From Spirosoma spitsbergense DSM 19989 (GTDB taxonomy: Bacteria > Bacteroidota > Bacteroidia > Cytophagales > Spirosomataceae), in assembly GCF_000374085.1 (NCBI RefSeq), contig NZ_KB893477.1:1-64000 (forward strand): a DNA stretch of 64,000 nt, in the 5' to 3' direction. The notes beneath the pieces were generated by a model. The model was not told the DNA's origin and did no database searches. It saw only the letters and a list, made by a program, of their open reading frames with translations. Each line of letters begins with the position of its first letter. Position 1 is the first letter of the stretch. The position numbers and the translations under genes were made by a program. This document shows positions 1 to 64,000 of this stretch, one piece after another.

Positions 1-1
1 G

Positions 2-289
2 GGTTACAAGCCCGTGGGGGTTTGGTTGTACCAACCCATCAAGAAGCCTCGTGGCCAGGAATTGAGTATGGAGCAGAAAGCCTACAACCAAGCGGTATCG
101 CGAATTCGGGTTCAGGTTGAACACGTGATTGGGAGTACGAAACGATATCGAATCGTTCGGGATGCATGTCGGTTGCGAAAAAGCGATTTTGTGGGTACGG
201 TGATTCACTTGTGCGCTGGCTTGCACAATTTCAGAGTGACACGAAAGCCTGTTCAGTATCCTAATCATCCTAAGCCTAAATTGACATAA
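2..289 (+). mobile_element. IS5-type transposase, C-terminal part (5' end outside window)
   Basis: The frame is open to the left edge of the window, so only about the last 95 residues are visible. They show the end of a DDE transposase of the IS5/DDE_Tnp_4 type: an arginine-rich helix with the R..VEHVIGS.KR pattern around residues 35-50, which holds the last catalytic Glu region, then L..LHNFR near the end. The first possible start (GTG at 14) lies inside the conserved domain and is not the true start. A terminator follows 14 bases after the stop. This is probably an insertion sequence beside the phage genes, and whether it is intact cannot be judged here. Confidence 0.75.
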
Positions 290-302
290 ACTCTAATAAA
301 GG

Positions 303-337
303 AAACACCCGGCCAATCTTGAGCCGGGTGTTTTTAT
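303..337 (+). terminator. rho-independent terminator after the transposase
   Basis: An 11-bp perfect stem (303-313 with 323-333) has a 9-base loop and is followed by a T-rich run. It lies directly downstream of the transposase stop. Confidence 0.85.
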
Positions 338-650
338 TATCGGTCGATCAGCAGCCTGACCAGCCCCACCGCTACACCCACCACCACACCGCACCGGCGG
401 CCCGGCCAGCAGCCCGCCTACTGTACCCTTACCCTGGTACGTGGCTGGTTTCAGTTGATAACAGAGTAACAGCACAGCGATGATTAGCAGCGAGTGATGG
501 GTTGGTATAGGGTGGTGGTGCGGGATCATAGCAGGGATTGTACGCAGCGTGATACGAGTAATTCCATCGTCGGGGGCGGGTTGGCATTGCCGATCTGCTT
601 TTGCCGCTATTCCTTATTGCTTAATTAAGGCAGGCCGAAGTAGATAGAAT

Positions 651-684
651 AGCAAAGCCCCGCTAGAGAAGACGGGGCTTTGCT
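651..684. terminator. hairpin, probable terminator
   Basis: A 12-bp perfect inverted repeat (651-662 with 673-684) has a 10-base loop. The T tract is poor on the plus strand, so direction is uncertain. Confidence 0.5.
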
Positions 685-862
685 GGTTTAAATAGTCGCA
701 CTTTTGGGTTAGAAAAACACGTACTTAGGACTCACTGTTGAGCCAGTAGGTCACAAAAAACGATGGCCCTATTCGAGTCATCGTTGTCCATATACCCCTA
801 TTTGGGCCAGGCCATCCTGCGGGTCAAGGCTAACTACTCATCAAATGAGGATCGGGAAAACC

Positions 863-897
863 AAAAACGCCAGTCTTATCAAAACTGGCGTTTTTTC
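863..897. terminator. bidirectional terminator for the leftward operon
   Basis: A 12-bp stem (863-874 with 884-895) is flanked by A and T runs, so it can act in both directions. It lies about 110 bases past the stop of the last minus-strand gene and probably ends that operon. Confidence 0.7.
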
Positions 898-1009
898 TAA
901 CCCATAAGAGCTTGTCCCTTGACTAATCAAGAAACAATCATGAACAATTTGTGCAAAAATCATATCAATCGGTAACTTATTGACTAGACGGTAATGAGTC
1001 GCGGTGAGA

Positions 1010-1453
1010 TTAACGATTCCTGACAATTTCATTAACAGCCTTCACGGCTTCAATCTCCGTTTTTGCCAGCTCGACAATCATCTTCACGCTCTGACTGACC
1101 TGCTGTGCCTGATCGACGTAGCCTTTGTCTTCCTGCACCTTTTTGATGTTCTCCATCAGGATATCCGTCAGCTGCTTGAATGAGCCAAGCATCTCCACTT
1201 TGGGCCGTTCATATTCTACGTTCTGCGACACAACAGCGGGTAGCGTTTCCTCATCCGTTTCGAGAAACTCATCCAGCACTTTCAGCAATTGGACGTTAGG
1301 CCGGGTTACCCACGGGCCACTGGTGACCACGGTGCAGTACTCCCCGTCGAATTTGTAGGAGAGCACCTTGACCGGATAGGAATTATAGAGAAAAGTTTTG
1401 TCTTTCATCGTCCGCAGACGGTCTTCAAGTCTGACCTCAAGTGGTTTGCTCAT
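1010..1453 (-). CDS. hypothetical phage early protein, 147 aa
   Basis: I do not recognise the family. The first 60 residues are mixed alpha/beta, with an aromatic strand region (FLYNSYPVKVLSYKF). The last 50 residues are charged and helical (VSQSVKMIVELAKTEIEAV), suggesting a coiled coil or oligomerisation helix. It is the last gene of the leftward operon. Its start overlaps the end of the HNH gene upstream by 17 bases, so the two are translationally linked. The terminator at 863-897 follows. No signal peptide or membrane segment is seen. It is an intracellular early protein of unknown role. Confidence 0.7.
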   Translation of the reverse strand: MSKPLEVRLEDRLRTMKDKTFLYNSYPVKVLSYKFDGEYCTVVTSGPWVTRPNVQLLKVLDEFLETDEETLPAVVSQNVEYERPKVEMLGSFKQLTDILMENIKKVQEDKGYVDQAQQVSQSVKMIVELAKTEIEAVKAVNEIVRNR

Positions 1454-2255
1454 GCTTGATAAGGCGGTTTAGCTGGATTTTAGTCCGTTGTAATTCGATG
1501 AGTTCCGGGTATTTAAGTATCTCTTCTTTGAGTTCTTTGTCTCTATAAGCTATTGTATTGGCTACAAAACCGTCTGTTAAGTTAAGGCTGGCCGAGTGCC
1601 GGATGGCGTGCTCGGCCCGTGTTGTCAACATCAGGTTTTCGATAGAGCAGTCCATCTGATCACCGTTGCGAAACGTAACCATCTGATCATCCGGAACAGG
1701 GCCGTTGGTGGCTTCCCATACCCAGACGTGGTACTGCTTCCACTGTTTGAAGCCTGTGCGTATCCACTTGTAGGATGGGCCGTTTTTGTTCTTCCGGATG
1801 CGGATTACCTGCTCGTCACCGTAGATCGTATTGTAGGGCATATTGCCCTTCCTGAATGTTCCGCCATTACCCTTGCGCTTCATAATGGCCCTGAGTGACT
1901 CTTTGGTTTTCTTCAGACCCATTTCCTTCTGTCCCATTGATTTGACCGCTGAGGGTGTACGGCCCAGCGCAGTAGCCATCTCTTCTTTTGTTTTGGCCTG
2001 CCAGTTGTCAACCAGGTACTGCTTCTCTGATTCCAACCAGGTGCCGTCACGATTTTTCCACGTTTCAACCAGCCGTCTGCTCAGGGCCCCCGATGACCGT
2101 TTCAAACCAAGTTCCTTGCTGGCCATTGTCTGAATGCTGATGACCGAACGATTGAGCGCAGTGGCAATCTGCTGATTGGTGAGCGTTTCGAATTTGTCTC
2201 GCAGGTATTGCTTATCAGCGTCGGTCCACCCGTCTTTTCGATTTCTGGTTTTCAT
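1437..2255 (-). CDS. HNH endonuclease with two N-terminal helix-turn-helix repeats
   Basis: The 272-residue protein begins with two similar 45-residue repeats (about 8-54 and 70-117). Each has the plan W-x-(D/E)-x-(D/E)KQYL...ATAL.R....(I/V).(T/S)M..KE(L/M)GLK, which resembles the DNA-binding repeats that guide homing endonucleases. The HNH_3-like core follows at about 165-215: H.WVWEATNGPVP, then F.NGD and a D..IENL tail. One usual His of the family reads Phe (VTFRNGD), so catalytic competence is uncertain. It is likely a free-standing homing nuclease, with host-DNA degradation as an alternative. It overlaps small genes on both sides, so it is expressed as part of the operon rather than as an isolated intruder. 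Confidence 0.75.
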   Translation of the reverse strand: MKTRNRKDGWTDADKQYLRDKFETLTNQQIATALNRSVISIQTMASKELGLKRSSGALSRRLVETWKNRDGTWLESEKQYLVDNWQAKTKEEMATALGRTPSAVKSMGQKEMGLKKTKESLRAIMKRKGNGGTFRKGNMPYNTIYGDEQVIRIRKNKNGPSYKWIRTGFKQWKQYHVWVWEATNGPVPDDQMVTFRNGDQMDCSIENLMLTTRAEHAIRHSASLNLTDGFVANTIAYRDKELKEEILKYPELIELQRTKIQLNRLIKHEQTT

Positions 2256-2401
2256 AGCTTCTGTTTACCAAATACGGTTTCTAATAACTTGATCTGCGCG
2301 GCCCGAACCCGCTCAGTGGTGGCGGGTCTGGGTTTTTCGGCAGCGGGGGGGGGGGCAATTATCGGCTGGTTATCGGCCTGGGTGAAGAAGTGGATTTTCA
2401 T
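2252..2401 (-). CDS. small proline-rich protein, 49 aa, with an in-frame C11 tract
   Basis: This short frame fills the gap between two operon genes exactly. It starts 6 bases after the stop of the upstream gene, and its stop overlaps the HNH start in an ATGA junction, which is good evidence that it is real. Residues 15-19 (APPPA) are encoded by a run of 11 C on the coding strand (2345-2355). Any slippage there would truncate the protein and could alter translation of the HNH gene coupled to its stop. The C-terminal half is a basic helix (RVRAAQIKLLETVF). The function is unknown. Confidence 0.6.
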   Translation of the reverse strand: MKIHFFTQADNQPIIAPPPAAEKPRPATTERVRAAQIKLLETVFGKQKL

Positions 2402-2406
2402 AGCCG

Positions 2407-2712
2407 TTATTTGCCAGCTGTAATCAAATTGCTCTCAATCTCAATCAGATCATCAATCAGCACCCGAACGCTGGCAGCCCTATTGAACTTGAGCGATATC
2501 GGCACGCAGGTCATTGGTATCTCATCAGTCGTTTTTCCAGCGTACCCAGCATCTCTACTTATTTCGCCTTTGCTGCCATCTTGGGTCAGGATAATCATAT
2601 CATCGTAAGATGCCTGATCGCATTCCTTCGCCTTCATGATGATGATATCGCCCGTGCCGAATTCAGCTTCCCGGAATACTCTTTCTCCGCGTTTGACAGT
2701 TGTAATGGGCAT
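2407..2712 (-). CDS. hypothetical phage early protein, 101 aa
   Basis: I do not recognise the family. The protein is soluble and acidic. Its first third looks like a small beta barrel (RGERVFREAEFGTGDIIIMKA) and its last third is a regular helix (ASVRVLIDDLIEIESNLI). It lies in the leftward operon between a 69-residue and a 49-residue protein. The gap to the upstream gene is 28 bases, with no visible promoter. Its place beside other small soluble proteins suggests a host-takeover or DNA-metabolism accessory, but nothing in the sequence says which. Confidence 0.65.
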   Translation of the reverse strand: MPITTVKRGERVFREAEFGTGDIIIMKAKECDQASYDDMIILTQDGSKGEISRDAGYAGKTTDEIPMTCVPISLKFNRAASVRVLIDDLIEIESNLITAGK

Positions 2713-2740
2713 GATCGTACTTAGTTTAGTGGTTTATGTA

Positions 2741-2950
2741 TTAGTCAGAGAAGCCGATCTGCGTACACAGATCAGGATTGCATAGTACGGGTTTTGTATC
2801 AGCCAGCGGCCGGTAGTCATCATCGAGCAGCGTAACCTGCACTCTGGTTTTGCCATCGGTATGGGTAAACGGCTTATCCCGGTGGTACCAGATGGCCAGT
2901 TTCCCGGAGCCGGTACGGATCAGTAGTCCGGCGTTGGCGTGGCGGCTCAT
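2741..2950 (-). CDS. hypothetical protein, 69 aa
   Basis: The protein is short and beta-rich (GLLIRTGSGKLAIWYHRDKPF, then a strand VQVTLLDDDYRPL) with two Cys near the end (VLCNPDLC). The CNPDLC pair could bind metal, but a full zinc site is not visible. It lies 4 bases from the 38-residue membrane peptide gene upstream and reads in the same direction. The family is not recognised. Confidence 0.6.
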   Translation of the reverse strand: MSRHANAGLLIRTGSGKLAIWYHRDKPFTHTDGKTRVQVTLLDDDYRPLADTKPVLCNPDLCTQIGFSD

Positions 2951-2954
2951 TGGA

Positions 2955-3071
2955 TTAGTCTTTACCGGTTAGAATCTCCCAGACAGCGCGCAGCACGAAG
3001 GCGATGACAATGATGCCACACAAGAACTCCCCCATGCCGGCCTGCTGGAAAAAGGTTATTATTTCGTTCAT
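2955..3071 (-). CDS. single-pass membrane peptide, 38 aa
   Basis: This frame is too short for usual gene calls but well supported. Its ATG overlaps the stop of the 413-residue gene in an ATGA junction, and it ends 4 bases before the next gene. It has one hydrophobic helix (residues 14-31, ending IIVIAFVLRAVW) and a short basic tail. Such peptides in early phage operons often act on the host membrane. That role is inference here. Confidence 0.6.
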   Translation of the reverse strand: MNEIITFFQQAGMGEFLCGIIVIAFVLRAVWEILTGKD

Positions 3072-4309
3072 AGGGCATCCAGTTGAGCCCGGAACGTTTC
3101 GACTACGGCCAGCACCTCGCTATTGAACCGATTAATCAATTCAATGACTTCAGGCTGTTCGTAACCTACGCGGTTATGGTAGCTATAGTCACGCAGGTAC
3201 TGGTTGAAATCCTTCTTCTCCGGCTTCAACCGGGCCGTGCGCTCCTTATCTGCTTTGCGACGTTCTTTCTCAGCCAGCGTTCTGAGCCGCAGGTTTTCGG
3301 CATTGTCCTGAATGGCTTGCAGACTGTCAGCTTCAATTTTCTGAAAGTATTCGACCGTTTCGCGCAGGATGTCGGTGAACTGCTCCTCCGTGTACTGAAG
3401 CAGGTAGAGCGGGCGAATGCTGACGTTTGGACGCTCGAAGCTGCCATCCACCTCAACGAATCCGTACTCAAGTAGTTTGGCCGTGCGCGTCTTCAGCAGG
3501 GCTTCATCCTTCTGATCCTGCAACGCCTTACGGTCGGCTTCAACCTGATCCTGCTGACGTTTCAATTCGGCCGCCTGATCGTCGATCAGCTTTTGGGCGG
3601 CTACCTGCTCTAATCGCTGAGCGGTCAGCCGATTGGCTTCGGCCTGCTGTTCATCAGCAATGCGTTTGGCTTCCAGTCTTTTGGCTTCGACTTGTTCGGC
3701 GATACGTTTCACTTCCTGCTCATGGGCTGAATAGGCCCGTTCACAGATTGGCTCATACTCCTCATCGGAGAAACCTTTGATGTCATCGAAATTAATCTCC
3801 ATCAGATAGCCCAGTTCCTCTTTCCGGTCGAAGTCGTAGGTTTCCTGCGTAGCGTTCCACTCGAAGCCGTAGGCCCGTAGCTGATTGACCCGGCCCTCGG
3901 TGCGTTGCTGAAGGAACAGCATCCGTTCTCTGGCCAGCCGTTCCCGTTCCACGATGTAAGCCGTTTCTTTGCGGGATAATCCATCCTCAATCCCGGTCAT
4001 CGGGTCGGTCAGCTCCTTCATGGCGCTGTCAACCTCCCGGTTGTACTGAATATGGGGCGCCTTCAGCTCTTTGGCTTTCTTCTCAACGCTGATGCGCTGT
4101 TTCTTGACGACCTGCCGGAGCTGGTACACCCGGTCGAATCCAGCCTTATCGTCGGGTCCGGCAATAGTCAGCGCGGCCGCGTGGGTCTTCATCTGCTCAA
4201 TATCGGCTTTGGCGACGTCGAACTTGATCGGGGTATTGGCAGGCCCGGCCATCACGACGGCGTTGTGGGCTATTTCTTCGGTTTCTATGGTTGGTGTTTC
4301 GGTGTTCAT
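3068..4309 (-). CDS. long coiled-coil early protein, 413 aa
   Basis: The N-terminal 100 residues form an alpha-helical head with an ADIEQMKTHAAALTI start, followed by a basic helix. Residues 140-290 form a long Ala/Glu/Gln/Arg-rich coiled coil (repeated AKRLEAKRIADEQQAEANRL-like heptads), and residues 350-375 are very basic (AEKERRKADKERTARL). The overall plan recalls DUF1351-type phage proteins found beside recombination genes, but I cannot show that homology. No membrane segment is present. It overlaps genes on both sides by 4 bases. A DNA-recombination accessory is a guess from the plan and position. Confidence 0.65.
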   Translation of the reverse strand: MNTETPTIETEEIAHNAVVMAGPANTPIKFDVAKADIEQMKTHAAALTIAGPDDKAGFDRVYQLRQVVKKQRISVEKKAKELKAPHIQYNREVDSAMKELTDPMTGIEDGLSRKETAYIVERERLARERMLFLQQRTEGRVNQLRAYGFEWNATQETYDFDRKEELGYLMEINFDDIKGFSDEEYEPICERAYSAHEQEVKRIAEQVEAKRLEAKRIADEQQAEANRLTAQRLEQVAAQKLIDDQAAELKRQQDQVEADRKALQDQKDEALLKTRTAKLLEYGFVEVDGSFERPNVSIRPLYLLQYTEEQFTDILRETVEYFQKIEADSLQAIQDNAENLRLRTLAEKERRKADKERTARLKPEKKDFNQYLRDYSYHNRVGYEQPEVIELINRFNSEVLAVVETFRAQLDAL

Positions 4310-4488
4310 GCTTTGATGAGTTTACAGGATTCAGCGGAAACGAGCCGTGACATCCCACTGTCAGATTTTACGTATAGTTTGCCGGATTTTGACCACCGGA
4401 TCACGGTGGCGTAGTAATTGCGAATGTGCAGGCCCCCGCGCTCAATGGTGACCCGGACGCGGGAACCTTCGGATATGAGCGTGGTCAT
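4306..4488 (-). CDS. small beta-barrel protein, 60 aa
   Basis: The start at 4488 is chosen because it gives an ATGA overlap with the gene upstream, and the frame extends a further 8 codons 5'. The sequence (GSRVRVTIERGGLHIRNYYATVIRWSKSGKL...) alternates hydrophobic and polar residues like a small SH3 or Tudor-type barrel. A basic face could bind nucleic acid. The family is not recognised. It is part of the leftward early operon. Confidence 0.6.
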   Translation of the reverse strand: MTTLISEGSRVRVTIERGGLHIRNYYATVIRWSKSGKLYVKSDSGMSRLVSAESCKLIKA

Positions 4489-4817
4489 GTTATTTTCTGG
4501 CAATTGGCGCAAGTATCGACGCCATTTTCTACGTCTACCCAGTTAGTGCAGAATCGGCACTCATTGCCAGGCTTCGTTTCGGTTTCGGGCGTCAACATGG
4601 ACCGGTATGCCTCCAACGCATCGCGCAGCTCGTTACGCGCTTCGTAGTGCGGCTCGAACTGATCTGGCAGTTCCCCGAACCTAGCCGTAGCCCAGTACCC
4701 CATACCCTCCTCTATTATCTCAATAGCCCGTTCGATGTGGTTGATTACGTCGTCTGTTTCGTCATCGGCTGGCCCCTGCTCGCTGGCGTAAGGGTTGCCG
4801 TCATATCCATTACCCAT
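4485..4817 (-). CDS. hypothetical protein with C-terminal zinc ribbon, 110 aa
   Basis: The first 80 residues are acidic and helical (DDVINHIERAIEIIEEGMGYW, then ALEAYRSML). The last 25 carry two CxxC pairs, CRFC and CANC, 14 residues apart, which is a typical zinc ribbon. Such a protein could bind nucleic acid or a host protein. It is coupled by ATGA to the small beta-barrel gene downstream. The 61-base gap to the gene upstream has no clear promoter. Confidence 0.65.
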   Translation of the reverse strand: MGNGYDGNPYASEQGPADDETDDVINHIERAIEIIEEGMGYWATARFGELPDQFEPHYEARNELRDALEAYRSMLTPETETKPGNECRFCTNWVDVENGVDTCANCQKIT

Positions 4818-4878
4818 ATCTTTTCGATTCGTTTAAGCCCGGCCCCGTGTTACGAAAGGCCGGGCGGGGTGAGGTTGA

Positions 4879-5577
4879 TTATTTGGCAGGGTCAGTACCC
4901 GCTTCCAGAAACAGATCAGTGGGGGCGGGTTCGGCACCTGTTGGCTGATAGGTGCCCAGCTTGCCATTCATGCGGCCACCGGCGAACGGATTGAAGTAGT
5001 TCATGGCCGTTTTGATGTTGGCAATGTCGGTCAGGGTCTCCTGCCGGAAAATAGGCCGCTCACGGGCGTAGGCTTTCAGGGCTTTGGTCTGGGCGGCATC
5101 GGCTATGGCATAGGAAAACGAGCAGATGTAATACACCCCTTTGGGCTGAATCTTGGTGTTTTCCTTCCGCTCGGGCGTGGCCGTAATGACCACATCAGCC
5201 AGCGTCAGATCATCGTAGTACAGCGGCTCAATCAATCGAAAGATATTATCCACCGAAAAGCCGTGAAACAGGACGGCCGATACGCAGTTGCGCTCATCCA
5301 CAAAGAATAGCTCCGCCCAGTTTTTGGTACCCATGTTCAGGATATTGTCGGTGAAAATCCTCCACGCGATCGGCTGAAAGGTGAGTGTTTTGCCCACTGG
5401 CCTGTCGCCGTTGATGTTGAACGAGCCATCCTTGGCATCGAAGCGGTACTGACGGGGGTGGCCTTCCAAATACTTGAAGATGTCCACGATTTCGCCGGTG
5501 TCTTCGTCGAGGGTTTGATAAGGTAATAGAGCAGACAGTTTTTCGAGTTGCTCAGGAACGGGGGCGTTGTTAGCCAT
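4879..5577 (-). CDS. hypothetical early protein, about 232 aa
   Basis: The start MANNAPV at 5577 is preferred over an upstream in-frame ATG at 5628, because the extra 17 residues do not look like a domain. The body is a mixed alpha/beta globular protein rich in aromatic residues (PIAWRIFTDNILNMGTKNWA, GVYYICSFSYAIADAA) with an unstructured, Pro-rich end. No nuclease or ATPase motif is visible. Its position between a coiled-coil protein and a SymE-like gene would suit a single-strand annealing or ssDNA-binding protein. That is a guess, and I do not recognise the family. Confidence 0.65.
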   Translation of the reverse strand: MANNAPVPEQLEKLSALLPYQTLDEDTGEIVDIFKYLEGHPRQYRFDAKDGSFNINGDRPVGKTLTFQPIAWRIFTDNILNMGTKNWAELFFVDERNCVSAVLFHGFSVDNIFRLIEPLYYDDLTLADVVITATPERKENTKIQPKGVYYICSFSYAIADAAQTKALKAYARERPIFRQETLTDIANIKTAMNYFNPFAGGRMNGKLGTYQPTGAEPAPTDLFLEAGTDPAK

Positions 5578-5639
5578 GATTGACTGATTGAAAGAAGTAG
5601 TGGCCGGAGATAATCCCCGTCCGGCCATCGGGGTAATGG

Positions 5640-5825
5640 TTAAATTTTGCGAATTATCAACTGGCCGTCGCTGACCTCAATGCTGACCTGATCGCCGACC
5701 GAAAAACCGGCGCTGGCCATCCAGTGGCCCGATAGTTTGAGAGCTGGCAAAAAACGGGTGCATCGATTTCGGTAGTCATTGCGAGCTTCGGCCTGTACTT
5801 TTTTTTGTCGGTTGGTGACCATCAT
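5640..5825 (-). CDS. SymE-like protein, 61 aa
   Basis: The C-terminal 35 residues match the AbrB-fold pattern of the SymE toxin family: LKLSG.WM..AGF..GDQV.IEV.DGQLIIR. The basic N-terminal part (MMVTNRQKKVQAEARNDYRNR) could contact RNA or DNA. SymE of Escherichia coli is an SOS-induced RNA-cleaving or nucleoid-condensing toxin held by antisense RNA. I see no obvious antisense gene here. It may instead be a phage regulator that uses the same fold. It is in the leftward operon, 43 bases from the next gene upstream. Confidence 0.65.
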   Translation of the reverse strand: MMVTNRQKKVQAEARNDYRNRCTRFLPALKLSGHWMASAGFSVGDQVSIEVSDGQLIIRKI

Positions 5826-5868
5826 CGGGGAGGGAGAGCCCCGACGCTGGCCGGGGCCGCGTTTGTGG

Positions 5869-6168
5869 TTAATTGATTATCAGCCGGTCAGCCCGGAAAC
5901 TTCGCCAGCCCTCAGCCAGTGTATCATAATACTTAATAACCAGGGGGCTGGAGGGCTTAAAATGTCCAGTTGTTTCCAACACATTCGGGTCGTAGTAGCC
6001 GGTAGCGAAACGGTGCTCGCCGTTTTCTTTTCGGTAGGAAAAGGATACGGGGCGAATCAGCATCTCAGTACGTAGCTTAATCGTGGCCCAGGCGCGCTTA
6101 AGGGCTTTGGAAAGACTCAGCCCCGTCTTGCGCAGGGCGTTGGCGATCTTCATCAGTTGCTGTCTCAT
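5869..6168 (-). CDS. hypothetical protein with DUF2693-like end, 99 aa
   Basis: The first 35 residues form a basic helix (RKTGLSLSKALKRAWATIKLR). The rest reads IRPVSFSYRKENGEHRFATGYYD..., which resembles the strand pattern of small Bacteroidota phage proteins of the DUF2693 type (V.F.YRK.DG..R.A.G). I give that match as tentative. The start overlaps the upstream gene in an ATGA junction. It is a soluble intracellular protein of unknown role. Confidence 0.6.
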   Translation of the reverse strand: MRQQLMKIANALRKTGLSLSKALKRAWATIKLRTEMLIRPVSFSYRKENGEHRFATGYYDPNVLETTGHFKPSSPLVIKYYDTLAEGWRSFRADRLIIN

Positions 6169-6362
6169 GCCAGTTTACGGAGTTCAGATGTTAGCGAATC
6201 AATCTTATCCTCACAGTAAGTGATCTGTTCGGCCAGTTCGTCCGAACGATCTAGCTGGTGCTGCTCCAGCAATTCAGCGCGTAATGTTTTCCAGTCACTC
6301 AACTGGCGCTTCAAAAGCTCGACCGGGGTAACGGGAGCGGGGGTTTGTGTTGAATTTTCCAT
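6165..6362 (-). CDS. 61-aa-type helical protein, copy 1 of 3 (65 aa)
   Basis: The start MENSTQTP at 6362 is chosen by alignment to two relatives in this window (25982 and 34894) that begin MENKPQP and MENQPQP. All share a Pro/Thr leader, then LL.RQL..W..L.A.L, and end with a helix that has paired Glu/Leu. The frame is open a further 22 codons, but those are not conserved. It is the first gene of the leftward operon, divergent from the methyltransferase gene, with the operon promoter probably in the AT-rich 6363-6450 stretch. It is probably a small coiled-coil dimer of unknown function. Confidence 0.65.
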   Translation of the reverse strand: MENSTQTPAPVTPVELLKRQLSDWKTLRAELLEQHQLDRSDELAEQITYCEDKIDSLTSELRKLA

Positions 6363-6452
6363 TTTTAATGTTTTAGAATACATTGTAAAATACGGTAATG
6401 TAAGGTAAAAAAACAAACAAAAAGACAAAAAAATAAATTGTATTATGTTGTA

Positions 6453-6460
6453 TATATTTG
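6453..6460 (+). promoter_or_regulatory. TAnnTTTG promoter box for the rightward late region
   Basis: TATATTTG matches the Bacteroidota -7 consensus exactly and lies 21 bases before the ATG at 6482. The surrounding 80 bases are strongly AT-rich and separate two divergent operons. Confidence 0.6.
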
Positions 6461-6481
6461 TGTTTTCATCCCTTTGTCGAA

Positions 6482-7921
6482 ATGAAACCCAAGCCCGTTA
6501 AAGTTAGTGACCTGCGACCCGATGAGCGCAATGCCAATCGGGGCACCGAGCGGGGGGCATTCCTGCTCGATAAGTCCCTGCGCCAGCACGGGGCGGGACG
6601 CTCCATCCTGATCGATAAAAACAACAACATTATTGCCGGTAACAAAACCGCCGAGACCGCCGTCGCTATTGGGCTGGAGAAAATCCGGGTCATTGAAACG
6701 ACGGGTGATGAACTGGTGGTCGTGAAGCGAACGGACATCGACCTCAATTCGAAGGCGGGCCGGGAACTGGCTCTGCTTGACAACAAAGTCAGTGAGGTTA
6801 ACCTGAACTTTGATGCGGAGGTGATTGATGCGCTGGCGGCAGATTTCGATATTGACCTGGACGATATCGGATTTGGTGAGCCCAAAAAGGTGACCGGCGA
6901 ACAACAGAACACCGGCGGGCTGTCGGAGCGCTTCATTGTGCCTCCCTTCTCCATTCTGGATACCCGTCAGGGCTATTGGAAGGAGCGGAAGGAGCAGTGG
7001 CGGACCCGGATCGGTGACTTTGGCGAAAGTCGGAACGCGACGCTCCGGAAAAGTAAGTCCGGCGACGACCCCGGCTATTACCGCCAAAAGTCGGGCGTCG
7101 AGAAACAGCTGGGGCGTAAACTGACGGCACAGGAGTTCGAACGTGACCACTACGTACGGTTGACCAAACTACCGGTGGGCGTATCGCTGCTCGATCCGGT
7201 TCTGTCGGAAATCATTGTGCAGTGGTTTGGCCTTGCGGGTGGCGGGGCGTTTGATCCCTTCGCGGGTGATTCGGTGTTTGGCTTTGTCTCGGCGGCCACG
7301 GGCATGACCTTCACTGGCATCGAACTGCGGCAAGAGCAGGCCGATCTGAATCAAACCCGGCTCGATACCGAGGGGCTACCCGGCCGCTACATCTGCGATG
7401 ATGGGCGTAACGTTGCCCAGCACCTGCCCGCCGAATCGCAGGATCTGCTGTTTTCCTGCCCGCCCTATTTTGATCTGGAGGTGTATTCGGATAGTCCCCA
7501 GGATGCCAGCAATCAGAAGACCTACGCTGGCTTTTACGCCATTCTGCACGAAGCATTCACCAATGCCGTCCTCTGTCTGAAGCCGAATCGATTTGCCGTC
7601 ATCGTCTGCGGGGATGTGCGCGATAAAAAGACCGGCGCGTATTACGGTTTCCCCCAGGACGTTATTCAGACCATGCGGTCGGCGGGCCTTCATTTTTACA
7701 ATGAATGCATCCTGATTGAGCAGGCCGGTAACGCGGCCATCCGGGCCAGTAGCCAGATGAAACACCGGAAGGTGGTCAAGACTCACCAGCAGGTACTGGT
7801 ATTCTATAAGGGCGACCCCCGCCAAATCAAAACCTATTTTCCCGAAATTGTTTATGAACCCGAAGATCTGGAATCATTCGGAATGGATCCCGATGACGAA
7901 TCCGGCCCTGCTGAAGACTGA
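6482..7921 (+). CDS. ParB-domain/DNA methyltransferase fusion, 479 aa
   Basis: Residues 1-90 form a ParB/Srx-type domain (V.VSDLRPDERNANRG...LL.KSLRQHGAGRSILID..N.IIAGN). The C-terminal half is an AdoMet-dependent DNA methyltransferase. Motif I is FDPFAGDSVFGF near residue 256, followed by GIEL, and motif IV is SCPPYFD near 324, an SPPY-type site suited to methylating an exocyclic amino group. The ATG at 6482 follows a good promoter box, and the frame extends slightly further 5' with a TTG. Such fusions are common beside phage terminase genes and usually modify phage DNA. The next gene, a SpeD homologue, overlaps its last codons and could affect the supply of the same cofactor, AdoMet. Confidence 0.85.
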   Translation: MKPKPVKVSDLRPDERNANRGTERGAFLLDKSLRQHGAGRSILIDKNNNIIAGNKTAETAVAIGLEKIRVIETTGDELVVVKRTDIDLNSKAGRELALLDNKVSEVNLNFDAEVIDALAADFDIDLDDIGFGEPKKVTGEQQNTGGLSERFIVPPFSILDTRQGYWKERKEQWRTRIGDFGESRNATLRKSKSGDDPGYYRQKSGVEKQLGRKLTAQEFERDHYVRLTKLPVGVSLLDPVLSEIIVQWFGLAGGGAFDPFAGDSVFGFVSAATGMTFTGIELRQEQADLNQTRLDTEGLPGRYICDDGRNVAQHLPAESQDLLFSCPPYFDLEVYSDSPQDASNQKTYAGFYAILHEAFTNAVLCLKPNRFAVIVCGDVRDKKTGAYYGFPQDVIQTMRSAGLHFYNECILIEQAGNAAIRASSQMKHRKVVKTHQQVLVFYKGDPRQIKTYFPEIVYEPEDLESFGMDPDDESGPAED

Positions 7922-8144
7922 ACTCGACCGGATACTGCGGTACGCGACCTTCAACGTGCTTAACTATTCAGAGCATTATTTTGAGCCCGAAGGCTGGACG
8001 GCTTTGTGGCTGCTTGGTGAGTCGCACCTGGCGGTGCACACTTTTCCCGAGCACGGCACCAGTTACCTGGAACTCTCCAGCTGCATGCGGGATAAGTACG
8101 TTATTTTCCTCGAATTGCTAGAGGATTTTTTAGCATCACCATAG
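7893..8144 (+). CDS. miniature AdoMet-decarboxylase (SpeD)-like protein, 83 aa
   Basis: Residues 29-64 read F-EPEGWTA-LWLLGESHLAVHTFPE-H-GTSYLELSSC. This follows the core of bacterial AdoMet decarboxylase, where Ser in ESH becomes the pyruvoyl cofactor. Ser44, His49 and Cys64 have the same spacing (+5, +20) as Ser63, His68 and Cys83 of the Thermotoga enzyme. The N-terminal beta strand of SpeD, with its G.H motif, is absent, so the protein is about 35 residues shorter than usual. The start MTNPALL at 7893 overlaps the methyltransferase gene by 29 bases. It may decarboxylate AdoMet or, like some diverged SpeD homologues, another substrate such as an amino acid. Activity is inference. Confidence 0.8.
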   Translation: MTNPALLKTELDRILRYATFNVLNYSEHYFEPEGWTALWLLGESHLAVHTFPEHGTSYLELSSCMRDKYVIFLELLEDFLASP

Positions 8145-8169
8145 CCGTCGAAACGGCAAAAAAACGGCT

Positions 8170-8622
8170 ATGCGCACCCCGGAAGAGATGAAGGAGATCG
8201 GTATTGATACCCGGTTCTCCAGTTATAATCAGCCCAGCCAACCAGGACGCAAGTCAGGACCCATTACGCAGTTCCTGCGTGAATACGGCGACGTATCGGA
8301 GCTGAAGTTTACCATTGAGAAAGTTAATAAGGACGGTGAATTTTCGGTCACAACGACGCAATTGTCGACCGGTTCCTCCCAGACCATCAACCAGGCCATT
8401 GCCGCCCGGCTGCTGCAACAGGCGCTTAACGGCGACATTAAAGCCATCAAAGAAATATTAAACCGTACAGAGGGGCGGGTGCCGCAACCCATCCGGTTGG
8501 GTGATAAGGACGGCAACCCGCTGTCGGTTGTACTGATGGTGCCCGATAGTGGGCGAATGGCTCCGTTGCCCCCGACGATCCCCATTGACATTGAACCCGA
8601 TGAGCAACTACCAGGACAATAG
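8170..8622 (+). CDS. terminase small subunit-like protein, 150 aa
   Basis: The N-terminal segment (QPSQPGRKSGPITQFLREY) has the basic GRK.G start seen in DUF5681-type small terminases. Residues 75-105 (TINQAIAARLLQQALNGDIKAIKEILNRTEGRV) match their conserved helical core, which leads into a P-rich end. It lies directly before the large terminase gene and overlaps it by 23 bases, the usual arrangement. Its role is to recognise phage DNA and start packaging. The identification rests on pattern and position. Confidence 0.75.
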   Translation: MRTPEEMKEIGIDTRFSSYNQPSQPGRKSGPITQFLREYGDVSELKFTIEKVNKDGEFSVTTTQLSTGSSQTINQAIAARLLQQALNGDIKAIKEILNRTEGRVPQPIRLGDKDGNPLSVVLMVPDSGRMAPLPPTIPIDIEPDEQLPGQ

Positions 8623-10231
8623 TAAGGTTATTGCTCCCCAGCCGGGCTTTCAGACGCAGTTCATTGGCTCACCGGCCGATATAACAATTGCGGGAGCCGC
8701 AGCGGGCGTAGGCAAAACCTACGCTATGCTCATCGACCCATTGCCCTACGTGGCCAAACTGCCGGACTTTGAATCGGTATTCTTTCGCCGTACCTATCCC
8801 GAGATCGCCAATCCGGGTGGACTAAAGAGCACATCCAACGGACTCTATCCACTGTGTGGCGGGCACCTGTCGGGCATGGACTGGACGTTCTACAACGGGT
8901 CCAAAATCGTTTTTCGTCACCTCCAGCACGAATCCGATATTCACGCCTGGCAGGGGGCGCAGGTACCCGCCATCTACTTCGACGAGCTCACCCACTTTAC
9001 CCGTCACCAGTTCTTCTACATGATTTCGCGGAATCGAAATCCGCATGCCAATGGTCTGCGCTCGTTCATGAAGGCCAGTTGCAACCCAGACCCCGATAGT
9101 TTTGTGGCTGAACTCTTGGAGTGGTGGATCGATCAGGTGGAACAGCTCGAAGATGGCTCCCCCAATCCGCAGTATGGCTACCCGATACCCGAACGAATCG
9201 GGGCTTTGCGTTATATGGCGGTCGAAAACGACGAGATGATCTGGGGTGATACGCCCGAGGAGGTGATTGACAAAGCGCCCCATATGTTTTCAGGTGATAA
9301 CGCGGGGGTTAAACCAAAGTCCCTGACGTTTATTCCCGGTTCTATCTATCAAAATAAGATACTGCTGCAGAACGATCCCGGTTATTTGGCGGGCCTGCTA
9401 TCGCTACCCGAGGCCGAGCAGAACAAACTACTGCGCGGTAACTGGAAAGTGCGCTTCGACGGATCGGCCCTGTATAATCCGTCTTCGGTATCGTCCATTT
9501 TTACCAACTACCTGCCGGTGCCACTGGGCAGTGCTGCCCCGACCCGCTACATCACCGCCGATATTGCCAAATTTGGCCGGGACTGGACAGTGATTTACGC
9601 CTGGATCGGCTGGGAGATTGTGGGCTGTGTCGTCCTGAAAGTAAACGACTCCGTGGAGGCTGTCAGTGCTATTGAGTTTTTGCGCCTGAAATTTGGCATC
9701 CAGGAACATAACGTTCTCGTCGATCAGAACGGGGTGGGGGGCGACGTGCTGGCGCTCCGGCCCCGATACGTCGGTTTCCTTAACAACGGAACTACAATGG
9801 ATGACCCCCAGACGAAGGTGAAAGAGAATTACGAAAATCTGAAAACGCAGGTGTATTACCGCAACGGTAACCGGGTTAACCAGGGGGCTATGCGCGTGAG
9901 TCTCAATCAGGATAATACGTGGATTTATGAAAGCGTCGAAACGGGCACTTTCACGTCCGGCGTGGCCACCTACAACCATAACCGGCATAACACCACTAAA
10001 ACCAAGCTGAAAGGGAAAGTTGTCGATATCCGGGATTTGATCGTGGCCGATCTGCGTGCTATTCGCAAGATTGAGTCCGATCCTACTAAACGGCTACGTA
10101 TCAATAACAAGGATGCCCAGAAGATTCTGCTCGCCGGTCGTTCCCCCGATTTCGGTGACCCGATAGCCATGCGGGAATATTTCGAGCTTACGGGCCACCG
10201 CCGTGCGTTCGGTGGTTTTGATAACTCCTGA
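8600..10231 (+). CDS. terL: terminase large subunit, 543 aa
   Basis: The start MSNYQDNSK at 8600 is preferred to the longer frame from 8549. The packaging ATPase has Walker A GAAAGVGKTY (about 31-40) and Walker B AIYFDELTH (about 123-131). The C-terminal nuclease has TADIAKFGRDWT (about 318) and VLVDQNGVGGD (about 371), which supply the metal-binding Asp residues. The protein pumps DNA into the prohead and cuts it. It overlaps the small terminase, is followed by a 142-base gap with a promoter and RNA leader, and is of normal length with no breaks. Confidence 0.95.
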   Translation: MSNYQDNSKVIAPQPGFQTQFIGSPADITIAGAAAGVGKTYAMLIDPLPYVAKLPDFESVFFRRTYPEIANPGGLKSTSNGLYPLCGGHLSGMDWTFYNGSKIVFRHLQHESDIHAWQGAQVPAIYFDELTHFTRHQFFYMISRNRNPHANGLRSFMKASCNPDPDSFVAELLEWWIDQVEQLEDGSPNPQYGYPIPERIGALRYMAVENDEMIWGDTPEEVIDKAPHMFSGDNAGVKPKSLTFIPGSIYQNKILLQNDPGYLAGLLSLPEAEQNKLLRGNWKVRFDGSALYNPSSVSSIFTNYLPVPLGSAAPTRYITADIAKFGRDWTVIYAWIGWEIVGCVVLKVNDSVEAVSAIEFLRLKFGIQEHNVLVDQNGVGGDVLALRPRYVGFLNNGTTMDDPQTKVKENYENLKTQVYYRNGNRVNQGAMRVSLNQDNTWIYESVETGTFTSGVATYNHNRHNTTKTKLKGKVVDIRDLIVADLRAIRKIESDPTKRLRINNKDAQKILLAGRSPDFGDPIAMREYFELTGHRRAFGGFDNS

Positions 10232-10298
10232 AATTGTTAATAAGGCTTACTTTATAAAGAATTGGTGGATATTGTTGTATTTAGTTTGCTTACTTTGT

Positions 10299-10373
10299 TA
10301 TTTTTGTCCCATACGCGACACTACGGACGGTGCCAGCCATTGACTTTTCCAATAAGTTAATCACCAACCGTCT
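10299..10373 (+). promoter_or_regulatory. promoter and structured RNA leader, copy A
   Basis: TATTTTTG (10299-10306) is a Bacteroidota -7 box. Twelve bases later comes the core CACTACGGACGGTG (10319-10332). Its GGACGGT (10325-10331) can pair with ACCGTCT (10367-10373), which ends on the base before the ATG. A smaller local hairpin, CAC...GTG, is an alternative fold of the core. The same unit is found at five other structural genes. Confidence 0.75.
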
Positions 10374-10997
10374 ATGAAGTTCCTGAGTTGTAATACCCTG
10401 ACCGGCCCCCTAGTCACGCCTACGGCCTCCAATTGCACGACGCTTCTGCTGCAAGCTTCCCGGCTGGGCCTTCAGAAAATCCCCGTTGCCGCTGCCCCCT
10501 TTGCTGATCAACCCGCTGCTATGCTCAAAGCCAGCTGGGATACGCAGATGGCCCTTTCGACCGATGCCAAAATCGTGGTACCCAAATTCAAGCACTTTGC
10601 GCCCGAATTACCGCCGACCGAAGCAGTCAAAAAAGGCTCCAATGACAACAGTACGCCCAATGGCCGCAGTATCGTGATGGGGCAGACCATTCCCATGTTC
10701 AAGGCCCAGTGGAACGGATTGAATCCCACACAATACTCACAGGCTGAGGACCTAATGAACTGGGGCAATGCCAACGTCGATTTTGACTCGTTGGGAGTTT
10801 ATTTCTTTCTGGGTACCCGGCAGGTGCTGATGTCGAAAGATTTCGGACCCATCCCCGCCCACGCCTTTTTTATTGGCGATCCGACTGGTATGCAACTGCA
10901 TGAATTGACGATGTTTCCTATTGAGTTTGAGCTTGACAAGGGGTGGTTCCGCGATACTATCGTGTTTGATCTGGGCTTCAACCATAACCTACTGTAA
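10374..10997 (+). CDS. phage structural protein of unknown type, 207 aa
   Basis: The protein lies between terL and the portal gene, where most phages have nothing or a small accessory. It is beta-rich with short aromatic strands (LGVYFFLGTRQVLMSKDF; FPIEFELDKGWFRDTIVFDLGF) and has no membrane segment. It has its own promoter and leader hairpin, as the capsid and tape-measure genes do, which suggests high late expression as a virion part. A decoration or tail-tube-like protein would fit. I do not recognise the family. Confidence 0.7.
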   Translation: MKFLSCNTLTGPLVTPTASNCTTLLLQASRLGLQKIPVAAAPFADQPAAMLKASWDTQMALSTDAKIVVPKFKHFAPELPPTEAVKKGSNDNSTPNGRSIVMGQTIPMFKAQWNGLNPTQYSQAEDLMNWGNANVDFDSLGVYFFLGTRQVLMSKDFGPIPAHAFFIGDPTGMQLHELTMFPIEFELDKGWFRDTIVFDLGFNHNLL

Positions 10998-11203
10998 TGG
11001 GGAAGACCAACAAACAGGCCGAACTTCCCGAAGCCAGGCCCAGCGTGAGGCTTCGGGAACTGGACCCACCGGGTGGGGCCGGTCTGGGCCGGGTGCAGGA
11101 TTTCGAGGCAGGTCACGCCGAAGCTATCCTGGCCCTGCAAACCCCCGCCCACCCGACATGGGAAGTAGTCGACGATACCGTACCCCTGAGCGAAGGAATT
11201 TAG
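10997..11203 (+). CDS. small hypothetical protein, 68 aa
   Basis: The ATG overlaps the stop codon of the gene upstream (TAATG), and the stop is directly before the portal ATG, so the frame fills the space exactly. The sequence is Pro/Gly-rich in the middle (ELDPPGGAGLGRVQDF) with charged ends and no recognised domain. It may be a small virion or connector accessory. The evidence is mainly positional. Confidence 0.6.
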   Translation: MGKTNKQAELPEARPSVRLRELDPPGGAGLGRVQDFEAGHAEAILALQTPAHPTWEVVDDTVPLSEGI

Positions 11204-13018
11204 ATGCCCCTGACTCCAAACGACCCTATCGTGAAACGCGCTGATCTCAAGCTGCTTCAGCAGGCACAACTTGACGATCAGCGCCACCGGCTCCACGCCG
11301 AAGCGGCACCCGATGCGGCTTCGGCGTCGCCCTATTTCCGAAAGTGGGTCGCCGAGTATCTGGAGCCAACGATTCCCTCGCTGTCAACCCGTGAGCAGGT
11401 GCTGCGCGATATCGTCTGGCCCCTGGTTTCGAATGAACTGGTCGATGATATTTCCGATTCGGCAGCGGCCGTTCACGGAGCGCAGGATCGATACATCGCC
11501 ATTGAGCTCTCTGATGAGGAATTACAGACCGATGCCGAGCAGTTCATTGAGGATATCGACGTGGCCGGGTTTATTTCCCAGAAGTGTCACAACGCGCTTT
11601 TTTCGGCGCCCAACTCGCTGGTCGTAGTTGATTTGCCCGCTGAGCAGACTACCGACTTTCCCGAGCCGTACGTCTATTTGCTACCCAGTGATAAGATCGT
11701 GGCGGCTGAGGGTGTCGATGCGCAGGCCGGTGGCCGCAACACGTCGGGTCTGCTCCGCTTCGCCTACTTCGATATCAAGCAGCCGAAACGCAGAGCCTTG
11801 TTTGACGGGGAGAATTTTCAGGTCTACGAAAAGTTGGGGGGCGAATCCGAGTGGAGACAACTGGTCAGTGTGCCCCACGGGTTGCCGTTCTGTCCGGCCT
11901 GGAAACTGTGGGCCGACGTGGATGCGGGTAACCCTCTGGCGTCGAACACGATGATACGGCCTTCGCTGGGGCTGCTCAACCGCTATATCTTCTGGGATGC
12001 CGCCGAACACAGCAACGATTTAAAAGCCGCCTTTGCGCAGTTCTGGCACCTGGAAGAAGAGGCCAAAAGTTGTGGTTATCAGGCCCCCGACGGTCCCTAT
12101 TGCCAGGAGGGTGTTTTGTTGTATCCGGGAACGGATACAATGGGTAATTATACCCCCGACATGGCCCCTATCAAACGGCCCTGTCCCCAGTGTAAGAAAC
12201 GGCGGTCACGGGGCGGTCCCGGCTCCGGCATTCCCATACCGGCTCCCCAGAAAAAGGAAGATGCCGATTGGCGGGTACCGGCTGGCTGGATCGATGCCCC
12301 GATTGATAGCCTGAAATACATTCAGGAGAAGGTTGAAAAGCTCAGGGCTAAAATCCGGCGCACGGCCACGGGTAGCGAGGGCGGCCCCCAGAATCAGCAG
12401 GCCCTGAATGAATCGCAGATTATGTCGATTCTCGAATCGGCCCGGCAGGTGGGCGACTACCTGGCCGAATACTTCGAAATTCTGCACCGACGCATTCTGG
12501 ATGCCCTGCTGCGGCTCCGGTACGGTAACGCTTATCTGGGGTGTACTGTCAATTACGGCAGGCGGTTTTCGGTGCTGTCGGGCGATCTGTTGATGCAGTT
12601 ATCGGAGATGGCCAAAAAGACCGGCTCCGACTGGCTGGTGGAGGAGATCGACAACCTGCAACAGGATTACTACGCACGGGGCGACAGTTCCCGTGGTTTG
12701 CGCTTTCAGATGCTGACCGACCTAAACCCCTATCCGTACCGGACACCGGAAGGGCTGGTGGCGGGTCAGATCAATGTCATTGATCCCGAAGGCTACGCCA
12801 TAGCGGTGGGCCTGATGGGGTATGTCAAACGCTTCGAGCGGGAAAATCAATTACCCATCGAGCGGTTTGGCGTACTGGCTCCCTATTCCCAACGAGTAAC
12901 CACAATTTTAGACGCAATAAAAGAATATGTCACAGAGCGCAACCCCCAACAAACCAGCGGTAACCCCCAAGGAGGGGCAAACTCCACCGGATCAGGCCCG
13001 TCAGGAGCCGCCAATTGA
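11204..13018 (+). CDS. portal protein, 604 aa, with a four-cysteine insertion
   Basis: The length, the position after terminase and before scaffold and capsid, and the helical C-terminal half (SLKYIQEKVEKLRAKI; ILESARQVGDYLAEYFEIL) fit a portal, the dodecameric ring at the capsid vertex. Near residues 288-330 is a loop with C-x11-C (SCGYQ...GPYC) and CPQC followed by a basic stretch (KKRRSRGG). This looks like a zinc knuckle inserted in the clip or stem region, which is unusual for portals. The last 30 codons overlap the next gene in another frame. Confidence 0.75.
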   Translation: MPLTPNDPIVKRADLKLLQQAQLDDQRHRLHAEAAPDAASASPYFRKWVAEYLEPTIPSLSTREQVLRDIVWPLVSNELVDDISDSAAAVHGAQDRYIAIELSDEELQTDAEQFIEDIDVAGFISQKCHNALFSAPNSLVVVDLPAEQTTDFPEPYVYLLPSDKIVAAEGVDAQAGGRNTSGLLRFAYFDIKQPKRRALFDGENFQVYEKLGGESEWRQLVSVPHGLPFCPAWKLWADVDAGNPLASNTMIRPSLGLLNRYIFWDAAEHSNDLKAAFAQFWHLEEEAKSCGYQAPDGPYCQEGVLLYPGTDTMGNYTPDMAPIKRPCPQCKKRRSRGGPGSGIPIPAPQKKEDADWRVPAGWIDAPIDSLKYIQEKVEKLRAKIRRTATGSEGGPQNQQALNESQIMSILESARQVGDYLAEYFEILHRRILDALLRLRYGNAYLGCTVNYGRRFSVLSGDLLMQLSEMAKKTGSDWLVEEIDNLQQDYYARGDSSRGLRFQMLTDLNPYPYRTPEGLVAGQINVIDPEGYAIAVGLMGYVKRFERENQLPIERFGVLAPYSQRVTTILDAIKEYVTERNPQQTSGNPQGGANSTGSGPSGAAN

Positions 13019-13508
13019 CCAGCAGGCCAAATCAACGGTGGCCGACTCGCTGGGTGCTGACGAAATCGACGCACGGATAAAGGCCGGTGTAGCGGAAGGC
13101 ATTGCTGCCTTTCAGAAACAGCAGGCCGAACAGAAAGCAGCCGATCAGGAAAAAGAAAAGCAGTTGCAGGATGCTGCTGAACAGCAAAAACAGGCCCTGC
13201 AAACCGAAGCGCTGGCCAAACAGGCAACCAGTTTTCCCTTTGGTAATCTGGACACAAAGCAGGAATTCGATTTGAGCAAGCTGACCAACTGGACTGGATT
13301 GCCGAATGATAAAGTCGTCGTCGTATTGCCCAAGTTCAACACCGATAGTAGCGGCAATAAGATCGGCTATGACCTGAAAAACTGTCTGGTGCAGCCCATC
13401 GACCCCGAAAAGCACAAGATCGACAGCACGCCCGCTAAAGTGGGTGGCTACACGACCTACGGCCTGCTGGGCATGGACCCCATCGTGATTCATGATCCCA
13501 GCAAGTAA
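12927..13508 (+). CDS. head accessory protein with coiled-coil N-terminal half, 193 aa
   Basis: The N-terminal 110 residues are Gln/Ala/Lys/Glu-rich and helical (FQKQQAEQKAADQEKEKQL) like a scaffold or head-assembly chaperone. The C-terminal 80 are a compact domain (KVVVVLPKFNTDSSGNKIG..., then GYTTYGLLGMDPIVI). The ATG lies inside the portal gene, so 92 bases are read in two frames. It is followed by the larger scaffold candidate. It may be a decoration or scaffold-assisting protein. The family is not recognised. Confidence 0.65.
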   Translation: MSQSATPNKPAVTPKEGQTPPDQARQEPPIDQQAKSTVADSLGADEIDARIKAGVAEGIAAFQKQQAEQKAADQEKEKQLQDAAEQQKQALQTEALAKQATSFPFGNLDTKQEFDLSKLTNWTGLPNDKVVVVLPKFNTDSSGNKIGYDLKNCLVQPIDPEKHKIDSTPAKVGGYTTYGLLGMDPIVIHDPSK

Positions 13509-13550
13509 TTCACGTTCATCAGTAATCAATAATCCAACTAACCATAGCGT

Positions 13551-13560
13551 CTACGGACGG
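13551..13560 (+). promoter_or_regulatory. partial leader core before the scaffold gene
   Basis: CTACGGACGG occurs 8 bases before the ATG at 13569. The promoter box and the complementary second arm of the full leader are missing. It could be a remnant or a minimal form. A similar minimal form occurs at 32641-32650 on the minus strand. Confidence 0.4.
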
Positions 13561-13568
13561 ACACAACT

Positions 13569-14480
13569 ATGCCACTTACCCTTGAAGATGTTACCGCGCT
13601 CACCGATGAGCAGATCACTCCGGAAATCGAAGCAGCCCTGCTGCCTAAACTCGAAGCCCGTGCCACCACGTACCTGACCGGAAAGGGGCTGATCGTGAAG
13701 CCCAAAACCGAGTATGATACGGAGTTTACGACCGAGCTGGCCAAACGGGAAAAGGCGTTTGCCGATTCGGAATCGCCCAAGTTCTACGGAGCGATGGACC
13801 GGATGCTGGCGGCCGTTGGCATGAAAAAGCCGGACGGTATCGGTACGGCGGCTTTCGTTCAGAAACTCTCCGATGAGGGTAAGCTACCCTTCACCGAAGC
13901 CCAGATCCAGAAGCTGGAAAAGATGCTCAAAGGCGACGCGCTGTCTGAAACGGCGCAGGCGCTGATCGATCAGGCCAAAAAGGACCTGAATGATTATAAA
14001 GAAGAGCAGGAAAAGAAAGACAAAATTTCTTTCGGCAAAACGGTCAAACGGCTAGTCGATTCGTCGCTCAAAACGGCTTCTGTTCCGGTCAATCCAAACC
14101 TGAAAACGGATGCCGAGAAAGCCGCTGCCCGCAAGGGGGATATCGACACGATAACCAGCACGTTCAACGCCCTCTACGAAGGGGCTGAGGATGAGGCCGG
14201 GGTATTGTTTTTCAAGAAAAAGGGCACGGACGCCCCCCTGATGAACACCGCCACCGGCGAGCCGATGACGCCTTTGGAAATCGTGCAGAAGTTCCACGGC
14301 ATCTTTCTGGCTCCGGCCGGCCATCAGCAGCAGGGTGGTGGAACGGGGGGCGGTGCGGCCGGGGGTGGGGCCAAAAGTACCAAGGAGGACATCTACAAAG
14401 CGGCCTCCGATCAGGGCCTCAGGATGTATTCGCAAGCCTGGAAAGACTTTGTGAAGGCCGAAGAAGAAAAGTTAAAGTAA
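13569..14480 (+). CDS. scaffolding protein, 303 aa
   Basis: The composition and plan are those of a phage scaffold: an acidic helical N-terminus (TLEDVTALTDEQITPEIEAALL), a long charged coil in the middle (IDQAKKDLNDYKEEQEKKDK), a Gly-rich hinge near residue 255-270 (QQQGGGTGGGAAGGGA) and a short basic helical tail that would bind the capsid protein. It lies directly before the capsid gene, as scaffolds do. No protease triad is visible. It would guide prohead assembly and then leave the head. Confidence 0.75.
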   Translation: MPLTLEDVTALTDEQITPEIEAALLPKLEARATTYLTGKGLIVKPKTEYDTEFTTELAKREKAFADSESPKFYGAMDRMLAAVGMKKPDGIGTAAFVQKLSDEGKLPFTEAQIQKLEKMLKGDALSETAQALIDQAKKDLNDYKEEQEKKDKISFGKTVKRLVDSSLKTASVPVNPNLKTDAEKAAARKGDIDTITSTFNALYEGAEDEAGVLFFKKKGTDAPLMNTATGEPMTPLEIVQKFHGIFLAPAGHQQQGGGTGGGAAGGGAKSTKEDIYKAASDQGLRMYSQAWKDFVKAEEEKLK

Positions 14481-14513
14481 CCGTGCCGGACGTAAAGCCG
14501 GACATTGCCAGGA

Positions 14514-14566
14514 CACCTATGGACGGGTGCAAAAACTAATTCATTCATTTAAACCCGTTTATTGTC
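14514..14566 (+). promoter_or_regulatory. diverged RNA leader of the capsid gene, copy B
   Basis: CACCTATGGACGGGTG (14514-14529) replaces the usual core, and both strands of each possible stem have changed. ACGGGT (14523-14528) pairs with ACCCGT (14553-14558), and the local hairpin is CACC...GGTG. This is the best sign of covariation among the leaders. The second arm ends 8 bases before the ATG. No TAnnTTTG box was found next to it. Confidence 0.6.
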
Positions 14567-15643
14567 ATGTCAATTACCGCCACGACTTTACCCGAAATGA
14601 TTGCCAGTATTGATAACGGCTCTCAGTTTGGTGCGCTGGAAAAGCGGATGTCCCACTACGGGGCTATCAACATGTTTTACCGCAATGCCAATGCCCTATT
14701 TGGTGCGGCTCTGATTGCCGAACTGCGGAAGCTGCCGTTTACCCGTACCGTGAAAATTCCCATTTTCGACAAGTACGACCACACGATCCTGACCGCCCGC
14801 TCCTGCGATATCGCCTGCAACAACGTCGATACCCGCACCAAAACACTGACCCGTACGCACCTGGCGATTGATATCTGTATCAATCCCACGGACTACGAGA
14901 ACAACTACGCCAAGATGAGTCAGGCCTTGATGCACCGCTACATTATGGCCAAGAAAGCCGTCTACCGGACACTCGACACGATGGCCGTTACCTACGCGGA
15001 TGCCAACAAGGATACGACCATGACCGTCGATCCGGGTGGAGCCACGCCCAACGCCAATCCATTGTTTACGGGAAAGGCTGGTGCGTACGAACTGCCCTCG
15101 ACGCTCAAATTCTACGCCTACCTGGCCACGATTCTGGAGCAGCTGGACATCGACGGCCCGTATCTGGATATTGCCAACACGGTAGCGAATGCCGAGCAAA
15201 ACATTCTGCGCAATCCCGGCAACGGCGCTCTGTTGGATACGACCAGCCTGATGAACGGGGCGGGGATCACGCAGTACGATTACTCGAACCGGGTGGCACC
15301 TGGTGTGCTGATGCCGGTTCACTACATCGCGCCCGTTGGCTCGATTGGCGTACTTAACATGATCGATCCGGTCTATCAGGATAAGCCCGTGATTGGCTCA
15401 GGTGACAGCATTGAGCAGTGGAAAGATTTCAAAAACAAAACCGAGCTGAAGGCCTGGGGCCAGACGCCGGATGAAGTGTTCAATGATTGGGACTGGGGTG
15501 TTTTGCAGGAGGTTGTCTGCGTGAACGAAACAATCCTGTACAAGGTGAAATTCTCGGCCGACTTCATGTTTGCCTGTGACTTCACCTCCGTGGCCGGTGA
15601 GTCTCCGCTGAAGCGTTTCGACGTGGCCGCACTGACCACGTAG
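14567..15643 (+). CDS. major capsid protein, 358 aa
   Basis: The length, place after the scaffold and composition fit an HK97-type capsid subunit. It has a helical start (FGALEKRMSHYGAINMFYRNA), a long central strand/helix region with FTRTVKIPIFDKYDHTILTA, and a C-terminal beta-rich end (LYKVKFSADFMFACDF). A leader hairpin precedes it and a strong terminator follows 22 bases after the stop, so it can be made at a high level separately from the genes behind it. No fibre or Ig domain is attached. Confidence 0.85.
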   Translation: MSITATTLPEMIASIDNGSQFGALEKRMSHYGAINMFYRNANALFGAALIAELRKLPFTRTVKIPIFDKYDHTILTARSCDIACNNVDTRTKTLTRTHLAIDICINPTDYENNYAKMSQALMHRYIMAKKAVYRTLDTMAVTYADANKDTTMTVDPGGATPNANPLFTGKAGAYELPSTLKFYAYLATILEQLDIDGPYLDIANTVANAEQNILRNPGNGALLDTTSLMNGAGITQYDYSNRVAPGVLMPVHYIAPVGSIGVLNMIDPVYQDKPVIGSGDSIEQWKDFKNKTELKAWGQTPDEVFNDWDWGVLQEVVCVNETILYKVKFSADFMFACDFTSVAGESPLKRFDVAALTT

Positions 15644-15664
15644 GCCATTGATTAATTGATTATC

Positions 15665-15706
15665 GACAAAAAAGCCCTCTCTGACTTGGAGGGGGCTTTT
15701 TTGTCT
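15665..15706 (+). terminator. strong terminator after the capsid gene
   Basis: A stem of about 14 bp (15665-15679 with 15691-15705) ends in a T run. It would limit read-through from capsid into the connector genes. Confidence 0.85.
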
Positions 15707-15721
15707 AACTGATCCTGCTTT

Positions 15722-16813
15722 ATGTACGATACCGCGTCACTGACCAAACAATTAACGGGCCTTGTAGGGCTGTACAATGACCTGTTTGATGATTCGGGCC
15801 AGCCCGCCACCCCCTCGCCGGTGGTTTATCTTTCCGACGCACACAAGCTGCTGCGGCCCGATATCATCAATGCGCTGGGGCCGGATCTGACAAGTGCCGA
15901 GGCTCTTCTAGCCTGGTATTCGCGCATCGAGAAAGGAGCAATCAACAAACTGGCCCTGTCGCTCTCGGGCACGCCTACGGTTTCGGCGGTGCTGAACCGG
16001 CAATCGGTTTTCGCCAAAGAAGCCAATATTCAGGGAGCCGCCCTCACTAAAAACAACCGGTTTCTGGCCTGGCGTATGACGATGCCGACCGGCCTGGTCA
16101 AAACCCAGATTATCCGGGGAGGTATTCAGTTTACCGGTCCTGTTACCGACTTTCCGCTCTATCTGTTTCACTCCGAAAATGCCGATCCTGTGGCCGTTAT
16201 CAACCTGACGGGCAACACCGCAAACCGTACCATTTGGGCTAATTTCGGTGAGTACCTGAACCCCTCAGAGGGGTATTATCTGATTGGCTACTACGAAGCC
16301 GATTTGCCGCCGGGTGTATCGGTCATTGGCCGGGAGCAATCTTTCACGGTGGCGGGCTGCTCTTCCTGCAACGGATCGGATTACGCCCTGGTCGCCGAGC
16401 GCTCCAAATACATCAATATAGAAGCGGTATATGTAGCAGGCGTATTAGTAACGGGCATTTTGAATTGGCCGGATGAAACGGTGATCAGTAATCAGACCTG
16501 GGGCCTGAACCTGACAATCGAGGCCTACTGCGACCGCCAAAATCTACTGGTGAAGGCCCTACTGTATTTGATTGCCTGTGATGTGCTGGAGGAAATTGCC
16601 AGCTCTGACCGGGTGAACGGCCTGAGTGCCCAGCTGCGCAGTGAGGCATACGTGGCCTTGTACGGACAGAGTTCCAGCAAGGTGACAAACGGAGCATTGG
16701 CCGTGGTGCGCGATAACGCTCTGACGGAGCTAAAAAACGCACTGGCCAGTAACAACTGTCAGAAAGTAGAGGCCCCTCGGCGGGGTATTCGCTTTGATTC
16801 CCTGTTTGACTGA
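15722..16813 (+). CDS. head-tail connector candidate, 363 aa
   Basis: I do not recognise the family. The N-terminal third is helical (LVGLYNDLFDDSGQPATP), the middle is beta-rich with a CSSCNG pair near residue 219, and the last 110 residues form long helices (LLVKALLYLIACDVLEEI; NALTELKNALAS). It lies between the capsid and two small head-completion genes, where adaptor proteins lie in long-tailed phages. The stop overlaps the next ATG. A neck or adaptor role is inferred from position and length. Confidence 0.65.
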   Translation: MYDTASLTKQLTGLVGLYNDLFDDSGQPATPSPVVYLSDAHKLLRPDIINALGPDLTSAEALLAWYSRIEKGAINKLALSLSGTPTVSAVLNRQSVFAKEANIQGAALTKNNRFLAWRMTMPTGLVKTQIIRGGIQFTGPVTDFPLYLFHSENADPVAVINLTGNTANRTIWANFGEYLNPSEGYYLIGYYEADLPPGVSVIGREQSFTVAGCSSCNGSDYALVAERSKYINIEAVYVAGVLVTGILNWPDETVISNQTWGLNLTIEAYCDRQNLLVKALLYLIACDVLEEIASSDRVNGLSAQLRSEAYVALYGQSSSKVTNGALAVVRDNALTELKNALASNNCQKVEAPRRGIRFDSLFD

Positions 16814-17262
16814 TGGCGCGAAGGACAAGCGATCTGAGCACGGTGCTGGTGGCCAAATTGCTGCTGATAACGCCCGATCTATTGCACCGGGTTATGGCGC
16901 AGGTGATCGAGGCCAACAGCGCCTTTATCGAAAACCTCAACCGGGCGCAGTTATTCGACGGAAAACGGGCCGATGGCTCCGACATCACGCCGGATTATAC
17001 GGAATATACCGTAGCCGTTAAACAGTCTAAGGGCCAACGCTCGGACCGGGTGACAGTGCGGGACACGGGCAGTTTTTATGAATCCATCTTCACGGAGGTA
17101 TTCACCGAGGCATTTGATCTGAAGGCTGACGACCCCAAAACGGGTGAGTTATTGGGTAAGTACGGGAACCTGCTGGGCCTGATGCCCGAATCGAAAGAGA
17201 AGCTGAGCAATCACATCAAGCCGCAGTTTGTGGCGGTGTTAAAGCAAGAAATTGGACTATGA
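16813..17262 (+). CDS. head-completion protein candidate, 149 aa
   Basis: The middle part, DYTEYTVAVKQSKGQRSDRVTVRDTGSFYESIF, resembles the small virion-morphogenesis and minor tail proteins that close the head, with a strand pair and a D-T-G turn. The rest is helical. It overlaps its neighbours by 1 and 4 bases and so is made with the connector set. No membrane segment or signal is present. The family assignment is tentative. Confidence 0.6.
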   Translation: MARRTSDLSTVLVAKLLLITPDLLHRVMAQVIEANSAFIENLNRAQLFDGKRADGSDITPDYTEYTVAVKQSKGQRSDRVTVRDTGSFYESIFTEVFTEAFDLKADDPKTGELLGKYGNLLGLMPESKEKLSNHIKPQFVAVLKQEIGL

Positions 17263-17825
17263 ATCAGGCATTATCACCCCCCGTTGAGGAAACAGAAGGC
17301 CCGGTCTGGATTGACCCGGTCGGCGTCGATCTGGTCGTCAGCTATGTTAAGGACCAACTAGCCACGCTAGACTGGCTGCAACACACATTAGGCCGGATAA
17401 AACCCCAGATGGTCAATGGGAAGCTGGAGCCCTGGATTCAGCGGAAAGCGGATGGAGGAGAATATTACCGGGCCTACCCGAATGATACGCTCAAATCGTT
17501 CTCCTGCCTGTACGCCCACGATGATGAGCAGTATGTCAACCACCTGTTCATCAAGCGTACCCTCTCGGTCATAGTCTGGGTCAACTTAGCCAAATTGCCC
17601 CTGCCTGCCCGATCAATGGAGCAGTTAAAACAGGATGTACGGAATCAGTTGCGCGAACTGGACTGCGTAGTGGAGCTGGGCCGATCGTTCGATCAAACCG
17701 TACAGGGGTCTACGGCTATTTATCCCGGCTTCGATGTATCGGGCTTGGAAGAACGCTATTTAACCTATCCGTACTGGGGCTTTAGGGTTGAAACTACAAT
17801 TTACTTTGCTGATTTATGTTCCTGA
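17259..17825 (+). CDS. tail-terminator or head-tail joining protein candidate, 188 aa
   Basis: The helical start (VDLVVSYVKDQLATLDWLQHTL) leads into a mixed domain ending in strands (DVSGLEERYLTYPYWGFRVETTIYFADLC). This suits the tail-terminator or neck proteins encoded at this place in siphovirus-like genomes. It overlaps both neighbours by 4-10 bases. I do not recognise the family, and the name rests on position and size. Confidence 0.55.
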   Translation: MNQALSPPVEETEGPVWIDPVGVDLVVSYVKDQLATLDWLQHTLGRIKPQMVNGKLEPWIQRKADGGEYYRAYPNDTLKSFSCLYAHDDEQYVNHLFIKRTLSVIVWVNLAKLPLPARSMEQLKQDVRNQLRELDCVVELGRSFDQTVQGSTAIYPGFDVSGLEERYLTYPYWGFRVETTIYFADLCS

Positions 17826-18079
17826 ACTTACTGCTTACCGCCCTCGTCGGCGCGGCCGGAGTCATTCTTTGCGAGAAGTGGAAGATTGATGACTACTTCA
17901 ACACGCACGGCTACTGGTGTAAGTACTGGCCCGCCGAGCCGTGTTTGCTGTGCCGGGGCTTCTGGATGGGCTGTGCTGTTTTTATCCTCCTGACCCTATT
18001 ACCGTACAGCGTATATTTGTTTGTACCCCTGGCGGCCATTCCCTTGCAGGTGTTACTAATTCGATTCTATAAACCATGA
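17816..18079 (+). CDS. membrane protein with Cys pairs, 87 aa
   Basis: There are two hydrophobic helices, at residues 2-18 and about 51-80. Between them is a Trp/Cys-rich loop (GYWCKYWPAEPCLLCRGFW), including a CLLC pair. A membrane protein inside a head-tail morphogenesis operon is unexpected. Related small membrane proteins are seen in the same place in some Bacteroidota prophages, as far as I recall. It overlaps the next gene by 4 bases. The function is unknown. Confidence 0.6.
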   Translation: MFLNLLLTALVGAAGVILCEKWKIDDYFNTHGYWCKYWPAEPCLLCRGFWMGCAVFILLTLLPYSVYLFVPLAAIPLQVLLIRFYKP

Positions 18080-18315
18080 AACACGAAAATCGCAGGATCG
18101 TTGCTTTCGCAGGACTAGCCCTCATCTGGCTGTGCATCGGCGCTTTGCTGGGGTACAAATACGGCTATGAGCGGGGCAAAAAAGCCGTCTACAACAAAGT
18201 AGATTCACTACTGAGGAAACAAAAAACTATGCAAACCTACACCCTGCCTAAAGCCACCATCACCGTACACGATTCGCCCCGAACGCTGCCCGAATCCAGG
18301 CGCGTGGAGCAGTAA
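18076..18315 (+). CDS. membrane protein fused to the remnant of a split tail gene, 79 aa
   Basis: Residues 1-51 form a short membrane protein (helix FAGLALIWLCIGALLGYKYGY with a basic tail). From Met52 on, the sequence is the start of a tail gene: TYTLPKATITVHDSPRTLPESRR corresponds to LTLPGATALLHDSCYKLPESRR of the protein encoded at 28469-27357. The two parts are in the same frame, so the product is either a fusion or two proteins with an internal start at 18229. The frame stops where a 10.3-kb segment begins. Confidence 0.6.
   Translation: MKHENRRIVAFAGLALIWLCIGALLGYKYGYERGKKAVYNKVDSLLRKQKTMQTYTLPKATITVHDSPRTLPESRRVEQ
18229..18315 (+). pseudogene. 5' half of a split tail gene
   Basis: This encodes 28 residues ending LPESRRVEQ and then a stop. 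The continuation is found at 28642, where DYFSLIESGVGSTQDD follows. Joining Gln (18310-18312) to Asp (28642) gives a sequence that aligns without gap to LPESRRTEFSYYSLIHSAVG of the inverted full copy. The break is therefore at the codon boundary 18312/18313. Confidence 0.65.
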
Positions 18316-18379
18316 AGTACATTTGAGGTGCTGTAATTGGCAACTATGAAGTAACAATAAACGATATGTGACTATACAA

Positions 18380-18412
18380 ATCCCACTCTAATTTTAGGGT
18401 GGGCTTTTTTTC
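18380..18412 (+). terminator. terminator at the left end of the inserted segment
   Basis: The inverted repeat CCCACTCT/AGGGTGGG is followed by a run of T. It separates the broken tail gene from the tape-measure leader. Confidence 0.7.
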
Positions 18413-18413
18413 T

Positions 18414-18529
18414 TAATTTTACCTCTATACCCCACTACCGGACGGTGCGCGGCTATTAAAAATCGCTTAACTGTCCCGGTGTTGCACTACGGACGGTGCG
18501 GCAATCCCCAACGCCAACCTTAACCGTCC
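18414..18529 (+). promoter_or_regulatory. tandem RNA leader of tape-measure gene 1, copies C and D
   Basis: Two units stand in a row. The first has a near-promoter box TAATTTTA (18414-18421), a core with one extra base (18433-18447) and a second arm GTCCCGG (18473-18479). The second has the exact core CACTACGGACGGTG (18485-18498), whose GGACGGT pairs perfectly with ACCGTCC (18523-18529), directly against the ATG at 18530. This is the only place with the unit doubled. Confidence 0.75.
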
Positions 18530-21500
18530 ATGATTGACCACGACGACCTTTTTTCAGAAAGTAAAATATTAGCTTCAATCGCTAGATTGTTAGCCGCCAA
18601 TAAAGAATTTGGCGAATCCGTAATAAATACAAACAGTCGAATAGGTAAAACAGTACAAGAACAGCTTACCCTACTGGCTAAGTACAAAGTACAGTTAGAG
18701 GGATTAAGGGACAGTAAAGATGTCTTCGGATTCGCAAAGGAAATCAATGAAACAACCTCAGCAATTCGGGCAAACAACGGGATTTTATCCCAAAACAAAT
18801 CATTAGTTGATTCCAACAACAAGGTAATTGAGCAGATGAGCAGCCGACTGGCTGAACTGCAAAAAGAGTACGAAACCCTAGACCTCACCCAAAAAAAGGA
18901 CGTTGCCCGTAAGAAGGAAATCCAGCGGGAACTTACCTCAACCACCCGCGCTGTAACCTCCCTTACCAGTGCTACATCCGTAGCCGGTCGGACAGTTAAA
19001 GCCGCCGAAAACTCATTCGATGCCCTTAAGCAGCAGACTCGTGACCTGAAAAGGTCGCTGGACGCATTACCTAATAGTTACGACCGGGGCACAAATAAAA
19101 TAAATGAACAGAACCGGGCGGCTGTTGCACTGAATGCACAGTATCAGAAAAATATTGCTTCGATCAATGCCATTGAACGAGGGCAAAAGAACTTTCGCGG
19201 TAATGTCGGCAACTATCCAACCGCCCAATCGTCCGGTTCTTCGCTGAGTAGTATTGGCTCACTGGCGGCTGGGGCGGCTGGTGTGGGTTCGGTGGCTATC
19301 GTTGCCGACAAAATCCTATCGGGATTAAAATCGGCCGGTGAAATTATTCTACAGTTTGATTCGCTGGATTCGGCCCTCAAAGTTGTCTCTAATGACACCA
19401 ATTTATTTACCCAGCGTCAGGCGATGCTCAGTAAGGTGTCGGATGATTTGGGGCAGGACTTATCAGTTGTTGAAAAGACCTATACCAACCTAACGGCATC
19501 AAGCAAGGGCACCCGGCTAGAAGGCGAGGCAACGGATAAGATTTTTACCGCCATTACGGGTACGATGGGGCGGCTCAAAAAGCCGGGCCAAGACACGGAA
19601 CGGGCGTTACTGGCAATAGGCCAAGTCATGAGTAAAGGTGTTTTGGCCAGCGAAGAATTAAGGGGGCAGTTGGGTGAAGTAATCCCAAATGCTTTTGGCA
19701 TAGCCAGTAAAGCAATGGGCGTTACAACCCAGAAATTAGGCGATATGCTTAAAAACGGCGAAGTACTGGCTTCGGACTTCCTGCCCAAATTTGCTGCCGA
19801 ACTCGAACGTACCTTCAACCCAAACCATGAACAGCGAGTGGAGGGGCTAGCCGCCAATTTAGCCCGCCTTCGGAATGAGAACGTTGAATGGCTGAAAAGC
19901 ATCAACATTGGCGATAAGGCTGGTGAATTTATTGGCAATATCACTAAAATGGCCCGTTCGGTTCGGGAGTACTTTTCGCCTGCCTTTGTTGAGTCTACCC
20001 GCATTTTCAACGAGCAGACTGATTCCCTCAACACGCTGGAATCGACCATGCCGGGCTTACTTTCCCGCTACGATGAACTGAAAAGCAAATCCAAGCTATC
20101 CACCGATGAGCAGAAGGAGTTGCAGACGGTTATCAATAACCTGACAAGTTTAGCTCCCTCAGCCGCAACTGGCTTCGATGCCTATGGTAACGCGCTGGAC
20201 ATCAACAAGGGTAAGGTACTGTCGTTTACAGCCGCTCAACGGCAACTAAACGCCGAACTCAACAAACAGGCCATTGCAGACGTAACCCGACAAGCGGGCG
20301 CGGATATGTCCGTTATTCAGGATCGCCAGAAAAAGCTTAATAGCGGCAAAGAATTGAAGGGGCCTATAGCTAGGGTGTTCAGTGGAATGAATGACCGCTA
20401 TCAGAGTATTTCCGATGAGCGAAGTAAAGAATTGCAGGGAGAGATTGACACGAAAAGTGAAAGCGTCATAAGCAAGGCTCGTCAGATTATGAGCATGGGT
20501 GGAGTAGTAAATGGAGCGCTACGAAAATACGTGGAAAACTCGTCTGACTATAGCGCGAAGCAACTGTTATTAATTGACGACTACAATAAGAAGATTACCG
20601 ACAAACAGGCGGTTGCGGCTGACCTTTTCCAGAAGGGGGCCAAAAAACAGCGGGAAGTAGTGGTGAAGGAGATTGGCAAATTAAAGGCCGAGTTAGGCCA
20701 AATCATCAACCCAACGTTACCGGGCGAAAAGTCTGGTAGTGACAAACCCGAACTCAGTCAGGCAGCGGCCAATAAAGCCAAAGCAGCCGCCGAAAAACAG
20801 TTATCCGAATCGCTCAGAAAATCCCAATCCGTTACCGGCGATAAACTAGCCAATCTGGACAGCCAGCGTCAGGACGGGTTAATCACGGAGCAGCAGTTCA
20901 TTGAAGATCGCCTAAAAATTACGCTGGATGGCCTTAATAATCGTCAGGCATTACTGGAAAAGGCAGGCAAGAAAGAGACAGACGATTATATCAATATTCA
21001 GAAAGAGAAGAAAAAAGCCGACACTGAATACAGCCGCTCACAGTTGCAACTTGACCTGAAAAGCAATAAGGGCAAAACGGACGCTTCACTAAGTGGGCTG
21101 GATAAACAGCGTAGCGAAGGCGATATGTCCGATTTGTCGTATATCGACAAGCGGCATGAGTTAATTGTGGCCGGAATCGAACGGGATCAGGTTACTTTGA
21201 GAGAAGCCGGGCAAGCCCAAACTGAACTGTTTAAGGCCACTGACACCGCTTTGCAGGCTGAACAGAGTGACTATCTGGATAAACGGTTACAGGCGATTAA
21301 AAAGTCATTCAAAGAGGAGCTAGGGGCTATCGGTGACAGCCTGAAAACCATTGACCAGCAGGCCGGGGCTGACTACGAAACCCGACTTGCCGAAAGCAAG
21401 GTTTTCTACAATAGTTTGCGGCAACAGGTTGAGGAGGCCGAAGCGAACGGGCGAATTTCACCAACCGATGCCCGTAACTCAATACAGCTTATTGATATAA

Positions 21501-22666
21501 ATGAAACAAAGGCTGAACTGACCATTTTTCAGCAAATTATTGAGCAAAGTAAGACACTGACTCACTCATTTATCGACGATAGGATTGAACAACTTAAAAA
21601 TTACATTGCCTTTTCTAATGGGTCCGAAAAGGAATTATTCGAATACAAAAAGGAGATAGCGGACTTAGAAAGGTTGCGTGAAAAAAGCGACGCTGACGAC
21701 GCAATAGCCCTACAAAAGAAGGTAGCCGACAATGATATTGCGGTTACAGACAAAGTACACCAGAACAAAAAGCAGAAGTCTGCCGAAGAAAAGCAGATGG
21801 CCAGGGATGTTTTAAATGCCGCCATTCAGGGGGGTGCCTCATTGGTTAATGCCCTTTTTGAAAGTGGACAACAGGGTATTGCTACACAACAGGCAGATTT
21901 AGAAAAAAGGCAGGCATTCGAGTTAAGTCTAGTAGGCGACAGTGAAGCGGCTAAAGCAGCGATTCAGCAAAAATATCAGGCCGAAAAGAATGTTTTAGCC
22001 CACAAGGCCGATGTTGCTGCCAGGGAGTCTGCATTATTTAATATCGCTATTGCGGGGGCACAGGGCGTGTTGTCCGCTTTGGCATCCATCCCGCCGAACG
22101 TGCCCCTATCTTTCGTGATTGGTGGGCTGGCATTGGCGCAAGCCGCAATCGTGGCGAGCCGTCCCCTACCCCAATACTTCGCAGGAAAGAACATCGACGG
22201 AATCAGTAACGACACCTACGCCGGCCCAGCCATTGCCGGAGAGCGGGGGCGTGAGTTGTGGCATCATGACGGACAAGTTGATTTGCTTAATAAAGCGACG
22301 TTAATAAACGTGGGCCGAAATGATGTGATTTACCCGAACCACATTACCGAAATGATCCTTAATAAGCCTCGTATGTTTGATGCTCGCAGTACGGCCAACT
22401 TCATAGCCGCCCAACAAAAGGCAGGTCAAAACATAAGCCGTCAGCGCGAATCTTATCAAGCTGGTTTAGCTGCAAATGCCTTCTCCAATGGCGGCCCCTC
22501 CGCTACGGCTATTGGCGAAGCGGTTGCTCACGCACTGGAAAACAACCCCAAGTACAGCCTGTCGTGGGATAAGAATGGGTTTAATATTCACGAACACGAT
22601 GCCCATAATCGCCGGTTGATTCAGCGCAATAAGCACCAATTGGGTAAGAAGGGGGTGAGCGTGTAA
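18530..22666 (+). CDS. tape-measure protein 1, 1378 aa
   Basis: This is a long helical protein that sets tail length. Residues about 50-240 are coiled coil. Residues about 280-430 match the tape-measure N-terminal domain (ALLAIGQVMSKGVLASEELRGQLGEVIPNAFGIASKAMG... then DMLKNGEVLASDFLPKFAAEL). Repeated helical units follow (LDSQRQDGLITEQQFIEDRLKI and GLDKQRSEGDMSDLSYIDKRHEL). A hydrophobic stretch lies near 1180-1215, and the end has YFAGKN..G....TYAGPAIAGERGRELW. By the usual rule of about 1.5 angstroms per residue, the tail would be roughly 200 nm. The base composition is more AT-rich than the capsid genes. Ends and leader match tape measures 2 and 3, but the middle differs. Confidence 0.9.
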   Translation: MIDHDDLFSESKILASIARLLAANKEFGESVINTNSRIGKTVQEQLTLLAKYKVQLEGLRDSKDVFGFAKEINETTSAIRANNGILSQNKSLVDSNNKVIEQMSSRLAELQKEYETLDLTQKKDVARKKEIQRELTSTTRAVTSLTSATSVAGRTVKAAENSFDALKQQTRDLKRSLDALPNSYDRGTNKINEQNRAAVALNAQYQKNIASINAIERGQKNFRGNVGNYPTAQSSGSSLSSIGSLAAGAAGVGSVAIVADKILSGLKSAGEIILQFDSLDSALKVVSNDTNLFTQRQAMLSKVSDDLGQDLSVVEKTYTNLTASSKGTRLEGEATDKIFTAITGTMGRLKKPGQDTERALLAIGQVMSKGVLASEELRGQLGEVIPNAFGIASKAMGVTTQKLGDMLKNGEVLASDFLPKFAAELERTFNPNHEQRVEGLAANLARLRNENVEWLKSINIGDKAGEFIGNITKMARSVREYFSPAFVESTRIFNEQTDSLNTLESTMPGLLSRYDELKSKSKLSTDEQKELQTVINNLTSLAPSAATGFDAYGNALDINKGKVLSFTAAQRQLNAELNKQAIADVTRQAGADMSVIQDRQKKLNSGKELKGPIARVFSGMNDRYQSISDERSKELQGEIDTKSESVISKARQIMSMGGVVNGALRKYVENSSDYSAKQLLLIDDYNKKITDKQAVAADLFQKGAKKQREVVVKEIGKLKAELGQIINPTLPGEKSGSDKPELSQAAANKAKAAAEKQLSESLRKSQSVTGDKLANLDSQRQDGLITEQQFIEDRLKITLDGLNNRQALLEKAGKKETDDYINIQKEKKKADTEYSRSQLQLDLKSNKGKTDASLSGLDKQRSEGDMSDLSYIDKRHELIVAGIERDQVTLREAGQAQTELFKATDTALQAEQSDYLDKRLQAIKKSFKEELGAIGDSLKTIDQQAGADYETRLAESKVFYNSLRQQVEEAEANGRISPTDARNSIQLIDINETKAELTIFQQIIEQSKTLTHSFIDDRIEQLKNYIAFSNGSEKELFEYKKEIADLERLREKSDADDAIALQKKVADNDIAVTDKVHQNKKQKSAEEKQMARDVLNAAIQGGASLVNALFESGQQGIATQQADLEKRQAFELSLVGDSEAAKAAIQQKYQAEKNVLAHKADVAARESALFNIAIAGAQGVLSALASIPPNVPLSFVIGGLALAQAAIVASRPLPQYFAGKNIDGISNDTYAGPAIAGERGRELWHHDGQVDLLNKATLINVGRNDVIYPNHITEMILNKPRMFDARSTANFIAAQQKAGQNISRQRESYQAGLAANAFSNGGPSATAIGEAVAHALENNPKYSLSWDKNGFNIHEHDAHNRRLIQRNKHQLGKKGVSV

Positions 22667-22701
22667 GGGTTATGCTGCCCACTAGTGGGTTTAGGTCAGA
22701 A

Positions 22702-23238
22702 CTAGTCGAAATTATCAGCAGTCGTAACGGCTTTTTTCAGTGAGGAAAGTCGCTCGTTTACCTTTTTATCAATGTTTCCATAGAATCTATCCAAGAATTT
22801 CTGACTAACGTAAGGGAATTTTTCTGCTGGAAATATGTAGGAGGTTCCCTGTACAGTAAAGCTGGAGAGTGTTACCCTGTATTTACCCTCAGCCGCATCA
22901 ATGCTGACCACATGGTAAACGTTGTACGTTTGATTGTACAGGCCGGTTGATTCTACAAACGAAAGCGTACCCTTTCCTGACACTTCGCCTGTTGTTGCGT
23001 CGTTAACTTCGAGCAAATCTTTAGGTTGGTTGTAGGTCTTTAAAAACCACTTTCGCGCCCGTTTGAATATATCTACTTTACTGACACCTTCAGCTATCTC
23101 AACATGGCGAAAGGTTATCTTTCCAGTAGTGTCAACAGGCACTATGCCATTCAACTTGCCATTCTGAATAAACGTCCTTTGGGCGAATGAGAAAGTGGTC
23201 AGGCAGGCCGTCAGCACAATACTAAGCAGTAATTTCAT
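22702..23238 (-). CDS. secreted DUF4468-like protein, copy 1, 178 aa
   Basis: The start MKLLLSIV at 23238 gives a clear signal peptide (hydrophobic core, then TFSFAQR). The mature part has the DUF4468 pattern: QNGKLNGIVPVD..GKI.......EGVSK..IF.RARKWF..TY, then a strand region KYRVTLSSFTV. The family is common in Bacteroidota and its function is unknown. It is on the opposite strand to the tape measures, with its own promoter, and so is probably expressed from the prophage as a moron. A second copy lies at 30144-30680 on the plus strand. Confidence 0.75.
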   Translation of the reverse strand: MKLLLSIVLTACLTTFSFAQRTFIQNGKLNGIVPVDTTGKITFRHVEIAEGVSKVDIFKRARKWFLKTYNQPKDLLEVNDATTGEVSGKGTLSFVESTGLYNQTYNVYHVVSIDAAEGKYRVTLSSFTVQGTSYIFPAEKFPYVSQKFLDRFYGNIDKKVNERLSSLKKAVTTADNFD

Positions 23239-23260
23239 GGCGCGAAACAAGTTTTTCTAA

Positions 23261-23305
23261 CAAAGGTACTAGTTACAAGGTCGTAGCCAATTCGTGTAGG
23301 TACAT
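23261..23305 (-). promoter_or_regulatory. moron promoter, copy 1
   Basis: On the minus strand, a TTG box (23288-23290) and TACCTTTG (23261-23268) are 19 bases apart, a textbook Bacteroidota pair. The 27 bases 23279-23305 are identical to 31855-31881, which lies before another secreted-protein gene. The start codon is 23 bases downstream. Confidence 0.75.
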
Positions 23306-23322
23306 GGAATAATGCCTTCAAT

Positions 23323-23349
23323 AAAAAAAGCCCCTTAAGTTCGGGGCGT
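23323..23349 (-). terminator. terminator of the HicAB-like operon
   Basis: A GCCCC/GGGGC hairpin is followed on the minus strand by seven T. It lies just after the HicA-like stop and just before the moron promoter. Confidence 0.7.
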
Positions 23350-23357
23350 TATACTTA

Positions 23358-23594
23358 TTAGCAGTTTTTTTGTATCCAATCGAAAAGCTCCTTTTTTGTA
23401 ATTCCCATAGTTTTCAGATTGGTTTCGATATGGAAGAGAGGTATCTCCTTTTCAGCACCCCGGAATATAATGGGTCGGAAGCTTCCGGGACAAAGCCATT
23501 TTTCATGCGAGGCTTCGGTTGACTTGTAACTACACCCCTTAAATTTAAGAAAAGCAATCCAACAGGCAACCTTTACCGTTCTTAAGTTACCCAT
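23358..23594 (-). CDS. HicA-like toxin, 78 aa
   Basis: The size and plan fit HicA mRNA interferases with a small double-stranded-RNA-binding fold: a helix after TVKVACWIAFLKFKGCSY, then the catalytic-type turn EASHEKWLCPG with the conserved Ser-His, then a strand and a final helix (NLKTMGITKKELFDWIQ) like the usual I.Q.GIS.EEF end. The start overlaps the HicB-like stop by one base, so antitoxin and toxin are coupled in the B-to-A order. The match is by pattern and the sequence is divergent. It may stabilise the prophage or guard against other phages. Confidence 0.65.
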   Translation of the reverse strand: MGNLRTVKVACWIAFLKFKGCSYKSTEASHEKWLCPGSFRPIIFRGAEKEIPLFHIETNLKTMGITKKELFDWIQKNC

Positions 23595-23980
23595 TAGACT
23601 GTTACATATTGCTCATTGAACTTGGTTTCGGCGGGAAGGTTGAAATCTTCAATCAACTTTTCCGTACTGAGAAACTGTGTATTGAGCAACTGCTTATCCA
23701 GGTATGGGCGACGTTTCCAGCCATACTGACGGAGCTCGTTCATGACCTGGGCTTCGGATAGATCAAGCAGACTGACCAAATAGTCCTTTGCCACAACCTC
23801 GGTAAGCATCAGTACCGCTTCCCGCTCGGTACTGCCATAGCCCGACAGGTTCAGCGAGGGCATATAAGCGATCATAAACTCACCATCCCGAAAGGTGACA
23901 ACCCGGACTTTGATATGGGTACTCCGATCTTTACGGGAAAAGTTAATTTTTATAAACTCCTCATCGTTGTTATTGGCCAT
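23594..23980 (-). CDS. HicB-like antitoxin, 128 aa
   Basis: The core has the HicB pattern: FRDGEFMIAYMPSLNLSGYGSTEREAVLMLTEVV (residues about 28-62), a partial RNase H-like fold, followed by a helical linker and a basic segment. It precedes and overlaps the HicA-like gene. An AT-rich stretch with the palindrome TTGTATATACAA lies upstream and could be its operator. A related HicB-like protein is encoded at 32229-32636 in the second cassette. Confidence 0.65.
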   Translation of the reverse strand: MANNNDEEFIKINFSRKDRSTHIKVRVVTFRDGEFMIAYMPSLNLSGYGSTEREAVLMLTEVVAKDYLVSLLDLSEAQVMNELRQYGWKRRPYLDKQLLNTQFLSTEKLIEDFNLPAETKFNEQYVTV

Positions 23981-24025
23981 AATGGAGGCAGATAGAATTA
24001 TCTTTAACTAATAAGAGTATATGTA

Positions 24026-24037
24026 TTGTATATACAA
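24026..24037. promoter_or_regulatory. 12-bp perfect palindrome, operator candidate
   Basis: TTGTATATACAA lies in the divergent region between the HicB-like gene and the XRE repressor gene, about 45 bases upstream of the HicB start. It would suit a dimeric repressor. Which protein binds it is not known. Confidence 0.45.
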
Positions 24038-24245
24038 ATCAACAACATAATTCGGGAAATAGTAAGAATAAAACACAAATATATTTGCAAATAAATGACG
24101 ACCACCTGACGTAGAAGTGACAGATATATGACAAAACAGGTTTAAAATAGCCAATCACTCAATGATGGGGCCGTTTGTAACTAACCTGTTGCTCAAATCG
24201 AACAGGTCACTATTTTTACACCCAGAAACTAGGCACATCATTCTC

Positions 24246-24461
24246 ATGTCAGAAATTACACCAGAACAAATAGGGGAAATAATTAAGCAACTCCGAAAGG
24301 AACGGAATCTTACACAAACGGAATTAGGCGAAAAGATGGGTGTTAAGAAATCTTCTATTGCGCTCTACGAAAAGGGTAGAGACAACATTTCGTTATCAAC
24401 GCTTAAGAGGATAGCATCCGCTTTAAACGCTGAGTTAACTATCAATATCACACTAAAATAG
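24246..24461 (+). CDS. XRE-family repressor, copy 1, 71 aa
   Basis: This is a single Cro/CI-type helix-turn-helix: IGEIIKQLRKERNLTQTELGEKMGVKKSSIALYEKGRDNISLSTLKRIASAL. The start MSEITPEQ at 24246 is chosen because the 28 codons before it do not align with the copy at 33237. It is followed by a promoter with an inverted repeat at the expected transcription start (24474-24501), its likely target, and then by an antirepressor operon. This is the arrangement of a small lysogeny switch or of a phage-satellite control unit. Confidence 0.85.
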   Translation: MSEITPEQIGEIIKQLRKERNLTQTELGEKMGVKKSSIALYEKGRDNISLSTLKRIASALNAELTINITLK

Positions 24462-24473
24462 GGTAAAAAAATT

Positions 24474-24501
24474 TATACTTTAAGTTTGATTATATGTAAA
24501 C
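24474..24501 (+). promoter_or_regulatory. promoter with overlapping operator, copy 1
   Basis: TATACTTT (24474-24481) stands where the other copy has TATATTTG. Two bases later is GTTTGATTATATGTAAAC (24484-24501), an imperfect inverted repeat with GTTT/AAAC ends. The second copy at 33467-33496 has the same spacing. It is the probable binding site of the XRE protein encoded just upstream. Confidence 0.6.
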
Positions 24502-24670
24502 TTTTTATTAATATTGTAAAGTCAACTAGTGACAGAAACGCTGCACAGTACCCTAAGCGGGTTGCCCGGCAAAGTAAGTAACTGACTGACTGCCAATAAA
24601 AAACCCCAATGCTAAGATTTCGACGTCCATAGCAAAGGGGCAAGTGTCACAATCTAACGGGTAAGTTAAA

Positions 24671-25069
24671 ATGAACACAGACCAAAAGTACGGGTCAGAC
24701 GCATCCGGCGCAACCCCAACTCCACCAGCGGCCCAAAACGGCCCCCAAACCCCTCCCCCGCCTGACAATCGGCAACCGATAGCCGAATCCGCGTCCTGTT
24801 CTGAATCGGAGATCAAGTTACCCCTTTCCGTTTGGGAATGTAGGGGTAATCTATCCGAGGTTGAATTAGTGTACTGGGCACTCGAAGGCTCAAAGCAATC
24901 CTACCTCAAAGACCTTGTAGAAGAGGCAAAAACACCGGATAGCCAGGAGTACGAAACGGCTGATTACTGCCTGACCAAGTTACAGGAGATTCAGAATAGC
25001 CTGTTTGGGTTAGTGGCTGGTCTGGCTTCCCGCCTGTCTTTATCCGCAAACGGGATGAGCCATGAATGA
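24671..25069 (+). CDS. hypothetical protein of the antirepressor operon, copy 1, 132 aa
   Basis: The N-terminal 45 residues are Pro/Gln/Asn-rich and probably disordered. The rest is a helical domain (LSEVELVYWALEGSKQSYLKDLVEEA, then ADYCLTKLQEIQNSLFGLVAGLASRL). A close copy is encoded at 33601-33999 in the second cassette. The stop overlaps the antirepressor start by 8 bases. Perhaps it works with the antirepressor. I do not recognise the family. A 169-base leader with possible hairpins lies before it. Confidence 0.65.
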   Translation: MNTDQKYGSDASGATPTPPAAQNGPQTPPPPDNRQPIAESASCSESEIKLPLSVWECRGNLSEVELVYWALEGSKQSYLKDLVEEAKTPDSQEYETADYCLTKLQEIQNSLFGLVAGLASRLSLSANGMSHE

Positions 25070-25844
25070 GCTGATAAAAATCACGCCTAACGAACAAGGT
25101 TCGTTAGTGGTAAGCTCACTCGACTACGCTACCGGACTGGAGATTCAGCACAAGAATCTATTAGAAACGATTCGTACCCATCAGGAGGCTATTGAATCAA
25201 ACTTTGGAAGGGTTGCGTTTGAAACGGAACCCTTGGCAACGGGTGGAGGCAAGCAAAATAAACTGGTTGCCTACCTAACGGAAGATCAGGCTCTTTTTGT
25301 GGGTACGCTCAGCCGTAATTCTAAACGGGTCGTTGAATTTAAGGCAACGCTGGTTAAATCCTTTGCCGATGCCCGGCGACGCATTGAACCGCCCGCCCCC
25401 GTTATTTCTACCACGGAGCAGGTCTTACTGCAACTGGTCAGCCAGAGTAATCAAATACTAGCCAGCCAAAGCGAAATGCTGCTTTCGTTGCGGGCCGATG
25501 TGGACAGTATCATGCAAACCGGCCACAAACTACCGCCTAAACCGCCCCGCCGTTCATTGCCCGGCAAACAACTCGGTTTACCCGGAATGCCGCCCGGTCG
25601 CTCTTCCGGTTCAATGCGCCAAACCATTCACAGCCGAATACTGGACTACTGCCAGTTTCACCAAACCACTACGCAGGAGGTGTACAGCTACCTCTATAAG
25701 CGACTGTTTGAGGTGTACGGCGTAAATGCCCATCGGCTCATGCGAACGAGCGGGGAATCAGTGATTGATTCCATAGAACGTTACGGCCATCTGGACAAGG
25801 TGTACTCGCTGATTATGGCTGAACTGGCTTACAACGAAGAGTAA
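25062..25844 (+). CDS. Rha-type antirepressor/regulator, 260 aa
   Basis: Residues 15-110 fit the Rha phage-regulator domain: ATGLEIQHKNLLETIRTHQ, then KLVAYLTEDQALFVGTLSRNSKRVVEFKATLVKSFADAR. The C-terminal 150 residues (ISTTEQVLLQLVSQSNQIL... LPGKQLGLPGMPPGR... and a helical end) are almost the same as in the protein at 33992-34753, whose N-terminal domain is instead AntA/AntB. The two genes thus exchanged their effector domains on a fixed C-terminal platform. It probably binds or inactivates a repressor. Confidence 0.8.
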   Translation: MNELIKITPNEQGSLVVSSLDYATGLEIQHKNLLETIRTHQEAIESNFGRVAFETEPLATGGGKQNKLVAYLTEDQALFVGTLSRNSKRVVEFKATLVKSFADARRRIEPPAPVISTTEQVLLQLVSQSNQILASQSEMLLSLRADVDSIMQTGHKLPPKPPRRSLPGKQLGLPGMPPGRSSGSMRQTIHSRILDYCQFHQTTTQEVYSYLYKRLFEVYGVNAHRLMRTSGESVIDSIERYGHLDKVYSLIMAELAYNEE

Positions 25845-25851
25845 TAACTTA

Positions 25852-26097
25852 ATGAATCCCCAACCGCTGCGCCTTTTTTTCTTTCCCGTGTTGTTTTTCC
25901 TGCTGGCCGCTCTTGGTGTTCAGTGGGCTAGACACCGGGTAGAGCAAGGAAAGGGGGAGCATAACCAACCAATTATTTATCATGGAAAACAAACCACAAC
26001 CCCAAGTTCCGATTACCCCGCTTTCTCTGTTGACCCGCCAACTGGCCGACTGGCAAAACCTATTGGCCGACCTCATCCAATTGCAAGGCGATGTTGA
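25852..26097 (+). CDS. single-pass membrane protein, copy 1, 81 aa
   Basis: It has one N-terminal membrane helix (LRLFFFPVLFFLLAALGVQW) followed by a basic segment and a polar tail. The last 116 bases overlap the next gene in a different frame. The second copy (34764) keeps both reading frames. The tail similarity may therefore be forced by the other gene, and the membrane part is the better evidence. The function is unknown. Confidence 0.6.
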   Translation: MNPQPLRLFFFPVLFFLLAALGVQWARHRVEQGKGEHNQPIIYHGKQTTTPSSDYPAFSVDPPTGRLAKPIGRPHPIARRC

Positions 26098-26167
26098 GAA
26101 GCAGGAGTATTGCCGCCGAAAAATAACGGCGTTAGTAGCGGAACTCAATGCCCTAAACAATCAGTAA
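25982..26167 (+). CDS. 61-aa helical protein, copy 2 of 3
   Basis: It reads MENKPQPQVPITPLSLLTRQL.DWQNLL.DLI, then a helix RRKITALVAELNAL. It resembles the proteins at 34894-35079 and 6165-6362. It starts inside the membrane-protein gene and runs in another frame. The conserved PITPL..L..RQL..W suggests a short interaction motif followed by a coiled coil. The function is unknown, but three copies in one phage region argue that it matters. Confidence 0.65.
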   Translation: MENKPQPQVPITPLSLLTRQLADWQNLLADLIQLQGDVEKQEYCRRKITALVAELNALNNQ

Positions 26168-26231
26168 GTACGAATTAAACCGCTAACAAGGCTGGCCGCT
26201 GTGCTGGCCTTGTTTAGCTAATATTTATGAT

Positions 26232-27320
26232 ATGAAAAATAACATCCCAAAAGAACACTGGTCATCAGCCGGTGTTTACCAGATTCTAAACACCGTAAAT
26301 GGAAAATGCTATATCGGTTCTTCGCATAAACTTAATGATCGCGCCCGTGCTCACAGAAATCAACTGAATAGGGGCAAGCACCATAGTTTGTACTTAAGTA
26401 GCGCCTACAAAAAATACGGCCCCGACGCTTTTGAGTTTAATTTGCTGGAAGTAGTTGATATAGTTAATCAGCCGATTGGCTTACTGACGGACACCGAGGA
26501 TAGACTTATAAAATTGCACAAAGCTAACAATCGGGCCTACGGCTATAATGTCCGGGAGGTTGCTGAATCGACTCTAGGTATGAAACAATCCGAAGAGTTT
26601 AGAGCAAAAAAACGACAACAGAAAATGAAAATAGACCACCCTTTTAGGGTAGACCAAAAAGGCGAAAAACACCCTGTAGCAAAACTTTCTAACAAAACCG
26701 CTAAAGAGATAAAAATATTAATAACTAAAGGCTGGCAAAACATAGCTATAGGCAAATACCTGAACATCAACAGTAGCTATGTGACTAACATTAAAAAAGG
26801 TGTATGTTGGCAGGCTATAACAATCACAAAAGAAGAAATTGAGCAGTATGATGAACCGGAAATCCCAGCCAGTCAAAAGCTCAATATTAAGCAGGTTAAG
26901 CAAATAAAATATTTACTATCAATTGGAGGTATGGTGATTGACATTGTTGAGCATTTCGGCTATAAATACAATACTGTTTTCTATATAAAAAATAACAAAA
27001 CCCATACTCAAATCGAGCTTACACCTGCGGATTGTGAATTATTCAAAAAGACAATTCCTGCCGATTTTCTACAGGAAGCCAGAGGGCGGGTAGAGCTAAG
27101 AAATTTTAACATTTTGAGTGAAATGAACTCAAGAAGGAACTCTTCATTCTCTCCTATGACGAAGAAGAAGGTTATTATAATAAAGCAATTATTGGAAAGT
27201 AAGTCTTCCTTGTTGTCAATTCGTAAACGGTTTGGTATTACCGAAGAGTCAATTGTAAGAATTCGCAACGGCAAGCTATTTCCTTCTATTAGTATCCCAA
27301 ATGCGGGAAATACACAATAG
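26232..27320 (+). CDS. GIY-YIG homing endonuclease, 362 aa
   Basis: The N-terminal 95 residues are a GIY-YIG nuclease: AGVYQILNTVNGKCYIGSS, then Arg and Glu positions of the fold and LY.AYKKYGPDAFEF. After it come helix-turn-helix repeats for DNA recognition (LSNKTAKEIKILITKGW.NIAIGKYLNI; LNIKQVKQIKYLLSIGGM; TKKKVIIIKQLLESKSS). It is free-standing, not in an intron that I can see. The region is AT-rich compared with neighbours. Such enzymes spread themselves and nearby DNA between related phages, which suits the mosaic around it. Confidence 0.85.
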   Translation: MKNNIPKEHWSSAGVYQILNTVNGKCYIGSSHKLNDRARAHRNQLNRGKHHSLYLSSAYKKYGPDAFEFNLLEVVDIVNQPIGLLTDTEDRLIKLHKANNRAYGYNVREVAESTLGMKQSEEFRAKKRQQKMKIDHPFRVDQKGEKHPVAKLSNKTAKEIKILITKGWQNIAIGKYLNINSSYVTNIKKGVCWQAITITKEEIEQYDEPEIPASQKLNIKQVKQIKYLLSIGGMVIDIVEHFGYKYNTVFYIKNNKTHTQIELTPADCELFKKTIPADFLQEARGRVELRNFNILSEMNSRRNSSFSPMTKKKVIIIKQLLESKSSLLSIRKRFGITEESIVRIRNGKLFPSISIPNAGNTQ

Positions 27321-27332
27321 CGGCAAAAAGAA

Positions 27333-27344
27333 GGGGGGGGGGGG
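27333..27344. repeat. run of 12 G
   Basis: A homopolymer lies between the convergent ends of the GIY-YIG gene and the inverted tail gene. It is prone to length change. Being intergenic, it would not alter a protein. Confidence 0.8.
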
Positions 27345-27356
27345 AGCATAAGCCCA

Positions 27357-28469
27357 CTATTCGCCAGATTTACGGCGGTATTTGTCCTGTAGGTTGTAGA
27401 TAAACGACCAAAATTCAAACGAAGGCGTATTGTCATTGACCGGCAACCCCTCGGTTAGTAACAAGAATTTATTTTTCTGGTAAGCTTCACGGATTGAATC
27501 GGAGACGCTATTACCTCCTCCTATTATGGGAGGGTCGATAGCCTGCATAAATTCTTCTTCAACCTCCATTCGCTTAGCATCCAATGTCGTGTCGTCAGGT
27601 TCTAGCAGTTCCGTAGCTTCTAAAATTAGAGCCCTATGTAGTCGTTCGCCCGCTTCCTTTTTTCTATCAGGAAAGTGGGTCGGAAACTTCTGTTCTAATG
27701 GTTCTAAAACTTTGTCATAAAGAGGACTGATACTACGAGCGTGTTCTTGATTTAAGCCTTGTTCGCTGAGCTGCTTTGCAAGCTCTTCAATACCAGTTGG
27801 CGAATAGTCTTCCCATTTTTGACTATCTTTTCCATTGACTGAAAATGAGTCAACCAAACAGCAAAGAGCCAATATATTAGGGGCGGCCTGTTTGAGTAGC
27901 AAGTCAAATAATAAGAAACGAAAGTTATTTACTGCCTTTATCTTAGATTCTATATTGTTGCCATCTAAAGACTCCATTAATGGCGCGAAGTGTTGGTCAA
28001 TTTCTTCTGTTGTTAAGCCTATGCCTGACCCTGTTAAACTATGAAAATCATGGATAGCGCGTAGGTGTTCGGGCATCTTCTGACTGGATTCAAAAAAAAC
28101 AACTTCTGCCCCTTCGTCTTTTTTTTTCAATAGCCCTTTTAGCGTTTCCTCATCATAATCACTGTGCGTTTGTCCGTCAACTGAATAGATCATACAAGCC
28201 AGTGGCAGCGACTCGACAGGGTTATAATTTATTAAGGATTCACTGAATAAGTTCTGTAAAGCATTTATTGCGTTTGTTGATTCGATTGAACTGTCATATC
28301 CCATCAGGGCTGATAGTAAATCAAAATGTTTGTCTATGTCGTCTAATGTTGAGCCTACTGCTGAATGAATCAGACTATAGTAACTAAATTCGGTTCGCCG
28401 TGATTCTGGCAATTTATAACAAGAATCATGTAGCAATGCCGTGGCGCCCGGTAGTGTTAAGGTAAACAT
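27357..28469 (-). CDS. full-length tail gene homologue, inverted, 370 aa
   Basis: It begins LTLPGATALLHDSCYKLPESRR like the fragment at 18229. It has two internal repeats of about 95 residues (SLIHSAVGSTLDDIDKHFD..., then SLTGSGIGLTTEEIDQHFA...) and ends LPVNDNTPSFEFW like the fragment ending at 29324. The plus-strand relative has only one repeat. It is a soluble, acidic, helical protein. In the resident operon the relative lies before the tape-measure gene, where tail-assembly chaperones lie. Here it is on the opposite strand at the right end of the inserted segment, and what expresses it is unclear. Confidence 0.65.
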   Translation of the reverse strand: MFTLTLPGATALLHDSCYKLPESRRTEFSYYSLIHSAVGSTLDDIDKHFDLLSALMGYDSSIESTNAINALQNLFSESLINYNPVESLPLACMIYSVDGQTHSDYDEETLKGLLKKKDEGAEVVFFESSQKMPEHLRAIHDFHSLTGSGIGLTTEEIDQHFAPLMESLDGNNIESKIKAVNNFRFLLFDLLLKQAAPNILALCCLVDSFSVNGKDSQKWEDYSPTGIEELAKQLSEQGLNQEHARSISPLYDKVLEPLEQKFPTHFPDRKKEAGERLHRALILEATELLEPDDTTLDAKRMEVEEEFMQAIDPPIIGGGNSVSDSIREAYQKNKFLLLTEGLPVNDNTPSFEFWSFIYNLQDKYRRKSGE

Positions 28470-28641
28470 GAGTTGAATATATTGCTTTATTGTATATTTA
28501 CAGAACGGTGTAAAGGCGATAATGTAGCTCTTTAAACTGATCTGTTGAGGTAGTTAGACAACGGAACTGAAAGCTAAAGGAAAAGCGCATGAAAGGAATA
28601 CAGCCACAGAGCAATTTTTTAGATTCAACTTAAAAACTTGT
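28470..28641. other. right end of the inserted segment
   Basis: This is AT-rich sequence upstream of the inverted tail gene, up to the point where the resident gene resumes. No clear promoter or terminal repeat was recognised. The frame of the right gene half stays open from about 28558, without an ATG. Confidence 0.4.
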
Positions 28642-29324
28642 GATTACTTTTCCCTGATCGAGTCGGGCGTCGGCTCCACGCAGGACGATATCGACCGCCA
28701 CTTCGATCAGATAATGGGCCTTGTGGGATCAGATGATCTGGATGCGCAGCTGACGGCCATTAACAACACCCGGTTCCTATTCGCTAACCTGCTGGGCAAA
28801 CAGTACTCGGCCCGCTCGCTGGCGTTTTGCTGTTTGGTTGAAACGGTTGACGGGGAGAACTGGCCCGACTACTCTCCGGAGGGCATCGAGCGAATGTCGA
28901 TTCAGCTGGATATTCCGGATGAGGTTGTGAGCCAGTACTGGGAAACTCTAAAAAAAAAATCTATGCCGAACTGAGTGAAGCCTTTCCGGATAACTTTCCG
29001 GATAGTGAGGCCGACCGCGTCAGTTTGCAGCAGCGGTTGCTGATGTTACAGATTGATGAGTTGCTCGATCCGGATAACCCAACGCTCGACGATCAGCGTA
29101 ATACACTGGCCTACGAAATTCAGGAAAGTATCAAGCCGCCCGTTCTGAGTGGACCCGCCAGCCAGTTAAAAGCCATTCGGGAGGTGTACGTGAGTAATAA
29201 AATCGCGCTCCAGATGGAGCACTTGCCCGTTGACGACAATACGCCGAGTTTCGCGTTCTGGCAGTACCTGATTGCCGTCGACAAGAAATATAAAGCATCC
29301 CTTCCCCATGGCAACGCTAGTTAA
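28642..29324 (+). pseudogene. 3' half of the split tail gene, with an A10 frame change
   Basis: It encodes DYFSLIESGVGSTQDDIDRHF through to WPDYSPEGIERM in one frame, then reaches a run of ten A (28950-28959). Afterwards similarity continues in the -1 frame (IYAELSEAFPDNFPD... to LPVDDNTPSFAFW). Without slippage the product ends at SMPN (28974). A AAA AAA is a known -1 slippery sequence and tail chaperone genes often use one. However, the inverted homologue needs no shift, so decay after the gene was split is equally possible. Confidence 0.65.
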
Positions 29325-30114
29325 TCGATTCGGATTTATCCTGTTTTCGCAGTTCGGACCCCAGGCCAGTGATTTGCTGGGTATTCCCGATGGCGGGGCC
29401 TTTACGCCTGGTTCGGCTTCGGTCATTCTGGTACCGGGCGAAACGTACTCGTTTTACCTGGCCATGCCAGCGGGCCTTGCTTTCGATAATGGGGATATCG
29501 ACCTAGTGACGGCTGAGGGGCTGTCGCTCGTTTTACCCGCTATCGGCACCCTAGCCGATCTGGCCGTTGGGCCGGGTGTGCTGCACTTTATTCCCCAGAT
29601 TAGTATCCCTGCCGGTACCCTGTTGCCAGAAGTGTATTACCGGTTACGGCTCAATGTAGCGGGTGGCAATACACTCTTTTCCAACCGGCTCTGGCTGCGC
29701 CGGTCGGGCTATGAGCAAACCTCGGCCCTTTTTTCCTATCGTAACCGGTCGGCCATTGGCCCCATCGCCTACGATCTGCCCGCTATGAGTGATTTCCGGA
29801 ATGTGCTACGGCTTAAGTGTGAAGCAGGTCTACCCCAGACCGAAAGCGAAAGCGAGGAGTACGAGCAGATTACCACTGGAATGAAGGTGCCTGTCAGCCT
29901 GCGCAGCCATTTGGCCCTGCCGTTCGTGTGTCCGCGCACGGATGCCATTGGCCACGAGGGCTGGCGGACGCTGCTGCTGCACAAGGACATTCAGATCAAC
30001 GGGCGGGCGGTCAGCGTGAAAACCCAGTACTCGGATGGCGAAAGCGGACTGGGGATCAGCGACGGTAGTTTTCAGGTGTGGGACTCTTCTTACGCCATTG
30101 TTAACCGGTGTTAA
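29308..30114 (+). CDS. tail structural protein, 268 aa
   Basis: The start MATLVNRFG at 29308 overlaps the end of the split gene. The protein is beta-rich (VILVPGETYSFYLAMPAGL; LTSN-type turns; LRLNVAGGNTLFSNRLWLR) with a C-terminal strand domain (IQINGRAVSVKTQYSDGES). It lies before the tape measure in the resident operon and has the GC-rich composition of the capsid genes. A tail-tube or distal-tail role fits. I do not recognise the family. Confidence 0.65.
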   Translation: MATLVNRFGFILFSQFGPQASDLLGIPDGGAFTPGSASVILVPGETYSFYLAMPAGLAFDNGDIDLVTAEGLSLVLPAIGTLADLAVGPGVLHFIPQISIPAGTLLPEVYYRLRLNVAGGNTLFSNRLWLRRSGYEQTSALFSYRNRSAIGPIAYDLPAMSDFRNVLRLKCEAGLPQTESESEEYEQITTGMKVPVSLRSHLALPFVCPRTDAIGHEGWRTLLLHKDIQINGRAVSVKTQYSDGESGLGISDGSFQVWDSSYAIVNRC

Positions 30115-30143
30115 TCAAAGATTCCAGGCAAAACACGCGTTTT

Positions 30144-30680
30144 ATGAAAAACCAGCTCCTCTACCTACTCCTTCTCATCCTGCCCCTTAGTTCACTTGCT
30201 CAAAAAACCTTTGTTCAGGATGGGAAGCTAAATGGCGTATTGCCCATAAATGAATCGGGTCGGGTTGTCTATCAGATTATTGAGCCCGTCGAGGGTGTAT
30301 CAAAAGAGGAAATCTTCAAGCGTGCCCGAAAGTGGCTCATTGATACCTACACATCCCCAAAAAACGGATTACAACTCAACGATCCCGGTACCGGTGAACT
30401 CTCAAGTAAGGAGACTTTTTCAATCAACCCCAGTATAATGGGTATAGCTGTCCCTACTCAGGTAAGCCACTCCATCACCATAGACGTGAAAGATGGAAAG
30501 TACCGGGTATTGGTGAGTAATTTCTACGTTGTGGCCAATACCATTCAGGGGCCAATTGAAGCATTGAAAAATACGACCAAAGGCTTTGTTACAAGCATTT
30601 TCAAACTAACTGACAGCCACGTTATGGAGTTGCTGACATCGCTAAACAAGGCAACCCATACCGACACGGCAGATTTTTAA
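30144..30680 (+). CDS. secreted DUF4468-like protein, copy 2, 178 aa
   Basis: The start MKNQLLYL at 30144 gives a signal peptide ending LSSLAQ. The mature part (QDGKLNGVLPI...GRVVYQ...EGVSKEEIFKRARKWLIDTY, then DGKYRVLVSNFYV) follows the DUF4468 pattern and copies the gene at 22702-23238. It lies in the same direction as the tail genes and directly before a tape-measure leader. A secreted protein in a tail operon is odd and it is best seen as a moron. Confidence 0.75.
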   Translation: MKNQLLYLLLLILPLSSLAQKTFVQDGKLNGVLPINESGRVVYQIIEPVEGVSKEEIFKRARKWLIDTYTSPKNGLQLNDPGTGELSSKETFSINPSIMGIAVPTQVSHSITIDVKDGKYRVLVSNFYVVANTIQGPIEALKNTTKGFVTSIFKLTDSHVMELLTSLNKATHTDTADF

Positions 30681-30712
30681 GCTGAGACTGGCCTTTCTTC
30701 TGCCCAATTTTG

Positions 30713-30778
30713 TATTTTTGACCTACCCCACTACGGACGGTGCGCGGCCATTGAAGCCTTTTTTGCCCCCGTCCGTCA
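30713..30778 (+). promoter_or_regulatory. promoter and RNA leader of tape-measure gene 2, copy E
   Basis: TATTTTTG (30713-30720) is followed after 8 bases by the core CACTACGGACGGTG (30729-30742). ACGGACGG (30733-30740) pairs perfectly with CCGTCCGT (30769-30776), 2 bases before the ATG. It is intact although the gene behind it is truncated. Confidence 0.8.
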
Positions 30779-31318
30779 ATGATCAATTACGACGATCTTC
30801 TCAATGAATCCGGCATCCTGCGCAGTATTGCCAAACTGGAAGCCGCCAGCGTCAAATTTGCCGATACCGCCATTGCCCAGAACGAGCGGGCCAAACAGTC
30901 ACTAGTTGGCCTCAGCAGCGAACTGGCTGACACCCGTGCCCAGATTGCGGGCCTCAACAACAACCAGAAGGGAGCCAGTACCAGCGTCAGCGGGCTGAAA
31001 GACGACGTAAAAAAACTCAGCGACGAGTACAAACGGCATCAGGAATTACTGGCCCGCAACCAGCAGTTCGTCGACCTCAACACCGCATCAGCCGGGGCAC
31101 TCAAAAAGCGGCTGGCTGATCTAAAAACCGAATACGACAGTCTGGACCGTTCCGAAGCCCGGAACGTGGCCCGGAACAAAAAGCCAAGCCACGTCCTAAA
31201 GAATGTAAAGCGAAGACTCGTTTATAAAATTGCCTGCATTACTTTTTCATTTCCAATCAGGAATGATTCGTTTTTATTGGTCTCTGCGGCCTCCAGTGCT
31301 AATTTAGTATATGTCTGA
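30779..31318 (+). pseudogene. truncated tape-measure gene 2
   Basis: About 134 residues (to 31182) align with the starts of tape measures 1 and 3: DDLLNESGILRSIAKLEAA..FADTAIA, then LKKRLADLKTEYDSLDRSEARNVARNKK. The others continue with KEIQREL...TTRAV. Here the similarity ends and 45 unrelated residues follow. The GC-rich composition matches the resident late genes. I take this as the 5' end of the original tape-measure gene, cut off by the second accessory segment. A short product could still be made and might interfere with tail assembly. Confidence 0.75.
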
Positions 31319-31815
31319 GCTTCACTTACCTTTCCGGCCATTAGTGCCCAATAGGCTAAATTTCGGTAAACGAACTCCTTCGCACTATAGAAGCTGCCAG
31401 ACTCAACTTTTGCTTTAGATGTGCTAAATTCCTCTTCTGGCTTAAGATAATCCCGGAATCCAAAAACGGCCCAATGTTTTCTTACTTTATCATAATACAT
31501 GATAAAGAACATCTTTTTGTCAGTAGTAAGTTGTTTACCTAAAACCTTCTCGTTGGCTTTGATCTTACAAACAACTGAACCCGCAAACGCTTTCAAACCG
31601 GGAATGTCAGTTTCAACGACCTCTGCTTTAATGCCGCCGAAGTCAAGTAACTCACTCTCTGGTTTATAGTTAAAGGAGTAGTCTCGAATAGTTTTCTGGG
31701 CCTCTGCTTCGTTAATGGACTGGCAAGCTGTTAAAAACTTATTCAATTCTTCCTGTTGTGCGAAAGCAGCAAGAGGCAGTAAGAAGACAATTGAGAAACA
31801 TAGGAATAATTTCAT
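31222..31815 (-). CDS. secreted protein, 197 aa
   Basis: The start MKLFLCFSIV at 31815 gives a signal peptide ending AAFAQQ. The mature protein is a mixed domain (EVVETDIPGLKAFAGSVVCKIKAN; MFFIMYYDKVRKHWAVFGFRDYL) and ends in helices like a short tetratricopeptide-type unit (AYWALMAGKVSEAQTYTKLALEAAE). It is not the same family as DUF4468, yet it has the same promoter as the copy at 23238. It is probably exported to the periplasm or surface and expressed from the prophage. Its 3' end overlaps the tail of the broken tape-measure frame. Confidence 0.7.
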   Translation of the reverse strand: MKLFLCFSIVFLLPLAAFAQQEELNKFLTACQSINEAEAQKTIRDYSFNYKPESELLDFGGIKAEVVETDIPGLKAFAGSVVCKIKANEKVLGKQLTTDKKMFFIMYYDKVRKHWAVFGFRDYLKPEEEFSTSKAKVESGSFYSAKEFVYRNLAYWALMAGKVSEAQTYTKLALEAAETNKNESFLIGNEKVMQAIL

Positions 31816-31836
31816 GGACGAAACAAGGTTTTCGCG

Positions 31837-31881
31837 CAAAGGTAATTGTTACGAGGTCGTAGCCAATTCGTGTAGGTACAT
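31837..31881 (-). promoter_or_regulatory. moron promoter, copy 2
   Basis: On the minus strand, TTG (31864-31866) and TACCTTTG (31837-31844) are 19 bases apart, as in copy 1. The 27 bases 31855-31881 are identical to 23279-23305. The start codon is 22 bases downstream. Confidence 0.75.
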
Positions 31882-31898
31882 TAGATACGAAAGGTCAT

Positions 31899-31931
31899 AA
31901 AAAAGCCCCGCAGATTAAAAGCGGGGCTTTA
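31899..31931 (-). terminator. terminator of the second HicB-type operon
   Basis: A 10-bp perfect stem (31902-31911 with 31921-31930) has T on the minus-strand side. As in copy 1, it stands between the toxin-antitoxin-like operon and the moron promoter. Confidence 0.75.
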
Positions 31932-31941
31932 GGGCTGTTAT

Positions 31942-32232
31942 TTAAAAATAACCTCCATCTTTCCAATGCTTATTTTCTTCGAGCCACTTCAACAATGGCC
32001 CCATTAGTCCTAATTTAATTGCGTTACCAGTGGCAAAAATATAATCTACAGAATTATCGCCAACGTCTCGTACTGTAATTGTCCTTTCTCCGACCGGCCT
32101 CTTACCTGATAAAATATAGGCAGTAGTATCTCCTACCTTGATCCTGTCGATTACCTTGTGACTCCCTTCAATCAATTCGCACATAAAGATCAAATCAACT
32201 GTTGGGTAGTGATCGTCTAACTCGCCTATCAT
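31942..32232 (-). CDS. unknown partner of the HicB-like protein, 96 aa
   Basis: The protein starts in an ATGA overlap with the HicB-like gene, in the place where the first cassette has a HicA-like toxin. The sequence (VDLIFMCELIEGSHKVIDRIKV..TTAYILSGKRPVGERTITVRD, then helix LLKWLEENKHW) does not look like HicA. It contains a Ser-His in a loop, but not the HicA frame around it. It may be a toxin of another family or a replaced partner. I do not recognise it. Confidence 0.6.
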   Translation of the reverse strand: MIGELDDHYPTVDLIFMCELIEGSHKVIDRIKVGDTTAYILSGKRPVGERTITVRDVGDNSVDYIFATGNAIKLGLMGPLLKWLEENKHWKDGGYF

Positions 32233-32636
32233 GCAAATTCAGGTACTAAGTGTGACGGCGGCACATTAACAGTTAAAGCCCTTGTGTCTCCCGTACTTAG
32301 CGCAGAACCAAATGCTTTGTTGTCCGTAATAGCTTTTAAGAATGAATGGCTGGTGTCTGTAGTGGTTAACTGAGTCCAACCTAGGAAGGCTAACTCGCAC
32401 TCTAGTCCTTTACCATGCTTTTCTGCTGCAAGGCAGAAGCAAGTTAAAGCCTCTTCAATGGCGACCCCTAAATCAGCCTCATTTTTGCCGTATGTTTCAA
32501 TACCGAGAAAGGGTATTTTGGCGTAAATTTTACCATCATCACCCGTCCTGTTCCATGTGGGCATAATGACGCTAACGGAAGACAATTCACTGCCAATCCG
32601 CGTGATTTCCATAGATATATTGACTTGCTGATCCAT
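32229..32636 (-). CDS. HicB-like antitoxin, copy 2, 135 aa
   Basis: The start MDQQVNIS at 32636 is chosen because the 25 codons before it do not look like protein and because a leader-type motif (CTACGGACGG on the minus strand) ends 4 bases upstream. Residues 35-85 have the HicB-like pattern DGKIYAKIPFLGIETYGKNEADLGVAIEEALTCFCLAAE and a later LAFLGW that matches ELRQYGW of the first copy. It is coupled to an unknown 96-residue partner. Confidence 0.6.
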   Translation of the reverse strand: MDQQVNISMEITRIGSELSSVSVIMPTWNRTGDDGKIYAKIPFLGIETYGKNEADLGVAIEEALTCFCLAAEKHGKGLECELAFLGWTQLTTTDTSHSFLKAITDNKAFGSALSTGDTRALTVNVPPSHLVPEFA

Positions 32637-32640
32637 ATCT

Positions 32641-32650
32641 CCGTCCGTAG
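32641..32650 (-). promoter_or_regulatory. leader core on the minus strand before the HicB-like gene
   Basis: CTACGGACGG reads on the minus strand and ends 4 bases before the ATG at 32636, much like 13551-13560 before the scaffold gene. Neither has the flanking CAC...GTG closure or the second arm. The match of 10 bases at the same place may be chance. Confidence 0.35.
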
Positions 32651-32677
32651 AGTTGTGGTGATGACTACGGCAGACAG

Positions 32678-32962
32678 ATGAAAGAAAGTAATAGACACGT
32701 CTTGCCAGCAAATTACTGGCAAGACTGCTACACCCGTTTCTCTATCGACTGCCTCTTAGCCGATATTAGATTTCGTGATGTTAGTTATAACAATGTAGAT
32801 TTTGATGCTGATGCAGATGAACGTGCAGCAGATAAACATGCAGCAGGTGAACATGCAGCAGATGATCTACAAGCATTTAACGATGTAAAGAAACAAAAAG
32901 TTGGTAAAAAGAAACAGAAAAGAACTAGAAAAGACACAGTTGGACAAGAAACAGCAGAATAA
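32678..32962 (+). CDS. possible low-complexity protein, 94 aa
   Basis: The frame begins with an aromatic segment (LPANYWQDCYTRFSIDCLL), then five-residue repeats (ERAAD KHAAG EHAAD), and ends in a very basic tail (KKQKVGKKKQKRTRK). It is divergent from the HicB-like gene. The repeats match a 15-base DNA tandem repeat. No family is recognised and the basic tail could equally come from A-rich DNA. It may be a real basic protein or a chance frame. Confidence 0.35.
   Translation: MKESNRHVLPANYWQDCYTRFSIDCLLADIRFRDVSYNNVDFDADADERAADKHAAGEHAADDLQAFNDVKKQKVGKKKQKRTRKDTVGQETAE
32816..32875. repeat. 15-base tandem repeat, three copies plus one degenerate
   Basis: Units such as GATAAACATGCAGCA at 32816, 32831 and 32846 differ at 2-3 positions, and a fourth at 32861 is weaker. 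The repeat length is a multiple of three. It lies in an AT-rich 600-base stretch that otherwise holds only the doubtful frame above and the upstream region of the XRE gene. Confidence 0.7.
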
Positions 32963-33205
32963 CAGAACGAAAAACAAGTAGCAGAAAGAAGATTGGCACT
33001 AAAAAGCTATCGATAAAACATTTCGACTTACAAAGACATATGAGTTAGGGCATTTAATGTTGCATGATGCCATATTAATGAGACAAGGCAGAATAGTATT
33101 TAGTGTTACAGCAACTGGCGAAATTCGTGTAGATACATTAAATGTAAAAACAACAGAGAAAAGAAAGAAATGGGCCAACTTTGAATATATCACAAGTGAT
33201 GTGCG

Positions 33206-33213
33206 TATATTTG
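33206..33213 (+). promoter_or_regulatory. TAnnTTTG box of the second XRE gene
   Basis: TATATTTG matches the consensus exactly and lies 23 bases before the ATG at 33237. It supports that start over the longer frame from 33057. Confidence 0.55.
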
Positions 33214-33236
33214 AATACACAAACCAAGTTCAACCA

Positions 33237-33440
33237 ATGAGTACTAAAGAGCAGGTAGGAGAATTAATTAGAGAAACCCGCAAGGCGAAAGACTTCACTC
33301 AAAAGGAGTTAGGCGAGAAAATAGGGGTATCCGAATCTGCATTCAATCGTTACGAAAATGGAACATCAAACCTTTCGCTGGAAACAATTGAAAAGGTCGC
33401 CGGGGCAATGGGCCTCAAGGTCAGAATAATATTTGAGTAA
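33237..33440 (+). CDS. XRE-family repressor, copy 2, 67 aa
   Basis: The helix-turn-helix is VGELIRETRKAKDFTQKELGEKIGVSESAFNRYENGTSNLSLETIEKVAGAM. It has the same length and place as the repressor at 24246-24461, but the recognition helix differs (SESAFNRY against KKSSIALY), so the two probably bind different operators. The sequence upstream in the same frame is open but not conserved. It is followed by a promoter with an inverted repeat at the expected start site. Confidence 0.85.
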   Translation: MSTKEQVGELIRETRKAKDFTQKELGEKIGVSESAFNRYENGTSNLSLETIEKVAGAMGLKVRIIFE

Positions 33441-33466
33441 CGATTTTTTTAACTAAACACTTGCAA

Positions 33467-33496
33467 TATATTTGAAGTTTACGTAATATTGTAAAC
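33467..33496 (+). promoter_or_regulatory. promoter with overlapping operator, copy 2
   Basis: TATATTTG (33467-33474) is followed two bases later by GTTTACGTAATATTGTAAAC (33477-33496), with perfect GTTTAC/GTAAAC ends. The inverted repeat covers the expected transcription start, so a bound repressor would block it. It has the same layout as 24474-24501, with different inner bases. Confidence 0.7.
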
Positions 33497-33504
33497 AGTA
33501 AGAC

Positions 33505-33577
33505 AAAGGAAAATCCTTTGTTAAGACACGGAAAACCCCAACGCGTCAGACTTGGCGGAACGAGCGTTGGGGCCGTG
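33505..33577 (+). promoter_or_regulatory. structured leader of the second antirepressor operon
   Basis: There are two hairpins: CAAAGGA/TCCTTTG at 33505-33520, and a longer one with CACGG/CCGTG (33527-33531, 33573-33577) around CCCCAACGC/GCGTTGGGG (33536-33544, 33564-33572). The first cassette has CCCCAATGCT/AGCAAAGGGG in the same place (about 24604-24644), with a less regular stem. There is no T run, so it is not a plain terminator. Confidence 0.5.
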
Positions 33578-33600
33578 TAAACCTCAAACAGGTAGTTTAA

Positions 33601-33999
33601 ATGTCTACGGAACAAAGTTACGTGGGTAAGGGGGATTCTGCAATCCCCAATCCACCAGCGGCCCAAAACGGCCCCCAAATCCCCCCCCCGCCTGACAATC
33701 GGCAACCGATAGTCGAATCCTCATCTTATTCCGAATCGGAGATCAAGTTACCCCTTTCCGTTTCGGAGCATAAGGGTAATCTATCCGAGGCTGAATTAGT
33801 GTACTGGGCACTGGAAGGCTCAAAGCAATCCTACCTCAAAGATTTGCTCGAGGAGGCAAAAACACCGGAAAGTCAGGAGTACGAAGCGGCTGATTACTGC
33901 CTGACCAAGTTACAGGAAATTCAGAATGACCTGTTTGGGTTAGTGACTGGTCTGGCTTCCCGCCTGTCTTTATCCGCGAACGGGATGAGCCATGAATGA
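33601..33999 (+). CDS. hypothetical protein of the antirepressor operon, copy 2, 132 aa
   Basis: This is a close copy of the protein at 24671-25069. The N-terminal part is Pro-rich and more diverged (GDSAIPNPPAAQNG), while the helical part from EIKLPLSV onward is nearly the same (LVYWALEGSKQSYLKDLLEEAKTP). Codons 27-30 contain a run of nine C (33681-33689) where the other copy has an interrupted run. The stop overlaps the antirepressor start by 8 bases. The function is unknown. Confidence 0.65.
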   Translation: MSTEQSYVGKGDSAIPNPPAAQNGPQIPPPPDNRQPIVESSSYSESEIKLPLSVSEHKGNLSEAELVYWALEGSKQSYLKDLLEEAKTPESQEYEAADYCLTKLQEIQNDLFGLVTGLASRLSLSANGMSHE

Positions 34000-34753
34000 G
34001 CTAATCAAAGTTTCCACCAACGGGCAAGGCTCGGAGGTGGTATCGGCTCGTGAGTTATATGATTTTCTTGAAGTCAAATCAAAGTTTGCTGATTGGATAA
34101 AAAACCGCATCATTAAGTACGGCTTTCTGGAAGATGAGGACTATGTACCGCTTTCTAAAAATTTAGAAAGCGGTGGTAAGGAATTTGACTACGCCCTGAC
34201 GCTGGACATGGCCAAACAGTTATCAATGGTCGAGCGAAACGAGAAGGGTAAACAGGCCCGGTTGTATTTCATCGAGTGCGAAAAAGCCCTGCGTCAATCG
34301 GCCCCCGTTATTTCCACTACGGAACAGGTCTTACTGCAACTGGTCAGCCAGAGCAATCAGATACTAGCCAGCCAAAGCGAAATGCTTCTGTCTTTACGGG
34401 CCGACGTGGACAGCATCATGCATGGCGTGAAACCAGCCAGACCTACTGCCCGCCGTTCCTCATTGCCCGGTAAACAACTCGGTTTACCCGGAATGCCGCC
34501 CGGTCGTCAGCCCGGCCCATCCCTGCGTCAAACGATTCATGCCCGCGTGGTGGATTATAGCCACTCCCGCCAAGCCAGTACGAAGGAGGTTTACAATTTT
34601 CTCTATAAACAGCTCTTTTACGTCTACGGCATTGACGTGTACAGGCTAATGAAGGGGCCAGAGGAATCTATACTGGATGCTATAGAGCGTTACGGCCATT
34701 TAGACCGACTGTACTCGCTAATAATGGCCGAACTGACCTATACAGAAGAATAA
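33992..34753 (+). CDS. AntA/AntB-type antirepressor, 253 aa
   Basis: Residues 15-95 are an AntA/AntB domain: SARELYDFLEVKSKFADWIKNRI.KYGFLEDEDYVPLS, then FDYALTLDMAKQLSMVERNEKGKQARLYFIECEK. The C-terminal 150 residues copy those of the Rha-type protein at 25062 (ISTTEQVLLQLVSQSNQILASQ; LPGKQLGLPGMPPGR; helical end VYSLIMAEL). The junction of similarity is near APVISTTEQ. It probably counters the repressor of its own cassette or of a related phage. Confidence 0.85.
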   Translation: MNELIKVSTNGQGSEVVSARELYDFLEVKSKFADWIKNRIIKYGFLEDEDYVPLSKNLESGGKEFDYALTLDMAKQLSMVERNEKGKQARLYFIECEKALRQSAPVISTTEQVLLQLVSQSNQILASQSEMLLSLRADVDSIMHGVKPARPTARRSSLPGKQLGLPGMPPGRQPGPSLRQTIHARVVDYSHSRQASTKEVYNFLYKQLFYVYGIDVYRLMKGPEESILDAIERYGHLDRLYSLIMAELTYTEE

Positions 34754-34763
34754 CAATAATTCA

Positions 34764-34997
34764 ATGAATCCTTCATCGCTTCGTCCCTTCCTGCTCCCCG
34801 TGTTGTTTTTCCTGCTGGCCGCTCTTGGTGTTCAGTGGACTAGACACCGGGTAGAGCAAAGAAAGGGGGAGCACAACCAACCAATTATTTATCATGGAAA
34901 ACCAACCACAACCCCAAGTTCCGATTACCCCGCTTTCTCTGTTGACCCGCCAATTGACCGGCTGGCAAAACCTGCTGGCCGACTTGATTACCGCTAA
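34764..34997 (+). CDS. single-pass membrane protein, copy 2, 77 aa
   Basis: It has the same plan as the protein at 25852: a hydrophobic helix (LLPVLFFLLAALGVQW), then TRHRVEQRKGEHNQPIIYHGK. The tail overlaps the next gene in another frame for 104 bases. The membrane helix and basic segment are kept, while the tail sequence is less constrained. The function is unknown. Confidence 0.6.
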   Translation: MNPSSLRPFLLPVLFFLLAALGVQWTRHRVEQRKGEHNQPIIYHGKPTTTPSSDYPAFSVDPPIDRLAKPAGRLDYR

Positions 34998-35079
34998 TGC
35001 CCCAGACGACCAACGCCGTTATTGCCGCAAAAGAATAACGGCGTTGGTCGCGGAGTTAAAAAGCCTGGAAGATCAATGA
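34894..35079 (+). CDS. 61-aa helical protein, copy 3 of 3
   Basis: MENQPQPQVPITPLSLLTRQL is identical to copy 2 except at position 4. The middle differs (ITANAPDDQRRYC) and the final helix RITALVAELKSL is kept. Its stop overlaps the start of the HNH gene (ATGA), so the nuclease gene is translated with this operon. The function is unknown. Confidence 0.65.
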   Translation: MENQPQPQVPITPLSLLTRQLTGWQNLLADLITANAPDDQRRYCRKRITALVAELKSLEDQ

Positions 35080-35450
35080 TGGCCACCCCGATTGCTAACC
35101 AGCCCCGTATATCTATTACAGGGCTGGTTAAACTGATTCGTAAGACGGAGCAGTATGAGCAGTGGAAACGGGCGGTGTTTATTCGGGACAGGTTCCAGTG
35201 TCAGGAGTGTGGTAAAAGGAATGGCAGGAAAAGAGTGATTGAAGCACATCACCTAATTGAGTTTTCCCAGCTCGTAAAGGATAATGGCATTCAGTCAGTG
35301 GAACAGGCGGTATCTTGTCCTGAGTTGTGGGAGGTATCCAACGGGCAAACACTGTGTGGCGATTGCCATAGACAAACAGATAGTTATCCAAAGAATTTTA
35401 TAGACACTAAAAATAGCCATGCCAGTAAAAAAGATTCTTTCAGTAAGTGA
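35076..35450 (+). CDS. HNH endonuclease with two zinc-binding CxxC pairs, 124 aa
   Basis: It has the compact HNH plan: FIRDRFQCQECGKRNG, then EAHHLIEF, and NGQTLCGDCHRQTD at the end. The catalytic His pair is in AHH and the zinc pairs are CQEC and CGDC. The start at 35076 is fixed by the ATGA overlap with the gene upstream. Its 3' end overlaps the LAGLIDADG gene by 32 bases. It is either a homing nuclease or a phage HNH packaging helper, but its place in an accessory cassette favours the former. Confidence 0.8.
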   Translation: MMATPIANQPRISITGLVKLIRKTEQYEQWKRAVFIRDRFQCQECGKRNGRKRVIEAHHLIEFSQLVKDNGIQSVEQAVSCPELWEVSNGQTLCGDCHRQTDSYPKNFIDTKNSHASKKDSFSK

Positions 35451-36384
35451 AGTCAATTCGATTGTTGCTTCGTATCAACAAGGGCAAACTATTTTATTCA
35501 TTGCCAATCAATTTGCGACTACCAGAAAAAGGGTTGCGGCTATTCTAAGGGAAAACGGAACAGAAAAGCGGTCTCATTGTGAACAGCAACGAAAATACCG
35601 TCTGAATGAAGCTTTTTTTGATAAGATTGATACTGAGGCAAAGGCTTATTTTTTGGGATTAATGTATGCTGATGGCCACAATGATAAGTCGGGTCGAAGG
35701 TTTTCTTTAGCCCTTCAATTAAGGGATAAGGCCATAGTTGAAACTTTCAAACAATGTCTTGACTATGAAGGGCCTTTGCTCTGTGACAATAGCAATCCGA
35801 ACGTGTGTATTCTGACAGTTAGCAGCATAAGGCTATGTGCGCGGTTGACTGAGTTGGGGTGCATTCCTCGAAAGTCACTCATTCTTACATTCCCTGATTT
35901 CGTTGAGCCAAACCTTTTGCATCATTTTATCAGGGGTTATCTTGATGGTGATGGGTGGATTACATTTAGTGGTAGAAGTAAGCAGCCAACGATTGGAGCA
36001 CTAGGAACTGATTCATTTATAAGAACACTGGCTGGTATTATTACCAAAAACGTATCGGTTAAGGCTACCATTCGGCCACACGACACTAGTAAAGGTATCT
36101 GCCGGGTTATGGTTTGCGGCTCAATCAAGTGCCGGAAATTTGCCGACTTTCTGTATAAAGACGCAACTATATTTCTTGAACGGAAAAAGGAGAGGGCTGA
36201 TAGGATTTGCCCCGTAGGTCAATCAATTGGCGAACGGGATAGTCAGTCTAAGCTCACGAACGCAATGGTTGAGGCTATTCGTGCTGAACGTGCAGAAAAG
36301 GTTTCTAGGCTTGCGTTGTCTCAAAAATACGGGGTTTCACTATCGTCAATTGACCGGGTAATATACAAGCTGGCAAATTGGTGA
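35419..36384 (+). CDS. LAGLIDADG homing endonuclease, 321 aa
   Basis: There are two dodecapeptide motifs: YFLGLMYADGH (about residue 78-88) and HFIRGYLDGDGW (about 173-184), each with the catalytic acidic residue. Before and after them are helix-turn-helix segments (SIVASYQQGQTILFIANQF; VSRLALSQKYGVSLSSIDR). The two-motif form acts as a monomer. It is free-standing. It overlaps the HNH gene and is the third homing nuclease type in the region. The AT-rich composition suggests transfer. Confidence 0.85.
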   Translation: MPVKKILSVSEVNSIVASYQQGQTILFIANQFATTRKRVAAILRENGTEKRSHCEQQRKYRLNEAFFDKIDTEAKAYFLGLMYADGHNDKSGRRFSLALQLRDKAIVETFKQCLDYEGPLLCDNSNPNVCILTVSSIRLCARLTELGCIPRKSLILTFPDFVEPNLLHHFIRGYLDGDGWITFSGRSKQPTIGALGTDSFIRTLAGIITKNVSVKATIRPHDTSKGICRVMVCGSIKCRKFADFLYKDATIFLERKKERADRICPVGQSIGERDSQSKLTNAMVEAIRAERAEKVSRLALSQKYGVSLSSIDRVIYKLANW

Positions 36385-36410
36385 GTTTTCCCTTAGAACT
36401 CTGTACTATA

Positions 36411-37577
36411 TCATATATACTCACAATTTTCTAAACATTCTCTCAGTAGATCTCCTGTATGCTCCCCTAAAGTTGACTCCAACACTAAATTAATTCTAAT
36501 CGCTTCTCGTGTCTCTTTGGGAGATAACAAAGCTTTGTCAATTTGAGTCATTATAAGGGGTCCAAATCCACCCACCTTATCTATCAGGTCATCTAACCCA
36601 GTAGCCATCTCATCAACATAAGGTTGCAAACATTGCTTACAATAGGTATGCCTGATACCTTGCGATATTTCAAGAGCCCTCTGATAGGTTTCCCCCAGCT
36701 TTTTAGCCACGAATACCAAGGCTTTTATGTTTGATGGTTGACCCGGAGGTCCTAAAGCAGTTTTCAGATGATTATTAACAAGATCAGAACCGGCTCCCGC
36801 AATTCTAATCATTTCTTGGTATTTCAAATCAGCCCAATCGAAAACATTTGCAGTTGTTAAAACTTCCCCTTCACTGAATTTAAACCTCAAGCGATGTTCC
36901 TCCCGTAAATCTGAGCGCCTATCTACTTCATCAGACAGGACCTGAGCAAAGAAGTAGTGTTCCCAACCTAGTGGTTGTTCTAAGATTAACCTTAATGCTT
37001 TTCCGCTGATCCCCTCAGGTATTGACTCTTTAGCTGAACTCAGTCGCTGGATTGCCAACAGACCTTCTTTCATCTGATGGGCAAACTGAAGTCTCAATGT
37101 TTGAATAATTGCTTGCGCATATTCAAATTCGTGAGTCCAAACCATATCTACAGAACGGACCTGGCGAATAAACTCGAACACTTTGGTATCCGAAACGGCA
37201 CCATCGAATTTTGCTTCGGGATTCTGTTCCCAAATCGGCAGAAGTGGTAATACTCTCTTATCAACAAAGGCATAGATCGGAATACCTTTGGCACGGGCAG
37301 TAAGGTATTCTAAATTAGTAACAGATTTAGCCGTTTTGTCATCAACGTAACCATATCTACCGCCAATTACCAGGATTAATATATCGGCATCTCTATCGAC
37401 TCGACGCCGACAATTTTCAATTGTATTTGCGTCGGGATCAACTGGGAAGCTATCAAACTCTGATGCTAGTGCATTGTAACCAAGTTCTTTTTCAATAAAG
37501 TTTACTAAGTCTTGCCGAATATCACGTAAATCATAATACGTCGAGCTAATCATTACTGTAGGAGCATTTTTTGCCAT
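36411..37577 (-). CDS. DUF4062-domain protein, defence candidate, 388 aa
   Basis: The start MAKNAPTV at 37577 begins the DUF4062 domain: VMISSTYYDLRDIRQDLVNFI, then ASEFDSFPVDP and ADILILVIGGRYGY..., a Rossmann-like fold related to TIR-type sensors. The domain ends near residue 150. The C-terminal 230 residues are helical, with no ATPase motif seen (usual partners are NTPases or TPR repeats). It is on the minus strand, apart from the tail genes. DUF4062 proteins are often found in defence islands, so a role against other phages is plausible but not shown. Confidence 0.75.
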   Translation of the reverse strand: MAKNAPTVMISSTYYDLRDIRQDLVNFIEKELGYNALASEFDSFPVDPDANTIENCRRRVDRDADILILVIGGRYGYVDDKTAKSVTNLEYLTARAKGIPIYAFVDKRVLPLLPIWEQNPEAKFDGAVSDTKVFEFIRQVRSVDMVWTHEFEYAQAIIQTLRLQFAHQMKEGLLAIQRLSSAKESIPEGISGKALRLILEQPLGWEHYFFAQVLSDEVDRRSDLREEHRLRFKFSEGEVLTTANVFDWADLKYQEMIRIAGAGSDLVNNHLKTALGPPGQPSNIKALVFVAKKLGETYQRALEISQGIRHTYCKQCLQPYVDEMATGLDDLIDKVGGFGPLIMTQIDKALLSPKETREAIRINLVLESTLGEHTGDLLRECLENCEYI

Positions 37578-37749
37578 ATCAGACTTATTAAGCTTTGAGA
37601 GAAGCCTAAATTTAGCATATGTCCTTATCATTTAATGTACTTTAGGCACAAACGAACTTGCCTTATCATTGTGAAGTCGAATTTAGATGAACAATCTGCT
37701 CCTTATAGAATCGCAGAGGGTGATTAGTTGGAAGCTGATTCAATAAAGT

Positions 37750-37776
37750 AAGCCCGAACCGAAATTCGGGCTTTTT
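37750..37776 (+). terminator. terminator before tape-measure gene 3
   Basis: An 8-bp stem AGCCCGAA/TTCGGGCT (37751-37758, 37765-37772) is followed by T. It lies 4 bases before the promoter box of the leader. Confidence 0.7.
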
Positions 37777-37779
37777 CAT

Positions 37780-37843
37780 TAATTTTGACCTACCCCACTA
37801 CGGACGGTGCGGCCCTTAATAATCCTTTTGGCCCCCGTTCCGT
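37780..37843 (+). promoter_or_regulatory. promoter and RNA leader of tape-measure gene 3, copy F
   Basis: TAATTTTG (37780-37787) is followed after 8 bases by the core CACTACGGACGGTG (37796-37809). Its ACGGACGG pairs with CCGTTCCGT (37835-37843), with one bulged base, directly against the ATG. The bases between promoter and core (ACCTACCC) are the same as in copy E. Confidence 0.8.
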
Positions 37844-40800
37844 ATGGATTCCCAGATATTATTTTCAGACCTAGCCGACCAATCCGGCATTTTACGGGCA
37901 ATTGAACTGCTTCAAAAAGCCAACGAGAAGTTTGGCGATTCCGCCGTCGCCACTAACGAGCGTATCAGTAAGTCGCTGGCTGGCTTGCTAACTGACCTTA
38001 ATAAAGCCCGTGAATCGGTTTCCTCCTTCAATAACACCCAAAAAGGAGCGGGTGATAAGTTTGGCAAAATCAATCAGAGTGGCCAAGAACTCATTACTAC
38101 GTACAAAAGCCTGAATGGTACACTTGCTCAGAATAAGTCGGCTGTTGAGGCTAACAACCGGGTTATTGACCAAATGCAAAAGCGGCTGGCGATACTTCAA
38201 GATGAGTACGAAAAGTTAGATTTTGCCAAAAAGGAGGACACAAAGCGTAGTAAGGAAATTCAGCGCGAACTAACGACAACCACCCGCGCTGTGAATGGCC
38301 TATCGACTGCTACTAATAGTTCCAGTAGAAGCGTTAGAGCCGCCGAAGGTTCAACCGATGCCCTAAAACAGTCAGTCAGAGATTTGAAGCGGCAACTGGA
38401 CGGATTACCTGACGCTTACAAAAAAGGCACTGGACAGATTAATGAGCAGAACCGGGCGGCTGTCAAACTGAATCAGCAATACCAACAACAGGTAACATTG
38501 TTGGGTAAAATCGAGAAGGGCCAACAGATACACACCCGAAACGTCGGCAATTATCCCAAAGGGGGCGGGGCACTTAGTTCACTGGGAGACCTGACAGGAC
38601 TAGGGACATACGGCACGGCGGCTGGTGTTGGTACGGCTATTATTAGCGCGGGTTCGGCCATTATTGAAGTTGGGCAGAATTACGAACGATTGGCGTTGCT
38701 GACTGAAAATGCACTGAAAAATAACAAGAAAGCCGCAGCCGAAGCGAACGCTCTTATTATTGATTTTGCCAACCATAGTCCCGCCGAAATTGAGGAGGTT
38801 ACCGACGCATTTAATCGACTGGTTACGGCGGGTATTATCCCCACTAAAGAGCAGTTAGAACAAATATCTGACATTGCCATTGCCAAGCGTAAAACCATTA
38901 TGGACTACGTGGAGGCTATTGCGGATGCGGAGCAAGGGCAATACCGACGGTTGGAAGAATTTGGGATTAACGCCAGCAAGTCAGGGGATAAAGTAATTTT
39001 TACGTATAACGGTGTCCGTACTGTCGTTGAAGATAACAGTAAGGCCATTAGTGATTACCTGATTAACTTGGGTAAGGTGCCGGGAATAATGGGGGCGACA
39101 GAAAAGGTGGCCGAAAGTTTTTCGGGCCGTTGGTCAACCACTAAGGATGCTATAAAGGGAGTGGCAAGTAATATTTTTCAGCTACTTCTACCCGCTTTAA
39201 ATGCAGCCTTATGGCTCCTAAATAAAGGTACCGATAAACTAGGCACGTTCACCGCTGGACTTAAGGCATTATATGCCGAAGGAAATCGGCGGGGCGGGGT
39301 AATTGGTGGTGCCTACGGGGTGGCTATGGGTGTCCTGAGTCCTAGTACTGCAATGACTATCGGCAGGGCTACTCAGGCGGCTCAAGCATCAACGGGAACC
39401 AGTGAGTTAGATGCTTATCGTAAAAAGGAAGAAATACAGCAGAAAATCAATGATGCGAATCGCAAAAAAGCGGAAGCGGCCACCAAAGCCCAAAAGGATG
39501 CCGACAAAAATCTGAGAGAAAGTATCTCCAATCAGAAAGCAGCCAGCGACCAATCCTTAGCGGCTAACGAAGCAGCCCAACAGGATGGACTAATATCCGA
39601 ACGTAAGTTCATATCCGAACGTCAACGCATCACCATTTCGGGCATAAATGAACGATTAACAATGCTTCGTTCAGCCGGAAAGTCAGAAACCGATGACTAT
39701 AAAAAGCTACTGACTGACAAAATTGACGCGCAAAATCAGTACAAACGCGATTCCCTCAAACTATCATTATCCGAATCGAAAGCTGATGCCAACAAAGCAA
39801 TTGCCGGATTGGCAGTCGACAATCAAGATGGCAACCTATCCGATTCTGATTTTGCGGAACGTAAACGAGGGGTGATGGTTGCTTCGCTCAATGAACAAAA
39901 AGCGATTCTGGCTTTAGCGGGTCAGGCTCAGAGTAAACTGAGTCAGAATATTGACAGAGAGTTGTTAGAGGTCGATACTGATTACTATCGTGAAAAACTA
40001 AAGATTGCCAAAGCAGCTTGGAAACAGGAATTAATGGCAACGGGTGAAGCATTACGCGAAATCGACCACCAAACTGCAAAGGAGTACGACGATCAACTTG
40101 TCAAGATTAACCAGTTTTATAATGAGAAACGTAAACTGGTTCGGGGCGATGTAGCCGCTAAAAAGATAAGTCAGGATGAGGGTGATCGCCTTGCTGGTTT
40201 ACTGGACATTAACGAACTGAGAGATCAGGTTCAGGCGGCTCAACTTGCCTATGACAAAGATCAGATTAATAGCAATACTTTAACTGAATCCAAGATACAG
40301 GATTTAGAGAAATATAAATCAGCCAGTGATCGAACGATAAGAGAAATCCAGTCGGCTGATGAACAGATTGCGGCCCTGAAAAAACAGCGTGAACAGGATG
40401 CGGCCAATGACAAGATAGCACTCGACAAAAAGAAATCTGATAACGCTATTGCTCAGTCCAATAAAGAGGATTCTAACGATGAGGAAAATAAGAAAAAGCA
40501 GAAAGCCAGAAGAGAGCAGCTAGCCGATGCCGCCGTTGCCATCGCTCAAACGCTGGTTGACGGCCTGTTTGATAATCAACAACAGGAAACTCAGAATAAG
40601 ATTACAGCCCTTGATAAACAGCAATCATATGAATTAAGTGTTGTTGGTGATAACGAAGCGGCCAAAACTGCCATTCAGCAGAAATACGATGCACAACGGA
40701 AAGCCCTCCAAAGGCAGGAGGACGTAGCCGCAAAAAATAAAGCCATTTTCGATATAATACTCAACACCGCCGTATCAGTTTCCAAGGTTGTAGCTAATCC

Positions 40801-41350
40801 AATATTGGCCTTTTTAGTGGCTGGATTAGGAGCCGTGCAATTAGGCTTAGTTCTTTCACGCCCCCTCCCTGCTTATTTTGCGGGCAAGAACCTGGAAGGG
40901 GCCGCAAAAGACACTTACGCCGGGCCTGCCTGGGCGGGTGATCGAGGCCGGGAAATCTGGCAACATGACGGCCAAGTCGATGTAGTCGACAAACCGACAA
41001 TCATCGACGTGGGTCGTACTGATGTGATCTATCCCAACCACATCACCGAGCGGCTACTGCGGGGCGATTACGCCGAAGGCAGTCAGATCATGCAGCGCAC
41101 AGCCCGCTCCCGCCAACTGTCGGGTAATTTGTCCCGCAGCCGGGATAACCACCAGGCATCACTGATTGCCCGCGCCATGAGCGGAGTCGGACAATCAGGT
41201 AACGGAGTGGCTTCGGAGATTAAGAAAGGGTTTGAGCAGGTCGAGGTGCATCAGTGGCACGTTCGGAACGGGCAATTAGTGGACCTGGTCACTACGCAGC
41301 ACAACCGGCGTAACGCCCAGCAGAAAAAACACCAACTCGGCAGCAAATAA
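37844..41350 (+). CDS. tape-measure protein 3, 1168 aa
   Basis: It has the same N-terminal plan as tape measure 1 (LADQSGILRAIELLQKANEKFGDSAVATNERI; KRLAILQDEYEKLDFAKKED) and the same end (YFAGKN.EG...TYAGPAWAGDRGREIW). The centre (residues about 280-450) differs and has LVTAGIIPTKEQLEQISDIAIA, with a hydrophobic run near 440-455. Repeats DGLISERKFISERQRI resemble those of TMP1. Predicted tail length is about 175 nm. The last 350 bases (from about 41000) are GC-rich like the resident genes, while the rest is AT-rich, suggesting a hybrid gene. It is probably the active tape measure because the tail-tip genes follow at once. Confidence 0.9.
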   Translation: MDSQILFSDLADQSGILRAIELLQKANEKFGDSAVATNERISKSLAGLLTDLNKARESVSSFNNTQKGAGDKFGKINQSGQELITTYKSLNGTLAQNKSAVEANNRVIDQMQKRLAILQDEYEKLDFAKKEDTKRSKEIQRELTTTTRAVNGLSTATNSSSRSVRAAEGSTDALKQSVRDLKRQLDGLPDAYKKGTGQINEQNRAAVKLNQQYQQQVTLLGKIEKGQQIHTRNVGNYPKGGGALSSLGDLTGLGTYGTAAGVGTAIISAGSAIIEVGQNYERLALLTENALKNNKKAAAEANALIIDFANHSPAEIEEVTDAFNRLVTAGIIPTKEQLEQISDIAIAKRKTIMDYVEAIADAEQGQYRRLEEFGINASKSGDKVIFTYNGVRTVVEDNSKAISDYLINLGKVPGIMGATEKVAESFSGRWSTTKDAIKGVASNIFQLLLPALNAALWLLNKGTDKLGTFTAGLKALYAEGNRRGGVIGGAYGVAMGVLSPSTAMTIGRATQAAQASTGTSELDAYRKKEEIQQKINDANRKKAEAATKAQKDADKNLRESISNQKAASDQSLAANEAAQQDGLISERKFISERQRITISGINERLTMLRSAGKSETDDYKKLLTDKIDAQNQYKRDSLKLSLSESKADANKAIAGLAVDNQDGNLSDSDFAERKRGVMVASLNEQKAILALAGQAQSKLSQNIDRELLEVDTDYYREKLKIAKAAWKQELMATGEALREIDHQTAKEYDDQLVKINQFYNEKRKLVRGDVAAKKISQDEGDRLAGLLDINELRDQVQAAQLAYDKDQINSNTLTESKIQDLEKYKSASDRTIREIQSADEQIAALKKQREQDAANDKIALDKKKSDNAIAQSNKEDSNDEENKKKQKARREQLADAAVAIAQTLVDGLFDNQQQETQNKITALDKQQSYELSVVGDNEAAKTAIQQKYDAQRKALQRQEDVAAKNKAIFDIILNTAVSVSKVVANPILAFLVAGLGAVQLGLVLSRPLPAYFAGKNLEGAAKDTYAGPAWAGDRGREIWQHDGQVDVVDKPTIIDVGRTDVIYPNHITERLLRGDYAEGSQIMQRTARSRQLSGNLSRSRDNHQASLIARAMSGVGQSGNGVASEIKKGFEQVEVHQWHVRNGQLVDLVTTQHNRRNAQQKKHQLGSK

Positions 41351-41351
41351 A

Positions 41352-44096
41352 ATGGCACAGACATTTTTTAGACTTAAAACAGCCGTCCTGACAATAGGCG
41401 TCACCGAGCCGGTCGCCATTTCGCCCACCATTGCCGAGCCGGTAAAATGGTCCGACGTTCCGTTGACGGGCTCTGTTGACGAGAAATATCACGGATTCAA
41501 TTACAACTATTCGGAGGGTGACCTGAAGCTGGATTTTGTTTGTGAATCGTCTCACAAATTACTATCCCAGCAGTATTACCGGTATGGTACCGATGCGGTG
41601 GTACAATTTCAGGTTGTTGAAGTAGACAGGGATGGCACGGAAATGATTGATTATGACGGACGGCTGGATTTCGATACGATTGATATTCAACCCGGACGGG
41701 TATCAATCAGTATCGTCACCAACGACGACCATACCCGGCTCAATGCCCGCTGGGAAACGCCCATCAGTCTGGAAAGTATAGTGACAATGGATAACGCGGC
41801 AATCGGAAAAACACCGACCACGGAAATCCTGCTTTTGGGACAGACAATTCACGAAAGCGGGGAATTCCACAAGGCCGAAAAGTTCGTTGAAAGCCATGCT
41901 TATACCGATGGGGTTGGCGTGGGGGGTATATTTTACCTGCTGCCAAAAATGTACTTTCCGGCCAGCCCAACACCTGTTATTGCCCCCGCCGTACCCGCCA
42001 TTCCTGAACTCTCGAACCTGAAAGGAGTCAATTACCTGTATGGGGATGTGAGCCCCGCTACCTTCGATCCGCCTGCATTGCTTGGCCCCACTGATACAGC
42101 CGGAGAGTACCATATCGAAATCGACTGGCTATTCTCGATTAACGTTTCCATTACCAACAACACACTAAATTCAATCTATAAATCAAAGTTCGGCATACTC
42201 AATTTTCAGCCTGTCGTCGTTATTCAGAAACCAAATCAGCCCATTCAGGCCGTTGCCCTTTGTCCGCCAAAATCAGGAAATGGATTTATCAACAGCGTGG
42301 AGCACTCATTTTCGGGCGTTTACCGGGCCGATCTGACGCTGCCCATCGGAACGCAGGTATTCGTCTATACCAAAATCGTGGCCACGTCCGTGCACGCGCT
42401 GAAACGGATGGAATTCTACGTGGAGACCAGCAACCTGCGCATCCTGATCGACCGCAGGACGCGGGCAGCAGCCAGCAAAACAAAAGCCTACTTACTGCCC
42501 GATGCCCTGCGCCATGTGTTCGGGGCGATTACCTCCAACATTGATTCAGTCACTCAGTCGGGAACCGTACATGGCGAATTGATTGATAAGGCGAATGTCA
42601 ACCAGGCGATGGACGGCTACGCCACCGAGTACGCCATCACGTCGGGCAATCAACTGCGCGGCCTGGCCAAAGTGCCCACCTTCACGGCTAAACAACTAAT
42701 GGAGACCCTTTGGGCTCAGCACGCAGCGGGTTTGTTGTATGAAAAAGACTTAACCACCGGGGTGCAGTCCATGCGCATCGAGGAGGGGACCTGGTTTTAC
42801 CGGGGTGGTGAAATTGCGGTAATCGACGAAGTGTTTGAGTATTCAGAAGAGCCCGATTTGGATCTGCTGTTCAATCAGATTGAGGTGGGTTACGAAAAGT
42901 ATCCGGATTCGGGAGCAGGCGTGGCCGACGAGTTTAACACGGCCCACACCTACCAGACCCCGCTGGTCAACCGGGTTGCAACACTGGAAATACTCTGCCC
43001 GCTTATTGCCGCAGGTACCGCCATTGAGGCTGCCCGGCGGCTGGGCATTAAACAGGTGGTGAACGGCGTAGAGGTGTCAACCACCAGCGACGCGGGTAGT
43101 TACGACGACGACGGGTTTCTGCTGCACGTGGCACCGCTGTCACACCCCGATACGGTGAGTTTCATTATCGCCCAACCGACGCCTGCCAAACCCTACCCGG
43201 CCCATTACGTACAGTTCACTAACGCGGTCATTAACGGCAATCCCGGCGGTATCGTGCTCTATTATGGTGATACCGTTGTTTTTTCGGGAACCGGCACGGC
43301 CAACGACGGCGTACCGTACAGAGTGGTTGGCGTACGACTGGAGACGTTTTCCAGTTTCAGTGCCATCCCAACCTATGAGATGCAGGCCACTACGCCCATG
43401 GTAGCCGGTGGGCCCTATGCCTGCTCGTGGCAATTCGGGGGAAAATCGGTGAAACTGCGCAGCAATGAGCGACTCATTGTGCAGGGAGTGGCTGACCCGG
43501 AAACGGCCTATAATCTGGAACTTTCACCCGCCCGGATGCTCCGCCGACATGCGCCATTCATCTCATCAGGATTGGCCTACAAAAAGCCGGTTGATCTGAT
43601 AAAATGCACGGCCTATAAGCAAAGCAGCAAAGTCAGCACTCAGGTGCGCCCCGCAAGCCCCCCCCTGCCCGGCGACCGCGATAAACAACTGATCCGCGAA
43701 ACGGGAAACATTGCACTGGGTGCCTTCGAGGGCTTTGACCATCTGTTTCAACCCGAACTTATCAAAGCTAAAGTCAGAATCACTCGCCAGACGCGCCGGG
43801 CTATTTTTGCGGCCCTCAAAAACCAGGGGCCGGATGATGTTCGCTGCGGCTACCTGACGGTAATCAATCCAGAGGGAGAGCAGGTGAATGGCTACCTGCG
43901 AAGCATCACCTACCGGGATTCCTCAGAGGTAGCCGATATAGTGCTCCGCAAAAGGAGCATGACTCCGGCGGGCAATCTGCCCGGTGAAGATTGCAGTCTG
44001 TTTTTTGACTGGACGCTGAACCGATTCACCATTGACCCAAAGGCTAATCCTGATAAATTCCTGTTCTGCCGTTTCTCCGATTTTAAGCCTGCCTAA
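41352..44096 (+). CDS. tail-tip/baseplate structural protein, 914 aa
   Basis: It starts one base after the tape-measure stop, the usual place for distal-tail and hub proteins. The first 150 residues contain strands and turns (VKWSDVPLTGSVDEKYHGFNY; EVDRDGTEMIDYDGRLDF) typical of tail-tip beta sandwiches. The middle has a domain with GVQSMRIEEGTWFYRGGEIAVIDEVFE, and the end has a small domain (DVRCGYLTVINPEGEQVNGYLRSITYRDSSEVADIVLRKR). No enzyme motif is visible. I do not recognise the family and the role is from position and length. Confidence 0.7.
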   Translation: MAQTFFRLKTAVLTIGVTEPVAISPTIAEPVKWSDVPLTGSVDEKYHGFNYNYSEGDLKLDFVCESSHKLLSQQYYRYGTDAVVQFQVVEVDRDGTEMIDYDGRLDFDTIDIQPGRVSISIVTNDDHTRLNARWETPISLESIVTMDNAAIGKTPTTEILLLGQTIHESGEFHKAEKFVESHAYTDGVGVGGIFYLLPKMYFPASPTPVIAPAVPAIPELSNLKGVNYLYGDVSPATFDPPALLGPTDTAGEYHIEIDWLFSINVSITNNTLNSIYKSKFGILNFQPVVVIQKPNQPIQAVALCPPKSGNGFINSVEHSFSGVYRADLTLPIGTQVFVYTKIVATSVHALKRMEFYVETSNLRILIDRRTRAAASKTKAYLLPDALRHVFGAITSNIDSVTQSGTVHGELIDKANVNQAMDGYATEYAITSGNQLRGLAKVPTFTAKQLMETLWAQHAAGLLYEKDLTTGVQSMRIEEGTWFYRGGEIAVIDEVFEYSEEPDLDLLFNQIEVGYEKYPDSGAGVADEFNTAHTYQTPLVNRVATLEILCPLIAAGTAIEAARRLGIKQVVNGVEVSTTSDAGSYDDDGFLLHVAPLSHPDTVSFIIAQPTPAKPYPAHYVQFTNAVINGNPGGIVLYYGDTVVFSGTGTANDGVPYRVVGVRLETFSSFSAIPTYEMQATTPMVAGGPYACSWQFGGKSVKLRSNERLIVQGVADPETAYNLELSPARMLRRHAPFISSGLAYKKPVDLIKCTAYKQSSKVSTQVRPASPPLPGDRDKQLIRETGNIALGAFEGFDHLFQPELIKAKVRITRQTRRAIFAALKNQGPDDVRCGYLTVINPEGEQVNGYLRSITYRDSSEVADIVLRKRSMTPAGNLPGEDCSLFFDWTLNRFTIDPKANPDKFLFCRFSDFKPA

Positions 44097-44119
44097 TTTG
44101 CCGATTCAGAAAAACGACT

Positions 44120-44199
44120 TATTTTTGATTCAATAACGCTTTCACTACGGACGGTGAAGCCGCTGATAACCATCCCCCTTTCAGCCGCTCACCAGTCCA
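44120..44199 (+). promoter_or_regulatory. promoter and RNA leader of the SGNH fibre gene, copy G
   Basis: TATTTTTG (44120-44127) is followed after 15 bases by CACTACGGACGGTG (44143-44156). GGAC plus GGTGA pairs with TCACC-A-GTCC (44189-44198), with one bulged A, ending one base before the ATG. Here the core is followed by A instead of C, and the second arm has changed to match. Confidence 0.75.
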
Positions 44200-47070
44200 A
44201 TGCAAATCCAAGACTTAGAGGATGGCGAGTTCCTCAACAACGCCAGGGAGAAGATCAACGACGCGTTCGGGGAGATTCCGGTGCTGTATAATATTGATGC
44301 GGCTGGTAATCTGCTGGTCACTAAGCACAGCGGGGAAACGTTAATCGTACCATTCAAAAACTATTTTGCCCTGCTGACGACCGTTTTTAATTCGGTATCG
44401 GTCGGGCTGGCCACGCCGTTAGTGGCTGGAAAAGTTTTGCTGGTCGATGATGACATCCCGGATCAGGCCGAATCGAGCGGGCGGGTACTGTCGGCCGCCC
44501 AGGTAATAGCCCGGATTGATGAGGCAACGGCCACGCTGCCGCCCAATATCAATAACCCCGCCGAGGATCAGACCTTAGTACTGCATTACAATACACTTAA
44601 AGCTAAGTATGAATTAGTCAACAAGGGGATACTTACGCTGCTAACCGCCCTTGGCAATACGGACAAAAATACCGTGCTGAATAATCTCTTCACGGCGGCT
44701 ACCAATGATCTGCTTGGTTCCTGGTTCACCCTGCTTGCCAGGCAGGCCAATGACACTGCCATCGGGATTTTATGCCAGAAACTCACCCTGCTGGGTTGCG
44801 GGGGCGGTACATCACCCGGCACGACAGCATTGTTGAAAGTAAAAGAAATTCGCTGTTTTCAGGAGCCGATTTTAACCATCCTCAAAGAAGCGATTCAGAA
44901 TTACCACCTGGCGAATCAGGCGATCAGTTTCGACAAGACTAATTTTCTGACACCGGGCATTCAGCTATTCGACAAGAATAGTATCCACAACACCCCCCAA
45001 AAGTACATCACTGACGAGGGCATTGAGGTCGGCGACGCCAATCTGATTATCTCCCATCCAGTCCCGGTTAAAGAACTCACTCCCTATACCCCCAACGTAG
45101 ACGGTCAGTACGTCGCATTTTTCAACAAGGCTGGGCAATCAACGGGCGGGGCCGCGCTGGTACGCGACCGGGCCACGTTCGTTACCACGGCCGGTACTGA
45201 CCACATAAAAGTCAGTATTCCCCTGTCGGAGGTATACCGCTTCATGCTGGTCGAAGGGGAGGTTTTGCCTGACCTGTACACGCCGTTTGTGCTGGATTTT
45301 CAGGGTGAGAGTCAGCAGGGACGTGATGCACTGGCTCAGGGATACAGGCTCGACTCGTTGGCTCCCCGGCTCACCACTGGCCAGCAGCTATTCAATTATT
45401 TGGATCTGGGAAATCAGCCCAACAGCCTGATTGACGAGGGTTCGACCATCACCGATTACGCGGGCTACACAGTTTCCCATTTTATACCGGTAACACCCAA
45501 CACGGTGTACGTCACGACCGATAGTCAGTACGTCGGCTTTTTTAGTGTCAACCGGAAGCCACGCAGGGGAGTACGTTACGACCGGGGTCCTAGCTCGGCC
45601 TTTACGACCGGGCCGGACACCTACTTTGTGCGGCTAGCAATACCCAATTCCCTGCTGGCTACTTATGGCCTGGTGAAAGGAAGCGTTTTACCGGCTAATC
45701 TTTTACCCTACAAACTTTCTCTCAACGTGACCACTCCCCAGGGCGATGCGGCCCAGCAATCCGCCAATGCGGCCCTGTCGGCCAGTAACGCACTTTCGCA
45801 GCTTATCGTCGTTTCGCAGCAACTCTTCAACAACGACCCATTAGTCACAACGCCGAACACATTCGAGTACGTCAACGGAACGCCCGAAGCCAATGGCGGC
45901 TATACGCTGTCGGGACTAATCCCGGCCAAACCCCTGACCTGGTATTCTCCCACGTTCCGGGCGTTCGCTTCCTACTACGATGCCAATCAGCAGAAACTAG
46001 GCGTCGGGGCAAACTACGACCGGGTGGATGGCATGGGCAATCCCCAGTTACCCTTCAAGACCACTGCCGAAACGGCGTTTTTCAAATGCAGTGTTCCGAC
46101 CAGCCTGCTGGCTACGTTTATGGTGGTGGAAGGGCTGGTGTTACCGACCATATATCAGGCTTTCGGCGGTACTACGTCCAAGTATCTACGGGTTGATACG
46201 AATCAGATCGGCAAAAAGGCTCTTGTTACAGGCACCTCTATTGCCACATTGATTCAGGGTGGTCAGTACGAAGCCGCCTGCAAGAATTTGGGCATATACG
46301 TGATGAACTTTTCGGAGGGCGGCTCGTGCGTCCGAATTAGCAGAAAAGACGGAACCTTTGATGGCAACTCGTACATCTCAAAAGCCTTATGCATGGCGGC
46401 TACATCGGCGGAGAAAGAGGAGTTTATCGCCAATTATGAATCGTTCTACAAGCCCAAATTCAATCCGGCCTTTGGGGTTCCCGATACGCTGAGCGACACC
46501 GAAAAAGCCAAAATCAGATCAAGTAGCTACGAAACGAAAATTATCCCCTACTACGATTCCGCCAACCCGCTGTTTGGTCCGCCCGATCTGTTGATTTTCG
46601 ACCATGGTTTCAACGATAATACATTCCCCAATGACACTGATCTGGATTGGGAGCAGGCACCCGCCGACCCCTTCGACCGTCGTTGCTTCATTGGGGCCAT
46701 GAACTACGTTATCCGTGAAATTCAGAAAAAATACCCCCGCGCTAAAATGGCGTTCGTTTCGCACTACGAACACGAACTATACCCGCGTGTGGTGAAAGCG
46801 CAGCAGTTTTTGGCAACCCGGTACAACTTCCCGATTCTAAGATTGGATCAGGTTATGGGCTACTCCCAGCAGAAAGTGCCCAACACCCAGCAGTACTGGG
46901 TACAATCAGACTGGTCTCCCTACACAGCTGGGAAAGACACCTCGGTCGATATGTCCGCCCTGCAATTCGCCCTGCCCGATAACCTGCATTTTGGGTCTGA
47001 CTCAACGGGCTTTGCCGTTCGCAAGGCAACCGGATTTCTCGAACCGTTCCTCAAAACTACCGTATTCTAA
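44200..47070 (+). CDS. tail fibre with three repeats and C-terminal SGNH hydrolase, 956 aa
   Basis: The N-terminal 240 residues attach to the tail. Three repeats of about 120 residues follow (from about 248, 392 and 540), each with QLF(D/N), a strand set, D.QYV.FF-like cores and VPTSLL..F.(L/M)VEG.VLP. From about residue 670 is an SGNH/GDSL esterase: block I is VTGTSIATL, block III is DHGFNDN (about 803) and block V is PDNLHFG (about 927) with the catalytic Asp-His. It probably deacetylates or cuts surface polysaccharide during adsorption. It has its own promoter and leader hairpin. Confidence 0.8.
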   Translation: MQIQDLEDGEFLNNAREKINDAFGEIPVLYNIDAAGNLLVTKHSGETLIVPFKNYFALLTTVFNSVSVGLATPLVAGKVLLVDDDIPDQAESSGRVLSAAQVIARIDEATATLPPNINNPAEDQTLVLHYNTLKAKYELVNKGILTLLTALGNTDKNTVLNNLFTAATNDLLGSWFTLLARQANDTAIGILCQKLTLLGCGGGTSPGTTALLKVKEIRCFQEPILTILKEAIQNYHLANQAISFDKTNFLTPGIQLFDKNSIHNTPQKYITDEGIEVGDANLIISHPVPVKELTPYTPNVDGQYVAFFNKAGQSTGGAALVRDRATFVTTAGTDHIKVSIPLSEVYRFMLVEGEVLPDLYTPFVLDFQGESQQGRDALAQGYRLDSLAPRLTTGQQLFNYLDLGNQPNSLIDEGSTITDYAGYTVSHFIPVTPNTVYVTTDSQYVGFFSVNRKPRRGVRYDRGPSSAFTTGPDTYFVRLAIPNSLLATYGLVKGSVLPANLLPYKLSLNVTTPQGDAAQQSANAALSASNALSQLIVVSQQLFNNDPLVTTPNTFEYVNGTPEANGGYTLSGLIPAKPLTWYSPTFRAFASYYDANQQKLGVGANYDRVDGMGNPQLPFKTTAETAFFKCSVPTSLLATFMVVEGLVLPTIYQAFGGTTSKYLRVDTNQIGKKALVTGTSIATLIQGGQYEAACKNLGIYVMNFSEGGSCVRISRKDGTFDGNSYISKALCMAATSAEKEEFIANYESFYKPKFNPAFGVPDTLSDTEKAKIRSSSYETKIIPYYDSANPLFGPPDLLIFDHGFNDNTFPNDTDLDWEQAPADPFDRRCFIGAMNYVIREIQKKYPRAKMAFVSHYEHELYPRVVKAQQFLATRYNFPILRLDQVMGYSQQKVPNTQQYWVQSDWSPYTAGKDTSVDMSALQFALPDNLHFGSDSTGFAVRKATGFLEPFLKTTVF

Positions 47071-47073
47071 GCC

Positions 47074-48360
47074 ATGCCAATCGACACAAATACCGTACTG
47101 GATCGAAAGGCCGTCCTGGTGGAAAACCCCCTCACCGGGGTGTTAGACAGGTATGTCCTCCAGTACGGGCAGGTTGTCAAAGAGGGCGACCTGATTGATG
47201 TCAGCCAGTTAATTCGCTATCAGCCGGGTTACGATGAGCAGGGTCGCTCGTTTGCTCAGTTGCCCAATTGCGGGGCACCAATTAACCCAACGCCAACCAG
47301 CGGTCACGCACTAAGCAGCAGCAACTTCACCGGGCATTTCGCCTACAGCGTTCCGGCTGGCAATCCCCCGCCAACACTCAGTCAGCAGCCGCCCGACGTG
47401 ACGCTGGCCACCTACGGCCAGCAGAGCATAGCCCTGCCAGAGGGAACCTTCGCGGACAATTCAGGCGATACCCACACCATTACGGGGTATTCGGTGAACC
47501 ACGACACCCCGCTACCAAGCGGGGTAAGTGTAGACGTCTCGACGGGGGAAATAACCATTCCGGCCAGTTTCGCTAACCAGAGCATTCGGCTGGGCTGGAA
47601 ATACACCGACAGCGCGGGCCAATCGGTGTACGCGGATTTTCTGTTTACCGAAGCCCGGCCCAACCGGGCCCCAGTGCTTGTAACTCCGACCGGCTCCCTG
47701 TCGTCTGACTTTGGCAAGCCGTTCAGTTTCCCGTTTCCAGCCGCCATGTTTTCCGATCCGGATGGTGATGCGCTAACCTGGAGCCTGCTCTACGCCACGG
47801 CATTGGCCGGGCCGTACGGCGCGTTGCCGGACTGGTGTTCGTTCGACGTTCTGACGCGCATGTTCACTGGCACGAGCCGGGAGAAACAGCCACGCTATTT
47901 CCGTAAGCAGGTCACAGACGGCAAGGCCGATCCGGTACACGATGACTTTACGTTTAACACCATCGCCGATAGTATCGAGTTGATTCGTCGCAAATTCATC
48001 TACCAACCCGCGTCGGGTAATGATCCGGGCCAGCAGGATGAGGTGTACTTAATCCGCATGAAACTGTGGCAGGCCAATGACCTGACCGTGCCGGTTCTAA
48101 GGACCAAAAACGAAGCGGAAGCCAACTGGCGGTCGCCATGGGGTGAAATGTACCCAACCCAGGGCGTATACTCGGATTACAACGAGGGTTTGCACTACTA
48201 CTTCCTGGCCAATCTGGGCCTTGTCGGGCAGAATCCGACCAGATCGATCTGGCAGTTTAAAGCCAGTATCGACGCGCCCGATTCGGAGCTGATTGAGATT
48301 CGCTATACCTATCCGACTTCGCCTGATTTGGGCACGCAGGTTTACCCCGTTACTACTTAA
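47074..48360 (+). CDS. fibre-associated protein with cadherin/Ig-like domains, 428 aa
   Basis: After a 75-residue N-terminal part comes SGHALSSSNFTGHFAYSVPAGN (about 73-94), a motif shared with the next two genes. Two Ig/cadherin-like domains follow: LPEGTFADNSGDTHTITGYS... and APVLVTPTGSLSSDFGKPF...FSDPDGDALTWSL, with the D-x-DGD calcium-type turn. The C-terminal 110 residues are a separate domain. It is probably a surface-exposed fibre or decoration protein that binds host glycans. It starts 3 bases after the SGNH fibre. Confidence 0.65.
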   Translation: MPIDTNTVLDRKAVLVENPLTGVLDRYVLQYGQVVKEGDLIDVSQLIRYQPGYDEQGRSFAQLPNCGAPINPTPTSGHALSSSNFTGHFAYSVPAGNPPPTLSQQPPDVTLATYGQQSIALPEGTFADNSGDTHTITGYSVNHDTPLPSGVSVDVSTGEITIPASFANQSIRLGWKYTDSAGQSVYADFLFTEARPNRAPVLVTPTGSLSSDFGKPFSFPFPAAMFSDPDGDALTWSLLYATALAGPYGALPDWCSFDVLTRMFTGTSREKQPRYFRKQVTDGKADPVHDDFTFNTIADSIELIRRKFIYQPASGNDPGQQDEVYLIRMKLWQANDLTVPVLRTKNEAEANWRSPWGEMYPTQGVYSDYNEGLHYYFLANLGLVGQNPTRSIWQFKASIDAPDSELIEIRYTYPTSPDLGTQVYPVTT

Positions 48361-48368
48361 TTATTCAT

Positions 48369-48878
48369 ATGAGACAGCACATTATTTATGATGATGGCCT
48401 GTTGACCGGCCTATTCAGCGAGGAGCAGGTTCGGGCTATGTACAACCAGCCGACACCAGTACCGCCACCGGCACCGGCAAAAAAGCCCGTTTTCGGTCAC
48501 CCGCGAACGCAGGTAGGTATACGCGACAACCTGCCGGTATTTTCATCGGCAGCCACCAAAGGCGTTTTTCTTCGCATTACCGAGAATCCCGATGCGATTG
48601 TACCCAAAGGTGCGAATATGGCGTATGATGTTTTGCCCGGTGTAAAGAAGTTAACGGGTGAAGAAACAGGTAACTACGGACAGGATGCCCCGAAAGGTTT
48701 CGTGAAGCCAGACGGCTACCGGGTTCGCTACTTCGGGGGCCGGAAAGACGAACCGTACTACGAACAGTCGGATTTGCCCGACGAGCAGCCTACCGGTACT
48801 ATTCTAACTACCAACACGCACTCGCTGAGTGCCCAAAACTTCACCGGTCACTATGGCATCGTACGCACTGAAAATTAA
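48369..48878 (+). CDS. small fibre-region protein, 169 aa
   Basis: The N-terminus (IIYDDGLLTGLFSEEQVRAMYNQPTPVPPPAPAKKP) has a Pro-rich linker. The middle is a small beta domain (FLRITENPDAIVPKGANMAYDV), and the end has NTHSLSAQNFTGHYGIV, the same end motif as residues 73-94 of the gene upstream. This shared tag may dock onto a common partner. The 3' end overlaps the next gene by 26 bases. The function is unknown. Confidence 0.6.
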   Translation: MRQHIIYDDGLLTGLFSEEQVRAMYNQPTPVPPPAPAKKPVFGHPRTQVGIRDNLPVFSSAATKGVFLRITENPDAIVPKGANMAYDVLPGVKKLTGEETGNYGQDAPKGFVKPDGYRVRYFGGRKDEPYYEQSDLPDEQPTGTILTTNTHSLSAQNFTGHYGIVRTEN

Positions 48879-49128
48879 CAACCCGAATGACGGTATCGCG
48901 GGCTGGCCAAAAGACACCGAAATGATGCTTCGCTACGACGATTTGACCTGCCAACAAGAGGAAAGCAATGTGCTGGGCCGATTCGCCACGTTCGAGGATT
49001 TGCTACCCTTTGTGGTGCCGGTCACCAATCTGGGGGCGCAGCGCGATTGTGGCACGACTGCACCGCCGAGTAGCGCAAATACGAGCAGTGACGGCGAATT
49101 TCAGGGTGATTATTCGGTACCAAACTAA
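48853..49128 (+). CDS. small fibre-region protein, 91 aa
   Basis: The start MASYALKIN at 48853 is preferred over a frame start 24 bases earlier. Near the end is SSANTSSDGEFQGDYSVPN, a third version of the tag in the two preceding genes (F.G.Y.VP). A small beta domain is likely. It is followed 9 bases later by a secreted-type protein gene. The role is unknown, probably part of the fibre complex. Confidence 0.55.
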   Translation: MASYALKINNPNDGIAGWPKDTEMMLRYDDLTCQQEESNVLGRFATFEDLLPFVVPVTNLGAQRDCGTTAPPSSANTSSDGEFQGDYSVPN

Positions 49129-49137
49129 CCAAACACA

Positions 49138-51021
49138 ATGAAACAGATAATCAAACTTAGCCTGGTTCTCTCCCTGTTGCTACCGGGAATAGTTTCGGGG
49201 CAATTTCTGAACTACGGCAAATTCAAGCTCAACGGCGAAACGCTCTACCGGCCCGAAGCAGCCCCCAATAGCCAAAACTATTACGGCACGACTCCCGTAA
49301 CGTCATTGCCTTCCGGGGCAGTGTCGCTGAACGGAGCGTCTAACATTCGACGGCCCTGGTTGCCCTCACCGGGCAAACGTAATTTCCAGCTTGTCGATAT
49401 GGGGGGTAGCAAATCGAAATACTTTCTGAGTATCGACTTCCGGCCTGACTACATCTCCCATCAGCAATGGCTCAATGCGGGGGTGACAAGATTGTCCCAA
49501 TGGACCAGCGACCAGACCGGGGGGTTGTACCCTTTTTCGGGCGTACCGGATAACAAAAAGTTTCTCTACCTGACCGAATCGGGGCTTAATGGCGATTACG
49601 AGGGCTACTACTACTGGCAGAAAAACCTAGCCGACATCGAACAGCGGTTCATCAGCACGGTACCCGGATACGGGCCGGGCGTTATTGTGTTTCCGAATCT
49701 GGAAACGAGTAACTATTGGGAACGGCGGTACCACGGCGACAATAACGGCGCAGGTAACATAGGCCACTACCCTCCCTGGCCGCAAATTAAGAACGATGTC
49801 GTTCAACTCGAATCGCAGCCGGGTAACATGACGGTGGAGCAGCTATTCAATTCCGGTGTATTCTACCAGGAAATTGCGGTTCGTCGGCAAAACCGACTGA
49901 AAGTCCTGCTGAAAGTTATCAAGCGCAACGGAGCCGATACGGGCCTGGGTTCGTCGGCCTATCAGGGTGATCCGAATACGAATACACTGACTACTGCCAC
50001 GCGCTTTCTCGACGAAGGTAGTGCAAACGTGGGCAATATCGGGGGCGGCAACGGTTCCATCACCCTCAACGGGCGTACCTATACCGGTATGACGGGTAGT
50101 TTCTGGAGCGAGGAAACGGTGAATCTAAACTACTACTACTATTTCGATTGCCGCATCAATGGGGTTGTTCTCAACGATGCAGACTACGAAAACCCCAACC
50201 ATCCCTACGCCAATATCAGCACGGCGGTAGAGCTCTACAAACTGATTCAGGATCCGAATCCCGTAGCCCGCGAAGTCGGCCACTGGCTGGGTAATGACCG
50301 TCTGCTTCGGCAGGTACACGGGGGTAATTTGATCCCATCCGTCAGGATGACCGAACTTCATTACGAAGGGGGTGCCCGGTGGCCGAAGCCCTTCGGGGCG
50401 ATCTACCCCTGGGGTGATCCGGCTAAAATCTGGCTACCGCCCGTCACCATGCGCACCATCTATATGGTGAATCACTTCCTGGAGGGCGAAACAGATAAGG
50501 CCGGGTTTCACATTTTCTACGCGGCCGGTAGCCCCAACCAGGGCATACTATACAACCTGACCAGTCAGGCGAATCTGAATCATGAGTTTCATACGCTGGA
50601 CGCTTTGTTTGCGGCCCGGCGCGATATGGAAACCATTATCGATAAGATTTCCGGCTCCACGTTGGTAACGCAACTCGATATACGGGTAGGCAATACCGGA
50701 AACTTCGAGAGCCTGAACGGCGTGGATTCCTGGAATCAGAATAAGCCCTGCTTCGTGGCCCGCTACAAGACCACCTCGACCGGCACGACGGTCCTTTTGA
50801 TGGGCGGGTATGGCCAGCCTGACGGCACGACTAGAACGGATCAGGTACGGATTCCGGGCGTGGGAAGTGGCTCGGCCATCAATGTGACCTACAAAGGCCC
50901 GGACGTGCAATTTTTCGAGCTATTCTTTCCCGCTGGTGGCGGTGCTATGCAGTACGTGGCAAAATCCATCGTGCCCGCCTGGGATAAGCAAGGGTATGGC
51001 GGCTGGGTAAATAATAACTAG
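49138..51021 (+). CDS. large protein with signal peptide in the fibre region, 627 aa
   Basis: It begins with a clear signal peptide (IIKLSLVLSLLLPGIVSGQF). The mature part has many aromatic and Gly/Asn-rich segments (SWNQNKP; YYYWQKNLADIEQRF; RYHGDNNGAGNIGHYPPWPQ) and a C-terminal beta domain (TGTTVLLMGGYGQPDG; INVTYKGPDVQFFELFFPAGG). The overall feel is of a glycoside-hydrolase barrel with a carbohydrate-binding end, but no catalytic motif is certain. A signal peptide on a tail-region protein is odd: it may be a lysogenic surface protein, or the leader may not be used. Confidence 0.6.
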   Translation: MKQIIKLSLVLSLLLPGIVSGQFLNYGKFKLNGETLYRPEAAPNSQNYYGTTPVTSLPSGAVSLNGASNIRRPWLPSPGKRNFQLVDMGGSKSKYFLSIDFRPDYISHQQWLNAGVTRLSQWTSDQTGGLYPFSGVPDNKKFLYLTESGLNGDYEGYYYWQKNLADIEQRFISTVPGYGPGVIVFPNLETSNYWERRYHGDNNGAGNIGHYPPWPQIKNDVVQLESQPGNMTVEQLFNSGVFYQEIAVRRQNRLKVLLKVIKRNGADTGLGSSAYQGDPNTNTLTTATRFLDEGSANVGNIGGGNGSITLNGRTYTGMTGSFWSEETVNLNYYYYFDCRINGVVLNDADYENPNHPYANISTAVELYKLIQDPNPVAREVGHWLGNDRLLRQVHGGNLIPSVRMTELHYEGGARWPKPFGAIYPWGDPAKIWLPPVTMRTIYMVNHFLEGETDKAGFHIFYAAGSPNQGILYNLTSQANLNHEFHTLDALFAARRDMETIIDKISGSTLVTQLDIRVGNTGNFESLNGVDSWNQNKPCFVARYKTTSTGTTVLLMGGYGQPDGTTRTDQVRIPGVGSGSAINVTYKGPDVQFFELFFPAGGGAMQYVAKSIVPAWDKQGYGGWVNNN

Positions 51022-51030
51022 ACGAACCAC

Positions 51031-51174
51031 ATGAGAAAACTCCTGCTTTCCCTGCTGCTGTTTCCCCTGCTTATTCGCGCGCAGGGTGTCACCCAGCTAC
51101 CCGACCGGAACCTGTATCGAACCAACGCCTACAGCTTCGATTTGACACTCACTCAGTCCGATTCGGCCAATTAA
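51031..51174 (+). CDS. short secreted peptide, 47 aa, possibly a truncated gene
   Basis: Too short for most gene calls. It has a signal peptide (KLLLSLLLFPLLIRAQG) and about 30 mature residues (LPDRNLYRTNAYSFDLTLTQ). It starts 9 bases after the upstream gene and reads in the same direction. The abrupt end suggests a remnant of a second secreted protein like the one upstream, whose mature start also has a Y.L.G.T-like strand. About 100 bases without a gene follow. Confidence 0.5.
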   Translation: MRKLLLSLLLFPLLIRAQGVTQLPDRNLYRTNAYSFDLTLTQSDSAN

Positions 51175-51273
51175 CAAAAAACTCAGCCTAAACCAGCAAC
51201 CACCCATGCACTACCCAACACCCTCCTTTTTCATTGATTACATCATCGTTTCACGAAGCATTTAACACGCGCA

Positions 51274-52308
51274 ATGGCCAACGTAAAACTACTTGCCCAG
51301 TTCCGACAGGGCAACCCAAACTACCTGACATTTCGCTTTCTCAAGGCGGGTGTATATATGTTGCCATCAGACACGCTGGTTATATATGCGGAAATTACCA
51401 AAACCGCTGACAGTCGGGTTATGAGTAAACTGGAACTGGACACCCTTGATCCTGATACGGGTTTAGTAGGTGTGCTGCTCCCAATTAGCCTTGAGCCGAA
51501 CCCATATCTGGTTACGGCATTTTTCGATTATGTCGGTGAACCGGATTACCGGGCTGGCCTGGGACAAATAATTGTTCAATCTGCCAGGACACCTGTGGCT
51601 ATACCTGATGCTACGGTGCTGAATTTCTCTATCAATGAGATATATCAGATTAACGAGTTAATCATTGATAGTTCACCTTCGGCGGGTATTGCAGCCTATT
51701 ACGCCCAGCAGGCCCAGGCAGCAGCCAGTGGGATTGGCTCAGCCGTTGCTGATGCCCAAATGGCAGCTACCAATGCCGCAGCGAGTGCCGCTTCGGTAGG
51801 CGACAGTGCCGCTGTTGCTACTACTCAGGCAGAAATTGCTACAGATAAAGCAGTCCTGACTAGTGCCGATGCAATCGCTACGGCAGAGGACAGGGTACAG
51901 ACCGGACTTGATCGAACGGCAGTTTCTGCCGATAGGGAGTACATTGATGGTGTGGCCGACATGATCGCTGTTACACCGGGGCCGCAGGGAGAACCGGGCA
52001 TTCAGGGGCAGCAAGGCATTCAGGGAGTGCCTGGAATAAAAGGTGACACTGGCAACACTGGCCAACAGGGGCAGCAAGGCATTCAGGGTATTCAGGGTAT
52101 TCAGGGACTACCCGCTACCAGCTACACGCGCCGGTCAGATTACGTTTCCCCTTACTCCTATATCGGCACAGCCCAGACCGGAACGGCAGATTCTGCTACT
52201 AGCTGGACAATAACACGCATACAACTTGCAACAGACGGATCAACAACGAAAACCCGCGCTACAGGGGTAGCCTGGACGAATCACTTAACTGCAACTTACG
52301 TACCATGA
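51274..52308 (+). CDS. collagen-like tail fibre, 344 aa
   Basis: Residues 1-115 form an N-terminal beta domain that would bind the tail. A helical Ala-rich segment (about 145-230; SASVGDSAAVATTQAEIATDKA) follows. Then come about 15 Gly-X-Y triplets (about residue 236-280; GPQGEPGIQGQQGIQG and GIQGIQGIQG), which form a collagen-type triple helix. A 60-residue end domain would contact the host. The repeat is made of 9-base near-identical DNA units and may change length. Confidence 0.8.
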   Translation: MANVKLLAQFRQGNPNYLTFRFLKAGVYMLPSDTLVIYAEITKTADSRVMSKLELDTLDPDTGLVGVLLPISLEPNPYLVTAFFDYVGEPDYRAGLGQIIVQSARTPVAIPDATVLNFSINEIYQINELIIDSSPSAGIAAYYAQQAQAAASGIGSAVADAQMAATNAAASAASVGDSAAVATTQAEIATDKAVLTSADAIATAEDRVQTGLDRTAVSADREYIDGVADMIAVTPGPQGEPGIQGQQGIQGVPGIKGDTGNTGQQGQQGIQGIQGIQGLPATSYTRRSDYVSPYSYIGTAQTGTADSATSWTITRIQLATDGSTTKTRATGVAWTNHLTATYVP

Positions 52309-52595
52309 CCACTAACAATCCAACCGTTGTAGGCGGACTTGTCTACAACGAACTGACGCTTTCCCTCGCTGTTTCGCCCTTAGTGAAACCTAATTTCCTG
52401 TCTGCCAGTGTGGTATTATCCCTGCAACCAGCCCGGCGCAACGAGGACGGAACAATCGAGGTGCTGACCGAGCCGGAATACCGGAAAGGGCTGGTGTTCA
52501 GTGACGTGTTCACCAGTAACGATATGCAGGTAATGACTGCGCTAGGCAAAGTACAGGCAGCGATTCAGGAGTTAATCGACCTAAAAAACTTATAA
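52305..52595 (+). CDS. small protein after the collagen-like fibre, 96 aa
   Basis: It overlaps the fibre stop by 4 bases (ATGA). The sequence has two strands (GLVYNELTLSLAVSPLVKP; SASVVLSLQPARR) and a final helix (MTALGKVQAAIQELIDL). A fibre-assembly chaperone would fit the size and position. I do not recognise the family. Confidence 0.55.
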   Translation: MTTNNPTVVGGLVYNELTLSLAVSPLVKPNFLSASVVLSLQPARRNEDGTIEVLTEPEYRKGLVFSDVFTSNDMQVMTALGKVQAAIQELIDLKNL

Positions 52596-52597
52596 TC

Positions 52598-53704
52598 ATG
52601 GCAAATTTGTTTGCAACCAAAACGGGGGTATGGAACGATACGACGGTCTGGAATACGGGCACCTTGCCGACCAGTTCTGACGATGTGTATGCCAACGCCT
52701 TCACCGTCACCATTAACCAGAATATCACGGTATTGAGCCTGAGAACGACATCAGCTTCTGGCATCAATGCCGGGGGTGGCTTCACCAACTCCGGCAGCTT
52801 CAACGTAACGGCTAACCTGTATCCCGGCACGACGCAATGTATGAACCATAGCGGAACGGGAACGATGGCTTTTGTTGGCTCGGTGTACGGCAGCGTAACG
52901 GCCAGTGCCTACGGGCTATCCAACACCGGCACGGGCACCATTAACGCGACAGGGGATGCTACCGGCGGAACGGCCAACAATACCGAAGCGGTGCGAAATG
53001 TCTCGTCGGGAATAATCAACTGGACAGGCAATTTTGCCGGCGGGAGCGGGGCTGCTGCGTTCGGAATAAGCAACGTAGCCGCCGGTACGATAACCATTAC
53101 TGGCAACGTTACGGGGAGCGGCACCATCAGCACGGCTGTTGGTGCATCTAATGCGGGGCTGGGAACAATGGTCATCAACGGCTCGGCTATCGGGGGAAGT
53201 TCCGCCATCGGAGCTTCTAACACCTCGACCGGCTCCCTGACCGTCACCCGCGCCGTTGGTAACTCGGCCAACGTTGTTGCGGGCGTGAACGGAACGCTGA
53301 CCAACGGTACGACGGTAGTCGAAGAAATTGAGTTCGGGGCTACCGGGGCAACGCCCGTTACGGGCTACATCAAGTTCAAGAACGGCACGGCCAACAAGTG
53401 CCTGGCCATTCGGCAGGATACCAGCCAGGTAACGCTTATCAACGCCAACTCCATTGCGGGGGAATTGCCCGTTCCGGCCAACGTCCGGGCGGGAACGACC
53501 TACAATTCAGGAGCCAAGACAGGAACACTAGCCGTACCCATACCAGCCAACGTTCGCGTTGGCGTGGCAACCGATAACACCGTAGGGACCGCAGCCCTGA
53601 CAGCCTCCGATATTGTGGCCGCTAATCAGACTGCTTTCCCCCGAATGGTCAACGTGGCAACGGTGCAATCAACCGGCGATCAGATCGCCGCTATAACCCC
53701 GTAA
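52598..53704 (+). CDS. Gly/Thr/Asn-repeat protein, beta-helix fibre candidate, 368 aa
   Basis: From residue 50 to 230 the protein is made of short repeats such as TGTINATGDATGG, SGIINWTGNFAGGSG, AGTITITGNVTGSG and LGTMVINGSAIGGS, about 20 residues per turn. These would build a right-handed beta solenoid. A C-terminal 60-residue segment (VPANVRAGTTYNSGAKTGTL) has strand-rich repeats too. There is no signal peptide. It probably forms a rigid part of the fibre or adhesin. Confidence 0.65.
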   Translation: MANLFATKTGVWNDTTVWNTGTLPTSSDDVYANAFTVTINQNITVLSLRTTSASGINAGGGFTNSGSFNVTANLYPGTTQCMNHSGTGTMAFVGSVYGSVTASAYGLSNTGTGTINATGDATGGTANNTEAVRNVSSGIINWTGNFAGGSGAAAFGISNVAAGTITITGNVTGSGTISTAVGASNAGLGTMVINGSAIGGSSAIGASNTSTGSLTVTRAVGNSANVVAGVNGTLTNGTTVVEEIEFGATGATPVTGYIKFKNGTANKCLAIRQDTSQVTLINANSIAGELPVPANVRAGTTYNSGAKTGTLAVPIPANVRVGVATDNTVGTAALTASDIVAANQTAFPRMVNVATVQSTGDQIAAITP

Positions 53705-53711
53705 GCACACG

Positions 53712-54089
53712 ATGAAAGGTATACGTCTGCTACCGGCAGCCCTAGTGCTGGCTATCATCTTCTATCCCATTGGGGTAGTATATGCCCTACTGAATGCCGT
53801 TCGGGAGGGTTCGCTGAGTAAAATCATTGGGTACCTCGACAAGGTATGCCTGAGAGTAGCACTGAGCATCGACACGATGGGCAATACTATCTGTATGGAT
53901 ATGCTCAACGGCTGGCTGCGTAAGCAACCAGGCTACGAGTTCGGAAACTACCGGGAAACTATTAGCCGGGTACTAGGCAAAAACGAGCAGACCGGAACGC
54001 TCACAAAGGCGGGACGCGGGTTGGCTAACGTTTTAAATAAAATTGATCCAGGTCATACCCAGCGGGCCGCAAAAGACAGCGCACCATGA
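53712..54089 (+). CDS. membrane-anchored protein, 125 aa
   Basis: It has one or two hydrophobic helices in the first 35 residues (LLPAALVLAIIFYPIGVVYALLNAV) and then a soluble part with Cys residues (KVCLRVALSIDTMGNTICMDM). It begins the lysis region after the fibres. The stop overlaps the ATG of a 17-codon remnant (ATGA). It may be a holin or lysis accessory. The family is not recognised. Confidence 0.55.
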   Translation: MKGIRLLPAALVLAIIFYPIGVVYALLNAVREGSLSKIIGYLDKVCLRVALSIDTMGNTICMDMLNGWLRKQPGYEFGNYRETISRVLGKNEQTGTLTKAGRGLANVLNKIDPGHTQRAAKDSAP

Positions 54090-54331
54090 GCAAACAGGCG
54101 GTAGAGGACCTGATCAACACCAGCCCAAACTCACTCTGACCTACCAGAGGGTGTGAAGCAGATGCGCACAATACGCTATGCTGATGAGGATCAGGCCTGT
54201 CCAGATTAGCGATAGCACGACATCGGCACTAGTATGTTTTGAACGATTAATTAACACGGTATTATAATTATGAAGTTGCGGTAACTATTAATTAATTAAG
54301 TTTTAAGACCTAAAAAACGCAAAACGTCACT
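54086..54331 (+). other. 17-codon remnant and AT-rich gap
   Basis: A frame ATGAGCAAACAGGCG... gives MSKQAVEDLINTSPNSL and a stop at 54139. It starts by ATGA coupling, so it was probably a real gene that has lost its end. The 190 bases after it contain no gene and become AT-rich (54230-54310). A deletion or decayed gene in the lysis region is likely. Confidence 0.45.
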
Positions 54332-54451
54332 ATGCGTATTGCTATTTTTTATGATAGCGGCCAACAAAAAAAACGCTCAACTGCCATGCACAAACTAACC
54401 GCCAAGTTCTTCCCCAGACAGCACCAGAGTAGCCCCAAAAAGCAATGCTAA
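54332..54451 (+). CDS. possible small basic peptide, 39 aa
   Basis: The frame MRIAIFYDSGQQKKRSTAM... is rich in Lys, Arg and Gln and overlaps the start of the next gene by 7 bases. No family is known, and the start of the next gene inside it is the main support. It may be a chance frame. Confidence 0.3.
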   Translation: MRIAIFYDSGQQKKRSTAMHKLTAKFFPRQHQSSPKKQC

Positions 54452-54945
54452 CTATCAACGAAAACGGTCTAATGTCCCGATTACTCAACATCCTGATACT
54501 GCTTATTATCGGCCTGGCGGACTGGCTCATCGCCTACTTTAATCCGCAGGCCAACGCGGGCAATTGGCTGGCCGCTGCCTTCGGCGCGTTCGTCATCCGG
54601 TTTATCTGGCCCAAAATCCCGTTTAAGGCTTCGTTTTTTGGCTGGCTTACGGCATTTATTATTGCTTGTCTTTTTGCGCCTGATGCGGTCGCAGCAGGAG
54701 GATTATTCGGTATGAAACGCATGGAGGGCAATTACGCAGCGATGGCCCTGATTGGCGATATCGTCATCCAGACAGCGGCCTGGGTCGTGCGGCTATCCCA
54801 GAAAGTGGGTACGGCCACCCTGGACGATCCGGCCGGAGCGTTCGATGGCACGCTGGACCGGGTTGAAAAAGTAACCAGCGTCTGGCTGCGGATTAAGGCA
54901 CCCTTTCTGGATTTACTCAACACTATTTTCCCCAAGAAATCATGA
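54445..54945 (+). CDS. holin candidate, 166 aa
   Basis: There are three hydrophobic segments: LLNILILLIIGLADWLIAYF (about 14-33), NWLAAAFGAFVIRFIW (about 40-55) and FFGWLTAFIIACLFAPDAV (about 64-82). A soluble amphipathic C-terminus follows (AGAFDGTLDRVEKVTSVWL). A second ATG at 54472 could be the true start. It has the size and plan of a large phage holin, in a row with further membrane proteins and an endolysin candidate. The role is inferred from position. Confidence 0.6.
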   Translation: MLTINENGLMSRLLNILILLIIGLADWLIAYFNPQANAGNWLAAAFGAFVIRFIWPKIPFKASFFGWLTAFIIACLFAPDAVAAGGLFGMKRMEGNYAAMALIGDIVIQTAAWVVRLSQKVGTATLDDPAGAFDGTLDRVEKVTSVWLRIKAPFLDLLNTIFPKKS

Positions 54946-55718
54946 ACCCATGCGATCAGATTGACCACCCGCTTATCATTTTCGCCCAATTACTGAGCGC
55001 CTTTTTCCTGTTTGCCCTGTTTTTTCTCATTCGCCGGCAGTCGTTTCCATTGCCGCAACTGATCGGGCTTCTGGGCTTTTCTATCCTTTCCAACGCCGTG
55101 GCCCGCTTTAAGCATTACGACTGGTTCACCGTCTCCAATATTACCATGTATTTGCTGGCGGGCATTGTCATCATCGTGGCTTATTTCTCCATTCGTCACT
55201 TTCAGGAAATCGAAGCCAAGCGGCCGGGGGCGGAAATCATCATACCTGACTTCTTCGACCGGATTGAAACTAGGCTCGTCTGGGCGGCTGGTATCTGCGT
55301 AGTTGGGGTATTTGTGTATTACGCCATGACCATCTACAGCGACCGGGATCATGCCGATGCCAAAGCAATTGTAGCCTCCAACAAGGCCGCTGCCCGGGTT
55401 ACCCAGAAGTACGAGGCAAAGCTGAATGAGACAAGCCAGCGGCAGGACACCATCTTCGAGGCCGTTCTGGACGCCAAACTTAGTGCCGATACGGCCGCTA
55501 TTCTGGCCAAAAAAATAGCCAACGAGTCAAAAGCCAGAGGAGAAAATACAGATAGGAAGCTGGATAAAAGCCTTCGCGTACTCGACCGAGTGAACAGCAA
55601 GTCGATTCAGGCACCCGCACCACTGAACAGCAAACGCAAGGTATCTGATAACACCTCACCAGCGTATGAGAATGAGGATACGTACGTGAGTCGAGTGGAT
55701 ACCCTAAGCCTCTACTAG
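54942..55718 (+). CDS. membrane protein with coiled-coil tail, 258 aa
   Basis: There are four hydrophobic helices: residues 11-29, about 39-50, about 66-83 and about 112-130. A long charged helix (KAAARVTQKYEAKLNETSQRQD...) and a Ser/Asn-rich end follow. It overlaps the holin candidate by 4 bases. The plan (membrane bundle plus periplasmic or cytoplasmic coiled coil) could act in lysis, but I do not recognise the family. Confidence 0.6.
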   Translation: MNPCDQIDHPLIIFAQLLSAFFLFALFFLIRRQSFPLPQLIGLLGFSILSNAVARFKHYDWFTVSNITMYLLAGIVIIVAYFSIRHFQEIEAKRPGAEIIIPDFFDRIETRLVWAAGICVVGVFVYYAMTIYSDRDHADAKAIVASNKAAARVTQKYEAKLNETSQRQDTIFEAVLDAKLSADTAAILAKKIANESKARGENTDRKLDKSLRVLDRVNSKSIQAPAPLNSKRKVSDNTSPAYENEDTYVSRVDTLSLY

Positions 55719-55720
55719 CT

Positions 55721-55825
55721 ATGCTACGAAAGCTAATCAAACCATTGCTGCACCTGGCCATTATTGGCTACATACTGGCCCTTTTGGTGCTGATCCTGTC
55801 GGCCGTGACGCACTGCAAAGGATAG
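55721..55825 (+). CDS. small membrane peptide, 34 aa
   Basis: A short frame between two lysis genes has one hydrophobic helix (LAIIGYILALLVLILSAV) and a Cys near the end (THCKG). It begins 2 bases after the upstream stop. It could be a partner of the membrane proteins around it. Confidence 0.5.
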   Translation: MLRKLIKPLLHLAIIGYILALLVLILSAVTHCKG

Positions 55826-55841
55826 ACCTTGACTGATAACC

Positions 55842-56600
55842 ATGACCGCCTTACTAGCCCTTTTTATTCGGTACCGCGCCCTACTGCGCATTGTCCTATT
55901 GGTGGGTGGCGCGGTATTGCTATGGCTGGGTATTCGGTACTACTGGAAACATCCCGAACTGCTGAACGGCACGGCTGCGGGGTATAAGGTCAGGGCTGAA
56001 AAAGGGGAATATCGGGTGATGGTGCTGGATTCGGTGGTGCTGGCAAAGGACAGCGTGATTGCCGACCGGGATTCGGCTAACTCGGTCCTGAGTGCAACCA
56101 TTAAACAGGCTGAGGCCTACGCCATACAATACCAGCGGGAAAAGGACTCGCTGAAGGTATTGAGTGATACCCAGATCGGGCAAATGAGCTATTTGCAACA
56201 GGTAAGCGATTTGTTTAAACGGCTGTATCAACGAGGCACGTTAGCCAAACCGAAAACCGGAACGCCTGCGCTGATTCTAACCGATAGTGTGGTGGTAGGG
56301 GCCAACCTGAAAACGGCGGCTGACCTTGACATTTCGGAGCAGACAGGCAAAAAATTACAGGAGAGTATCAGTGCCAAAGATGCCCGGATTGAGCAATTAC
56401 GCATTGAGCGGCTGGCCAAAAACAGGGCTATTGCCAGCGTGCAGGGAATCAACCAGGAGCGATTGAAACAAAAGAGTAAGGGAATCGTTCGGCGGTGGGT
56501 GAACGCCCCTCAAATCCGGTACATGAAGGCCGTTCGGGATAGTCTGCAACGGGCACTGGTAACGGGTGAGAGTGAACTGGAGAAAGCACTTAACCAATAA
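55842..56600 (+). CDS. Rz-like membrane-anchored coiled-coil protein, 252 aa
   Basis: One N-terminal membrane helix (IVLLVGGAVLLWLGIRYYW, about 14-32) is followed by a long helical domain of charged heptads (AVIADRDSANSVLSATIKQAEAYAIQYQREKDSL; KLQESISAKDARIEQLRIERLAKN). This is the plan of an inner-membrane spanin (Rz), though longer than most. It sits directly before the endolysin candidate. The function as a spanin is an inference. Confidence 0.6.
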   Translation: MTALLALFIRYRALLRIVLLVGGAVLLWLGIRYYWKHPELLNGTAAGYKVRAEKGEYRVMVLDSVVLAKDSVIADRDSANSVLSATIKQAEAYAIQYQREKDSLKVLSDTQIGQMSYLQQVSDLFKRLYQRGTLAKPKTGTPALILTDSVVVGANLKTAADLDISEQTGKKLQESISAKDARIEQLRIERLAKNRAIASVQGINQERLKQKSKGIVRRWVNAPQIRYMKAVRDSLQRALVTGESELEKALNQ

Positions 56601-56609
56601 ATCTAAACC

Positions 56610-57128
56610 ATGAACGACCTGCTACTAATAGACCGCATAGACCGCACTCAGTTTGCCACACGGAGCAAGTTGTACCTGAATAGCAAACTAACCACGTACC
56701 GGACGCTGGAGGACTACACGGACCCGAACGGGCCAAAGGTGTACGGGGAGCGGGCAATACCGGCAGACAGGTATTTGCTGGGTCATCGGTACAGTCCGAA
56801 GTTCTCAAAACAGTACTACACGAAGGATGATAAAAACCTAATCCCCTGGGCAACCTGGGCAAAACTGCCAAATGCTACCCGGCTGCTGTACTGGCCGCAC
56901 GATGTAATCTGGGTAATGAATGTGCCGAATTACGAATTTATCCTTCATCATTTTGGAAATTTTCCCTCCGACACAAACGGCTGCACCTTGATTGGCAGTT
57001 CGTTCGCCGTACTTAAAGGCTTACCCGCCATTGCTGACTCGCGAAACGCCTACGTGAAATACTATGCCGAGGTGATGCCCCTTATTCGGGGTGGTGGGCA
57101 GTATATTACGTACCGAAACTCATTTTAA
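56610..57128 (+). CDS. DUF5675-type endolysin candidate, 172 aa
   Basis: The sequence fits DUF5675, common at the end of Bacteroidota phage lysis cassettes. It starts LLIDRIDRTQFATRSKLYLN, has a YTLED-like second strand, then ...IPADRYLLGHRYSPKF, and a core with VPNYEFILHHFGNFPSDTNGCTLIG and a late YYAEVMPLI. The conserved HxGN..DTxGC cluster resembles the fold of papain- or lysozyme-like cell-wall enzymes. It is the last late gene before a strong bidirectional terminator. The enzyme type is not settled by the sequence. Confidence 0.8.
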   Translation: MNDLLLIDRIDRTQFATRSKLYLNSKLTTYRTLEDYTDPNGPKVYGERAIPADRYLLGHRYSPKFSKQYYTKDDKNLIPWATWAKLPNATRLLYWPHDVIWVMNVPNYEFILHHFGNFPSDTNGCTLIGSSFAVLKGLPAIADSRNAYVKYYAEVMPLIRGGGQYITYRNSF

Positions 57129-57181
57129 TTATCCCAGGTCTGGCCCTGGAAATGGTAGTTACTAATAAATAGGGAGTATAA

Positions 57182-57212
57182 AAAAACCGGCTCAATGATG
57201 AGGCCGGTTTTT
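57182..57212. terminator. bidirectional terminator between late and early genes
   Basis: AAAAACCGGC (57182-57191) pairs with GCCGGTTTTT (57203-57212), with T runs on both sides. It lies between the convergent late and early operons. Confidence 0.85.
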
Positions 57213-57269
57213 TTGTGCAAATACAACTCGCCTTAATTGCACGAAATAGCCTTGCTGCAATCATGCCTG

Positions 57270-57404
57270 CTAATTGAGTTGAATCACCAGGTGCTTACTA
57301 TACGTCGGCCCTGACCGTTCGTAGATGCTGACCACGAAGAACGGAGGATAGATTCCGGCATACGGGGTGCTGGATTCGTAAAACCAGTGGGTGAAGTGGT
57401 TCAT
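57270..57404 (-). CDS. small early protein, 44 aa
   Basis: The ATG overlaps the stop of the upstream gene (ATGA), which is good evidence for a real gene. The sequence (HFTHWFYESSTPYAGIYPPFFVVSIYERSG) is very aromatic. No family is recognised. It is the last gene of the right-hand early operon. Confidence 0.55.
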   Translation of the reverse strand: MNHFTHWFYESSTPYAGIYPPFFVVSIYERSGPTYSKHLVIQLN

Positions 57405-57637
57405 GGTAATAGCTGATTCAGTAATACATCCCGGTAGCTGCTCATGGTGGGTGTACCCTCAATCTCGTTAGTGTCACCCGTAAAGTAAGCCATTGCCAGG
57501 TAATAAAGCCAGCAGGGTATGTTATAGCACTCCTCCTGATTGATCTTGTACCAAACACGCAGTAAATAGGCGTGTTGCTGAGCCTTGCTTAGTAGTTGCA
57601 GATCGGCTTCGGGAATGATTTTGACTCTCATCTTCAT
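57401..57637 (-). CDS. small early protein, 78 aa
   Basis: The start MKMRVKIIP at 57637 is preferred to an earlier ATG. The sequence has a helix (ADLQLLSKAQQHAYLLRVWYKI) and Cys residues (ECYNIPCWLYY). It is coupled to the 44-residue gene. No family is recognised. It is part of the leftward early operon. Confidence 0.55.
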   Translation of the reverse strand: MKMRVKIIPEADLQLLSKAQQHAYLLRVWYKINQEECYNIPCWLYYLAMAYFTGDTNEIEGTPTMSSYRDVLLNQLLP

Positions 57638-57761
57638 ATCTCGATTACTGCACTTGCCTACCGCAACAATTGACCCAAATTTCCCACTTCTGGACACACT
57701 TTCAGGCGATTATGGCCCGTTTCGTGCAAGTTTTTCCATTTCTGGAAAAGGATTATAGTAA

Positions 57762-57923
57762 TTAGGTTTTGAGCAGGTTAGCTACCTGACGTAGGTAGCG
57801 TTCAACTTCCTTTTGGACCAATGATTTATGAACCTTGTAATCTTTGGCCTCCTGTCGTTTACTTTTCATGGCCTGAGTGCGGTGTATCGCCTGTAACATA
57901 AGGGCCTCTTCTTGGTTATACAC
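57762..57923 (-). CDS. small helical early protein, 53 aa
   Basis: It lies in a gap with no longer gene. It has a GTG start (an ATG nine codons later is possible). The sequence is basic and helical (MKSKRQEAKDYKVHKSLVQKEVERYLRQVANLL). It begins right at the edge of repeat R1, which therefore acts as its upstream region. No family is recognised. Confidence 0.45.
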   Translation of the reverse strand: MYNQEEALMLQAIHRTQAMKSKRQEAKDYKVHKSLVQKEVERYLRQVANLLKT

Positions 57924-57988
57924 AGTGAGTTTTAAAAAATGTATTTAATCAGACCGACTGACTGCTTTGCGATCAGCCGGTTTTTTTG
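57923..57988. repeat. early-gene repeat R1
   Basis: About 65 bases match 58397-58465: CAGTGAGTTT, then TAAAAAATGTA, and later GACCGACTGACTGCTTTGCG and a T7 run. The pieces fold into a hairpin (CCGACTGA/TCAGCCGG) with T after it on the plus strand. Each copy lies just upstream of a minus-strand gene. Confidence 0.75.
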
Positions 57989-58005
57989 TTCGTTTCTGAT
58001 CCATA

Positions 58006-58362
58006 TCATGGTCTCAAGTACGTGTATCGCCAGCCCTGAAAGCCGGTCATTTCTAATCCATCATGTACCGGGTGCCAATTAGCCAGCACGATCACTTTAC
58101 CCGCTTTGGTGGGCGTGTGGAACGACCAGTTAGCCACATCATCAACGTCTACAATATCAAAATAACCCCTTACTCGGGCATTGTAAATCATATAACAGAG
58201 TGCACCGATCATCTGCTGTTTGGGTGGTCGTACGATGCGGATGGTCCAGAACCACGGCTGACCATCGTGCAGCGTCTCACCATCGCACTGGCGACAAACC
58301 CGTTCGCCTAGCTCCCACGTCTTGAACTTGCTCTTGGGGATGGTGGTGATGATGTTCTTCAT
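58006..58362 (-). CDS. small early protein, 118 aa
   Basis: It reads KFKTWELGERVCRQCDGETLHDGQPWFWTIRIVR and ends GWRYTYL. CRQC and the aromatic strands suggest a small beta fold. An ASCH/PUA-like RNA-binding domain would fit, but I cannot confirm it. Repeat R2 lies upstream of the start. It is leftward with the other early genes. Confidence 0.55.
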   Translation of the reverse strand: MKNIITTIPKSKFKTWELGERVCRQCDGETLHDGQPWFWTIRIVRPPKQQMIGALCYMIYNARVRGYFDIVDVDDVANWSFHTPTKAGKVIVLANWHPVHDGLEMTGFQGWRYTYLRP

Positions 58363-58396
58363 GTTAGTAACATTAGGCCCCCGTCTTAGTTGTATC

Positions 58397-58465
58397 CAGT
58401 GAGTTTAAAAAATGTAGTTTGACCGATCGACCGACTGACTGCTTTGCGATCAGTCGGTTTTTTTG
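58397..58465. repeat. early-gene repeat R2
   Basis: This is the second copy of the repeat at 57923-57988, with a perfect stem (CCGACTGA/TCAGTCGG) and one 5-base insertion. On the minus strand it gives TACATTTT, close to a TAnnTTTG box, so promoter and terminator functions may be combined. Confidence 0.75.
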
Positions 58466-58580
58466 CGCAGAAGAGGATTGTCGAAAAGCTACCTTAAGCT
58501 GCTAGCCTCGTCCCTCAGTGGAGTTTCACAATAGCCTTTTATAAAAAAAATAGTGCTATTTACCGTACTGGATAATCAAC

Positions 58581-58886
58581 CTATTCATTGAAATGCAATC
58601 CAGCTTTTACCAAAAGATCGGCGAGTTCCTCAACCGTTTTAATGCCTAGTTTTTTTATGTTCATCAAATCATTAATCGGAATTTGTGAAAGGCCCGATAA
58701 GGTGATTTCTTCAAAATTGGGTAATCCCGGGAAAAGGCAGTTGTGGGCCCTTACCGAAAGTTTACAGTCCGCCAATAGAGTATCGGCCGGTAAAACGTCT
58801 TCATTCGACTTTACTAACAGGCCTGTTTGTTTGTGATATTGCTTCACTACTCGTAGTGCGGCAACATAATCCCGTACCTTAATCAT
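58581..58886 (-). CDS. RNA polymerase alpha C-terminal-like protein, 101 aa
   Basis: The start MIKVRDYV at 58886 is preferred to upstream ATGs. The C-terminal 40 residues match the helix-hairpin-helix of the RNA polymerase alpha subunit (ITLSGLSQIPINDLMNIKKLGIKTVEELADLL). It may be a phage transcription factor that mimics alpha-CTD, or another DNA-binding early protein. The N-terminal part is helical and basic. Confidence 0.7.
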   Translation of the reverse strand: MIKVRDYVAALRVVKQYHKQTGLLVKSNEDVLPADTLLADCKLSVRAHNCLFPGLPNFEEITLSGLSQIPINDLMNIKKLGIKTVEELADLLVKAGLHFNE

Positions 58887-59120
58887 GAGTTTAAATTTTC
58901 TGAATTTATAGGTATCGCAACGCCTGAACATGAATGGCAAGTCAGCATACCCTGCTCCTATGTATAACACGTGCGGAAGAATTAAGGATATAGATTTAGA
59001 AATTAAGTGCCGTAAAGTCAATTTTTTATTGGATAAGTTTAAAAATGGTACGAATCCATTAGTACTATTGGTTCAGCAAATCTGATAGTATTTTATGCCC
59101 ATGGAGTTAGATTTGTGGGT

Positions 59121-59357
59121 ATGAATCTATCTGAATTGAAACAATACTTCGAGTCGGCTACCATTCCCGCCTACCCGATGAAAATCAACACCTGGCTCAC
59201 TATCCATCCCGAATTTCTACCATCGAAGCTAACCATGGCCGAAGCAGGCGATAAGCGGGCAGTGGCGCGGTTGCAGCTGTTCCACGATTATCTGGAAGGG
59301 TTGAAGAATCCACCAGCCGAAACCGGGTCAGCTATATCTGTCAGGAATCCCGCCTGA
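59121..59357 (+). CDS. small DUF6965-like protein, 78 aa
   Basis: The start MNLSELKQYF at 59121 fits better than the GTG at 59115. The plan is LKQYFES..IP..PMKINTWLTIHPEFLPSKL, then a helix, which resembles the small DUF6965 proteins of Bacteroidota. It is alone on the plus strand between leftward genes, so it has its own promoter. The function is unknown. Confidence 0.6.
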   Translation: MNLSELKQYFESATIPAYPMKINTWLTIHPEFLPSKLTMAEAGDKRAVARLQLFHDYLEGLKNPPAETGSAISVRNPA

Positions 59358-59422
59358 TTTCAAACTGGTGGACTCATCGTGGCAGGTATCCACTGGTGGT
59401 CCGCGTGGGTGGGTGTGGTCGG

Positions 59423-60133
59423 TCATGATTTTACTCCGGATCCGCTGCGGGTTTTCTGCATCTTTCTGAACACCCAGAAATAGCTGTGAAACTTGCGGGC
59501 ACAGTTCTGATGATCCCATGCGCCTTTCGCCCGATTTTTAGCCAGCAGGATAAACAGATCGACTGCCTTGAAACCTGATTCTCTGGCCATGGACATAATC
59601 TCGTCGTGAATAAAGTAATTGCTCCGGCCGTGGGCGAAATCCTGACATTTGAATACCAGGATACCTCGTGGCCTGAGTACCCGGGCGAACTCGTCGAGAG
59701 AGTTTTTGTAGTGCGCCCTCAGATCGGTTATGTTTTTGTAGCCTCCGTACTTTCGGGCCATGATGGCTTCACTACCCGTTTTGGGATTGGACACCACGAA
59801 GGGCGGATCGAACATAAGGGATTTTATACTCGAGCTGGGCAGTGGCAGGTTTCGACTATCACCCCGGGTGGCTTCCGGTTTCTTGGGGTCGATATCAAAA
59901 CAATGCTCGGGCCTTGCTATCTCCTTATAAAATTCGCCATACCCATAGGTCGCATCACAGTCGAAGGTCTGGCCAGAGACAAACAGCGTCAGGATGCTGT
60001 TCAGAATCTCCACCTGATCGAAGGCGATAGACTTAATTTCGGGCGCAATCTGTAGCTGCTGACCCGTGCGGGCGGGCTTGCTTTTTCTCTCGACGAGCAC
60101 AGGCCCAAGTGGATTGTTAAATAGGTCGGTCAT
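59423..60133 (-). CDS. DNA methyltransferase, 236 aa
   Basis: Motif I-like TFDCDATYGYGEFYKEI is followed by FDIDPK. Motif IV is MFDPPFVV (about residue 117-124), a DPPF site for N4-C or N6-A methylation. The end has LPRGILVFKCQDF and a conserved helix. It is small, like many phage adenine or cytosine methylases. It overlaps the DUF5131 gene by 4 bases. It may protect phage DNA or mark it. The target base is unknown. Confidence 0.8.
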   Translation of the reverse strand: MTDLFNNPLGPVLVERKSKPARTGQQLQIAPEIKSIAFDQVEILNSILTLFVSGQTFDCDATYGYGEFYKEIARPEHCFDIDPKKPEATRGDSRNLPLPSSSIKSLMFDPPFVVSNPKTGSEAIMARKYGGYKNITDLRAHYKNSLDEFARVLRPRGILVFKCQDFAHGRSNYFIHDEIMSMARESGFKAVDLFILLAKNRAKGAWDHQNCARKFHSYFWVFRKMQKTRSGSGVKS

Positions 60134-60909
60134 GCTGGAAATTGTCTGATCAGTAGATCACCGGGTATGTCCTGCACCTTGTCGATCTGTTTGAAAAAAT
60201 AAGCCACCTTCTGCCGGGCGCAGTCGTCCCGCATTGATCGGGCCCAGTCGGTATTGAACGGCCGCTTTTTGGGGCCGGACTCCCCACCCTGAATCACCCA
60301 ATCAATGCCCGTCAGGTCGACGCTGCGAATACCCTCCAGCTGTGGCTCAATGGATAGAAACCGTTTACCATTCACCTGTAGTAGTTGCCGGGTTAGGGTA
60401 TCGAACGTGGACTGATTAACCGGTGACGTGCCGAACATTACGTTAGCGGGTGGATTGGCTTTCCAGCTTTCGGGAATGTATTTGTTAATGTTGGAAGGGC
60501 GTTTGGTAAGCAGCAGAAACAGCAGGTTCGGTGAGGCCGGTATCACCTCCTCAAAGAGCCGTTCCCGGATGTGGGATACATCGAACTGACTCCCATCATT
60601 CCAGTCAATCGCCTTGACACCTACCCGATTAATCAGCAGGCCCGGTTTCTCGAAAATATCCATCATGGAGCCGACGAATACCCGGTGGATCTGATTTTCC
60701 GCCTTGGCCAGCCGCTGGTACTTAGCCAGTGCTTTCCATACACCGCCAATCTCCATACGAGCCGAATCATTACCCCATAGTTCAGCGGGCTGGTAGCGTT
60801 TCGCCCAGGCTTTGGCGTAGCAGTTGTTACAGCCTTCATGCACCTCTGTGCAGCCCCACCACAAATTGGCGGTGTGATTCGTCCACTCAATTTTAGAGTC
60901 TTGTGCCAT
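60130..60909 (-). CDS. DUF5131 (phage Gp37/Gp68-like) protein, 259 aa
   Basis: It matches the DUF5131 family with SKIEWTNHTANLWWGCTEVHEGCNNCYAKAWAKRY. The Cys cluster C-x6-C-x2-C is like a radical-SAM-type iron-sulphur site. Later come LTKRPSNI and VDLTGIDWVIQGGESGPKKRPF. The family is widespread in phages and has no settled function. It overlaps genes on both sides. Confidence 0.85.
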   Translation of the reverse strand: MAQDSKIEWTNHTANLWWGCTEVHEGCNNCYAKAWAKRYQPAELWGNDSARMEIGGVWKALAKYQRLAKAENQIHRVFVGSMMDIFEKPGLLINRVGVKAIDWNDGSQFDVSHIRERLFEEVIPASPNLLFLLLTKRPSNINKYIPESWKANPPANVMFGTSPVNQSTFDTLTRQLLQVNGKRFLSIEPQLEGIRSVDLTGIDWVIQGGESGPKKRPFNTDWARSMRDDCARQKVAYFFKQIDKVQDIPGDLLIRQFPA

Positions 60910-61081
60910 CTTTCAATCGGTTAAGGGTGATAATCCTCGCCAGTAGCGCCGGACGCTGTTTTCTCAGTTCGTCGATGCGCATCCGGCAGCGGTCGATCTC
61001 TTCATCCATCGCCTGAAGCTGTTTACCCAGTTCAGCCGTGGTGGCTGTTTCGGGCGGGGTGGTGTTGGGCTCGTTAGTCAT
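60893..61081 (-). CDS. small coiled-coil protein, 62 aa
   Basis: The start MTNEPNTT at 61081 is preferred over a start 9 bases upstream. It has a Pro/Thr-rich leader, then a coiled coil (ELGKQLQAMDEEIDRCRMRIDELRKQRPALLARI). It overlaps the DUF5131 gene by 17 bases and DUF4494 by 8. The plan resembles the 61-aa proteins at 6165 and 25982, but without clear similarity. Confidence 0.55.
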   Translation of the reverse strand: MTNEPNTTPPETATTAELGKQLQAMDEEIDRCRMRIDELRKQRPALLARIITLNRLKDGTRL

Positions 61082-61736
61082 TGTCAGCATAAGGCATACG
61101 GGTAGCGTTCTGCTTGCGGCTAGTTCGCTTCAGCTTTTCGGTAATGTCCACCCAGTTGCCATCCTTGTCTTTGGCGGATACCGTAGTGGCCTGAAGCAAG
61201 TCATCCATCTCCGAATCAGTCTTAGCTGAGCCATCAGCATTGAACAGGTCGGACTGACTCAGATCCCAGCTGTGCTTCTTGGCTTCCTTGAGCCGCTCCA
61301 TACGGTTGTGCCAGTCACCCTGCCACAGTTCGTTTTTGGGGTGCCAGACGGCCAGTATCTCGGTTTTCTTTACCTCCACGATGTGACTGGCTTCGGCGCT
61401 GCCGTGAAATGATAGTGCCCGCTCAATGGCCTGCTCGGCATCTTTGGCCGGTACCAGGTACAGGTCTTTGTCGTCACCCCATTTGATGCCGATCCGGTAG
61501 AAGGGATCGGTAAACCATTCCTGAGTAGTACCCGAAAAGAAGATGACCGAACCGAACGGAGCCTTGGCAATGGCATCCACATCGGGGTCTTTGATGCGGG
61601 TCTTCAGCTGCTCGTAGCACTGGGTTTCCACGTCGCCGAACGTAACCGCTTCGAAGAGGTATAGTTCGGTGAGCGTCTTGCGGGTATCGCCGTCGAGGGC
61701 TTCGTATTTGACTTTGGGTTGATACCAGGTAAGCAT
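61074..61736 (-). CDS. DUF4494-like protein, 220 aa
   Basis: The start MLTWYQPKVKYEALDGDTRKTLTELYLFEAVTFGDVE has the DUF4494 pattern (W..KVKY.......VTE.YL..A.....E), a family in Bacteroidota phages and mobile elements, function unknown. The 3' half is acidic and Asp-rich. It overlaps the small coiled-coil gene downstream and is in the leftward operon. Confidence 0.75.
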   Translation of the reverse strand: MLTWYQPKVKYEALDGDTRKTLTELYLFEAVTFGDVETQCYEQLKTRIKDPDVDAIAKAPFGSVIFFSGTTQEWFTDPFYRIGIKWGDDKDLYLVPAKDAEQAIERALSFHGSAEASHIVEVKKTEILAVWHPKNELWQGDWHNRMERLKEAKKHSWDLSQSDLFNADGSAKTDSEMDDLLQATTVSAKDKDGNWVDITEKLKRTSRKQNATRMPYADND

Positions 61737-61747
61737 AGTTGTTTGAT

Positions 61748-62236
61748 TTAGGATTGATTGAGATAGTTGATAACGGCCTGCTGGAACTGCTCAAACGTGG
61801 CAGGAATGGCCACATCGTAGCCCACCGAGCGCAGGTAAGCGTGAACGGTTAATTGTGCATCAGTGGGCTTACTGCCCTTTCGCTGGCACTTCATTTCGAT
61901 GAACAGGCCGGGTTTGCCGCGGGTCGGATAGGCAAGTACGAGGTCGGGAACACCTTCCATGACGCCTTCGCCGATTTGAATAGCGGCTTCGATTTTGGCC
62001 CGCAGGCCTCCGTTTGGCACCGCGAACAATAGCAGCTGCGGATACTGGAGCCTAAACCACTGCACGCACCGGCTTTGCAGGTTACTTTCCTGCTGATCGA
62101 CGTGCCCGGCCCGAAACTGCTCGGCCGTCAGCATATCGGGTTTTGGCTTCTTCACTAGCCGGGTCTTGATCTTTGCGGCAGCAGGCAGGCTGGCCTGCAG
62201 CGCGTTGTACTGCTCGATGGATAGGGCTTCGCTCAT
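61748..62236 (-). CDS. VRR-NUC nuclease, 162 aa
   Basis: The pattern of VRR-NUC endonucleases is clear: LQSRCVQWFRLQYPQLLLFAVPNGG, then EGVMEGVPDLVLAYPTRGKPGLFIEMKCQRKG and a final Q.....YL.SVGY. The EMK motif and PD are the catalytic residues. It probably cuts branched or single-stranded DNA during phage replication or recombination. It overlaps the ATPase gene by 4 bases. Confidence 0.85.
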   Translation of the reverse strand: MSEALSIEQYNALQASLPAAAKIKTRLVKKPKPDMLTAEQFRAGHVDQQESNLQSRCVQWFRLQYPQLLLFAVPNGGLRAKIEAAIQIGEGVMEGVPDLVLAYPTRGKPGLFIEMKCQRKGSKPTDAQLTVHAYLRSVGYDVAIPATFEQFQQAVINYLNQS

Positions 62237-63213
62237 GGGTTGGCTGTTAGTAGATTGGGGTCTGTCCGCAGCGATTCACCAGGAAAGTAGATCGGCTCGA
62301 CCATCTCGGAAAAACGGTCGTACGCCCGGGTGCCGTAGCGGGGCTCGATTTCGTCGGGTTGCCTGTTGGAGGTGAAATGGGTTTTCTTACCGTTATCGAC
62401 GAAGGCTTCGTAACAGGTCGTGATCAGGTGATCGATTGGGTTTTCTTCGTCACCATAGACCCGGACTATTTTCTTTTCCTCGGCCAGATCGTCAATCAGC
62501 CAGTTACCTTTCTCTATGCGGGCCAGGGGTTTCAGGCTTTTTGTATCGCTGATGGCCCGCAGCAGCCGTTTGGTGCTGACCATACTGAATCGCATTTCGG
62601 GGATCGGTACGACCTCACACAGAATTGACATCATCCGGAACAGGTAGGTTTTCCCCACCCCGACCGGGCCGTACACGTACAGGCTCTTGGTAAGGGGAAT
62701 TGGGCCGGTGGGGTCGCCGATAAAATAGCGGGTTACATCATCGACGATGTTAAAGCTTTCCTGCGTCCAGTAAGGCTTGCGCTCCCGTCCCGCCAAAGCG
62801 TTCTCGTAGATAGCTTTGACGATCAGCTGAGCCTCGGCGAAGGGTAACGTCTGCGAGCGCATCGGCTGGCGAAATGCCGTGACCCGGCTCAGGATACTAT
62901 CCAGTCGGCTGATAGCGGGCTGAGTACTGGTTAGCTTACCGGCCACCTTTTCGCGGTGAACCTTGCCATCGTCGCTTAGTTTGGCGTAGTCAATGGGCCT
63001 TACGGTGGGCTGACCGTAGAACCGGTCGCGTTTCTGCTGAATGCGCTGCTGGGTCTGATCGTATTCCTTCTGCTGCTCAGGCGTTGGAAATCCCAGGCTT
63101 TGGGCTATGGCTTCGTCCGAAAGATTGTTTGGTGTACTGGGTTCGGATGATTTCGCCTTGTCCACTGTCGTCGTTTCCGGTTCCGAGTGAAGGGGTGTTG
63201 GGTTGGCTTCCAT
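62233..63213 (-). CDS. DnaC-like helicase loader ATPase, 326 aa
   Basis: The AAA+ core has Walker A YGPVGVGKTYL (about residue 178-188) and Walker B WLIDDLAEE, then a later TSNRQPDEI with the sensor. The N-terminal 130 residues are charged, with a basic helical segment. It loads a helicase at the phage origin. It overlaps the winged-helix gene upstream by 137 bases, which is large. An internal start is possible but no good ATG was seen there. Confidence 0.85.
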   Translation of the reverse strand: MEANPTPLHSEPETTTVDKAKSSEPSTPNNLSDEAIAQSLGFPTPEQQKEYDQTQQRIQQKRDRFYGQPTVRPIDYAKLSDDGKVHREKVAGKLTSTQPAISRLDSILSRVTAFRQPMRSQTLPFAEAQLIVKAIYENALAGRERKPYWTQESFNIVDDVTRYFIGDPTGPIPLTKSLYVYGPVGVGKTYLFRMMSILCEVVPIPEMRFSMVSTKRLLRAISDTKSLKPLARIEKGNWLIDDLAEEKKIVRVYGDEENPIDHLITTCYEAFVDNGKKTHFTSNRQPDEIEPRYGTRAYDRFSEMVEPIYFPGESLRTDPNLLTANP

Positions 63214-64000
63214 TATTTTTGTCGGTTTCGGCGTATTTCAACTCTTTTTTGTTCCAGTTATCAAGTCGGGTCTCCAGGTCCCAGGTGTCCATCGTTCGCC
63301 ACCGCTCACTACCCATCAGGTCGGGTTTGCCTTTCTGGAAAATCTGAGTCCAGTACCGCAGAAAAGGCAGGTAAATCGAGAGGGGGAACTGGTCGGGGTA
63401 ATCGCGGTAGTAGGCCAGTACGTCGACCTGCAAAATCCCGTCGCCATAGGTCTTGCCTGCCGGAATGGGTATTGATTTTGGGGGCGGGGAAAGGGGGCGG
63501 GCGGAATGGGGGTTTGGGGCAAGCCCTTTTTTTTCTTCTTCGGAAGTCAAACCAATTTCTTCACGCGCAGCAGCAGCTAAAGAAAAGTTTGGCGTTTGGA
63601 GGTTTGACTGTTTGGATTCTATATATATATGGGAGTTCCCTAAATTTTGAGGTTCTTTTTGAGGTTCTATTTGGGGAACTTCTTGGGGTTCTTTTGCGCT
63701 GAGTTCCTCAATTTCTAGGGTTCTTTTGGGTAGTTCCTCAGAATTTGAGGTTCTTTTTGGGGAACTTGTTGGGGTTCTTTTTGGGGAACTATACGTGTTG
63801 ATCAGCCGGTATTCCCCGCCACTTCGGTAGCCTTTACCGGAGCCCTGAAACTGGATCAGGCCCCGGCTTACGAGTACCTTACGGAACTTGTCCAGCGTAC
63901 CGGGCGAGATGCCCGTTTTGCCGCATATGGTCGGATCGCTGAGCCGTACCGTTTCGGGCCATACATCGCCCTCCCCCTCATCGCTGAACAAGTCGACAAT
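63077..64000 (-). CDS. winged-helix replication protein with repeat linker, at least 307 aa, cut at the window edge
   Basis: The frame is open to the window's right edge, so the N-terminus is missing. Residues near the edge have the winged-helix pattern RLSDPTICGKTGISPGTLDKFRKVLVSRGLIQFQG, like phage DnaD-type replication starters. A linker of repeats follows (SSPKRTPTSSPKRTSNSEELPKRT; KEPQEVPQIEPQKEPQN) made of repeated GTTCTTTT-like DNA at about 63640-63800. The C-terminal 90 residues are another helical domain (LQVDVLAYYRDYPDQF). It works with the DnaC-like ATPase. The linker length may vary between relatives. Confidence 0.75.
   Translation of the reverse strand: MVDLFSDEGEGDVWPETVRLSDPTICGKTGISPGTLDKFRKVLVSRGLIQFQGSGKGYRSGGEYRLINTYSSPKRTPTSSPKRTSNSEELPKRTLEIEELSAKEPQEVPQIEPQKEPQNLGNSHIYIESKQSNLQTPNFSLAAAAREEIGLTSEEEKKGLAPNPHSARPLSPPPKSIPIPAGKTYGDGILQVDVLAYYRDYPDQFPLSIYLPFLRYWTQIFQKGKPDLMGSERWRTMDTWDLETRLDNWNKKELKYAETDKNNGSQPNTPSLGTGNDDSGQGEIIRTQYTKQSFGRSHSPKPGISNA

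Follow-up and report, generated by a model that had tools for sequence, protein, structure and literature searches.

A short RNA hairpin, in which the stem letters vary from copy to copy while their pairing is kept, is repeated ahead of virion genes in a prophage of Spirosoma spitsbergense DSM 19989 and in related prophages, and comparison of these sequences gives good support for it as the conserved unit of the leaders (the window analyzed here is the whole 64,000-nucleotide stretch of contig NZ_KB893477.1). We propose, with roughly even confidence, that these repeats serve as RNA operators for a regulon of late phage genes, in which a phage factor binding the hairpin loop would free the AUG in one setting and block it in another.

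As the first-pass annotation had described, the exact word CACTACGGACGGTG occurs in the window at positions 10319, 18485, 30729, 37796 and 44143, always on the plus strand, accompanied by a variant with one extra C at 18433 and a changed copy at 14514; a further copy at 13551, directly 5' of the phrog_7970 gene, had been missed. Upstream of the phrog_8193 gene (10374 to 10997; major head protein in PHROGs), a -7 promoter box TATTTTTG (10299 to 10306; box consensus from the available text of PMC6847099) is followed by a hairpin at 10314 to 10337 (stem CAC/GTG, loop TACGGACG) and by the anti-arm ACCGTCT (10367 to 10373), which adjoins the ATG at 10374 and, by arm scoring and folding, pairs with GGACGGT. 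The scaffold-like phrog_7970 gene (ATG at 13569) has its hairpin at 13544 to 13567 (stem GTC/GAC, loop TACGGACG), with the stem ending 6 nt upstream of the ATG and no TAnnTTTG/A box in the preceding 60 nt. The phrog_7231 gene (14567 to 15643; labeled a virion structural protein, and taken here for the capsid protein) is preceded by a hairpin at 14510 to 14533 (stem CACC/GGTG, loop TATGGACG), which the covariance model misses at E up to 10, and by the anti-arm ACCCGTTTAT (14553 to 14562), 4 nt 5' of the ATG at 14567.

The leader of the full tape measure gene (18530 to 22666) carries two copies: an upstream one at 18428 to 18452 (stem CAC/GTG, loop TACCGGACG, the G152 loop type), for which the next AUG is 85 nt downstream, and one at 18480 to 18503 (stem GCAC/GTGC, loop TACGGACG), with the anti-arm ACCGTCC at 18523 to 18529, flush with the ATG at 18530. 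A second leader of this type, ahead of a tape-measure N-terminal fragment (30779 to 31318), consists of a TATTTTTG box (30713 to 30720), a hairpin (30724 to 30747; stem CAC/GTG, loop TACGGACG) and the anti-arm CCGTCCGT (30769 to 30776), 2 nt 5' of the ATG at 30779; a third, ahead of a second tape measure (37844 to 41350), has a TAATTTTG box (37780 to 37787), a hairpin (37791 to 37814; stem CAC/GTG, loop TACGGACG) and the anti-arm core CCGTTC (37835 to 37840), 3 nt 5' of the ATG at 37844. The phrog_11541 gene (44200 to 47070; no function given) follows a TATTTTTG box (44120 to 44127), a hairpin (44138 to 44161; stem TTCAC/GTGAA, loop TACGGACG) and a bulged anti-arm TCACC-A-GTCC (44189 to 44198), 1 nt 5' of the ATG at 44200. 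All of these features are on the plus strand. The TAnnTTTG boxes noted earlier are indeed found 12, 8, 8 and 15 nt upstream of the cores at 10319, 30729, 37796 and 44143, respectively, and the second arms are likewise present, those at 37796 and 44143 folding only with a bulge. A doubtful extra copy on the minus strand (32634 to 32657; stem CTC/GAG, loop TACGGACG, 5 nt 5' of a minus-strand ATG; covariance model E of 2.4) may be due to chance.

Among 200 genomes of the host family, the exact 14-mer is present in 8, with five matches each in the window genome and in G188 (there inside 29 kb) and one each in the other six; the reversed pattern, used as a control, gives 16 matches and at most 2 per genome. 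When up to 3 mismatches are allowed, the window holds 10 matches, a count reached in 1 of 100 shuffles (mean of 3.87), so these loose matches say little by themselves. Nor are the tape-measure leader copies independent, since those at 30729 and 37796 agree at 83% of positions across 66 bp, and that at 18433 is similar to the one at 30729.

For wider comparison, we assembled the window prophage and 22 genomes with prophages carrying the phrog_7231 family (n = 23). The hairpin element was detected in 15 of the 23 prophages and not found in the other 8; three of the positives (G415, G445 and G439) were scored from hairpins seen by eye, with weak covariance-model support (E of 1.4 to 2.5) in G415 and G445 only. 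At stem positions 2 to 4 of 47 hairpins from 8 prophages there are 103 pairs, against maxima of 77 in 5000 global shuffles and 89 within prophages; the 47 are those of 53 loop matches that have a C-G closing pair (the 6 without one were also left out of the arm and folding tests), and they are unselected beyond that pair but include orthologous rows. Covariation is 0.466 over 41 hairpins (alignment A3, with two of the 47 and duplicates excluded), compared with 0.158 ± 0.023 after shuffling. Over 58 hairpins, it is 0.570, compared with 0.188 ± 0.020 in shuffled and at most 0.176 in slid alignments, alignment A5 being somewhat selected because 8 of 28 newer rows were left out: seven had no nearby start codon (among them G439 10709, yet its stem is good), and one, a minus-strand row of G545, had a start codon and a poor stem. 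Two of five covariation measures show no excess over shuffles for the 58 hairpins. RNAalifold, given the alignment with no structure supplied, returned the same hairpin. Together, the 14-mer genome counts, stem-pair shuffles and covariation rule out a chance repeat.

The covariance model itself gave no strong match (best E of 0.014, on its own training rows). Its weak matches in the negative prophages G004, G072 and G526 (E of 2.9 to 7.6) were not leader-like by eye and were dropped; repeated words in G083, G072, G048 and G004, and in G415, G439, G063 and G126, appeared by eye to be coding or unstructured and were dropped, G415 and G439 being scored positive only later.

The first-pass annotation had proposed a start-codon-linked RNA leader built on pairing between two arms, with the local CAC...GTG hairpin as an alternative fold. 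The start-codon-linked RNA leader stands, with the covariation sought for it now seen in a larger alignment, as does two-arm pairing in most Spirosoma and Larkinella leaders, but the assignment of the conserved fold has to be reversed: the conserved unit is the hairpin, because it is also present where the arm is weak and in 12 phrog_7970 leaders where a second arm would not fit.

The hairpins occur in two settings. In setting (a), the hairpin is mostly 30 to 58 nt upstream of the AUG, often right after a promoter box (a TAnnTTTG/A box lies within 25 nt in 18 of 33 leaders). Most leaders from Spirosoma and Larkinella also have an AUG-adjacent arm able to pair with the loop and the 3' stem, so that the hairpin and the two-arm fold are mutually exclusive. 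The anti-arm score over 33 leaders outside genus g47 is 541, compared with a maximum of 422 when windows are shuffled (2000 rounds) and of 466 when cores are swapped (200 rounds), and eight of the 33 score at most 11 (G188 515; G152 14299, with a bulged arm; G016 10200; G164 5603 and 9938; G079 6244; and G149 10029 and 15193). Computed folding of the 33 gives a mean minimum free energy of -17.2, compared with -10.5 when the hairpin is held and -13.1 when the spacer is shuffled. Holding the hairpin takes the unpaired level of the AUG region from 0.38 to 0.62, with exposure rising by more than 0.1 in 24 leaders and falling by more than 0.1 in 2; two G016 leaders have lower AUG exposure with the hairpin held.

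In setting (b), found in 12 of the 23 prophages, the contiguous hairpin stem ends 0 to 7 nt upstream of the phrog_7970 AUG, and no promoter box occurs within 60 nt upstream of the hairpin in any of the 12 leaders. Five of the 12 have the hairpin as their minimum-energy fold, and its contiguous stem has only 1 to 2 pairs in G164 and G016. Holding it lowers AUG exposure by more than 0.1 in only 3 of 12 leaders and raises it in 1 (G164).

Under the reading we favor, a phage-encoded RNA-binding factor would recognize the hairpin loop (TACGGACG in the window prophage). For the head, tape-measure and tail genes, the leader would carry the hairpin at or near the 5' end of the mRNA; as long as no factor is bound, pairing of the 3' loop half and the 3' stem strand with the arm beside the AUG would block the ribosome, and the bound factor would hold the hairpin, release the arm and allow translation to start. 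At phrog_7970, the bound factor should block initiation because the hairpin ends so close to the AUG. This sign is read from position, since holding the hairpin in computed folds seldom lowers AUG exposure there, and that folding result reduces our confidence in the explanation as a whole.

The 12 hairpins at phrog_7970 would also suit a factor that purely represses the whole set of genes, as in coat or scaffold operators, with the anti-arm only tuning hairpin formation; in several folds, outer pairs enclose the hairpin, as they do near the AUG in the coat-protein operators of RNA phages. We consider such a repressor unlikely, given that in 24 of the 33 other leaders the AUG region becomes more exposed once the hairpin forms, and that the hairpin there is mostly 30 to 58 nt upstream of the AUG. 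Similarly, the 18 leaders with a nearby box, the position of some leaders after terminator-like hairpins (judged by eye) and the resemblance of lineage-specific loops to lambdoid boxB could point to a transcriptional role, in which a nut-, put- or ops-like site on nascent RNA serves at late promoters to load an antitermination factor and placement near the AUG is incidental. That role seems improbable to us, because it leaves the arms that end at the AUG unexplained and because the phrog_7970 copies sit 0 to 7 nt from the AUG with no box.

A loop-binding phage factor is indicated by the loops, which are common within prophages and changed between them; the first-pass annotation had proposed no such factor. 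The loop is 8 to 9 nt long, repeated inside a prophage and different among prophages (TACGGACG, TACCGGACG, TACCGGACT, TACAGGCCC, AAAGGGGCT and TAMGGGACG), and the four loop types among seven prophages of one host genus favor a factor of phage origin over one from the host. Because loop patterns had been set by hand beforehand, loop uniformity is judged from a word search (run with no shuffle control), which returned words repeated upstream of open reading frames with cores that differ among related prophages (CTACGGACGG, CTACCGGACGG, CTACCGGACTG, CTACAGGCCCG and AAAGGGGCTG) and which finds words in 3 copies in negative prophages as well. In G439, G554 and G567, the phrog_7970 loop (TACGAGACT) is unlike that of the phrog_7231 leader.

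Loop sharing by gene conversion among leaders, each acting as a self-contained kinetic switch or mRNA stabilizer with no trans factor, would fit the partly duplicated DNA of the tape-measure leaders and a factor search that found none, but the same loops are common to leaders with unrelated stems, spacers and genes and to phrog_7970 sites lacking an arm, and we rate this account as quite unlikely. Base pairing with a small antisense RNA would account for concerted loop changes; it is very unlikely, as, leaders and arms aside, no sequence complementary to the loop recurred consistently in the 10 prophage regions searched, and the sole full 10-base complement in the window (32641 to 32650) is the doubtful minus-strand copy. 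A DNA operator or recombination boundary is likewise very unlikely: the repeats do sit at gene borders, and sister prophages G554, G567 and G593 have a true DNA palindrome at matching promoters, but here the paired arms vary while the unpaired center stays conserved, opposite to what a DNA palindrome would show.

As for the loop-binding factor itself, one speculative candidate, which we think has little chance of being right, is an assembly protein, most simply the phrog_7970 product, which would repress its own message through the AUG-proximal hairpin and open capsid and tape-measure messages while outside procapsids; translation of the regulon would then report on assembly, and loop specificity would drift from phage to phage. 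We know of no RNA-binding activity of phrog_7970. The structure predicted for this protein, which is largely helical and includes a long coiled coil (mean pLDDT of 77.8, pTM of 0.44), has no PDB match at an E value of 0.001 and shows nothing for or against RNA binding. No gene family in the DNA examined was shared by the positive prophages and missing from the negative ones (short contigs in G121 and G079; a partial early region, the stretch covering some 10 kb on the upstream side and no more than about 50 kb on the downstream side, in G545, G548, G554, G567 and G593). By eye, no candidate emerged from the small zinc-ribbon open reading frames of the prophage stretches examined or from the very basic small ones of G000, G188 and G152.

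Relatives elsewhere are few. IMG/VR holds none of phrog_8193 and a single record of phrog_7231, its DNA identical to the G152 prophage; genome contigs contain three of the latter, already known. Scans of IMG/VR for the 14-mer gave one match per stretch except in that G152-identical record (80 stretches listed out of 113 in one scan, and 80 out of at least 120 in the other), and for the tape measure the phage collection offers only distant relatives (900 records, all below 60% identity). As Bacteroidia ribosomes ignore Shine-Dalgarno sequences, the timing of virion-protein synthesis in their phages is, to our knowledge, an open question, to which a common covarying RNA operator over virion genes would be a testable answer; the lineage-specific loops also point to a naturally occurring set of orthogonal RNA-protein pairs. 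That Shine-Dalgarno sequences are not recognized by these ribosomes is stated in the available text of PMC9976891, and in Flavobacterium johnsoniae less start-proximal structure accompanies higher initiation, a subtle effect (available text of PMC6847099).

Searches of open-access papers listed nothing describing such an element, and in Rfam the 8 matches at E up to 5 for positions 8000 to 58000 of the window are all below gathering thresholds, with none on a leader. Several known systems share parts of the arrangement. The coat-protein operators of the RNA phages MS2 and PP7 place a hairpin at an AUG, as at phrog_7970, but here the prophage is one of double-stranded DNA and the other hairpins are far upstream with a competing arm. 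The scaffolding protein of phage P22 autoregulates, and post-transcriptional control of a scaffold gene would suit the phrog_7970 hairpin, although in these prophages other virion genes are linked as well. The boxB hairpins bound by lambdoid N have loops common within a phage and different between phages, the same specificity by phage, but boxB acts in antitermination and the prophage hairpins are positioned by the AUG. CsrA/RsmE operators are short hairpins with GGA in the loop (available text of PMC7366521); the ACGGAC of the window loop TACGGACG fits ANGGA, but loops of other lineages lack it (ACCGGAC, ACAGGCC and AAGGGGC), and CsrA (PF02599) is above cut-off in 0 of 17 genomes and sub-threshold in 2. 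The nearest known mechanism is that of Com and mom in phage Mu, where a small protein, targeting an RNA hairpin 5' of the mom start, alters an inhibitory structure over the translation start (available text of PMC6483171). The Com family (PF10122, zinc-ribbon) is above cut-off in 0 of 11 genomes and sub-threshold (E up to 1) in 7. In computed folds, the prophage leaders likewise combine a hairpin with an inhibitory structure that covers the start codon further downstream, with AUG exposure increased in 24 of 33 when the hairpin is held, but Mu controls one gene in this way, whereas the Spirosoma-type prophages would place several virion genes under one operator with a loop that varies by lineage.

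The window DNA belongs to a prophage within the 7.5-Mb Spirosoma spitsbergense genome (G000, contig C91). Sequence matching bears out the exact 14-mer that the first-pass annotation placed on the + strand at 10319, 18485, 30729, 37796 and 44143, as well as its one-base-longer form at 18433 and changed form at 14514; a further copy, overlooked there, lies at 13551, directly 5' of a phrog_7970 gene. Other copies precede genes for phrog_8193 (major head protein in PHROGs), phrog_7231 (virion structural protein, the capsid label being our own), phrog_11541 and three tape-measure-type proteins. The tape-measure leaders are not independent, being partly duplicated DNA (30713-30776 and 37780-37843, 83% over 66 bp); the phrog_8193, phrog_7970, phrog_7231 and phrog_11541 copies stand before mutually unrelated genes. 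The exact 14-mer is present in 8 of 200 host-family genomes, with five copies only in G000 and G188 (in the latter inside 29 kb of a related prophage) and one in each of the other six, whereas a pattern read backwards gave 16 matches in these 200 genomes and at most two per genome.

This one prophage bears tape-measure-type genes at 18530-22666 (1,378 aa), 30779-31318 (a 179-aa N-terminal fragment) and 37844-41350 (1,168 aa), the two long ones 37 to 49% identical in their C- and N-terminal parts, and alternative tail lengths are possible. Between the copies, antirepressor (Rha, AntA) genes occur in a module that is present twice (24653-26142 and 33584-35054), adjoined by GIY-YIG and LAGLIDADG-type endonuclease genes, and a DUF4062 protein gene, perhaps cargo, occupies the opposite strand inside the late region (36411-37631, −).

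Proteins of phrog_7231 were detected in 14 of 222 family genomes, 12 of 390 order genomes (8 known before, 4 additional) and 9 of 120 genomes of genus g47, perhaps Hymenobacter (4 known before, 5 additional), for a comparison set of 23 (14 + 4 + 5). Among the relatives are two further members of the G000 genus, Spirosoma sordidisoli (G152) and Spirosoma sp. 48-14 (G164), along with Larkinella soli (G016). A repeated-word search recovered core words upstream of reading frames: CTACGGACGG in G000 and G188, CTACCGGACGG in G152, CTACCGGACTG in G016, CTACAGGCCCG in G164, and AAAGGGGCTG in G079, G121 and G149. By eye, TA[AC]GGGACG and TACGAGACT hairpins were seen in G415, G445 and G439, and hairpins at phrog_7970 and phrog_7231 in G545, G554, G567 and G593. 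The element, a short RNA hairpin with a loop common to many leaders of one prophage, was found in 15 of the 23 phrog_7231 prophages and not in the remaining eight (G083, G072, G004, G048, G126, G063, G526 and G548). G063 carries two equal-scoring phrog_7231 genes about 47.5 kb apart (contig C1, 9031 and 56536), perhaps a tandem prophage. In G152 (locus L036), hairpin leaders stand head to head, with about 70 bp between them, at two places separated by about 9.3 kb, and tape-measure-type genes lie on the opposite strand; this module exists in duplicate (81% over about 700 bp), which suggests inversion or cassette exchange.

The conserved unit of these leaders is the hairpin: stem letters vary between sites while complementarity is kept around the loop (CAC/GTG, GTC/GAC, ATC/GAT, CACC/GGTG, CCGC/GCGG, GTTGCC/GGCAAC, ACTTC/GAAGT, ACTGA/TCAGT and GAGTGAT/ATTACTC). 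Across 47 sites in 8 prophages, picked by the loop and a C-G closing pair alone, stem positions 2 to 4 form 103 pairs, against at most 77 when 3' flanks were shuffled overall and 89 when shuffled within prophages (5,000 trials each). Covariation was 0.466 versus 0.158 ± 0.023 in shuffles for 41 distinct hairpins and 0.570 versus 0.188 ± 0.020 for 58, where sliding the stem partner gave at most 0.176. In these 58, the percentage paired and the number of cells changed on both sides lay above every one of 500 shuffles; two other measures did not, namely pairs changed on both sides (observed value reached in 332 of 500) and additional pair types (91 of 500). RNAalifold without an input structure returned the same hairpin plus a pair between loop positions 1 and 9, and an A, a G and a C are invariant in all 58 loops. 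A covariance model built from the 41 hairpins is too short for effective searching: its best E value over 938 kb (0.014) falls on training rows, the 14510 site is missed, and the G415 and G445 sites score 1.4 to 2.5.

A second arm, beside the AUG, is matched to the core. For 33 leaders with the AUG 28 to 70 nt past the loop, complementarity of the 22 nt 5' of the AUG to the leader's own core scored 541, compared with a mean of 374 (maximum, 422) in 2,000 shuffles and 421 (maximum, 466) in 200 swaps of cores between loop types, although 8 of the 33 score 11 or less. The arm varies with the core (CCGTCC in G152, CGCAGTCC in G016 and TACGGGC in the G164 tape-measure leader), and its usual partner is the loop's 3' half plus the 3' stem strand, so that arm fold and hairpin are mutually exclusive. 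In computed folds of these leaders, mean minimum free energy was −17.2 free, −10.5 with the hairpin held and −13.1 with the spacer shuffled; holding the hairpin raised the unpaired fraction of the AUG region from 0.38 to 0.62, with exposure up by more than 0.1 in 24 leaders and down in 2.

The hairpin takes two placements. A script requiring at least 40 codons assigned an AUG to 42 of the 47 sites: the AUG follows the loop by 30 to 58 nt in 30, by 18 to 24 nt in three, by 85 and 113 nt in two, and by 3 to 10 nt in seven, namely four phrog_7970 leaders, a doubtful copy at 32649, a G079 site and a G121 site; in these last two the near AUG is probably not the true gene start. A TAnnTTTG/A box (−7 promoter box) stands within 25 nt upstream in 18 of the 33 folded leaders; with +1 five bases past the box, as numbered in PMC6847099, the hairpin would sit near the mRNA 5' end in boxed leaders. 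The hairpin precedes phrog_7970 in 12 of 23 prophages (not in G079, G121 or G149), its contiguous stem ending 0 to 7 nt before an AUG that outer pairs enclose in several, and no box occurs in the preceding 60 nt in any of the 12. In 5 of these 12 leaders the hairpin is also the fold of minimum energy. With it held, AUG exposure drops by more than 0.1 in 3 leaders and increases in 1, so folding by itself is not enough to establish blocking. The phrog_7970 protein may be scaffold-like, judging from the position of its gene, which lies between those for portal and phrog_7231, and from a helical, coiled-coil model.

Loops that are repeated at unrelated genes and change jointly between prophages imply recognition in trans. 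A putative phage protein remains the best reading of the partner; no gene family tracks the element across the prophage DNA searched, and the factor may be too diverged, lie outside that DNA or be a virion protein that is conserved and plays a second role. Seven prophages from a single host genus carry four loop types (TACGGACG, TACCGGACG, TACAGGCCC and AAAGGGGCT), which makes a host factor unlikely. No antisense RNA was found in the 10 prophage regions searched. Binding of such a phage protein would free the AUG in most leaders with a far-upstream hairpin and, at phrog_7970, would occupy the ribosome footprint; the geometry thus suggests opposite effects in the two sets.

In G554, G567 and G593 (loci L359 to L367), the palindrome ATTGTATGTATTTTACATACAAT and close forms, likely a DNA operator, cover the −7 box of phrog_8193 and other late genes at 3, 4 and 5 places, respectively. 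No hairpin was seen by eye at these sites, and that at phrog_7970 is retained, which fits late-gene hairpin control being swappable for transcriptional control.

Rfam gave no match at the leaders, and an open-access literature search, weak evidence of absence, returned no description of such an element. CsrA binds short hairpins whose loop contains GGA (PMC7366521); most loop types here lack ANGGA, and CsrA scored above the cut-off in 0 of 17 genomes. The Com family did so in 0 of 11. Mu Com is a 62-residue zinc-finger protein proposed to target a hairpin adjoining an inhibitory structure that covers the start of mom, and thereby to expose that start (PMC6483171); the element described here could work in a similar way.
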